Positions 1 to 41,456 of a DNA stretch of 41,456 nucleotides are shown here, piece by piece. Source of the DNA: a bacterium (GTDB lineage: Bacteria > JAJRZV01); NCBI GenBank assembly GCA_024275095.1, contig JAJRZV010000069.1, positions 1-41,456 on the forward strand. Direction: 5' to 3'. A model generated the notes under the pieces. That model was given only the letters and a program-made list of their open reading frames with translations, was not told the origin of the DNA and made no database searches. Each line of letters begins with the position of its first letter. Position 1 is the first letter of the stretch. Position numbers and translations under genes: made by a program.

Positions 1-1
1 C

Positions 2-1387
2 ACCAAGGGGATAGAGGCCATTAATGAGCACCAATGGGAAAAGGCTCTTGAATATTTTTCTGAAGCAGAGAAGTATTCTCCGAAGGATCCTGATGTATTG
101 TTTTACAAGGGCGTGGTGCTGGAAAGTCTCGATCGTACAGTAGAAGCGGCGGAATATTACAGAAAGGCTCTGGGTGTTTCACCTGAAAATGTTGACATTA
201 TCGCTGCGCTCATGCGCGTTCTCTTGCGTCTGAAAAAGCCCGGTGAAGTTGTTAAACTAAAAGCACGGGGCAAGGAGAGTTTTCTTTACAAAGGCATTGC
301 ACTGGTAAAGTTAGGAAAATACAAACACGCGATTCGTTTCTTAGAAAAGGTAAAGTTTACTGATAAAGATTTGGAAACGCTTAGGCTTTACTGGCTGGCT
401 CTTGCATATGGTAAAGAAGGACAAACGGAGAAAGCAGGAATTATATTTCAGACGGCAAGGGAGCTGGAAGGAGTTCCCCTGCAGCCTTACCCACGGGAAA
501 AGAAACGTCGCATGCAGGCGCGTGTGTCAATATCCTATGAGTTTGACTCAAATCCGCGTTTGTTACCGGAGGACCGTGCTGCAGGTGAAAAAGGCAACAG
601 AGGCGTTTTCAGGGGGGCGTTGTATGCTGATCTCATGAATTCAAAATATGTTTTAATAGGTGCAGCAGGGTCCATATACCAGACGCTTTACGAACGCAGT
701 TTGGAACGATATGAAGTATCATCTGTGTCCGGGTTTGCGGGAGCGAGTTTTTCTTTTCCACATCCATTAAACTTTCTGAGGGCGCGATTGGAGATTTCAT
801 CAACTTTTTCTACCTTCGGCAACACACCCTATGTGTTTTCCCAGAATTTTACGATTGAGGTGGCTGCTGCTGAAAGTAACTTTACTGAAAGTTTTGTGAG
901 AGCTTATGCAGCAAATTCTTTTTTTCTCAATGAAAAGCATCATTTGAGCACAGGTAGAGATACAGAGCCTATGGGTGAATGGGGTGTGGGGGCAGGCCAG
1001 CGTTTTTTCCTGGGAGGATGGCTCCTGAGCATGTTTTTGGGAGTGTCAGCCTATGACGCAAAGTCTGATATGTGGGATTATTACACGGGACGTACAGATT
1101 TACTGATTTTTAATGATGCATCTTTTTCTTTGAAAAGTCCGCGCATTTACGGTTTTTCAATATACACGGGTACACGGTATGAATACAGGGATTACATTCA
1201 CCAGGATGCAGAAACGTCCGGTATGCGTCGTAAAGACAGGCGCTGGACAACGTGGTTGATTGTATCTCGAGAGCTTCCTTTTTCTTTAAGCGTGTTCATT
1301 CGAGGGTTTTATGAGCAAAACAACTCTATTCCACTTTACACATACAAGAGATTTACCGGTGGGGTCGGGCTTGAGTACCGGTTTTAA
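2..1387 (+). CDS. TPR-repeat protein with C-terminal outer-membrane beta-barrel-like region (5' partial, runs off window start)
   Basis: Frame is open from base 2 (TKGIEAINEHQWEKALEYFSEAEKYSPKDPDVLFYKG...), TPR-like helices, then aromatic-rich alternating segments ending in GGVGLEYRF with terminal Phe, typical of OM barrels. Confidence 0.75.
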   Translation, partial: TKGIEAINEHQWEKALEYFSEAEKYSPKDPDVLFYKGVVLESLDRTVEAAEYYRKALGVSPENVDIIAALMRVLLRLKKPGEVVKLKARGKESFLYKGIALVKLGKYKHAIRFLEKVKFTDKDLETLRLYWLALAYGKEGQTEKAGIIFQTARELEGVPLQPYPREKKRRMQARVSISYEFDSNPRLLPEDRAAGEKGNRGVFRGALYADLMNSKYVLIGAAGSIYQTLYERSLERYEVSSVSGFAGASFSFPHPLNFLRARLEISSTFSTFGNTPYVFSQNFTIEVAAAESNFTESFVRAYAANSFFLNEKHHLSTGRDTEPMGEWGVGAGQRFFLGGWLLSMFLGVSAYDAKSDMWDYYTGRTDLLIFNDASFSLKSPRIYGFSIYTGTRYEYRDYIHQDAETSGMRRKDRRWTTWLIVSRELPFSLSVFIRGFYEQNNSIPLYTYKRFTGGVGLEYRF

Positions 1388-1388
1388 T

Positions 1389-1430
1389 TTGTGTCAACAA
1401 TTTGACACAACATATCCTTTTGTGTTTATT
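1389..1430 (+). promoter_or_regulatory. Perfect 9-bp inverted repeat (TTGTGTCAA-CAAT-TTGACACAA) overlapping a possible -35 TTGACA (1402-1407) with -10-like TTTATT at 1425-1430 (17-nt spacer)
   Basis: Read directly in the intergenic region upstream of the FecR-like gene; no T-run follows, so operator rather than terminator is favoured. Confidence 0.4.
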
Positions 1431-1583
1431 CTTTGACAACAAGATGGGCGAAGTTGTTGCACGGTTTGTTAAGTCTTTGATTTTCAATAAAAATATTTTG
1501 ATGTCCGTGAAGCCCTGGTTGGCATGTTTATTGATTGTTTTATCTGGAAAGCGAGGAGGCTTGTTTGGAAGGGAGGTGGAAGG

Positions 1584-2492
1584 ATGAAAAAGTGGGTGCC
1601 CGTTTGCACGGCAATGTTGTTTGCCATTGCATCGCAGGGTATATGCTCAATAGGTAAAATTGCGGGTTTGGAAGGTAGGGTGTGGATTGTAAGAGCTGGA
1701 CAGACCATACCTGCTCGCTTATCTATGCGGGTAGAACAAGGGGATGAAATTCGTACAGGTGAAAATGGAAAGTGCAAGGTGCTCTTCAATGACGATACAC
1801 TTTTGAAAATAGGTGAAAGCAGCGCTGTAGACCTTACTAAATATGTGGTAAAGCCTGCAGAAGATACACGTGTTTCCACTCTGAAACTTCTTTTCGGTCG
1901 TGTGAGAGCCGTGATTACGCGGTTCTTCAGCTCATATAATTCCCGCTTTTTTATTCAAACACCAAACGCGGTTACCGGCGTGAGAGGAACGGATTTCTTC
2001 GTCGGGTACGAAAATAACCGTACCGAGGTGTATGTGTTTGATGGAAAGGTTACAGTAGCAAATTTGCTCGGCGAGGCCAAAAGGGAAATTGTACTGACTT
2101 TTGATAGCGCCACACGCATAGAAGGAGCCAACCCGCCCGTGGAGCCGTTCACGCCTTCCAGAGAGGAAATTATGTACATGAGGATAGGAGGTAAGGTGTT
2201 TCAGGAAGGTAGGCTTCCTCTGAATCGGCTTAGGGACGCGTTTATCCAGCTGGCAAAAAAGGCTTCACTCAACGAAGCCTGGAAACTCGTATCTTCACAA
2301 GCCATTGAGAAGTCAAAACCGAGAAGAAAGGGTGGAAAAGGTATTACACCAGGAGAGCGGTTTCGAAGAAATGGTGGGTTCCATGAAACTCCTTTCTTTG
2401 AAAATATGGAAACGCGTCCAATGCCCATACCTCAGGAAGTGGATAGGGTGGGTGTAAGGGTAAAGGTTTATCATCCTGTGGATGCAAGATAG
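1584..2492 (+). CDS. FecR-domain-containing secreted protein
   Basis: Start MKKWVPV at 1584 after GGGAGGTGG; signal peptide; FecR motifs IARLEGRV-like (IAGLEGRVWIVRAGQ), GDEIRTGENGKCKVLFNDDTLLKIGESS, TPNAVTGVRGTDFFVGYENNRTEVYVFDGKV. Confidence 0.85.
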   Translation: MKKWVPVCTAMLFAIASQGICSIGKIAGLEGRVWIVRAGQTIPARLSMRVEQGDEIRTGENGKCKVLFNDDTLLKIGESSAVDLTKYVVKPAEDTRVSTLKLLFGRVRAVITRFFSSYNSRFFIQTPNAVTGVRGTDFFVGYENNRTEVYVFDGKVTVANLLGEAKREIVLTFDSATRIEGANPPVEPFTPSREEIMYMRIGGKVFQEGRLPLNRLRDAFIQLAKKASLNEAWKLVSSQAIEKSKPRRKGGKGITPGERFRRNGGFHETPFFENMETRPMPIPQEVDRVGVRVKVYHPVDAR

Positions 2493-2504
2493 GGAGGTGG
2501 GGCT

Positions 2505-4241
2505 ATGCGGGTTCATAAAGCGTTGATTATATTATCCGGGATGATATTGATAATAGCCGGTGTTTCATGCGTGCCTCAGCCAGGAGAAAAACCCGTGGAG
2601 CGCGTCAGTATCGGTATTGACCGGGCTCCAGTAAACTCAGAGGATGGAGGAGAGACCAGTGCCAGTTTTTATAATCTTGTAAGTAGCCCCGGTGGATCCG
2701 AGTGGCTGGATATTGCCACCTCGCTTCAGGTGTCAGGACCGGACATTCAGCTGATTCGGATTACACAACGTGGTTTTGTACCAGCATTTGAGTTGGAAGT
2801 GCCCATTGGTTCCGAGCGGAGGTTTCAGGTGGATTTATTCGCGGATGATCCTGCTACCCAGTGCCCGGTGGATCTGTTTTCTACCTCGACCGAGGTGAAT
2901 CTTTTGCAGGTACAGGAGGTGGAACTCCGCTTGCCCCCTTCTCCAGCTCCGGCAGTGGTCGTTAATGGACGTGTCCACACTCAGGGAGAAAACCCCCGGC
3001 CCGTCTCCGGAGCGAAACTTCTTCTCCATGACATCATCGCTGATGTGGACATGCCACTTCCCCCGGCACTGGCAGTTTCTGGTGCTGATGGCTTGTTTGC
3101 CATACCGTGTGTGCCCGCAGGAAGAAAGTACATTCTGACTGCACTGGATTTCTCCACAAATATGGGAGGAGTCACTCGTTTCGACACCATCGCAGGCGAG
3201 GGAGTGTTTGTTGATGTTGAGTTAAACATGAGCATTGAGGAGGCTCTCGCGAGCAGTCAGAACGGAGGTGAAGAAACAAGCACTTCGTCTCCAGATGAGA
3301 ATAATACGGTTACAACAAGCGAGGGGACCTTTACCGTGTCCCTGGATGTAAAGCCATCTTCTGGAAATGTTTATGATGTGGGAGTGCCGTTTGATATTTC
3401 CCTGACCGTTAAGGATGACAATGGCAATATAGCCAGCATTAACGCAGTCGCTGATTTGAGCGCCTCCGTGGACGCAGAACTTTCACAAACCACCGTAAAC
3501 ATAATAAATGGTCGAGCGCTGGTGTCCCCGGGAGTGATCTTCCACAGAGGTGGTAGCGGATGTGTGTACGCTACGTTGACGTCTTCTAACGGCGAAGACC
3601 TCGGTGAAGTGAGCAAGTGCATTGATCTTGGAGATGTGCCGGAGAATATAACCCTGAGCAGTACATTTTATCAGGGCGAGCTTCTAATTGGGGCAGAAGG
3701 AGTAACTTCTGCGCTCGCTGAAGAACCTTTAACGGCACAAGTTTCGTTTAACGGACCTAACTCGAGGTTTGTTGGGGGCATTTCTATCCATGTTTATAAT
3801 GTTACTGCTACGCTTCAAGAGCTTTCTCTTTCCTTCGTAGAAAAGGTAAATGCTTCTCGTATGGAAGACGCCAACTCTGGCCGGATGGAATGGCTCGATG
3901 TACCTCTTGCAGGAGTGACCGTCTATGTGAATGGAGTATCGAACGGTGTATCGTTTGAAGAATATGCAAAAATTACTGATGGACACATTTTCATTCACTT
4001 CATTCAGGACGTAAATACGGGGGAATTGACTGCCAAAGGAACTATATGGCTGAAGGTGTTTTCAATAGCCCTTAACGGTGAAATTCAAATTACATGTCAG
4101 GAAGGGTACTGTCAGCCCGATGTGGGTGGTGTGGACCTTCTTGGAAATTATTCAGCGTCTTTTGTGTTTGGGTCAGGGACTACATCCTCGTCAGGCGGTT
4201 CTACTGATGCTACCGGTACAACGCCTGCTGCGGGGTGGTAG
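2505..4241 (+). CDS. Large lipoprotein with carboxypeptidase-regulatory-like domain
   Basis: Lipobox IAGVSC after N-terminal hydrophobic stretch; segment VVVNGRVHTQGENPRPVSGAKLLL...DGLFAIPCVPAGRKYILTA resembles a CarboxypepD_reg fold; SD GGGAGGTGGGGC. Confidence 0.65.
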   Translation: MRVHKALIILSGMILIIAGVSCVPQPGEKPVERVSIGIDRAPVNSEDGGETSASFYNLVSSPGGSEWLDIATSLQVSGPDIQLIRITQRGFVPAFELEVPIGSERRFQVDLFADDPATQCPVDLFSTSTEVNLLQVQEVELRLPPSPAPAVVVNGRVHTQGENPRPVSGAKLLLHDIIADVDMPLPPALAVSGADGLFAIPCVPAGRKYILTALDFSTNMGGVTRFDTIAGEGVFVDVELNMSIEEALASSQNGGEETSTSSPDENNTVTTSEGTFTVSLDVKPSSGNVYDVGVPFDISLTVKDDNGNIASINAVADLSASVDAELSQTTVNIINGRALVSPGVIFHRGGSGCVYATLTSSNGEDLGEVSKCIDLGDVPENITLSSTFYQGELLIGAEGVTSALAEEPLTAQVSFNGPNSRFVGGISIHVYNVTATLQELSLSFVEKVNASRMEDANSGRMEWLDVPLAGVTVYVNGVSNGVSFEEYAKITDGHIFIHFIQDVNTGELTAKGTIWLKVFSIALNGEIQITCQEGYCQPDVGGVDLLGNYSASFVFGSGTTSSSGGSTDATGTTPAAGW

Positions 4242-4257
4242 ATAAAAATGCATGTGA

Positions 4258-4758
4258 TCAATAGTAATAGTAATCTGGTGATGGAGCAAAGAACGCTCCA
4301 AAAAAACCCAGAGCGAATGAAACCATCCAGTAAAGTAAGCCCATTACCGCCATAGCAATCGCCAGATACCCCACCCACTCCTTGCCCTCCCGGCCTGCGG
4401 GCAATGACCCGTCCGCAGCCGGGAGCTTATTTAATGCGATAAGAATAAGATCTATAATGGCCCATAGACCCAGACCACCCAGTGTTACCAATTTCAATAT
4501 CCCCAAAAATGTATAGCCTAAGTAAAATCGATCAATACCCAAACCTCCGAGAAACCATGAAAGCAGAAGTGCAACAAGCCATTCTTTACGTTCCCCGGTT
4601 GGGAGGTGTGATGGTGCGGAAGGGGCTGGATGGAAAGGGGACGGATGCGGTGGAGTATGCTCATGAACAGAGGCATCCTGTGAAGGCACAGGGGTTCCAC
4701 AGGCAGGACAAAATCGTGCTTCCGATGGAATCGCTTTGCCGCATTTGATGCAGTACAT
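4258..4758 (-). CDS. Zinc-ribbon plus TM2-domain membrane protein
   Basis: N-terminal MYCIKCGKAIPSEARFCPACGTPV zinc ribbon, then WLVALLLSWFLGGLGIDRFYLGYTFLGILKLVTLGGLGLWAIIDLILI (TM2 signature). Confidence 0.9.
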   Translation of the reverse strand: MYCIKCGKAIPSEARFCPACGTPVPSQDASVHEHTPPHPSPFHPAPSAPSHLPTGERKEWLVALLLSWFLGGLGIDRFYLGYTFLGILKLVTLGGLGLWAIIDLILIALNKLPAADGSLPAGREGKEWVGYLAIAMAVMGLLYWMVSFALGFFGAFFAPSPDYYYY

Positions 4759-4764
4759 GGAAAA

Positions 4765-4793
4765 AACATAACGAAAATTTCAGGTGCTTTCAA
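4765..4793 (-). promoter_or_regulatory. Promoter TTGAAA-17-TATGTT for the TM2 gene
   Basis: Minus strand TTGAAA GCACCTGAAATTTTCGT TATGTT; 6 nt separate the -10 from the ATG and there is no SD. Confidence 0.55.
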
Positions 4794-4925
4794 AGAATTT
4801 TTTATTTATGAGGAAGAACGCAAAAAAGGCAAAGGCATAAAAACGGAAAATTACTAACAATTTCGTGTTTGTGAGTATCAGCTTGAAAACCTGTAAGGAT
4901 TGACTTTTTGCTGTGGAATCAGGTT

Positions 4926-6542
4926 TTAGAGATTTCGCAGTTCTCTTTTCAATATCTTGCCCGAGGGTGTCATCGGCAGCTCTGTTACGAACGCCCATTC
5001 CCTGGGGATTTTATAACCTGCAATGTGGTTTCTGAGGAATTTTTCCAGTTCTTCTTGGGATACTGTTTTTCCCTCTCTCAGTACGATGAATGCTTTAACC
5101 CTTTCTCCCCACCTCTCGTCTGGAACACCAATAACTGCCGCTGCTTTAACAGCATGGTGTTTGAGAAGGGCATTCTCGATTTCGGCAGGATATATGTTGA
5201 CTCCTCCGCTGATGATCATATCCTTTTTGCGGTCCATGATGTACAGGTAACCTTCTTCATCGAGGGTACCAACGTCCCCTACGGATAAATACTCTCCTGC
5301 CATGGCCTCACGAGTTTCTTCTTCTCGTTTGTGATAGCCGTTCATGAGAAAAGGGGTTGTTATGAATATTTCGCCAGCTTCACCTGGTGGAAGTTCACGC
5401 TTGTTTTCATCAAGGATTTTTATCGCATTGTATGGAAATACTTTGCCTACAGAATGTGATTTCTTCGGAATATCGCAAGGCCTAAGAACGGTGTTAATAC
5501 CTGTTTCGGTGGCTCCGTAAAATTCGTAAAGTACAGGACCAACCTTTTCAACGAATTTTTCTTTTAAATGAGGACTCAGCGGTGCAGCTGCACAGATAAC
5601 GCATCTGAGCACGTTTCCGGAAAGCAACTTTTCATCCCTTTCTAGTGAATCCAGAACATCAATGAGCATAAACGGGACAATAAAAGTTGATGTGACATTG
5701 TGCTTTGTAACTGCTTCGAAAAACATTTCCGAGCGAAAGCGTGGAAGTATGACAAGAGTGGCTCCGAGCACAAGGTTGAGCTGCATGAAAAAGAGTGGGG
5801 CACTGTGGTAGAGAGGACATACCACCAGGTGTACGTCATCACCTCTGAGGCCGAACTCGTAGGCCACGGATGAGACGAAGAGCATGGTGGTGCGTGGTGA
5901 TATGGAACGTCGTGCCCCCTTGGGTTGCCCCGTGGTGCCTGATGTATATACCAGAACTTCAGAATCACCGGCAGGTGGCTCCCACCTTCCGGCTTCACCC
6001 ATGCTCAGGGCGTCTTCGTAGGGCACCCCATTTCCCCTACTACCGCCCATCACAATGAAATTCCGAAATGCAATTCCGCTTTTTTTTATTTCTTCCGCAA
6101 CTTCCTCATGACATACGACATCCTTACACTCCGCATCTTCGAAGATATACCGCAACTCTCCTGCTTTCAGGCGCCAGTTGACAGGGATGATGGAAAGTTT
6201 TGCAAGACTGGTTGCTGTCCATACTTCTGGAATTTCGGGTGCATTGGGTGTAACGAGAGCTAATTTGTCACCGGGCTTCATTCCTGATGTAGTGAAATAC
6301 TGGGCCAGCGCCTGCGAACGCTGAAAAAGGTCTCTGTATGATCTCGTGTTTTCCCCCCATACAACGGCAACTTTATCGGGTTGATTGATGGCGTGGCGCC
6401 GGATAATTCCTGCGATCCCTTCACTTTTTTTGAAGACAAGGCGCTTGAAAAGGTCGACGGCAATATCGCGTTTTTTTATACGTGCTTCTTTTATGAGGTA
6501 GCCAATGGTTTTCAGGGCATAACGTGCTCCTGGATTGCTCAC
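4926..6542 (-). CDS. AMP-binding acyl-CoA synthetase / ligase (adenylate-forming enzyme)
   Basis: VYTSGTTGQPKGA (P-loop), YEFYGATETG, YLSVGDVGTLDEEGYLYIMDRKKDMIISGGVNIYPAEIE, C-terminal PSGKILKRELR. Confidence 0.92.
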   Translation of the reverse strand: MSNPGARYALKTIGYLIKEARIKKRDIAVDLFKRLVFKKSEGIAGIIRRHAINQPDKVAVVWGENTRSYRDLFQRSQALAQYFTTSGMKPGDKLALVTPNAPEIPEVWTATSLAKLSIIPVNWRLKAGELRYIFEDAECKDVVCHEEVAEEIKKSGIAFRNFIVMGGSRGNGVPYEDALSMGEAGRWEPPAGDSEVLVYTSGTTGQPKGARRSISPRTTMLFVSSVAYEFGLRGDDVHLVVCPLYHSAPLFFMQLNLVLGATLVILPRFRSEMFFEAVTKHNVTSTFIVPFMLIDVLDSLERDEKLLSGNVLRCVICAAAPLSPHLKEKFVEKVGPVLYEFYGATETGINTVLRPCDIPKKSHSVGKVFPYNAIKILDENKRELPPGEAGEIFITTPFLMNGYHKREEETREAMAGEYLSVGDVGTLDEEGYLYIMDRKKDMIISGGVNIYPAEIENALLKHHAVKAAAVIGVPDERWGERVKAFIVLREGKTVSQEELEKFLRNHIAGYKIPREWAFVTELPMTPSGKILKRELRNL

Positions 6543-7531
6543 CGGTTCACCTCCTTAGACTCGAGAATACTTGTGTAAAATTCTTCTTCTTTTTCAGCTA
6601 TTGCCCCGAGCAAGATGCCTGCTTCATCGAATCCGTAGGGTTCAGGACTCTCGCTGATTTCTTTGAGTAGCATGGCGAGACGACTCCACAGCCTTGCACT
6701 TTCAGCCATAAGGAAAGACATTTTGTGTGTAATAATGTCGGGAAAACTTTTTCTTACTTCTCTTAAAAACTCAGCGTACATGATCCGAAATCCTCCACCC
6801 CCGGTGCCGCGGCGTTCAATCACCTGGTACGCAAACCTGGCACACCATTTCCAGTCGTGAGCTCCGGCCCACTCCGGGAATTTGCTCGCAAGGAGTTTCA
6901 TACGTTCTATGGGAGGATCACCAATCCCTGCCGAGAGCATATCACGGGCCTGCGTGAGAAGGCTCTTTTTTATCGCCTTTTCCATATCTATGCGTTCCGG
7001 CCGTAATACAGGAGCATAATTGTGATCAATATAAAAGGGTGGAGTAGAGGATGACCAGGCCTTTTCCAGCGAGTCATATGAAAGCTCCAGCAGACCCGGC
7101 CAGGTTGTGTCGCTGACGAATACTACTTCGCGTTTATCGTCGAATCCCCACACGGTGATTACGTGACCTGCGAAGTGGGTTTGGGATTGGTAATAGTCAA
7201 TGTAGAATATATCAGTCTGGAGGATGGCAGGTATGTTACGAACAATATGCTTTTTTAGGGAGTCCAGAGCGGCAGGGTCACCAATTCTCCACGAGAAAGG
7301 TGCCTCGATACTGTTGAAAAATTCTCTCTCCAGCCCGGCACTTCTCACCATGATAGAATGTGAAGGTGATGCTTCGGGGTTGTGAAAATAGAAGAAACCA
7401 AGGCCTGCGCCCAACCCGAAGCACGATGCTTCGCTTACAGGATATCCATAGTATTCCATGATGTCACGTATTGCGGAGGATGCACAGTGTCGCCCCGGCT
7501 GGTGAACCCATTGTGTGATAAGATAACTCAC
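6539..7531 (-). CDS. BtrH N-terminal domain / DUF4872-like protein
   Basis: MSYLITQWVHQPGRHCASSAIRDIMEYYGYPVSEASCFGLGAGLGFFYF matches the HCxxSAxxxxxxxxG...E..xFGLGxG pattern of BtrH_N; GTGA overlap with the downstream synthetase. Confidence 0.75.
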   Translation of the reverse strand: MSYLITQWVHQPGRHCASSAIRDIMEYYGYPVSEASCFGLGAGLGFFYFHNPEASPSHSIMVRSAGLEREFFNSIEAPFSWRIGDPAALDSLKKHIVRNIPAILQTDIFYIDYYQSQTHFAGHVITVWGFDDKREVVFVSDTTWPGLLELSYDSLEKAWSSSTPPFYIDHNYAPVLRPERIDMEKAIKKSLLTQARDMLSAGIGDPPIERMKLLASKFPEWAGAHDWKWCARFAYQVIERRGTGGGGFRIMYAEFLREVRKSFPDIITHKMSFLMAESARLWSRLAMLLKEISESPEPYGFDEAGILLGAIAEKEEEFYTSILESKEVNR

Positions 7532-7539
7532 AGGTAAGG

Positions 7540-7545
7540 ATTATA
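7540..7545 (-). promoter_or_regulatory. -10 box TATAAT 8 nt upstream of the BtrH-like GTG start (leaderless candidate)
   Basis: ATTATA on + strand at 7540-7545; no convincing -35 and no SD. Confidence 0.45.
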
Positions 7546-7601
7546 CATTTAAACGCAAGGTGAAAGAACTTTAACAGCCTCTGCACGAAATTTTGTGAGA
7601 A

Positions 7602-7610
7602 TGCTATAGT
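7602..7610 (+). promoter_or_regulatory. Extended -10 TGCTATAGT, 7 nt before ATG 7618
   Basis: TG-n-TATAGT read directly; no SD before ATG. Confidence 0.45.
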
Positions 7611-7617
7611 GATAAAC

Positions 7618-8409
7618 ATGAAAAGTGATCAGGACGTGGCAGAGACTCTTCGCAGGCTATATCTTCATTACACCAGGAAATCTTTTCTTCGCACAGACCC
7701 TGTCGTTCTTGTACACCGGTACTCCAGTCCACAGGATATTGAATGTACAGGATTTCTCGTTTCCCTTTTTTCTCTTGGTAGGATTGAGAGCATTCTCAAT
7801 TTTTGCTCATCTTTTCTGACAAGGCTCGGCAATGCTCCTTATGAGAACCTTGGTGACGGCAAGGGAATAGAAAACTTTGTGCCGGACAGGCCTTACAGGT
7901 TTTTCTCGCGCGAAGATGTGGTGGCAATTTTTCAGGCAACCTCGCAGGTTATTAGAGAGAACGGTTCTGTTGAAAGTGTTTTTCAATCTTTCTACTCTCA
8001 GACAAACAGGAATCTTAAACGCGGTACAGAGCAGTTCATGCTTTACATGAGGCAACTCGCCCGCAGGGAGTCTCACGGAATAAAAGTGGCGTTTCCGCTT
8101 CCATCAACATCTGCGTGCAAACGGTGGCTCCTGTTTTTACGCTGGATGGTAAGGAAAGACAATGTGGATTTTGGTATATGGAAGAGCGTAAACCCCTCGG
8201 AGCTTATTATCCCTCTCGACGTTCACGTGTTCAGGGCAGCACAACGTCTGGGACTGACAACCAGGAGAAGTGCCAGCTGGGCGGCAGCAGCGGAAATAAC
8301 TGAAAAACTTAAAAAAATTGACCCCACGGACCCTGTCAAGTATGATTTTGCACTCGTGAGGGTGGGTTACTTTGAGTACAGGAGGAGTGCGTATGGCAAA
8401 ACGCTCTGA
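7618..8409 (+). CDS. TIGR02757/DUF2400 family protein
   Basis: Pattern DPVVLVHRY...D.E.TGFLVSLFSLGRIESIL, CKRWLLFLRWMVRKDNVDFGIWK, PSELIIPLDVHVFRAAQRLGLTTR, DPTDPVKYDFAL. Confidence 0.88.
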   Translation: MKSDQDVAETLRRLYLHYTRKSFLRTDPVVLVHRYSSPQDIECTGFLVSLFSLGRIESILNFCSSFLTRLGNAPYENLGDGKGIENFVPDRPYRFFSREDVVAIFQATSQVIRENGSVESVFQSFYSQTNRNLKRGTEQFMLYMRQLARRESHGIKVAFPLPSTSACKRWLLFLRWMVRKDNVDFGIWKSVNPSELIIPLDVHVFRAAQRLGLTTRRSASWAAAAEITEKLKKIDPTDPVKYDFALVRVGYFEYRRSAYGKTL

Positions 8410-8764
8410 AAGGGAACAGGTTGTACACGATTGGGTTGTGGAGCAGGTGGCGGCGCACCTGGGAAAGCGCTACAGGGATATCCGTGTTAACCCGGGTAAT
8501 GAAGAAAATGCTGCGGTTGAGGGAAAGTATCCAGATGTTGTCGTTGTCAGTCACGGTGTGGCGGTTGAGGTGTACGAAGTGGAAACAGAGAGTACAGTTA
8601 ACGAGGAAGAAGCAAACCAGTGGGCAGAATTTTCAAAACTTCCGGCCAAGTGTACTGTGCTCGTACCTGCTTCACTGCTCAAAAAAGCACGCGAGCTGGT
8701 ATGGGACAAGAAAATTGCTTCCCGTATCAAGGTGGCTTCATATGAACTTCTTATTAAGGGGTAG
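8393..8764 (+). CDS. Small protein with PD-(D/E)xK-like motif
   Basis: SD AGGAGG, ATG at 8393; KYPDVVVVSHGVAVEVYEVETES gives PD-x(n)-ExE; overlaps previous gene by 17 nt. Confidence 0.6.
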   Translation: MAKRSEREQVVHDWVVEQVAAHLGKRYRDIRVNPGNEENAAVEGKYPDVVVVSHGVAVEVYEVETESTVNEEEANQWAEFSKLPAKCTVLVPASLLKKARELVWDKKIASRIKVASYELLIKG

Positions 8765-8767
8765 GGG

Positions 8768-11269
8768 ATGAAAGAGAAATTTGAATACCGCCCTGAAGAT
8801 ATTGAACAAAAGTGGCAACAGCGGTGGGATTCTGCCGGGATCTTTCATGCAGAACCTGTGTCAGAAAAGCCGTGTTTTTATTTGCTTGAGATGTTTCCAT
8901 ATCCTTCAGGGCGAATACACATGGGGCATGTGAGAAATTACTCTATCGGAGACGCTTATGCGAGATTTCTCATGATGAAAGGATACAACGTGCTCCATCC
9001 GATGGGCTGGGATGCTTTCGGGCTGCCCGCAGAAAATGCAGCTATTGCTCACGGCGAACATCCCCGGGTCTGGACGGAAAGAAATATCGAATATATGCGG
9101 GAGCAGTTGAAGTCTCTGGGATATTCCTATGACTGGCGTAGAGAATTCGCCACGTGTGATCCTGAGTATTACCGGTGGGAACAGGAATTTTTTATCAAGA
9201 TGATGGAAAAGGATCTGGTTTATCGCAAGGAGTCACTTGTAAATTTTTGTCCTGATTGTAATACCGTACTTGCCAATGAACAGGTGGAAGGTGGCTGCTG
9301 CTGGCGTTGCGGTACAGAAGTGGAATTCAGGCGTCTACCTGGATGGTTCATGCGAATTACCAGATATGCGGACGAACTCCTGGAGAGCATGGAAGAACTC
9401 AGGGAAGGATGGCCTGAGAGGGTTCTGACCATGCAGGAGCACTGGATTGGGAAAAGCGAAGGGCTGGAAGCAGAATTTCCGGTGGCGGATTCGGATTTGA
9501 AAATTCGTTTTTTTACTACACGTCCCGACACTATTTTTGGGGTGACCTTTATGGCGATGGCCCTTGAGCATCCCCTTGTGGAAGAAGTGTCCCGTGTGGG
9601 AGGGAAGGAGAAAGAAGTGCAGCGGTTTGTCTCTGAAAGCCTGAGAAAGCGGGTTTCAGGAGAAATGGACGAAGCACTGGAAAAAGAAGGTGTTTTCACC
9701 GGAGCATATTGTATCAATCCACTCACGGGTGAACGTGTGCCCATTTATGTGGCTAATTTTGTTCTTATGGAATACGGGACCGGTGCCATTATGTGTGTCC
9801 CTGCACATGACCAGAGAGACTTTGAATTTGCCAGGCGTTACAGGATTCCCATCAGGCTGGTTATCCAGCGGAAATCAGAGCCGCTGAGAGAAGATAAGCT
9901 TGAGGAGGCATGGGAGGGGGGAGGGTATCTGGTAAACTCAGGCCGGTTTAGCGGAATGGAGAGTGAAGCGGCCAAGGATGCAATTATCCGATACTGTGAA
10001 GAGAACAACATGGGCAAGCGCGCGGTAAATTATCGTCTTAAGGACTGGGGTATTTCAAGGCAGCGATACTGGGGTGCTCCTATTCCTGTCATTTATTGTG
10101 ATGATTGCGGTACGGTTCCTGTGCCCCTGGAACAGCTTCCCGTAAAACTTCCTGACAACGTGGAAATTACCGGAAAAGGCCGGTCTCCCCTGGCAGCTCA
10201 CCCTGAATTTGTTAACACCACGTGCCCTCGATGTGGAAGAGCTGCGAGAAGAGAGACGGATACCATGGACACCTTTGTGGAATCGTCCTGGTACTTTTTG
10301 AGATTTGCGTCTCTGAACAATGAAAACCGCCCATTTGATACCGATGAGGTTCACCGGTGGATGCCTGTTGACCAGTATATCGGTGGTATTGAACACGCTG
10401 TGTTACACCTCCTTTACGCAAGGTTTTTCACCAAAGTTCTCAGAGATCTCGGATATATAAATGTATCTGAGCCGTTTAAGAGGCTACTGACCCAGGGTAT
10501 GGTCATCAAGGATGGAGCTAAAATGAGCAAGTCACGTGGGAATGTTGTTGACCCCGATGACATCATTAAACGGTACGGTGCAGATACAGCTCGTGTTTTC
10601 ATCTTGTTTGCGGCTCCCCCGGAAAGGGACCTCGAATGGAGCGAGGCGGGTGTGGAGGGTGTGTACCGTTTTCTCCAGCGCGTATGGCGCGTGGTCAATG
10701 TGCTCAATGACAGGGTGCTTGGCTCTATAAACCTGGAGGAAGGCGAGGCAGGTAAGGAATTTGTAAATCTCCGCAGGACCGTGCACAAAACCATCAAGGA
10801 AGTAACAGAGGAGTTCCTCACACGGCTTCACTTTAACAAGGCGCTTTCCCATTTAATGGTATTGCTCAATGAACTCAACCGCATTGCAGAGACGCAGAAG
10901 ATTACAACTACAGGAGACAGGGAAGCAGTGCATGAAGCTGTAGAATGTTTCCTCAAGATGCTCGCTCCGTTTGCTCCGCACATTGCCGAGGAACTCTGGG
11001 AACGTACAGGAGGGAAGGGTTTTGTTTCGATAGCGGAGTGGCCGGTGTACAATGAAAGTTTGATAAAGGAGGAGGTTATAAAAATTCCTGTACAGGTTAA
11101 TGGTAAACTCAGAGGAGAGGTTGAAATACCCGTAAACGCAGGAAAAGACGAAGCATTTGAAATGGCCCGTACGGTTCCTCGGGTGCAGCGTCATTTGGAC
11201 GGGAAAGAAATTGTGAAGGTGATTTTTGTGCCTGGCAAAATACTCAATATCATTGTAAAAAGTCAATAA
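8768..11269 (+). CDS. leuS: Leucyl-tRNA synthetase
   Basis: FPYPSGRIHMGHVRNYSIGD, GWDAFGLPAENAAI, editing domain TTRPDTIFGVTFMA, KMSKSRGNVVDPDDII. Confidence 0.98.
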   Translation: MKEKFEYRPEDIEQKWQQRWDSAGIFHAEPVSEKPCFYLLEMFPYPSGRIHMGHVRNYSIGDAYARFLMMKGYNVLHPMGWDAFGLPAENAAIAHGEHPRVWTERNIEYMREQLKSLGYSYDWRREFATCDPEYYRWEQEFFIKMMEKDLVYRKESLVNFCPDCNTVLANEQVEGGCCWRCGTEVEFRRLPGWFMRITRYADELLESMEELREGWPERVLTMQEHWIGKSEGLEAEFPVADSDLKIRFFTTRPDTIFGVTFMAMALEHPLVEEVSRVGGKEKEVQRFVSESLRKRVSGEMDEALEKEGVFTGAYCINPLTGERVPIYVANFVLMEYGTGAIMCVPAHDQRDFEFARRYRIPIRLVIQRKSEPLREDKLEEAWEGGGYLVNSGRFSGMESEAAKDAIIRYCEENNMGKRAVNYRLKDWGISRQRYWGAPIPVIYCDDCGTVPVPLEQLPVKLPDNVEITGKGRSPLAAHPEFVNTTCPRCGRAARRETDTMDTFVESSWYFLRFASLNNENRPFDTDEVHRWMPVDQYIGGIEHAVLHLLYARFFTKVLRDLGYINVSEPFKRLLTQGMVIKDGAKMSKSRGNVVDPDDIIKRYGADTARVFILFAAPPERDLEWSEAGVEGVYRFLQRVWRVVNVLNDRVLGSINLEEGEAGKEFVNLRRTVHKTIKEVTEEFLTRLHFNKALSHLMVLLNELNRIAETQKITTTGDREAVHEAVECFLKMLAPFAPHIAEELWERTGGKGFVSIAEWPVYNESLIKEEVIKIPVQVNGKLRGEVEIPVNAGKDEAFEMARTVPRVQRHLDGKEIVKVIFVPGKILNIIVKSQ

Positions 11270-11281
11270 GGGAGGTGCATT

Positions 11282-11473
11282 ATGGCTCTCGATAAAGAAC
11301 TTCTTGAAATACTCGCCTGCCCCAAATGCAAGGGGGATGTGGAGCTTGACTCGTCGGGCAAGTGGATACTGTGTAAAAAGTGCGGGATTAAGTATCCTGT
11401 AAGAGATGACATCCCGGTTATGCTGATTGAAGAAGCGGTGCCTATAGAGGAGAGAAAGGAAGGCAATGCTTGA
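11282..11473 (+). CDS. Trm112-like (YcaR/UPF0434) small zinc-ribbon-like protein
   Basis: LLEILACPKCKGDVEL...LCKKCGIKYPVRDDIPVMLIEEA. Confidence 0.9.
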   Translation: MALDKELLEILACPKCKGDVELDSSGKWILCKKCGIKYPVRDDIPVMLIEEAVPIEERKEGNA

Positions 11474-12227
11474 GACGATTACAAACCTGCTGCAGCAACT
11501 GATTGCGGCAGCAAAAGCTGCACCCCAGACAGCATTCGAAATTGCACTTTTTTATTCTATTGTCATGTTTGCTTTTTTTGTTGCTGCTGCCATTCGGCGC
11601 TCACGCAGCGCCTTTGTTTTCGGAGTTTTGCTGGCCATTGGCATCAGCGCCGCTTTTGCCGCGGTTAAACTGATTAAAGCTCCAGCACCTGCTCCCAAGC
11701 CGCCTCCCGCTCCTGTGGTTAAATATATCAAGGTTGAAGTAAAAGCTGGAAGTGCGGATGAAGCTGTTTCACTTTTTACAGAAAAAGTGTTTGACAAGGC
11801 ATTGGGTTTGAAAAAATTAGGGTTTGCCAAGTTGCCTCCTTATCAAAGAGAGATCATTACCAACAGGCTTCTTTCTATAGCTGAAATCGTGGTTCAGGAC
11901 ACACCTGAAGGTGTGGTGGCTTCAGGGCGTGTTGAGGAGGACAAGTTGTATGCACTGCTGGCCGGTCTTGGTTATACGCGGACGGGGAGGAGGGTGTATA
12001 TTCAAATTATCAATTACAGTGATGCAGGTCTCACGGAAGGGGAAGCCGAAGCCATAGCAGAAGGAATTAAGCGTACGTCAGTGTTTTTCCTGGATAACAA
12101 GCTCTTCTCAGACGTTGAGCACCTGAAGCAGGAACTTGTGGGCATGGAAATAAAAAAGGGGCTTTCCATTGCAGATGTGACAGGAACATCTACAAGTATC
12201 AGTATCGTGCTCAAACGGGAGAAGTAA
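11466..12227 (+). CDS. Hypothetical inner-membrane protein with Pro/Ala linker and periplasmic domain
   Basis: Two hydrophobic segments (FYSIVMFAFFVAAAI; FVFGVLLAIGISAAFAAVKLI), APAPAPKPPPAP linker; overlaps previous gene by 8 nt. Confidence 0.7.
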   Translation: MLETITNLLQQLIAAAKAAPQTAFEIALFYSIVMFAFFVAAAIRRSRSAFVFGVLLAIGISAAFAAVKLIKAPAPAPKPPPAPVVKYIKVEVKAGSADEAVSLFTEKVFDKALGLKKLGFAKLPPYQREIITNRLLSIAEIVVQDTPEGVVASGRVEEDKLYALLAGLGYTRTGRRVYIQIINYSDAGLTEGEAEAIAEGIKRTSVFFLDNKLFSDVEHLKQELVGMEIKKGLSIADVTGTSTSISIVLKREK

Positions 12228-12232
12228 TTGCA

Positions 12233-12454
12233 ATGCCCATATACGAATTCAAATGTCCACGTTGTAACTGCGTGTTTGAGGAATTGATTACCAGCTCAGA
12301 GGAAGAGGTAAAGTGTCCTTCTTGTGGAGAAAAAGATGTGAAAAGGCAAATGAGCACATTTGGCTTCGGTGGTTCCGACGCGTCAGGTTCGGGGGGAGGT
12401 GGAAGGAATCCGTGCAGTTCTTGTGCGGCAAAAACCTGTTCAAGCTGTCGTTGA
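12233..12454 (+). CDS. FmdB-type zinc-ribbon protein
   Basis: MPIYEFKCPRCNCVFEELITSSEEEVKCPSCGEKDVKRQMSTFGFG. Confidence 0.93.
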   Translation: MPIYEFKCPRCNCVFEELITSSEEEVKCPSCGEKDVKRQMSTFGFGGSDASGSGGGGRNPCSSCAAKTCSSCR

Positions 12455-12870
12455 TTGTTTTTTTCTTGGTCGGGATTCAATGTGCTCCCAGGATATCGCC
12501 TGCTTTAAAGACTCAGGTTCCCGAGCCCCTGGTGGATAGAATCAATTCTCTTTTTCGTATTCTCAAAGTGCTCAGAGTTAACCATTATGAAACGAGGTCT
12601 TACATTCGTGATTTTTTCCTTAATGACCAGGACCTTGATCGTTTCGTTGTTCAAACGACGCTGAGACTAATTCAGGCCCGGGTATACGATATGCTCATCA
12701 GAGATTTCCGCATCAAAGAGGTGCGTGTTTCTGGAAGGCGTGCAGTGGTCAGGGTAGAATTTTGGGGTAGTAAACGTTTCCCTCTGTTCAAGGGGAAAAG
12801 TGAGGAGGTTCAGCAATGGGTGTTGAGAAACGGGCGGTGGTATCTCGAACCACCGCAATTCTTTCAGTAA
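12412..12870 (+). CDS. Putative lipoprotein, start nested in FmdB gene
   Basis: GTG at 12412 after GGGGGGAGGTGGAAGG; VQFLCGKNLFKLSLIVFFLVGIQC-APR lipobox; alternative in-frame starts exist. Confidence 0.65.
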   Translation: MQFLCGKNLFKLSLIVFFLVGIQCAPRISPALKTQVPEPLVDRINSLFRILKVLRVNHYETRSYIRDFFLNDQDLDRFVVQTTLRLIQARVYDMLIRDFRIKEVRVSGRRAVVRVEFWGSKRFPLFKGKSEEVQQWVLRNGRWYLEPPQFFQ

Positions 12871-13613
12871 TTATTTTGTGTGTCTTTGTTATTCCTCTGT
12901 ATCTTAAAGCTGACGAGCGCGGTCGCGAGATCATGCAAAAGGTTCATGATCGTGAGACCCCCCAGACTGTTAAAACCCGTCTGAGAATGAGGCTTATTGA
13001 TAGACGGGGCAGAGAACGCGTCAGAGAGATTATTTCGCTGGCGAAAAAGGAAAAGGGCCTGACCAAATCCATTGCCAAATTTATAAAGCCCGATGATGTC
13101 AAAGGAACCGGTTTTCTGCAGGTGGAAGAATCGAAAGGTAAAACCGTTCAGTATCTTTATATCCCTGCGCTCAAGAAAGTACGGAGAATTCCGAAAGGAG
13201 AAAAGAGCAGTCGCTTCATGGGCTCAGATTTTACCTACGAGGACATGGAAATTCGTGAAGTGGACAAAGATGAGCATACGTTTTTGAGAGAGGAAGAGTT
13301 TGAAGGATACAAAACATACGTGATTGAGAGTGTACCCAGGGACCCGGCGTCATCGCAGTATTCAAAGGTTATCAGCTGGATCAGGGCGGATAACTACGTG
13401 CCCGTGCGAATTGATTTTTACGATAAAAAGGGTAGGCTTAAAAAGAGGCTGCTTGTGAAAGAGCTGAAACTTATAGATGGTTACTGGACAGCAACACTGA
13501 CTGAAATGGAGGATTTCCAGCGTAAACACAAGACCATTATGGAACTTCTACAGGTAAAAAATAACGAACCCATAGATGACTCGCTTTTTTCAATTAGAGC
13601 ACTGAAACAATAA
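12816..13613 (+). CDS. LolA-like outer-membrane lipoprotein-sorting protein
   Basis: Signal peptide, GREIMQKVHDRETPQTVKTRLRMRLIDRRG, KFIKPDDVKGTGFLQ, IPALKKVRRIPKGEKSSRFMGSDFTYEDM, YSKVISWIRADNYVPVRIDFYDKKG. Confidence 0.85.
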   Translation: MGVEKRAVVSRTTAILSVIILCVFVIPLYLKADERGREIMQKVHDRETPQTVKTRLRMRLIDRRGRERVREIISLAKKEKGLTKSIAKFIKPDDVKGTGFLQVEESKGKTVQYLYIPALKKVRRIPKGEKSSRFMGSDFTYEDMEIREVDKDEHTFLREEEFEGYKTYVIESVPRDPASSQYSKVISWIRADNYVPVRIDFYDKKGRLKKRLLVKELKLIDGYWTATLTEMEDFQRKHKTIMELLQVKNNEPIDDSLFSIRALKQ

Positions 13614-13621
13614 CAGATTTG

Positions 13622-15073
13622 ATGAAGTTTTTTTCTACTTTTTTATTTTCTCTTTGTGCTGTAGTACTCACAATGTTCCCTTTTGCTCTGCATGGTGATG
13701 AATTTGATCTCGGGATTTTCGGCCAGGAAGAAAAGGCCGTGACATTCAACCTGAAAGGCACATTTTACAGCAAGGTGGTGGCGGATTATTACAGAGACAA
13801 TCCCTACGAAGATTTTTTTGAATGGCGCAACAAACTGTTCGTAGAGGCGGATTTCAAATTACCCAAAAGGTGGGAAGCATTTGGATCAGTGAGGATAGAC
13901 TACAATGTGCTTGCATCAGAGGACAGGGGACGCGGGCAGGTGAAGTTTGATGTTTACGAGCTGTACGTTAAAAAGACCTTTGGTAATTTTGATCTTTATC
14001 TTGGTAAAACGACTGTTACGTGGGGTCTTGCAGATGTGAGTCAGCTCGACATTGTGAATCCGCGGGATTTCACGGAAGGGCCGTTTCTTGAGACCGAATT
14101 TTCAAAAGTGCCCCTGGTTATGGCCAGGCTCATTTATTATCCGGATGATTTTACAGAACTGGAAGGAGTTATCATACCCTTTTACCGTCCTGTGAAATTT
14201 GAGCTTGTAAATACTGATTGGTCCCTCATCACCCCCGAGATGCTCAGTGAGAGCGACATGCCGCAGGACCTTGGAGGTGTGGATGCACTCCGTGATGGTC
14301 GCGTAAATCCATTTGTGAAGGATTATCCTCCGGATGCTTTTTTCCCCCCCGAGCTCGGGTTCCGGTTTACACGTCGAGGCGGCAAGGTTGACTACACCGT
14401 GGTTTTATTCGCTGGATATACTGATTTTCCTTTACCCCAGTTTAATCCGGACTATGTGAGAGCCCTTGAAATCAAGAACCCTGATGCATCAGCCGAAGAG
14501 AAACTATTCGGAATAGAACTTGTGGATATGATAACCTATTCCAAGCCCATGGATGATCAGGACTTTTCTGTGTTAAAGCCCGAGTATGGTTTTTTTGCAG
14601 GAGGAGGGCTTTCTACCGACTTGAAAGGTTTCGGCGTTCGAGGAGAGATTTTTTCGAACCTTCCGGGATACTTCATTGGCCAGAACCTCGAGATAGTAAA
14701 AGAGCCGACCATAGGTTTCAACACTGGTGTGGACAAACAGTTTCTTGGGGACCACGTGTATATTAATATTTTTTATCAGGGGATTTTCGTGCCTGGAATG
14801 GATGAGGACCTTTTCCTTACAGAAAGAATCAATCATATGGCCGGAGGCATCTTGCGCCTTAAATGGGACGATTGGCACATAAGTGCAGAGGCGGGATTTA
14901 CAGTGGATTTCACATTCGGGGATTTTCTCATAGCTCCTCGCCTGTCGTATGAGGTCAGTGATGTCATCAAGGTTAACGCGGGAACTCAAATTCTCAGTGG
15001 CGACAGGGAATCGCCATTTGGATATTTTCGTGAAAACAGTGCATGGTATATTCAAATGCGATGGATACTGTGA
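13622..15073 (+). CDS. Outer-membrane beta-barrel (porin-like) protein
   Basis: Signal peptide MKFFSTFLFSLCAVVLTMFPFALHG; alternating aromatic strands; ends SAWYIQMRWIL; LYLGKTTVTWG and NPRDFTEGP resemble DUF1302-type proteins. Confidence 0.75.
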   Translation: MKFFSTFLFSLCAVVLTMFPFALHGDEFDLGIFGQEEKAVTFNLKGTFYSKVVADYYRDNPYEDFFEWRNKLFVEADFKLPKRWEAFGSVRIDYNVLASEDRGRGQVKFDVYELYVKKTFGNFDLYLGKTTVTWGLADVSQLDIVNPRDFTEGPFLETEFSKVPLVMARLIYYPDDFTELEGVIIPFYRPVKFELVNTDWSLITPEMLSESDMPQDLGGVDALRDGRVNPFVKDYPPDAFFPPELGFRFTRRGGKVDYTVVLFAGYTDFPLPQFNPDYVRALEIKNPDASAEEKLFGIELVDMITYSKPMDDQDFSVLKPEYGFFAGGGLSTDLKGFGVRGEIFSNLPGYFIGQNLEIVKEPTIGFNTGVDKQFLGDHVYINIFYQGIFVPGMDEDLFLTERINHMAGGILRLKWDDWHISAEAGFTVDFTFGDFLIAPRLSYEVSDVIKVNAGTQILSGDRESPFGYFRENSAWYIQMRWIL

Positions 15074-16110
15074 AGTTAAAAATCGCGGCGAAGCAAAACA
15101 TTTTATGTGTTTTATGGCTCTCTGGTGTGTTTGTGCAGCCGCTCGTGGGCGAGGCTTTGCCGGTTGCGGAATGTAAGAATTGTCATGCCCGGGAGGTGGC
15201 TGAATGGAAGCGTTCACGTCACGTATTACAAAAGGGTCTGGAAGCTGTGATGGAGTATTCGGCTCAAAACCCTGACGAAAAGGAGTGGTGTTACAGGTGT
15301 CATTTTCCTGACTGGGAAGTGCTTGGACGGTCGAAAGGCACGAGGCGTGTTGGTTGTGTGTTTTGTCATTTTACAAAAGGATTGGCAAATGATCGCCAGT
15401 GGCCGTATGTGATTGCTACGGGGATATTTGTTTACGGGCCGGAGGGTCGTGCGGGTGGTTCGGGACATGGGTCAATAAAGGCGTCTTTTTTTAGCACATC
15501 CCGGTTTTGCAAAGGATGCCATACCTGGAAAACGCCTGCTGGTGTTTTAATTATGGGAGAAGATGATGCTTCAGGCCCCTCGAAACAGTGCCAGGATTGT
15601 CATATGAAAAGTAACGGAACTATCAGCCACACTTTTGAACCTTCAATGCGTGCGCTGGTTGTAAAAGCCTCGTGTGAATATCCTGCGGATGGTACGGTCG
15701 TGGTGACTGTAACTCTGGAGAACAAGTCCGCACATTTTTATCCTGCAGGAATCGTCCCTCCATCCCTCGAATTGACTCTCGAATATGAGGATGGGGTTAC
15801 ACATACAACCGTGGAACACCGGGCATTTGGCCGCGTTCTCTCGGATAGTGAGTATAAAATAATCAACGACCCGTCAAATGCTTTCTTCTACGCTTCAATG
15901 GTTGTGGATGATACGCGTTTAAAGCCTTTTGAAAAGAAACGACTTCACCTGAAGTATTCTCCCGGATGGAGAAAACAGGGTAAACTTCTGTTTTCTGCGG
16001 AACTTAAAGATGGAGAGGTAATTAAAGAATTGCTTTTTTCACTTATATGTCCGACTATTAAAAAGGAAGAAGGTGAGGACACCATTCCCCCACCTTCTGT
16101 GAATCATTAA
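15061..16110 (+). CDS. Pentaheme c-type cytochrome
   Basis: Five CxxCH motifs: CKNCH, CYRCH, CVFCH, CKGCH, CQDCH; N-terminal signal-like segment; overlaps porin gene by 13 nt. Confidence 0.88.
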   Translation: MDTVKLKIAAKQNILCVLWLSGVFVQPLVGEALPVAECKNCHAREVAEWKRSRHVLQKGLEAVMEYSAQNPDEKEWCYRCHFPDWEVLGRSKGTRRVGCVFCHFTKGLANDRQWPYVIATGIFVYGPEGRAGGSGHGSIKASFFSTSRFCKGCHTWKTPAGVLIMGEDDASGPSKQCQDCHMKSNGTISHTFEPSMRALVVKASCEYPADGTVVVTVTLENKSAHFYPAGIVPPSLELTLEYEDGVTHTTVEHRAFGRVLSDSEYKIINDPSNAFFYASMVVDDTRLKPFEKKRLHLKYSPGWRKQGKLLFSAELKDGEVIKELLFSLICPTIKKEEGEDTIPPPSVNH

Positions 16111-16124
16111 GTTAAGCCTGAACC

Positions 16125-16374
<250 letters not shown>

Positions 16375-16484
16375 CAGAATCTGCGCTTGTTTTTTGTGGC
16401 CGTTTAACACTATCAGGCCCTGGTTGAAATGCCCCTGACAGGAAGGAACAAACCTTATAAAAACACGGAAGAAAAGCCTCGCTG

Positions 16485-16952
16485 TTATTTTTTTCTATTG
16501 TTATCCCGGTGTTTGCGGTTTGGTTTTTTTCGCTGATAGAAAGCACGGACCTGTGTGAATATGCCACCACGTGTTTGAAATCTGCCGACCACCTCCATTT
16601 CTTCAGGAGATGTAACGGAGACAAGATCATCGAGAATTTTGTTTACTGCCTCTTCCATATATATTCGCACCTGTCGAAAGGCGTAAAGGTAATATTTAAG
16701 GGATTTGAGTTCAATAATTTTTTTTCGGGGTATGTATCGAATGGTAATTGTGCCAAAGTCCGGAAGTTCTGAAAAAGGACACAGCGATGTAAATTCTTCT
16801 GTGGTATAGGTGACTTCTGTCCTCCCCCCGGGGTTTGTAAAATCAAGAGTTTTCAAAAGCGACGTGTCTATGTCCTCAGGAGAAAATGTTTGTCCCAGAG
16901 TTTTTTTGGCCTTTTCTTCTGTGCAGGAGGGTTTTCTATCTTCATATATCAC
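16485..16952 (-). CDS. queF: QueF-type NADPH-dependent preQ0 reductase, divergent active site
   Basis: FTSLCPFSELPDFGTITIRYIP, IELKSLKYYLYAFR, VVGRFQTRGGIF; spacing matches unimodular QueF. Confidence 0.85.
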   Translation of the reverse strand: MIYEDRKPSCTEEKAKKTLGQTFSPEDIDTSLLKTLDFTNPGGRTEVTYTTEEFTSLCPFSELPDFGTITIRYIPRKKIIELKSLKYYLYAFRQVRIYMEEAVNKILDDLVSVTSPEEMEVVGRFQTRGGIFTQVRAFYQRKKPNRKHRDNNRKK

Positions 16953-16972
16953 CTGTGTCCTCCAGGTGTGTC

Positions 16973-18553
16973 TTATTCGCGACTTTTTTCGGCTACATTG
17001 TGAATGGGTATGAATATTCGAAATGTCGTACCTTTGGCTTTGCCCGATTCCACCTGTATTTCCCAGCGATTTTTATCGGCAATACGTTTAACAATGGCAA
17101 GTCCAAGACCTGTACCCCCGGGTCGCGTGGTATAAAAGGGCTCAAATATGCGACGCACATCTTTTTCAGGAATGCCCGGGCCGTTGTCAGTGACGCACAA
17201 CTGGGCGAATGAGCCGTTAACATTTACTTTGATGTTGATTTCATTACCTACCCCCGTCTCTACAATGGCATTGTGAGCATTGCTGAGCAGATTGTAAAGT
17301 AACTGTCGGTATTCATCACGCAGTGCGTATGTATTTACGGGTGTTTCCGGGTATTTGCATGTAATAAGCACCCCGTCGGTAGCGTAAATTTTCTGGAGTG
17401 ACTGAATAATCTCTTCTGTTTCCGCACACACGTCAAAAATTGTAGGTTCTGCCCTGTTACGGGGTCGTGAGAGGTGCAAAAACTGACGCAAAAGATTGGA
17501 AATTCTACCTACATTGTCCAGGATAATTCCCATTTTTTCTCTGATACTTTCCACGTTGGGGTATTTGTCTCTTAACAAAAGTTCTGCAGATGTACGAATA
17601 ATGTGTAGCGGATTGTTAATTTCGTGAGCCAGGCCTGCAGCTACTTCTCCCAGTGTACCCAGCTTTGAACTCTGGAGAAGTTCTCGGTAAAGTTCTCCGA
17701 TCTCGGTGAGGTCACGCATGACAGCCACGACATGCTTTTTTCCCTGGTAGCTTACAGGTTCAATAGAGACGGCCATTTCTCTGACCTCACCTGTTTGAGC
17801 AGTAATTCTTATTTCTTCCATGCCGGCACTTTTTCCTTCAGAAAGTACTTTTTTGAAGGCCTGATTCCAGCGATTGCGGTGGGCCTCGTTGATGATGGCC
17901 TCTACATTTAGGATTTCTTTTTCCGTATTGATGAATTTCCAGAATGCATGGTTTGCAAAAACAACCTTCCCGTGAGAGTCGATAAGGAGCATGGCATCTC
18001 CTGAGGTATCGACAACTATCCTGTAGAGTTCTTCTGTCTCTTCAAGGGCTTCCTTTGTTCTTTTTAACTCGGCATACTGCCTTGCATTCATGATTGCGGT
18101 GGAGGCGAAAGCTGCAAAAATTTCCAGATACTCCAGAGCATCACGTGAGAAGTTTTTTTCAGGACTTTTTCCAAATATTCCCAGTGCTCCGAATGGTTCC
18201 CCGCGGTGTTTGAGTGGTACAGCCAGCAGGGTTTTTACCCCTGCTTCCACATAAGCGGGCACGCTATCAGGATGCTCAGGATAGTTATCCAGCACAAGAG
18301 GCTGGTTCGTACGAACCACGTAACCAGCGACTCCACCTGCATTTTTCATGCGGATGCGTTTGATGTTTTCTGGAAGGTTGTAGAGGTACGGATAGAAGAT
18401 ATGTCCATCCGGGTCGAGAATGCCGATTGCTCCGGCATCTGCCCGGAAAAACTCAACAGCCCTGGTGACGATTTTTTCTATAAGGACCGTGTAATTCAGC
18501 TCCTCGAGTATTTCCTTTGATACCTCAAGGAGTTTTTGAAACCGAAGATCCAA
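16973..18553 (-). CDS. Soluble sensor histidine kinase (GAF-PAS-HisKA-HATPase_c)
   Basis: LGEVAAGLAHEINNPLHII H-box, LLSNAHNAI N-box, DNGPGIPEKDVRRIFEPFYTTRPGGTGLGLAIV; N-terminal GAF and PAS; TTG start. Confidence 0.92.
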   Translation of the reverse strand: MDLRFQKLLEVSKEILEELNYTVLIEKIVTRAVEFFRADAGAIGILDPDGHIFYPYLYNLPENIKRIRMKNAGGVAGYVVRTNQPLVLDNYPEHPDSVPAYVEAGVKTLLAVPLKHRGEPFGALGIFGKSPEKNFSRDALEYLEIFAAFASTAIMNARQYAELKRTKEALEETEELYRIVVDTSGDAMLLIDSHGKVVFANHAFWKFINTEKEILNVEAIINEAHRNRWNQAFKKVLSEGKSAGMEEIRITAQTGEVREMAVSIEPVSYQGKKHVVAVMRDLTEIGELYRELLQSSKLGTLGEVAAGLAHEINNPLHIIRTSAELLLRDKYPNVESIREKMGIILDNVGRISNLLRQFLHLSRPRNRAEPTIFDVCAETEEIIQSLQKIYATDGVLITCKYPETPVNTYALRDEYRQLLYNLLSNAHNAIVETGVGNEINIKVNVNGSFAQLCVTDNGPGIPEKDVRRIFEPFYTTRPGGTGLGLAIVKRIADKNRWEIQVESGKAKGTTFRIFIPIHNVAEKSRE

Positions 18554-18568
18554 TGTTGTCCCCGGTGG

Positions 18569-19000
18569 TTAAAATATTTCCATCTCTTCCAGTGCTTTTT
18601 CCACCGACTGGAGCAGAACGGCAACATCCCCCAGGGAGACTTTCCTGCTGAAACTGACGATCAGCACATCTCGCCCTGTTTCTTCATCGCCTACCGATAC
18701 CCAGCGTTGCTGTGTTTTCTGGAAACCTAGACGTTCCAGGGGCCCACCTATGGTTTCCATTTCGTTCTCAACATGTTTTTCGATTTCGTGATCTGTGTAG
18801 ATATCTTATGTGATTACGGCGTCGCGTTTGTCGTAGGCAACTTCTACAACCATGTTGTCCTGGGTCAGGAAGATCCCCGAGGGAATGCTTCTCCCGTCAG
18901 GCTGCATCTCCCAGAGTTCCACACGATCACCCGAGATAACAGGATGATATTTTGTACCAGTCAATACCCTTTGCAGGGCTTTTGCTAATTCTTCAATCAT
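18569..19000 (-). CDS. Unknown small protein gene interrupted by in-frame TAA at 18806-18808
   Basis: Two ORFs (18806-19000 and 18569-18760) share one frame; between them frame reads ...[26 protein letters not shown]... Confidence 0.6.
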
Positions 19001-19064
19001 ACTGTATACTTTACTTCGTAGATACGGTGGTTATCAACGCCCTTTTTACAGGAGGTTACCCAAG

Positions 19065-19280
19065 ATGGCAAGAGTTACTATAGAGGATTGCCTGGAGAAG
19101 CTTAACAACCGTTTTCAGCTGGTGCACCTGGCAGCTCGTCGGGCCAAACAGCTGATAACAGGGGCCCGACCTCTTGTAGAAAACAAGGATAATAATAAAG
19201 AAATTGTACTTTCTCTTAGAGAAATTGCAGCAGGCAAGGTGCTGCCTCGCGAAGAAGAAGACGAAGGGGAAACGTTTTAA
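19065..19280 (+). CDS. rpoZ: RNA polymerase omega subunit
   Basis: [30 protein letters not shown]...LREIAAGKV; upstream of spoT/relA. Confidence 0.93.
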
Positions 19281-19333
19281 CCTCTTATACCCGCAGGTCC
19301 CGTTTCGCTTTCTGTTGAGTGAAATAAACACAG

Positions 19334-19353
19334 TTGACACGTATGGGTACGTG
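19334..19353 (+). promoter_or_regulatory. TTGACA with overlapping inverted repeat CACGTA-TGGG-TACGTG upstream of spoT/relA
   Basis: TTGACA 19334-19339, arms 19338-19343 and 19348-19353. Confidence 0.3.
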
Positions 19354-19391
19354 CCTGTTTTAAAGTTGTTTTTTGTGGCAATATATCTAAC

Positions 19392-21530
19392 ATGAGACTT
19401 GAAGATGTACTCGAAAAGGTAAGAATGTACCGCAAAGAAGCGGATCTTGATGTAATAAAAAGAGCCTATATTTTTGCGGCACTTCACCACGGAGCGGATA
19501 AAAGACGCTCCGGCGAACCATTTATCGTGCATCCCCTGGAGGTCGCAGGAATTCTTGCTGATATGAAGTGTGATGAGGTTACTGTAGCTACCGGGCTGCT
19601 TCATGATGTCGTGGAAGATACCAGCATCACCACCGAGGACATCAGAAAGTATTTTGGCGATGAAATCGCTTTTCTGGTTGATTCTGTGACGAAAGTAGAA
19701 AGTGTGGCTTTTCAATCCCGCGAGGAAAAACAGGCGGAAGCTATACGCAAGGTGCTTTTGGCCATGGCGCGTGATGTAAGGGTGATTCTGGTTAAGCTTT
19801 CCGACAGACTTCACAACATGCGCACCATTATGTACCTGAACGAGGATAAAAGGCGTGCTGTAGCAGAGGAGACCTTGGAGGTTTATGCGCCTCTGGCTCA
19901 CAGGTTAGGTATTTACTGGCTGAAGACCGAGCTGGAGGACCGGGCTTTCGAGGTGCTCAGACCCGAAGAATACGCAGAAATTTCGAAAAAGATCAATTCA
20001 TTGAAGAAAGAAAAAGAAAAGTATATTCAGGAAATGTGTTCCAGAATTCAGTCCATTTTGAAAAGGGAAGGGATTAAATGTGAAGTGCAGGGACGATTTA
20101 AAAGTCCTTATTCCATTTACAGAAAGATGTTGAGGGATAACCTCACCTTTGAAGAGGTGTACGATGTTATCGCATTTCGGGTGCTTGTGGACACCGTAAG
20201 GGATTGCTATTCGGCTCTCGGGGTCATACACCTGAATTTCAAGCCCATTTTTGAGAGATTTCGTGATTATATCAGCCGTCCCAAACCAAACAATTACAGG
20301 TCACTTCATACCACTGTGGTGGGCGAAGACGGACAGAAAATGGAAATTCAGATCAGGACTTACGAGATGCACCGTGAAGCCGAGGAGGGTGTTGCTGCCC
20401 ACTGGACGTATAAGGAAGGAAAGGGACGCCCTGAAGAATTGCAGATTTATGCATGGTTAAGAAGGCTCCTGGAAATGAGGGAAGGATCAACCGACCCCGT
20501 CCGGTTTGTTTCTGATGTGAAGGAGGAACTCTTTTCTGATCAGGTGTTTGTGTTTACACCCAAAGGAGACGTGGTGGAACTTCCCAGAGGAGCCACACCT
20601 GTAGATTTTGCTTATGCTATTCACACTGAGGTTGGACACAGGTGCATTGGGGCTGAAGTTAACGGCCGCATGGTGCCTCTTGATACCCCGCTGGAGGTGG
20701 GTGATCGTGTGAGAATTATCACCGGAAAGGAACCTAATCCCAAAAAGGCATGGCTCGCCTTTGTAAAAACGGGCCGGGCACGTTCAAAAATCAGGGCATG
20801 GATTAACGCAAAGGAAAGGGAAGGCCTGATCAGGGTTGGTCGCTCCTTGCTTGTTAAAGATTTAAAGAAAAGATTGCGCAAATTTAAAAAGAGCGAGATG
20901 GAAAAGAATATAGAAGAGGTGGCTCATGAAATGGGGTTTAAGGACGTGAGCGGCTTTTACGCAGCCATTGGAGCTGGAAAGATCTCTATTCATACAGTGT
21001 TACATAGATTGTTGCCGAAAGAAGGTGCCGAAGAAGCGGGGGCAAAAGAAAAACAGCCTTCCTTGCGCACTCTTATACAGCGATGGAGTGACGGCAGAAG
21101 CGAAATTATTGTCGACGGCATGACCGACGTGTATGCCAGGTTTGCGAGGTGTTGTAATCCTTTGCCAGGAGAACCCATAGTTGGCCATGTGTCCGTAGGT
21201 AGAGGACTGGTCATTCATTCCGCGCGTTGCAGTCGAATAGAAGCTGTACCAGAGGAGAGATTGGTGCCGGTGCGATGGGGCATTAAGGAAGGCACCCCTC
21301 GCAAAACAAAACTTAAAATTTACTGTGAAGACAGACCAGGTGTGCTTGCTTCTATTTCTCATGCTATTTCCAAGGAAAATATTAATATTTCTGATGTGTC
21401 ATCACGTGCAGTAATGACTGGCAGGGTGCTCATTTCTTTAAGCATAGAGGTTGTTAATTTTCAGCAGTTGAGAAAGATTCTTAAAACTGTAGAGATGACC
21501 AAGGGGGTGTTAAATGTGCAGAGGGTTTGA
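19392..21530 (+). CDS. spoT/relA: Bifunctional (p)ppGpp synthetase/hydrolase
   Basis: HD motif HGADKRRSGEPFIVHPLEVAGIL, LLHDVVEDT, synthetase YRSLHTTVVG, TGS VFVFTPKGDVVELPRGATPVDFAYAIHTEVGH, C-terminal ACT. Confidence 0.97.
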   Translation: MRLEDVLEKVRMYRKEADLDVIKRAYIFAALHHGADKRRSGEPFIVHPLEVAGILADMKCDEVTVATGLLHDVVEDTSITTEDIRKYFGDEIAFLVDSVTKVESVAFQSREEKQAEAIRKVLLAMARDVRVILVKLSDRLHNMRTIMYLNEDKRRAVAEETLEVYAPLAHRLGIYWLKTELEDRAFEVLRPEEYAEISKKINSLKKEKEKYIQEMCSRIQSILKREGIKCEVQGRFKSPYSIYRKMLRDNLTFEEVYDVIAFRVLVDTVRDCYSALGVIHLNFKPIFERFRDYISRPKPNNYRSLHTTVVGEDGQKMEIQIRTYEMHREAEEGVAAHWTYKEGKGRPEELQIYAWLRRLLEMREGSTDPVRFVSDVKEELFSDQVFVFTPKGDVVELPRGATPVDFAYAIHTEVGHRCIGAEVNGRMVPLDTPLEVGDRVRIITGKEPNPKKAWLAFVKTGRARSKIRAWINAKEREGLIRVGRSLLVKDLKKRLRKFKKSEMEKNIEEVAHEMGFKDVSGFYAAIGAGKISIHTVLHRLLPKEGAEEAGAKEKQPSLRTLIQRWSDGRSEIIVDGMTDVYARFARCCNPLPGEPIVGHVSVGRGLVIHSARCSRIEAVPEERLVPVRWGIKEGTPRKTKLKIYCEDRPGVLASISHAISKENINISDVSSRAVMTGRVLISLSIEVVNFQQLRKILKTVEMTKGVLNVQRV

Positions 21531-21540
21531 CTTAGGAGGT

Positions 21541-21732
21541 TTAAGCAGATTTGGTTACAAGTCCCTTTTTAATACAGGCGGTGCACACTCTCATGCGCCT
21601 CACCTTTCCATTGACGAGAACTCGGATTTTTTTTACATTTGGTCGGAATTTTCTGGATGAGCGCTTGTTAGAATGACTCACACGGTTACCAAACACCACC
21701 GATTTTCCACACACTTCACATCTGTACGCCAT
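21541..21732 (-). CDS. rpmB: 50S ribosomal protein L28
   Basis: MAYRCEVCGKSVVFGNRVSHSNKRSSRKFRPNVKKIRV...VCTACIKKG, zinc-binding form. Confidence 0.95.
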   Translation of the reverse strand: MAYRCEVCGKSVVFGNRVSHSNKRSSRKFRPNVKKIRVLVNGKVRRMRVCTACIKKGLVTKSA

Positions 21733-21796
21733 TTCCAGCCTCCTGAAACTGGGCAGCATGATAAAAGGCATAACTTTTTTTGTCAAGGAAGAACGA

Positions 21797-22810
21797 ATGA
21801 ACGGAAGTAAAAAAGTCATTGGTGTGCTTGGTGGTGGTTCGTGGGGCACAGCCCTTGCCCAGCTCGCTGCAAATAATGGTTATCGTGTAATAATGTGGTG
21901 TTATGAACCCGATGTTGCAGAGTCTATCAATAAGAACAAAGAGAACTACCGTTATCATCCTGGAATAAAACTCAGTGATAATATTCATGCGACACTGGAG
22001 GTGGCCGAGGCTGTTGAGGGGATGGAAATTATCGTATCGGCCGTGCCTTCTTTTGCAGTACGAGAAATATGGGATCGGGCCAAAGGGTATGTAAGCGAAA
22101 AGGCCGTTGTTGTGAGTGCGACGAAGGGTATAGAAGAAGACACATTGATGCGCATGAGTGAGGTTATACTTCAGGTCACTGGAGAAAATACGCGTGTTGC
22201 TGTGCTTTCAGGTCCCAGTTTCGCCAAGGAGGTTATCAGAGGCCTGCCGGCTGCTGTGACCGTAGCTTCTTCTCATGAAGATGCTTCTCGGCTCGCGTGC
22301 GAGGTATTTCACTCATCACGCTTCCGTACATATATTCATCACGACGTTGCCGGCGTAGAAATTGGAGGTGCAATTAAAAATGTGATGGCAATAGCTGTGG
22401 GGCTTTCAGACGGTCTGGGTTTTGGACTGAATACGCGTGCTGCATTGATTACACGGGGCCTGCATGAAATCATGCGTCTTGGAGTGAAGATTGGTGCTGA
22501 TCCTGTAACCTTTTCAGGACTTTCAGGTATGGGCGATCTGGTCCTCACAGCCACAGGTGACCTGAGTCGAAACAGGCGTGTGGGGTTGGGGCTTGCCAGG
22601 GGTAAAAAACTTGAACAGGTATTGAAAGAATTGGGGGAAGTGGCAGAAGGGGTAAAAACAGCACCTGTTGCACTGGCTCTGGCATCCAAATACAATGTGG
22701 AAATGCCTATAACCCGAGAGGTAAATGCGATCTTGTTTGAGGGAAAGGACCCGGTTTCTTCTGTGAAGGATTTGATGACAAGAGAAATGAAAACAGAAGT
22801 GTACTGGTAA
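21797..22810 (+). CDS. gpsA: Glycerol-3-phosphate dehydrogenase [NAD(P)+]
   Basis: IGVLGGGSWGTALAQLAANNGY, GPSFAKEVIRGLPAAVTVAS, GLSGMGDLVLTATGDLSRNRRVG. Confidence 0.97.
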   Translation: MNGSKKVIGVLGGGSWGTALAQLAANNGYRVIMWCYEPDVAESINKNKENYRYHPGIKLSDNIHATLEVAEAVEGMEIIVSAVPSFAVREIWDRAKGYVSEKAVVVSATKGIEEDTLMRMSEVILQVTGENTRVAVLSGPSFAKEVIRGLPAAVTVASSHEDASRLACEVFHSSRFRTYIHHDVAGVEIGGAIKNVMAIAVGLSDGLGFGLNTRAALITRGLHEIMRLGVKIGADPVTFSGLSGMGDLVLTATGDLSRNRRVGLGLARGKKLEQVLKELGEVAEGVKTAPVALALASKYNVEMPITREVNAILFEGKDPVSSVKDLMTREMKTEVYW

Positions 22811-22816
22811 GAGAGG

Positions 22817-24286
22817 ATGGAAGGTAAAAAAATCTTGCAGGTGGATACCGGGAGTGAAAACTCCTATCAATTAAGGGAGAAGTGGCTTGAGGTCCTTCCT
22901 CTTGAGGATAAGGATGCCAAACTTTTCGAGCTTGAAATGTTGTTGAGGGGAATGGATCGCTTTTTCAACGTGAGAAATCTTCCTATTGCAGATTTGGAAA
23001 ATGTGGTGCTCAGAAATTTTCACAACGAAATGAAGGTTGTGGTCATGGGGATTGACAGGTGCATTCTTCTGCTCAAGTCACTTTTGCCACCGGAAGATGC
23101 AAATGTATTCAACTTTCAGATGTATCTCGAAAACTCCCTCTTGATAGATTATGCAAGAGATAAGTTTATTCTGAATAACCTGCGCCAGACTCATCCAAGA
23201 GAAAGCCTCTATCTCATGTTGCTGGCTTTTATTAATTTTTCGGTCATTCTCAAAGCCCTTCTTAATCTCAAACATATCTCCTACATGGCTTTTCATCATA
23301 CAGGTCAGATTGTTTCCCGTGAGATCGCCATCAATCGTTTTTTCAATCCGATGGAGATGCCCGCATTTTCTCCCAGATATGACAAGATCACCATTCCCGA
23401 GTTGAAGAAAGCTGTTGCACGCATTAAGAATTCGAAGGTTCGCTCTACTTATTCTATTATTATACTTGCTCTTCTTCGCTCACTCAGGTACCTGGAACAT
23501 GTGAATCCAGACGTCAATTCAAAAGATCATTTAAGATTTTACACACTTATATTTTCGCTTTTGCGTTCAGAGATCGAGTCGCTGGTGAAGTTTATAGAAG
23601 GTGAGGGTGCCAGGAGGATTAAAGAGGCGGGTATCTCTGAAGATGAACGGACTGAGCACCTGGAGCGTTTTGATTCCGTGGCATTTCAGATCGACATCGA
23701 ATCCAAAAAAGTGTACAGGCAGGTGCTCAGGGACATACTTGAGGTGAGCAGCCTTAATCGCCTGCGGAGTATGGTGGAAAGCGCAAAAGGTATTCTCAGA
23801 AACATTCTCGAACAATCGGTGGTGTTGCTTGCCCACGGGCTGGATGAGAACATTGATGGAAGGGTTATTTTTCCTGATTTTATTCCGAGGTTTGAGCAGT
23901 CGGTAAGGCTGCGCGAGGATATTTTTATTTTTATCAAGATTCTCGAGGCGGTGGAAAGGTCGTTAGACGGGGCAAAGGATGCGGAGATACCACGCAGGCG
24001 GATACTCAGTGTAATAAACGATTATATTTCCTACTTTATGAATCTCAGTTTCAATTATGTCAGGTATTCTGATTCGGAAGAGTTCATAGACTTTTTCAAC
24101 TATGTCAGCAGTTTAAAAAAGTCGGACCTCGAAGAAAAGCGAAAGTTCAACGAATTCAGGTTTAAAGTACACGTGTTTAAAACTTTTCTTGAGACCACCT
24201 TGGGTTTGATTAATAACCGTGCGGAACTTTCCGGTGTTCCTATTGATCAGGAACACGCCATGGAAATATACAGGCAATTTCTCTGA
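22817..24286 (+). CDS. Hypothetical, predominantly helical soluble protein (489 aa)
   Basis: Long ORF with coding-like composition between gpsA and mfd; no family recognised. Confidence 0.8.
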   Translation: MEGKKILQVDTGSENSYQLREKWLEVLPLEDKDAKLFELEMLLRGMDRFFNVRNLPIADLENVVLRNFHNEMKVVVMGIDRCILLLKSLLPPEDANVFNFQMYLENSLLIDYARDKFILNNLRQTHPRESLYLMLLAFINFSVILKALLNLKHISYMAFHHTGQIVSREIAINRFFNPMEMPAFSPRYDKITIPELKKAVARIKNSKVRSTYSIIILALLRSLRYLEHVNPDVNSKDHLRFYTLIFSLLRSEIESLVKFIEGEGARRIKEAGISEDERTEHLERFDSVAFQIDIESKKVYRQVLRDILEVSSLNRLRSMVESAKGILRNILEQSVVLLAHGLDENIDGRVIFPDFIPRFEQSVRLREDIFIFIKILEAVERSLDGAKDAEIPRRRILSVINDYISYFMNLSFNYVRYSDSEEFIDFFNYVSSLKKSDLEEKRKFNEFRFKVHVFKTFLETTLGLINNRAELSGVPIDQEHAMEIYRQFL

Positions 24287-24355
24287 ACTGCGAAGGGTGC
24301 GTCACTGCCTGCAGTCCAATCGGTACTTGCGGATACGTTTTCTGGATGTTCACTT

Positions 24356-27300
24356 ATGATTGATGTCATCGCTGTAAAAGTCGGCGCTATTGTTGAGAGG
24401 TTGCTTCAAAACAAAACTGTCCTTGTCGTTTCTGATGAAAACAACTCAACGTTGTTTTTTGAGTCACTGCAATGCCTGACTGATTGCATATATTGTTTTT
24501 ACGGCGACTCTTTTCTCAGAGACGTGTTGCGCTGGTATGAAACAGAAGAAAAAGAGGGAGCCGTAATTGTTACCACACAGGATGTGCTTCGGAGGGGGCT
24601 TCCAACCCGGGCGGCCCTGAAAAAGGAGTCACTTACAATTCGCCGGAATCAACACGGGGTGCGTCAGCCTCTTGTGGATTTTCTTATTGCTCAGGGATAC
24701 TTTCGTGTCCCGGTGGTTGAATCGCCGGGCGAATTTGCAGTAAGAGGCCTGGTTGTGGATGTGTTTCCCCGGGGCGAGATGCAACCTGTGCGCGTGCAAT
24801 TTTCCGGTGGACGTGTTGATAGGTTGGGATTTTTTGACCCTGTGACTCAAAGAACAGAAAACGAAATTTTTTGCTACTCATTTGTTGCAGAGCACGCACC
24901 TCGGTTTCGTTACGTGCCTTTTCTTTCGGTCATGCCATCTGATTTTGAACTTCTGGTGGATGAATGCATCAGCTTGCTTCATGATGGCGCTGGCTCATTG
25001 GTGCCTGAATCTATAAATTACAGAGTACTTTCTCCTTTATCTGAAGTTTGCAGCAACAGCGCAGCTGGGGAGGCACGCCTGGAAGAGTTCATCAGTTACC
25101 TTAAACGTTCTTCGAGGCGCTTTTTCTCGTCCATGAAATCATTTATCAACGAACGGCTTGAAAAAGGATGGACTGTGGTTTTTGCATGTCCCAATCCTTT
25201 CCATTTAGAAAGATTTTATGAGGAGTTTCTTAATGTTGGATTGAGTCCCGTGATCTGGAAGGCGAATCTTTCTCAACTGGTACAGGGGAGAAAAACAAAA
25301 AAAGCGGGAAAGTTGTATATGGTGGTGGCTCCCGGTGCTCCATGCCTGGACCTTGAAAGTGTCCAGTTTTCCATAATCACTGCTTCGAGAATATTCGGCA
25401 CAAGAGGAGCAGAGAAAAAGAGAACAGCTCCTCAGGCCCATTCACTGAGGGATATTGTCAGAGGTGATTTTGTGGTGCATAGAGATTATGGAATCGGGAG
25501 GTTTGAAGGTATTGTCCAGGAGACTGTAAGAGGGGTGACAAAGGAGTTTTTGAAAATTGTCTACGCGGGAGGAGATCGTCTGTTTTGTCCTGTTGAGAAT
25601 ATGCATCTGGTACACAAATACCTCTCACCTTCAGGGAAAGAGCCGCATCTGGACAAACTGGGGGGACGTGCATGGCAGATCCGTAAACGGAAAGTGCGGA
25701 TGGCCGTGGAGAAGGTTGCACACGAGCTTCTGGAAATATATGCGAAAAAGGAAACGGCACGACCCATCAAGTTTTCTCGACCGGGAGAATTGTACGAAGA
25801 GTTTGAAAAAACATTTCCTTATGAAGAGACGGAGTCACAACATAAAGCAATTGAAGAGGTAATAAACGATCTTACTTCCGAATATATAACCGACCGCTTG
25901 ATTTGTGGAGATGTGGGTTTTGGCAAGACCGAGGTTGCACTCAGGGCGGCTTTTAAAGCTGTGGAAGACGGATTTCAGGTGTTGCTTCTTGCACCGACCA
26001 CACTTCTTGTGCATCAGCACTACAGGATATTTTCCGAGAGATTGAAGTAATTTCCCGTGATTGTAAGGTCATATAGCCGACTTGTACCCAAAAAAGAACG
26101 TGACACTATTTTACAGGAGCTCCTCAGGGGAGAGGTGGACATCCTTATAGCGACCCACGCTGTGATTACAGAAAAGGTCAGGTTCAAAAATCTTGGGTTG
26201 CTGATTATAGATGAAGAACATCGCTTTGGAGTGCGGCACAAAGAGTACTTTCGCAAGATGAGGGAGAATGTGGAGGTGCTTTCGCTCAGTGCAACCCCCA
26301 TACCACGTACACTTTACATGGCACTGGCAGGAATTAAACAAATGAGCATTATTGATACCCCGCCACCCGATAGAAAAGCGGTAAAAACCTACATTGTGGA
26401 GTATTCTGAAAGTCTTGTAAAAGAAGCCATTGAACGTGAAATTGAACGCGGAGGGCAGGTTTTTTTTATTCATAACAGGGCCCGTGAGATTGATTTTTAC
26501 GTAAGAAAAATTCGTTCACTTGTTCCTGAAGTCAGGGTTATAGGAGCACATGGTCAGTTGCGCCCCCGTGAACTTGAAAATCGTATTATCGCGTTTGTGT
26601 CGGGAAGCGCGGACGTCCTGGTTTCCACCAACATCGTGGAGGCCGGACTCGATATGCCGCGTGTGAATACCATTATCATTAATAACGCTCATTCGTTCGG
26701 ACTCGCAGATCTCTACCAACTGCGGGGAAGGGTTGGCAGGTCCCCTGTTCAAGCCTATGCGTACCTGCTTTTGCCTCCAGGGTTTACTGTAAGTGAGGAA
26801 GCGAAGAAAAGACTGCTTGCCATGAAACGATTTGTAGAGCCAGGGTCTGGGTACCGCATGGCTCTCGAAGATCTTGAGATAAGAGGTGCAGGAACCCTGC
26901 TGGGAAAGCACCAGTCAGGCAAGATGGAAGAGGTGGGTATTGATTTTTACCTTGAGGCGTTGAGGCATGCTGTGCTGCAAAAGCGGGGGAGGCCGGAGGA
27001 GCCTGCTGGTCATATGTGTTGCGTCAGGGTCCTTGCTGAGGCCCGGATCCCTCGATGGTACATAGCAGAAGAAGAGGTGAGGCTGAAGGTGTACAGACGC
27101 CTTTCACGCATAGAGTCGGAAGAGGATGTAGACGAGATTTTTCAGGAAGTCCGCGATATATTTGGACCTCCTCCATCAGAGGTGGAGTTTCTCTTTCAGG
27201 TGATGAAGTTTAAATTGCGAATGACATTGCTGGGGGCTGAAAATGTGGAAGAACAGCAACCAGGCCACTTTAAGGTGTCTCTCCGAGAGGGCTGGATTTT

Positions 27301-27364
27301 TGTGAAAAAAGACATTGATATGAAAGGGGTTGTGGTGGATATCAAAATGAGGGGTGTGCCGTGA
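24356..27364 (+). CDS. mfd: Transcription-repair coupling factor, interrupted by in-frame TAA at 26048-26050
   Basis: GDFVVHRDYGIGRFEG (RID), LICGDVGFGKTEVALRAAFKA, then HYRIFSERLK*FPVIVRSYSRLVP, IIDEEHRFGVRHKE, LSATPIPRTLYMAL, NTIIINNAHSFGLADLYQLRGRVGRS; 26057-24356 is divisible by 3. Confidence 0.9.
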
Positions 27365-27465
27365 TAAAATGCCATAGGGTTGAAAACGTCGGCGAGGTTT
27401 TTTCCATGGTTGAGCAGGTAATGAAAGAAATTGCAAGACCTAAGGAGGTACGGGTTGATGAATAA
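27361..27465 (+). CDS. Mini-ORF (34 aa) overlapping mfd stop and next gene start; possible frameshifted mfd C-terminus
   Basis: GTGATAAAATGC...; product VIKCHRVENVGEVFSMVEQVMKEIARPKEVRVDE; -1 frame relative to mfd. Confidence 0.35.
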   Translation: MIKCHRVENVGEVFSMVEQVMKEIARPKEVRVDE

Positions 27466-28354
27466 AAGAGCAACGTTCCTTGTTTTGATGACTTTCCTCT
27501 GGGTTGCAGGCGGGTGCACTCATAAAAGACCACAGGGCCGTGTGATTGCAAGAATTGACGGTGAAGTATTCACCATTGACGATTTGCGTGCGGAACTCTC
27601 TTTGCTCAAACCCAGAGAATTGAAAGCCCTTGGTGCGAACGCGCAGAGAAGGCTTCACTTTATGGAAGGCCTGATTGAACGATGGAAAATGTATGCGGCG
27701 GCCAAAAAGGAAGGGATTGACCAGCTTCCTGAAATGAGAGCTCTGGTGCGAGCATATGAGACACGTCTTCTTCAGAGAAAGTACCTGGAGCAGAAAGTTC
27801 CTTCAGTAAAGGTCGGATTTAAAGATGTAAAAGCCTATTACGACAAGATCAAAGACGAACGTTACCTGAGCAGGGGAATGGTAAGGGTCAGGCGGATCGT
27901 GGTGAAGACGAAGAAAGAGGCGGACGAGGTTCTCAAGGCACTGAAGAGAGGGGAAGATTTTGGCAAACTGGCGGGTGAATATAATACCATCCCTCGCCTC
28001 AAGGCAAAAAAGGGGGATCTGGGTTATCTTGGCCGCGGGGTACTGCCTCCGGAGGTGCAAAAAGTTGTTGATAAAATGAACAAAACACTGGAGGTGGCCG
28101 GCCCTATTAAGACCCGCGAAGGGTATGAGTTTGTACAATATATAGATCGTATAAAAAGGGCCTATGTGCCACTTGAAAAGGTTTACAACGACCTTGTTGA
28201 AGAAGTGAGTGCCAACAGGCGAGCTCAGGCGTACAAAAAGCTGAAAGAGGAGATAGAAAAAAAGTTGAAGGTTGAGGTAAAAGAATCTTTGATTAACGAG
28301 TTTATAAAGAAACAGGCGGGTAAAATTAGAGTAAAAGCACGTACCAACAAATGA
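27458..28354 (+). CDS. Parvulin-type peptidylprolyl isomerase lipoprotein
   Basis: Lipobox WVAGGC; SurA_N-like; RGMVRVRRIVVKTKKEADEVLKALKRGEDFGKLAGEYN...KGDLGYLGRGVLPPEV. Confidence 0.9.
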   Translation: MNKRATFLVLMTFLWVAGGCTHKRPQGRVIARIDGEVFTIDDLRAELSLLKPRELKALGANAQRRLHFMEGLIERWKMYAAAKKEGIDQLPEMRALVRAYETRLLQRKYLEQKVPSVKVGFKDVKAYYDKIKDERYLSRGMVRVRRIVVKTKKEADEVLKALKRGEDFGKLAGEYNTIPRLKAKKGDLGYLGRGVLPPEVQKVVDKMNKTLEVAGPIKTREGYEFVQYIDRIKRAYVPLEKVYNDLVEEVSANRRAQAYKKLKEEIEKKLKVEVKESLINEFIKKQAGKIRVKARTNK

Positions 28355-29319
28355 ACGTTCGCCTTATTCAAAAATGTGTGTGTATGTTTGTTGTATGCGT
28401 GTGTGGCTGTACTATAAAGCAAAGTGGTCCTGTGGTTGTAGCTCTGGTGAATGGAAGAGAAATCACTTCAGCGGATATAAAAAAGGAACTGATACTCACG
28501 TCAGGCCAGACCCTGCGGGATGAATTGCGGAAGGCCGCACTTTCTGAAAATCCACGGGTGCAGGCGGGATTGAAACTTCAAATTCTTTCGAAATTGCTGG
28601 ATGAACTTTTGCTGGAAGAGGAGGCAAAGAATCGCGGTATTAATGTTTCGTCAAAAGAAGTACAGCAGGAGCTGAACGCGCTTTTCCGGTCTTATCCCGG
28701 AGGTTTTACTGTATATTCTGCTGTTCATTCAGGAGTGTCTATTAGAGACGTTAAGGAAAATCTCAAACGTCAGTTATTGATAAAAAAGCTTCTCGAACAG
28801 GAGGCCGGCAAGGTAAAAATCAGTGAGGAAGAAATAAAAAAGTATTATGACTCGCATTCTGAGGAATTTTACCAGTCCGATCGGGTGCGGGCTCGTCAGA
28901 TTGTTGTACCGGATCTCAGCAGAGCGAAGAAAATACTTGAGCTTCTCCAGCGACCCGGTGGCCGCAAGCGCTTCGCAGAATACGCACGGAAATACTCTAT
29001 TTCACCAGAAGCCAAAGACGGGGGGGATCTGGGTTACTTCAGCGAGGATGAGGTGCCTCCACAATTTAACGTGTGTTTTAAACTTCGCAGAGGTGAGGTG
29101 AGCCGGATAGTGAAGTCGCCTTACGGGTATCATATCTTCATGGTAGAGGACCGGCAGCCGGGCAGGCAGCGTTCGTTTGAGGAGGTAAAAGAGGAGATTC
29201 GAAATCTATTGATGGAACGCAAGAGGAAAGAGATCGTCCAGAATTTTATCACGCGTTTGAGGTCTAAGGCGGAAATTGTGGTATATGAAGACCGTCTTGC
29301 AGGGGTGAGTCTGTTTTGA
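28351..29319 (+). CDS. Parvulin-type peptidylprolyl isomerase, probable lipoprotein
   Basis: VVCVCGC lipobox-like; VRARQIVVPDLSRAKKILELL...FAEYARKYSISPEAKDGGDLGYFSEDEVPPQF; 4-nt overlap. Confidence 0.9.
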   Translation: MNVRLIQKCVCMFVVCVCGCTIKQSGPVVVALVNGREITSADIKKELILTSGQTLRDELRKAALSENPRVQAGLKLQILSKLLDELLLEEEAKNRGINVSSKEVQQELNALFRSYPGGFTVYSAVHSGVSIRDVKENLKRQLLIKKLLEQEAGKVKISEEEIKKYYDSHSEEFYQSDRVRARQIVVPDLSRAKKILELLQRPGGRKRFAEYARKYSISPEAKDGGDLGYFSEDEVPPQFNVCFKLRRGEVSRIVKSPYGYHIFMVEDRQPGRQRSFEEVKEEIRNLLMERKRKEIVQNFITRLRSKAEIVVYEDRLAGVSLF

Positions 29320-30242
29320 TTAAAGTGAAGTTAATTGTTATGGCCCTGTGTGCTGTGTGGACTTTCCAGGCTGGTGCCGAATTTACTTTCATCGACGGAG
29401 TGGCTGCTGTAGTTGACAGTAACCCCGTAACCGTATCTGAGGTTAAGGCTGCTGCAAAAGTGCTTTCTGAAATGGGAAACAGGGATACCACCTGCCGGGA
29501 AGCTCTGGAGTACATGGTGGATATGAATATACTGGAAAAAGAAGCGGGAGAACGGGGCCTCAAGGTTACGGATGAGGAAGTGGAAACGGCAATAAAGGCT
29601 GTTGCCACGAGAAACAATTTCAGCTATAGACAACTAAAAGAGGTGATCGAAGCAAAGGGCATCCCTTTTTCAGTGTACAGAAACATTGTGAAGTACGAAT
29701 TGTTGAAGGATCGTTTTATCAGAAGTGTAATTCAGCCAGAAACCATGGTGGGACCGTCCGATGTAAGAGCACTTTATAGTGAATTGCATAAGCAGGGATT
29801 GAGACCGGTTAGCGTGGTTGTGTTCGTTGGCAGGAACAGAAAACAGGTAAGCAAAGCACGTCTTTTGCTGACAGAGGAAAAAGATTTTAAACACGTAAAC
29901 CAGGAATTCCCGGAGGTGGTTTCAACTCCCATCAAAAACGTATGGCCTGAAGACCTGAACCCTCAGGTAAAAACCGTTCTCCAAAATCTCAAACCCGGCG
30001 AGATGTCGGATATTTTTCAAATTGGTGAGAAGTGGGGCTTTGTTCTCTTTACCGGGCTTGATGATAATGATTCGGCTCAAAAGATTCCCCCGGAGGTATA
30101 TTCGCGGCTGGAGCAAATGGCGCTGCTCAAGAAGATTAACGAGGAACTGAAAAGGAAACTCGCACGGTTCAGGACAAAGCATTTTGTAGAATTCTTACAG
30201 GTTCCAGGATGTGAAGAGCCGTTAGCAAATAACAAGCAGTAA
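29316..30242 (+). CDS. SurA-like periplasmic chaperone with degenerate PPIase region
   Basis: Signal peptide; IDGVAAVVDSNPVTVSEV, SurA_N-like helices; LKPGEMSDIFQIGEKWGFVLF; 4-nt overlap; adjacent to pdxA as in known surA-pdxA synteny. Confidence 0.8.
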   Translation: MIKVKLIVMALCAVWTFQAGAEFTFIDGVAAVVDSNPVTVSEVKAAAKVLSEMGNRDTTCREALEYMVDMNILEKEAGERGLKVTDEEVETAIKAVATRNNFSYRQLKEVIEAKGIPFSVYRNIVKYELLKDRFIRSVIQPETMVGPSDVRALYSELHKQGLRPVSVVVFVGRNRKQVSKARLLLTEEKDFKHVNQEFPEVVSTPIKNVWPEDLNPQVKTVLQNLKPGEMSDIFQIGEKWGFVLFTGLDDNDSAQKIPPEVYSRLEQMALLKKINEELKRKLARFRTKHFVEFLQVPGCEEPLANNKQ

Positions 30243-30255
30243 AAGGAGGTTGACA

Positions 30256-31305
30256 ATGTCAGATTCTGCCCCTGTGATAGGAATTACAATGGGAGACCCT
30301 ACAGGTATAGGGCCGGAGATCATTGTGAAAGCGCTGACTAAAACCACAGTCACCTCCGAAGTGAAGCCGATTGTCTTCGGGGATAAGGGAGTACTTCGCA
30401 AAACACTCGATGAATTGAAGGTTAAAGCTGATGTGAAGGTTGTTAATAATTTACGCGAGGCACGCCCCACCCGTAAAACCATTTGTGTGAGGAATGTTAC
30501 CAATCTTAACCTCGGTCGACTTCGCTACGGCCGTCCGGATAAAAATTGCGGCAAGGCAATGGCCGCCTATATTCGTACTGCCACCCAGGCTGCAATGGCC
30601 GGAGAAATTGATGCAATTGTGACAGCTCCCATCAACAAGGAGGCCATGAACAATGCTGGCGTGAAATATGCAGGACATACGGAAATGATGGCAGAAATGA
30701 CAGGCACTGAAGATTATGCCATGATGCTTGCGGGGACGAAGTTAAAAGTGGTGATGGTTACGACACACGTACCGCTCAGGGATGTTCATACGGGACTGAC
30801 ACCCGGTAAAGTATTCAAAGTTATTAAGCTTACCTGTCTTTCTCTTATTGAATTGTTCGGTGTGAGAAATCCTCGAATAGCTGTTACGGGGCTTAATCCA
30901 CATGGTGGAGAAGGGGGACTTTTCGGATATGAAGAAAGGGAGTTGATTTTACCTGCTGTAAACAATGCCAAAAATCTGGGTATCAATGTGAGGGGACCGC
31001 TTCCGGCAGACACGGTTTTTTATTTTGCGCTTAAAGGTGAGTATGATGCAGTGGTGACCATGTATCACGATCAGGGTCTTATCCCCCTTAAAATGCTCCA
31101 CTTTACAGATGCGGTGAATGTAACGCTGGGCTTGCCGGTAATTCGCACCTCAGTGGACCACGGCACTGCTTATGACATTGCAGGCAAAGGAATCGCCAGT
31201 TACGGGAGCCTGCTTGCTGCAATTAAGATGGCGGGAAGGATGGCCCGGGAGAAAAAAATCTTTCATCTTCAAAAAGAAGAAAAGAGACGCCGCAGACGCC
31301 TGTGA
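30256..31305 (+). CDS. pdxA: 4-hydroxythreonine-4-phosphate dehydrogenase
   Basis: VIGITMGDPTGIGPEIIVKAL, KYAGHTEMMAEMTG, MVTTHVPLRDV, GLNPHGGEGGLFGYEE, YDAVVTMYHDQGLIPLK. Confidence 0.97.
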   Translation: MSDSAPVIGITMGDPTGIGPEIIVKALTKTTVTSEVKPIVFGDKGVLRKTLDELKVKADVKVVNNLREARPTRKTICVRNVTNLNLGRLRYGRPDKNCGKAMAAYIRTATQAAMAGEIDAIVTAPINKEAMNNAGVKYAGHTEMMAEMTGTEDYAMMLAGTKLKVVMVTTHVPLRDVHTGLTPGKVFKVIKLTCLSLIELFGVRNPRIAVTGLNPHGGEGGLFGYEERELILPAVNNAKNLGINVRGPLPADTVFYFALKGEYDAVVTMYHDQGLIPLKMLHFTDAVNVTLGLPVIRTSVDHGTAYDIAGKGIASYGSLLAAIKMAGRMAREKKIFHLQKEEKRRRRRL

Positions 31306-34148
31306 ATTGGGACAGGCCAATTGTCATTACAGGTGCGCGTGAGCACAATTTGAAAAATATAACAGTTTCCCTCCCAAGAGAGGCTTTTATCGTTATCACA
31401 GGCATATCTGGTTCAGGTAAATCCACCCTGGCATTTGACATTATTTATGCCGAAGGCCAGCGCAAGTACATAGAGTCTCTTTCTGCATACGCAAGGCAGT
31501 TCCTTGAGCGCATGCAGAAGCCTGATGTTGATGAAATCTCGGGCTTGTCTCCGACCATTGCCATAGAACAGCGCAAAGCAGCTTACAATCCCCGCTCTAC
31601 TGTGGGTACTGTGACGGAAATTTATGACTACCTGCGCCTTCTTTTCGCCCGTGCGGGCAAGGCGTATTGCCCTCGATGTGACATTCCTATTGAAAGCATG
31701 AGTGCTGAGGAAATTGTTCAGCGCATTTTTCAATACTATACCGACCAGCTGATCAATATTTATTCCCCGGTTGTTCGTGGCAGAAAAGGAGAATTCAAGC
31801 GCGAATTTCAGGCCTATTTGCGTCAGGGTTTTGTGAAATTCCGCATTGACGGGAAAGTGACGTCAGATCCACTGGCGATGAATATAGACAAGAAAAAGAA
31901 GCACCACGTAGAGGTGCTTGTGGACGAGGTGGAAGTCGTTCCTGAAGAGAGAGGTCGTGTTTTCGAATCCGTTGCTCTTGCGCTTGACCTTTCGGGAGGC
32001 CTGGTGTGTGTAGAAACACAGTCTGGTGCAAAAGAGACGTGGAGCGAAAAATACGCGTGTCCACAGTGTGGCTTCACCTTTTCTGAGATATCTCCCAGGA
32101 CATTTTCGTTCAACAGTCCTTATGGTGCGTGCCCCTCTTGCAGTGGACTCGGCACCCTTAATGATTTTGATCCCTTGCTGGTGGTACCCGACGAGTCGCT
32201 TTCTTTGCGGGAGGGAGCCATCGCACCTTTCCGGGGACGTAACAGCGGTTTTTATACTCAAATGCTTCAATGTGTTGCAGACCATTTTGGTTTTGATACG
32301 GATGTACCTTTCCGTGAACTGCCCGAATATGTGAAAAAGATCATTTTTTACGGTTCGGGAGACGAAGAAATTGACTTTTACATCCGAACCGATCGCACCT
32401 TTTATTTCACACGTCCCTTTGAAGGGGTGATACCTCTGCTCGAAAGAAGATATCGTGAAACAGAGAGCATGAGCGAACGTGAAGAACTCGAGCGCTTTAT
32501 GAGACACAGACCGTGTCCCGATTGTGGCGGTTCGCGCCTCAAAAGAGAATATCTTCATGTAAAATTCAGTGGCAAAAACATTCATGAACTCAGTGATATG
32601 AGCGCGTTCGAACTCAGGCGATTCCTGAGTTCCGTGAAGTTAGAAGGAAAGGAAAAAATCATCGCGGAAAAAATTCTTGCGGAGGTCATTCGGCGGCTTT
32701 CGTTTATGGAAGATGTGGGACTCGGGTATTTAAGTCTCAGCCGCCCGGTACATACACTCTCTGGTGGAGAATATCAGCGCACCAAGCTGGCCACCCAGGT
32801 GGGCTCGGGGCTTGTTGGAGTTATATATGTACTGGATGAACCCAGCATTGGTCTTCACCCTCGTGACACCTGGAGATTGTTGAAAACGCTGAAAGGCCTG
32901 CGTGACCTTGGGAACACGATTATAGTGGTAGATCACGATATGGACACCATTCGTCAGGCAGACTGGATTCTCGATCTGGGTCCTGGTGCGGGGGAGGCGG
33001 GAGGATACGTTGTGGTTGAAGGGCCACCGGATGATGTGGCCGCATGTGATAAGTCTTACACCGGCCAGTACCTCAGTGGACGTTTAAAGATTGAGATGCC
33101 TTCGCGACGGCGTCATCCACGCGGATACATCTGGCTCAAGGGTTGTACTCACCATAACCTTAAAAACATTGATGTAAGAATTCCACTGGGTGTGTTTGTA
33201 TGTGTAACAGGTGTGTCAGGCTCGGGTAAAAGTACACTTGTAATGGATATCCTTTATCCCGCATTGAAGGGACGTCTTACACGCAGTCGTGTTGTGGCAG
33301 GTGCTTTTAAAACGCTGGAAGGCTGGGACCAGGTGGACAGAGTTATAGAAGTGGACCAGAGTCCTATAGGCCGCACACCCCGCTCAAATCCCGTGACATA
33401 TATTGGAGCATTTACACCGATAAGAGAGTTGTTTGCAAAGACTCGAGAGGCTCGTATGAAAGGTTACCGCCCGGGTCATTTCAGTTTCAATGTAAAGGGT
33501 GGACGCTGTGAAGCATGTAAAGGGGATGGATACATCAAAATAGATATGCAGTTTATGCCTGATGTATATGTAAAGTGTGATGTGTGTGGTGGAAAACGTT
33601 TCCACAGTGAAACGCTGGAGGTTCGCTTCAAGGGTAAGAATATTTATGAGGTTCTGGAACTTACGGTAGATGAGGCATTGGAACTTTTTAATAACATACC
33701 AGCAGTAAAACGCAAGCTGGGCCTGCTTCAGGAGGTGGGCCTGGGCTACATAAAGTTAGGGCAGCCTGCACCCACGCTTTCCGGGGGAGAATCACAACGC
33801 ATCAAACTGGCCAGGGAACTATCAAAACGTGACACGGGCCGGACTCTTTACATACTGGATGAACCGACCATTGGCTTACATGCCCATGACGTGAGCAAAC
33901 TTTTGAAAGTTCTGGAACGACTGGTAGATGCTGGTAATACGGTGGTGGTGATAGAGCATAACCTGGATGTGGTAAAGTGTGCTGACTGGATTATAGATTT
34001 GGGACCAGAGGGTGGTGAAAACGGTGGTCGCATTGTTGCAGAAGGTGCCCCGGAGGAAGTTATGCAAAATCCCAATTCTTATACCGCAGAGCACCTGAGA
34101 ATGTATCTTTCTCTTGAAAAACGTGTTGAACAGGGAACACCGGCTTAA
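31302..34148 (+). CDS. uvrA: Excinuclease ABC subunit A
   Basis: GAREHNLKNI, GISGSGKSTLAFDIIYAEGQRKYIESLSAYARQFL, two LSGGE motifs, CEACKGDGYIKIDMQFMPDVYVKCDVCGG. Confidence 0.98.
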   Translation: MNWDRPIVITGAREHNLKNITVSLPREAFIVITGISGSGKSTLAFDIIYAEGQRKYIESLSAYARQFLERMQKPDVDEISGLSPTIAIEQRKAAYNPRSTVGTVTEIYDYLRLLFARAGKAYCPRCDIPIESMSAEEIVQRIFQYYTDQLINIYSPVVRGRKGEFKREFQAYLRQGFVKFRIDGKVTSDPLAMNIDKKKKHHVEVLVDEVEVVPEERGRVFESVALALDLSGGLVCVETQSGAKETWSEKYACPQCGFTFSEISPRTFSFNSPYGACPSCSGLGTLNDFDPLLVVPDESLSLREGAIAPFRGRNSGFYTQMLQCVADHFGFDTDVPFRELPEYVKKIIFYGSGDEEIDFYIRTDRTFYFTRPFEGVIPLLERRYRETESMSEREELERFMRHRPCPDCGGSRLKREYLHVKFSGKNIHELSDMSAFELRRFLSSVKLEGKEKIIAEKILAEVIRRLSFMEDVGLGYLSLSRPVHTLSGGEYQRTKLATQVGSGLVGVIYVLDEPSIGLHPRDTWRLLKTLKGLRDLGNTIIVVDHDMDTIRQADWILDLGPGAGEAGGYVVVEGPPDDVAACDKSYTGQYLSGRLKIEMPSRRRHPRGYIWLKGCTHHNLKNIDVRIPLGVFVCVTGVSGSGKSTLVMDILYPALKGRLTRSRVVAGAFKTLEGWDQVDRVIEVDQSPIGRTPRSNPVTYIGAFTPIRELFAKTREARMKGYRPGHFSFNVKGGRCEACKGDGYIKIDMQFMPDVYVKCDVCGGKRFHSETLEVRFKGKNIYEVLELTVDEALELFNNIPAVKRKLGLLQEVGLGYIKLGQPAPTLSGGESQRIKLARELSKRDTGRTLYILDEPTIGLHAHDVSKLLKVLERLVDAGNTVVVIEHNLDVVKCADWIIDLGPEGGENGGRIVAEGAPEEVMQNPNSYTAEHLRMYLSLEKRVEQGTPA

Positions 34149-34154
34149 GTTTTT

Positions 34155-35546
34155 GTGATTCTGTCGAGGTCAAATGTGAAAGCCCACAGGATATTTGCAA
34201 AAGTGAAAAGCTTTGTTTTAAGAGAAGGTCTTATCCGCGAAGGGGATGCAATTATCGCAGCTGTCTCAGGTGGTCCAGATAGCGTGGCCATGCTGGATAT
34301 GCTTTTGCGTCTTAGAAGACATATCCCCTTTTCAGTGACTGTTGCTCACTATAATCATCGAGTGAGGGGGGCTGAAAGTGATCGTGACGAAACCTTTGTG
34401 AGGGAACTCGCCAGGCGGGAAGGACTTGATTTTGTTTTTGCACGGCGGAAAGCTTCTAAAAAGATGAAGACCTCGGAGTCCGAGTTGCGGAAGGCACGTT
34501 ATCGGTTCCTTCTTCAACTGGCTGACCAGATGGAGGCGAAAATCGCACTCGCCCACCACCGTAATGACCAGGTAGAAACAGTCCTTATGCGCATTTTTAG
34601 GGGTACGGGAGTAAAGGGACTACCTGCAATGCGTCCTGTTTCCGGGCCTCTCATCAGACCGCTTCTGTGTTTGTGGAGATACGAAATAGAGGATTATGTG
34701 CATGAAAGAAGATTGGAATACGTTGATGACGTAACCAACAGAGATGAGCGTATTCCCCGCAATTTCCTCCGGCTCAGGGTTATCCCCATGGTGGAAAAGA
34801 TGTTTCCGGGAGCGTCGGACGCGGTATTGCGACTTGCAGAAAGTGCTTACGAGGACACGCTTTTTCTCGAAGCTCTTGCCAGACGCTTTATTTCCCATGC
34901 TTCGCTTCAAAAAGAAACAGCAGTGTATTCACTCGATGAGTTGCGATCCCTTCCTGTAGCTCTCAGAAAGCGTCTTATTCGTATCACTGTAGAAACAATA
35001 ACAGGTAATGTACCTTCGTGGAAATTTGTGGATCAGGTGGAAAATATTGTGTTCTCCACCGAGGCTGTTGAGTCAAAAGGGAGTGGTGTTTATGTGTACA
35101 GGGAAGGTCATTATTTGGTGATTACGCGGGGAAGAAAAAATCGAAAGGTTGTGTACCGTTACATGGTTGAAAATCCTGGCACTACACTCCAGATCGTGGA
35201 AACAGGCGTTGAAATTACTTTTGAAGAAGAAACAGGACCTGCGGTCGCTTTTGACAGGACCTGTGAAGCAGTCGTTGACATGGACAAAATTGTTTTCCCG
35301 TTGTGTATCAGAACCTGGAAAGCGGGTGATCGGTTTCTACCTTTTGGAGGCCCGGGGCAGGTTAAACTCAAAGAATTTTTTGTGGCGGAGGGAGTACCGT
35401 CACACCTTCGACATTATTATCCTGTTGTTGAAGATGCACGTGGAGAGATTATCTGGATTGCTCCGTTGAGGATTGGCCAGAAGGTTGCTGTTTCTGCAAC
35501 AACAAGGCGGATATTGAAAATGTGTATTAAAATACCTGGAGATTGA
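34155..35546 (+). CDS. tilS: tRNA(Ile)-lysidine synthase
   Basis: AVSGGPDSVAMLDML, VAHYNHRVRG, ALAHHRNDQVETVLMRIFRGTGVKGL; C-terminal domain RTWKAGDRFLPFGG. Confidence 0.95.
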   Translation: MILSRSNVKAHRIFAKVKSFVLREGLIREGDAIIAAVSGGPDSVAMLDMLLRLRRHIPFSVTVAHYNHRVRGAESDRDETFVRELARREGLDFVFARRKASKKMKTSESELRKARYRFLLQLADQMEAKIALAHHRNDQVETVLMRIFRGTGVKGLPAMRPVSGPLIRPLLCLWRYEIEDYVHERRLEYVDDVTNRDERIPRNFLRLRVIPMVEKMFPGASDAVLRLAESAYEDTLFLEALARRFISHASLQKETAVYSLDELRSLPVALRKRLIRITVETITGNVPSWKFVDQVENIVFSTEAVESKGSGVYVYREGHYLVITRGRKNRKVVYRYMVENPGTTLQIVETGVEITFEEETGPAVAFDRTCEAVVDMDKIVFPLCIRTWKAGDRFLPFGGPGQVKLKEFFVAEGVPSHLRHYYPVVEDARGEIIWIAPLRIGQKVAVSATTRRILKMCIKIPGD

Positions 35547-35619
35547 AAAATTATTAATATGCACAAGTGAATATTTTGGTAAAACTTGAAATCGCAGCAG
35601 GTATTAGTTTCAGGATTTT

Positions 35620-35649
35620 TTGACGTTGTACTTTATGAAAGTTTAGGAT
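35620..35649 (+). promoter_or_regulatory. Promoter TTGACG-18-TAGGAT
   Basis: Located in the 143-nt intergenic region before the hydroxyacyl-CoA dehydrogenase gene. Confidence 0.35.
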
Positions 35650-35689
35650 TATGTGGGAGTAAAAAAGTTCTCAGTGATGGAGGGGAATA

Positions 35690-36541
35690 ATGAAGAAAGT
35701 AGCAATACTTGGTGCAGGTACCATGGGCAGTGGCATCGGATATGATGTCGCTCGTTCAGGATATTTGGCCAGCCTTTTCGATGTATCCGGGGCAGTGCTG
35801 GAAAAAGCGCGTTCTTATCACGAAGGTCTGCTGAAACGTGCTGTGGAAAAGGGTCGGATGAGCGAAGGGGATGCCTCTGACACGAGATCACGTCTTTCCT
35901 ATACCACCAGTGAAAAGGAATGTCTTGAAGGCGCGGATATAGTGATAGAAGCTGTACCTGAGAATCTGGAGTTGAAAAAGGAAGTGTTCGGTAAGATAGA
36001 AGAACTTGCGCCGGATCATGCAATTCTGGGAACAAATACCAGTTCCCTTTCCATTACCGGTATTGCTTCAGAGCTGAAGAATCCGGAACGCGTTGTGGGT
36101 ATTCACTTTTTCAATCCCGTGCCTGTAATGAAGCTCGTTGAAATAGTGAAAGGCCTCACCACTTCTCAGGATACGGTAGCAAAGGCTGTAGAGTTCGCAC
36201 GGTCGCTGGGTAAGACCACAGTTGTGGTGAATGATAGCCCTGGTTTTGTTACTACGCGGATTGGGCTTGTGCTCATTGCCGAGGGTATCCGTGTGTATGA
36301 AGCCGGCGTTGCTTCGATGGAAGATATAGACACCGCCATGAAACTCGGCTACAACATGCCCATGGGACCGTTTGAGCTGGCAGATCTCATCGGTCTTGAT
36401 GTGGTTTATAACGTTCTCAAGGCCATATATGCAGAGCTGGGAGATCCGCGTTACGCGCCTCCTTTTACTCTCAAGAAATATGTAACAGCGGGAAAACTGG
36501 GACGTAAAACAGGCGAAGGTTTTTACAGGTACGAAAAGTAA
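35690..36541 (+). CDS. 3-hydroxyacyl-CoA (3-hydroxybutyryl-CoA) dehydrogenase
   Basis: KKVAILGAGTMGSGIGYDVARSGY, GTNTSSLSITGIA, VGIHFFNPVPVMKLVEIV, NDSPGFVTTRI. Confidence 0.96.
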   Translation: MKKVAILGAGTMGSGIGYDVARSGYLASLFDVSGAVLEKARSYHEGLLKRAVEKGRMSEGDASDTRSRLSYTTSEKECLEGADIVIEAVPENLELKKEVFGKIEELAPDHAILGTNTSSLSITGIASELKNPERVVGIHFFNPVPVMKLVEIVKGLTTSQDTVAKAVEFARSLGKTTVVVNDSPGFVTTRIGLVLIAEGIRVYEAGVASMEDIDTAMKLGYNMPMGPFELADLIGLDVVYNVLKAIYAELGDPRYAPPFTLKKYVTAGKLGRKTGEGFYRYEK

Positions 36542-36558
36542 TTCTGGAGGTCCATCAG

Positions 36559-37350
36559 GTGCAGGATGTTCTTTACGAGAAAAAAGGCTACGGCGGTTGG
36601 ATTATTATTAACCGGCCGGAAAGGCGAAATGCTTTCCGCTATCAGACAGTGATGGAGCTGAGAGATGCTTTGCGCATTGCCATAAGTGATAATGAAGTGG
36701 CTGCAGTTGTCATCACGGGTGCAGGGGGTGAGGCTTTTTGTGCCGGTGGTGATATCGAGGAAATGAAGGAATTTGATGCCCGGGCTGCCCGTGATTTTCT
36801 TTTTAATTTTGCACATTTGCTCTTCGAGATACGCACAGCTCCCAAGGTGGTGATTGCAGCAATAAATGGATATTGCCTTGGCGGGGGTAATGAAATTAAC
36901 CTCGCATGTGACCTTTCTGTCGCAACAGAAGGTTCTGTGTTTGGACAGACCGGCCCTGCTGTCGGTGCCTCACCCGTAATGGGCGGTCCTCAACTTTTAC
37001 CTTTTATCGTGGGTGACAAAAAGGCGCGGGAAATTATGTTTCTCTGTTACAAATACTCTGCCCGTGAGGCCGAGAAAATGGGATGGATTAACAGGGTTGT
37101 TCCCGATGGGGCCCTGGAGAACGCGGTGACGGAATGGGTTGAACAAATTGCACGTTTGAGTCCACAGGCACTCAGAATTGCAAAGGAAACACTTAACCTT
37201 TCAAATGACCGTTTTTTTTCTTCACTTTTGCATGCAGCAGAAGTTTTGGCGTTAACATACGAAAGTGATGAATTTCAAGAAGGCATGAGGGCGTTTCTTG
37301 AAAAACGGCACCCGCACTTCAGAAAGAGCCCTGCATGTGATAAAAATTAA
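36559..37350 (+). CDS. Enoyl-CoA hydratase/isomerase
   Basis: IINRPERRNAF, AVVITGAGGEAFCAGGDIEEM, AINGYCLGGGNEINLACDLSVA. Confidence 0.95.
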   Translation: MQDVLYEKKGYGGWIIINRPERRNAFRYQTVMELRDALRIAISDNEVAAVVITGAGGEAFCAGGDIEEMKEFDARAARDFLFNFAHLLFEIRTAPKVVIAAINGYCLGGGNEINLACDLSVATEGSVFGQTGPAVGASPVMGGPQLLPFIVGDKKAREIMFLCYKYSAREAEKMGWINRVVPDGALENAVTEWVEQIARLSPQALRIAKETLNLSNDRFFSSLLHAAEVLALTYESDEFQEGMRAFLEKRHPHFRKSPACDKN

Positions 37351-37365
37351 GAAAGGGAGGCCGGC

Positions 37366-37746
37366 ATGAACCTTGAACAAACCTTAAAAGCTTTGCTGGA
37401 GAAGGTTCAGAGCATTTCCCGCTCTGAAACCGTTGTGGGTGAACCGAGGCAAATAGGAGAGGCCACGCTTGTGCCTATTTCGCGACTACGCGTGGGTTTT
37501 GCAGTGGGTACTCACGACCGAGGCCAATCAGAAGCAAAAGGGAAGGCCGAGGGCGGTGTGACAGGTGGGGGAATCCTTGTGGACCCTGTGGCCATTCTTT
37601 ACATTAACAAAGAAGGTCAGGCTCAACTGTTCTTGCTGGCCAAGGAGGGTACTCCCGTGCTTGCTCGTATTATAGATCTTATTCCTGATGCTGTTGACCG
37701 CATCATTGGCAGGAAAAAAGAGGAAGAGGGGAAGCAAAAGGATTGA
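37366..37746 (+). CDS. GerW/YtfJ-like protein
   Basis: VVGEPRQIGEATLVPISRLRVGFAVGT...GGVTGGGILVDPVAILYINKEG. Confidence 0.85.
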   Translation: MNLEQTLKALLEKVQSISRSETVVGEPRQIGEATLVPISRLRVGFAVGTHDRGQSEAKGKAEGGVTGGGILVDPVAILYINKEGQAQLFLLAKEGTPVLARIIDLIPDAVDRIIGRKKEEEGKQKD

Positions 37747-38582
37747 TTCCGGCTTTTTCAACCCATTTCTTTGTATACGCTCCGCTCAGCGTAAACCATC
37801 TTCGTATGCTTGTTAAACACGGGTTTTCGTATGTTGAACTGTGGTGTGCGGAGGGACATATTCACTTTGCTCCGCAGTCATGGAGGGAACTGAAAAGATG
37901 GTGTGCAGACTGCGGGGTTCAGGTAAAAGCAGGGCATGGTCCTTTTTACGATCGGGTAACGCAGGATCCTTCTCTTCGTCGTGTTTTCCATCTTTCGGAC
38001 GAAGGGTCTTCCGGCCGGGAGGCCATGGACTGGACTCGTCGCGCTCTTGAGTTTTTGAGTGAGTTACAGGCAGAAATAATGGTCATACACACAGGATTCC
38101 ACAAGGGTGACCTGTTCGTGCGCATGGATCGCCTGGCAGAACGTGTAAGAACAATACTCGATGAATGGGATATTAGTCTTGCATTTGAAACTGAACCCCA
38201 TACTTACTGCAGTGCATCCGTAATGACCACGTTCATTGAGACGTATCTGGATGCGCACCCCAGGGCAGGAATATGCCTGGACCTGGGCCATGCGAATGTG
38301 TACGGTGGTGTGATGGAAGAGCTGAAGAGCGCGACGAAACGGCTTCTGTACGTGCACGCATCCGATAATTCAGGAACAGCCGATGCCCATCTGGTTCCTG
38401 GAGAAGGAAATATTTCCTGGAGCAGGGTTCTTGAGGAGCTCGAAAAGAGAAAAACTCCCCTTCAGTATTTTACACTTGAGATAAGAGACCATACGCGTGG
38501 AAAGGCCACATTCAGTGAACTGGAAAATGTAATAGAGCAGTGTGCCAGGTGGAGAGATGAACACAGACGTTATTTCTCGTGA
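37743..38582 (+). CDS. Sugar phosphate isomerase/epimerase (xylose isomerase-like TIM barrel)
   Basis: FSYVELWCAEGH, KAGHGPFYD, IMVIHTGFHKGD, LAFETEPH, GICLDLGHANV, LLYVHASDNSG, HLVPGEGNISW; TTG start overlapping previous stop. Confidence 0.88.
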   Translation: MIPAFSTHFFVYAPLSVNHLRMLVKHGFSYVELWCAEGHIHFAPQSWRELKRWCADCGVQVKAGHGPFYDRVTQDPSLRRVFHLSDEGSSGREAMDWTRRALEFLSELQAEIMVIHTGFHKGDLFVRMDRLAERVRTILDEWDISLAFETEPHTYCSASVMTTFIETYLDAHPRAGICLDLGHANVYGGVMEELKSATKRLLYVHASDNSGTADAHLVPGEGNISWSRVLEELEKRKTPLQYFTLEIRDHTRGKATFSELENVIEQCARWRDEHRRYFS

Positions 38583-39627
38583 GACTATTGAAAAATCCCT
38601 GAAAGAACATACGCATTTCTCTGCGTCCCTTCAGAAAGTGATTCTTCTCAAAGGTGATGCTTCTACACGCAGCTATGCGCGCCTTACGCTCGTAAATGGC
38701 ACGAGCCTTGTGGCCATGATTCTGGGTAATCCTGAGAAGGCAATTGTTCCAGAAGAATTTGTTGAAGCGCAGGCTTCCTTTTCTGAACTTCCTTTTATCA
38801 ATATACACCGGTATCTTCAAAGAGCTGGTGTGCGGGTTCCGGAGATATACGGATACGATCGGAAAAAAGGTATCCTGTATCTCGAAGATTTTGGTGATCA
38901 ACTGCTCGAAGGTGTGGTTCACAGAGTCGGACATTTTCCTGTGGAACTTTATCAGTGTGCTATTGACGAAATGGTAAAAATGCAGGCGTTCAGCCTGGAG
39001 CATAAAGACAGAAGCTGTTACGCATTTCGTCTTGCTTTTACAGAGGGTGTGTTTTTCTGGGAGTTTGATCACTTTGTCGAATACTGCGTGGAAAAAGAAT
39101 TTCGCCTTCCCCTTTCACGCGGAGAAAAAAGCAGCATGCTGGATTTGTTCAGAGCGGCTTCTCAAACCCTCGCAAAACATTCACGTGTGTTCACCCACCG
39201 GGATTTTCACAGTCGAAACCTTATGGTTCTTTCGGACAGATGCATTGGTGTTCTGGACTTCCAGGATGCAGTCACCGGACCCGTTTTTTATGACCTCGCG
39301 TCACTGCTCCGGGATGCTTATGTGGAAGTGCCAGAGGAGATGGAGGACAAACTACTCGCGTATTACAGTGAAAGTGCAGTTTCCTATCTCACTGGAGCTG
39401 AAATGGAAGATTTTCAATATCTATTCGAACTGAGTGCCTTGCAACGTGATCTTAAAGCAGCGGGCAGGTTTTGCTATATTAAGCTGAAAAAACACAACCC
39501 TGCGTTCATGGTGCATGTTCCTCCTGCGCTGAGAAAAGCAGTAAGAGCTGCCCGCTGTCTTGAGAAAATGAGTTCGGAATGGAAAATAATCTTAGAGGTG
39601 GTAGAGAAACTTCTGGCGAGCATGTGA
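38557..39627 (+). CDS. Aminoglycoside phosphotransferase-fold kinase, AmgK-like (COG3178 type)
   Basis: LKGDASTRSYARLTL, ILYLEDFGDQLL, VFTHRDFHSRNLMVLSDRCIGVLDFQDAVTGPVFYDLASLLRDAYVEV. Confidence 0.88.
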   Translation: MNTDVISRETIEKSLKEHTHFSASLQKVILLKGDASTRSYARLTLVNGTSLVAMILGNPEKAIVPEEFVEAQASFSELPFINIHRYLQRAGVRVPEIYGYDRKKGILYLEDFGDQLLEGVVHRVGHFPVELYQCAIDEMVKMQAFSLEHKDRSCYAFRLAFTEGVFFWEFDHFVEYCVEKEFRLPLSRGEKSSMLDLFRAASQTLAKHSRVFTHRDFHSRNLMVLSDRCIGVLDFQDAVTGPVFYDLASLLRDAYVEVPEEMEDKLLAYYSESAVSYLTGAEMEDFQYLFELSALQRDLKAAGRFCYIKLKKHNPAFMVHVPPALRKAVRAARCLEKMSSEWKIILEVVEKLLASM

Positions 39628-40700
39628 TGCCTGCCCAGGAAAAGAATTTAGTATGGGTGATGGAGCGCGTGCCTTCCGAACGTTTCCCCTATCGTCTGAC
39701 AATCCAGACTGAGGCCGGTAGAGTGATACTTGCTCTGCGTGTGCAGGATCGGTGGCCCGGTTCCAGAGGAAACATTTTTTGCATCCGAGACGAGGGCAGG
39801 AGTGGCCTTCCAGAACCCTTGGAAGAGGTCGAACGTGTCCCCGTAGTCTCGTTCAAACGATACGGCCACCGTGTTTCGGTGGTGCTTCAACGTGCTTCGT
39901 GTCGGAAGTGTGATTTTTTGTTTTTAAAAAAGTCGTATAAGACAAAAAGCGGATTTTATGAACAAATATTCTGGCAGACGGAACAGGCTCTGCGTGAGAG
40001 GCGTCCCCGGGTGAAACTCAGCATCAGGGGGTCTCCTGCACTGGAAATATTGATTGATAGAAACGAGCGTTATCCATGGCGTTTCCCGGGTTGCCGTGTT
40101 GAAAGGGAGTCTCTTCCTGCTGGAGATTATGCACTTCTCGGTAACGGAGTGATCCAGGCTGTGGTGGAGCGCAAGACATACTCTGATTTACTGGCTGCCT
40201 TTGGTATTCTTCCATCCTTTCATCAACGGCTTAACGAAATGGAGTCCTACCCACGGGCAGCTCTCGTAATTGAGGCACACTACGCGGATTTTCTGAACCC
40301 CTCACGCAATCGCTTTTACAGCATTTCTTTTACCACCCAGGCCATTGCCGAAATTTACGCACTGCACCCACACCTTCAAGTTGTATTTGCTGGTAATCGG
40401 AAACTTGCCAATTAATGGACATTAAACTATTTTCAAAAGGTTCTTGCGCGCTTGCAGGAGTCAGCACGGATGCCTGCTGTTGCTGAAGAGATGCTGGAGC
40501 ACTCGATTGAAAGGTCGCAACCCCTTCACTGGAAGGAAATTGAAAGAAGTCTCAAGAACAGCACGCTGGAATGTTTTACATTGAGGGATTTGATGGAACA
40601 TTTCGTCGATGCTTCTGAAAAAAGTATCCGGAAGGCTCTGAATTCTCTCAAAAAGCAGGGCATCGTGGAATGTACAGGCCGCGGTCGTGGTGCAAAATAG
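39627..40700 (+). CDS. ERCC4 (XPF-type) nuclease-domain protein with C-terminal helical/winged-helix region; interrupted by in-frame TAA at 40413-40415
   Basis: EILIDRNERYPW...GDYALLGNGVIQAVVERKTYSDLLAAF; frame continues VVFAGNRKLAN*WTLNYFQKVLARLQESARMPAVAEEM... Confidence 0.8.
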
Positions 40701-40707
40701 GTGAAGG

Positions 40708-41456
40708 TTACTTGATGCGTGCCAGGACTTTATGCCCTTTTTTTAAATTCAACGTTATCCGGGCATTTCCCTGATTAACGGAAATTTCGAGCAGTCCTCT
40801 GCTACCCGGAAGTGCAAGGGGTGTACCGGGAGGGACACTGGCATAGCATTTTCCGACCTGAATTGTGTTCGGGAGTGTTTCTACTTCAACCTTTTCAAAA
40901 CGCTCATCCCATTCAATATTGGTAACGGCATTGCCGAAGCGGTCAAAAAAGAGAATTTCACCTTCCCAACCATTTTCTGCAGGTCGAGGTTTTGGAATGG
41001 ATAGTTTTGTAAATGGGGGTGCACAGGGTATTCCCAGTCCGTTGAGTGGGGTCCCTGATGCTATGTGTGCACCAACCGGTGCAAATACATCCCGGCCGTG
41101 GAAAGTACTGGATATTGGATGGAGTAAATGTTGTGATGTGTAATCGATTTCTCGGATTTCTTCTGCATCATCCAGTGCGAACGAAAACACCCCGTTGTCT
41201 GGCCCTACAAACACATGTTCCATATACCGTACGATAAGTCCACGTCGCTGTGTGCCGACTCCCGGGTCAACCACACAAATGTGTACAGTTCCTGGAGGGT
41301 AAAAACGCCATGAAGTTTGAAGGAGAAATTGAGCATGAAGTATGTCTCCTGGTTCAATCATGTGGGAAATATCAACGATTGTAGCTTCTGGAGAGATTGA
41401 AAGAATAATTCCTTTCATCGCACCCACATATTCATCCTGAAGCCCGAAATCAGTAA
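40708..41456 (-). CDS. SAM hydroxide adenosyltransferase / DUF62 family (5' partial, runs off window end)
   Basis: Reverse frame starts TDFGLQDEYVGAMKGIILSISPEATIVDISHMIEPGDILHAQFLL, VVDPGVGTQRRGLIV, VGPDNGVFSFA, FDRFGNAVTNI. Confidence 0.95.
   Translation of the reverse strand, partial: TDFGLQDEYVGAMKGIILSISPEATIVDISHMIEPGDILHAQFLLQTSWRFYPPGTVHICVVDPGVGTQRRGLIVRYMEHVFVGPDNGVFSFALDDAEEIREIDYTSQHLLHPISSTFHGRDVFAPVGAHIASGTPLNGLGIPCAPPFTKLSIPKPRPAENGWEGEILFFDRFGNAVTNIEWDERFEKVEVETLPNTIQVGKCYASVPPGTPLALPGSRGLLEISVNQGNARITLNLKKGHKVLARIK

Follow-up and report, generated by a model that had tools for sequence, protein, structure and literature searches.

In-frame TAA codons that split mfd and two other genes are probably base-substitution errors of a bacterial draft genome

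The window, by which we mean the whole 41,456-nucleotide stretch that was analyzed, is contig C32 of a 2.45-Mb bacterial draft genome (hereafter G000; 136 contigs, 97% complete). G000 belongs to an isolated lineage, and no genome of its phylum was among those compared. The deposited sequence confirms what a first-pass annotation had reported, namely that three genes in this window are each cut by a single in-frame TAA. The transcription-repair coupling factor gene, mfd, lies at positions 24356 to 27364 on the plus strand as two in-frame open reading frames (ORFs), separated by a TAA at 26048 to 26050 (residue 565). A gene for an ERCC4-type nuclease with a C-terminal winged-helix-like extension, at 39579 to 40700 on the plus strand, is likewise present as two in-frame ORFs, with its TAA at 40413 to 40415 (residue 279). 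The third is a small minus-strand gene of unknown family at 18569 to 19000, which would have 142 sense residues if read through and carries its TAA at 18806 to 18808 (residue 65). The codons around the three stops are AAG-TAA-TTT, ACA-TAA-GAT, and AAT-TAA-TGG, as originally quoted.

The protein on both sides of these stops is coherent, as had been proposed. By Pfam, the read-through frame of mfd encodes an entire Mfd (UvrB_inter, CarD_TRCF_RID, DEAD, Helicase_C, and TRCF), with domains of the protein before and after the stop and the DEAD domain (residues 493 to 653) spanning it. The Pfam ERCC4 domain (5.6e-11) extends to residue 282, past the stop at 279. The read-through product of the small gene matched no Pfam family, and the codon-usage score indicates coding sequence on either side of the stop in both this gene and mfd. 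We found no credible new start after any of the three stops: a GTG lies 9 bases past the mfd stop without a ribosome-binding site, and the sole start candidate that has such a site lies 57 bases into the ERCC4 fragment.

Homologs give some indication of which residue each stop replaced. The first reading had suggested glutamate at all three sites, through a change of GAA to TAA. At the ERCC4 stop site this holds well; all four closest homologs (L358 to L361) have Glu there, which argues for GAA>TAA at this position. At the mfd site the homologs vary too much to tell (G, D, P, K, E, H, A, and S, among others), and for the small gene there is no Pfam family with which to judge the suggestion. 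Homologs of the ERCC4-type gene were found in G016, G049, and G189 at 43 to 50% identity. Nucleases of this type with the winged-helix-like extension are rare, with matches in 6 of 192 genomes, its own included, from scattered lineages. A GTDB-wide scan for Mfd returned distant relatives only, the best segment at no more than 52% identity, and no internal stop occurs in the Mfd-type matches from the other genomes that were searched.

Are such interruptions confined to the window, and to TAA? From G000 we took a sample of about 1.0 Mb, trained a codon-usage score, and collected in-frame stops flanked by coding sequence. Seven short contigs of G000 (L062, L063, L077, L093 to L095, and L097) consist of N throughout. 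Of the 91 raw hits, the majority were rejected as normal gene termini close to a start codon; about 19, some of them judged by eye from coding potential, were kept as interruptions of one gene. The interrupting stops are 12 TAA, 4 TAG, and 3 TGA, so the all-TAA pattern seen in the window does not hold beyond it. Besides the three window genes, TAA interrupts rplC, dnaE, prfB, pilB, and the genes for malic enzyme, an M50 peptidase, a methyltransferase, an enolase-superfamily protein, and a DUF4143-type ATPase. TAG interrupts leuA and the genes for biotin carboxylase, a glycoside hydrolase, and a site-2 protease; TGA interrupts sufB, RhuM, and, as one weak case, a Glu-rich gene. The remark that the three window sites share no flanking motif can be extended, as none was found in common among the 19 sites.

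Many of these interruptions are supported by alignment. Sequences from the PDB and from other genomes align across the stops in malic enzyme, pilB, biotin carboxylase, dnaE, sufB, prfB, and rplC. For leuA, the alignments with homologs reach as far as the stop, and that with LeuA of the complete reference genome G010 crosses it. The RhuM homologs, from viral contigs, include none that covers the stop site. The replaced residues are again mixed. For pilB, the closest homologs mostly have Glu; for dnaE, the usual residue among homologs is Arg, and Lys, Glu, and Gln occur as well; the PrfB and RplC sites are variable. Since rplC, dnaE, and prfB are known to be essential bacterial genes, these stops cannot all be both real and terminating.

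Homology gives a rate for the interruptions and a set of controls. We scanned by tblastn, using filtered ORFs and 0.4 Mb of sampled G010 sequence. Over the 46,359 codons of G000 to which proteins of G010 aligned, we counted 6 in-frame stops (rplC, M50, prfB, leuA, pilB, and biotin carboxylase) and 0 frameshifts. In the reverse scan, which covered 40,789 codons of G010, no interruption was clear; the five stops that it listed lie at alignment ends or in weak alignments. Likewise, 134,552 codons of Mfd, DnaE, SufB, PrfB, and RplC from other genomes contained no internal stops. The difference in stop rate between G000 and the controls is significant (p=8e-5), and interruptions in G000 amount to about 13 per 100,000 codons. 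Three splits in about 38 kb of coding sequence had been thought too many for random error, but this objection is answered by the assembly-wide rate: 1.6 interruptions are expected in the window, and the probability of at least three is 0.22. The probability that all three window sites would be TAA is 0.16 to 0.25.

The ratio of the three stops carries information on the kind of base change that produced them. From codon usage, we computed the TAA:TAG:TGA ratio expected under each substitution model. G>T plus C>A changes predict 54:25:21%, and the observed 12:4:3 fits this expectation (p=0.86). An excess of TAA over TAG and TGA had been raised as a possible genome-wide signal; the count shows TAA in the proportion that codon usage predicts under these two changes. 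The expectation for transitions, 13:55:32, is rejected (p~0), as is the usage of genuine terminators, 38:10:52, as the source of the interruption ratio (p=0.003), and a natural-like, transition-rich spectrum fits poorly (p=0.026). The stop ratio alone rejects neither A>T/T>A changes (p=0.67) nor uniform error (p=0.13). Cytosine deamination and other transition damage can be set aside, since they predict about 13% TAA versus the 63% observed, and long-read indel errors are ruled out by the 0 frameshifts.

Additional evidence comes from the ends of contigs. Four unmerged contig-end pairs of G000 (L052:1-401/L098:9803-10203, L071:13885-14186/L092:13455-13756, L078:1-342/L102:9567-9908, and L096:2690-3044/L100:1-355) overlap by 302 to 401 bp at 99.0 to 99.4% identity. 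They contain 11 mismatches in 1,400 bp, and the overlaps include none of the three window sites. In the three overlaps with a readable coding frame, there are five transitions, of which four are synonymous, and three transversions. All three transversions are nonsynonymous G/T differences on the coding strand, namely GCT/TCT (A/S) and CAG/CAT (Q/H) in HflX and GGA/GTA (G/V) in a PEGA-like stretch. The transitions look like strain variation and the transversions like error, though the cases are few and contig ends are error-prone. Overlapping contig ends that remain unmerged suggest a strain mixture plus error. The final 141 bases of the window (41316 to 41456) are identical to positions 24831 to 24971 of contig C111 on the minus strand; given this exact, fixed-length overlap, a footprint of k-mer assemblers, the assembly is probably a short-read de Bruijn one with k=141. 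The window contig and C111 may be neighbors, given this shared end.

Taken together, the three TAAs in the window are very probably base-substitution errors of the draft assembly, predominantly G:C>T:A. Single-letter errors are most likely because the same cuts recur with all three stops, in genes that no cell can lose. G-to-T sequence error was among the candidates listed at the outset, and it is the best supported of them, with a stop ratio that fits G>T and C>A changes. Such transversions would turn GAA, GAG, and GGA into TAA, TAG, and TGA, and codons of the TCA and TAC type would become stops in the same way. The errors would be distributed throughout the assembly. They would likely arise at places of thin coverage, with the consensus determined by a single read that has an oxidized guanine (8-oxoG) or a miscalled base. 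The changes to stops would then be absent from the living organism, which, with the standard code, most likely produces all three proteins (Mfd, the ERCC4-type nuclease, and the small protein) at full length. One caveat to the error reading is that many of the interrupted sites, that of Mfd included, are variable ones that would tolerate a misread residue, and readthrough would also predict this. Similarly, the absence of frameshifts fits recoding and substitution error equally. Among 307 invariant positions we counted 6 deviations, a number within the range of the other genomes, and error predicts about 1 or fewer; this comparison is of low power.

The alternative that survives best, though it is improbable, is that the stops are genuine nonsense alleles, either in true pseudogenes or as alleles of a minority strain, taken from a mixed population by the assembler. 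It is in keeping with the overlap differences, most of which are synonymous transitions resembling strain variation, and RhuM and the ERCC4-type gene could be dispensable. However, core genes are affected, including rplC, dnaE, and prfB, and decaying genes usually gather frameshifts, of which there are 0 here. The stop ratio also speaks against it, both in its rejection of transition-driven mutation and in its poor fit to a natural-like spectrum.

Another candidate cause of the interruptions is the genetic code itself. TAA accounts for 12 of the 19 interrupting stops, more than either of the others; Glu occupies the ERCC4 and pilB sites in the closest homologs, and the essential genes are otherwise intact, with 0 frameshifts. 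All of this could be explained by a dual-meaning TAA, which would end most genes and have a Glu-like sense inside some, via a suppressor tRNA or context-dependent readthrough. A global reassignment had already been excluded from the genes in the window, and the wider data bear this out: of the terminators of 482 long ORFs, 249 are TGA, 184 TAA, and 49 TAG, which excludes reassignment of TAA as a whole. A dual meaning is itself very unlikely. TAG and TGA also interrupt genes, at the rate that base change predicts, and the 19 sites have no flanking sequence in common. A uniform Glu meaning is unsupported, since most homologs have Arg at the dnaE site.

The decoding machinery points the same way. 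G000 has 43 tRNA genes, and the anticodons that were read, about 38, are all standard. The TAA suppressor tRNA that had been put forward as a candidate did not emerge from the search: there is no UUA anticodon among the roughly 38 of 43 tRNAs read, and a genome-wide pattern scan, for a TTA anticodon with a T-loop after it, had no match on any tRNA gene. Two odd ARAGORN calls of tRNA-Pro in L099 have no Rfam support. Genes of both release-factor types, RF1 and RF2, are encoded, and that for RF1 is free of internal stops. The RF2 gene, prfB (L052:8463-9529), has a classical CUU-UGA programmed +1 frameshift signal, AGGGGGUAUCUUUGAC, with AGGGGG upstream, which indicates that RF2 termination at UGA is in use; its in-frame TAA lies downstream of the frameshift site, at 8711 of L052. 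In addition, the reassigned stops in bacteria found by a screen of more than 250,000 bacterial and archaeal assemblies are UGA only, read as Trp or Gly (PMC8629427). We thus give very little credence to the idea of a free-living, phylogenetically isolated bacterium that decodes a few internal UAAs, and perhaps other stops, as sense while the same codons terminate elsewhere. Least credible of all is a real G:C>T:A mutator lineage (e.g., one that lost MutY/MutM-type repair), which would match the stop ratio and the overlap differences but would have made stops in living cells, where those in rplC, dnaE, and prfB should be lethal.

If base-substitution error is the correct explanation, the split genes are biologically unremarkable, and their value is as a warning about the G000 draft. 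As projected from the nonsense rate, this draft appears to carry several hundred to about 1,000 substitution errors per Mb. Such an error load suffices to split core genes and mimic recoding, and calls of gene absence or pseudogenes from this draft need to be checked against the reads. How, then, can errors be separated from a change in the genetic code? Two inexpensive tests do so, the three-way count of stops and the comparison of contig ends. If stops were truly read as amino acids here, this would to our knowledge be the first dual-meaning UAA in bacteria.

How do these interruptions compare with known systems? They are like ordinary pseudogenes in that a recognizable gene has a single premature stop, and unlike them in affecting core genes, with 0 frameshifts and a transversion-type spectrum. 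They also resemble bacterial stop-codon reassignments, since in-frame stops in conserved genes are the way such codes are found. In contrast to genomes with those codes, G000 uses TGA as its commonest terminator, has an RF2 gene with a UGA frameshift site, and has no stop cleared from its gene ends. A close parallel in the genetic code is Blastocrithidia nonstop, in which UAR and UGA are all recoded and UAA, kept as the stop, has a dual Glu/stop meaning (PMC12153298). G000 shares with it in-frame UAA in essential genes while UAA ends genes, with Glu at two inferred sites. However, TGA and TAG are normal terminators in G000, its in-frame stops number only about 13 per 100,000 codons, and the search found no suppressor tRNA. 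Ex vivo oxidation has been described as a source of artifactual G>T changes (PMC12390751), and an 8-oxoG artifact or low-depth consensus error is a further likeness. The 8-oxoG artifact is known mostly from deep resequencing, where its usual signature is a strand asymmetry at the level of reads. In contrast to those cases, the error here would sit in the consensus of a draft. The likeness seen in the assembly consists of changes by substitution only, a stop ratio compatible with G:C>T:A, and scatter across the genome, and it extends to the disagreements between overlapping contig ends.
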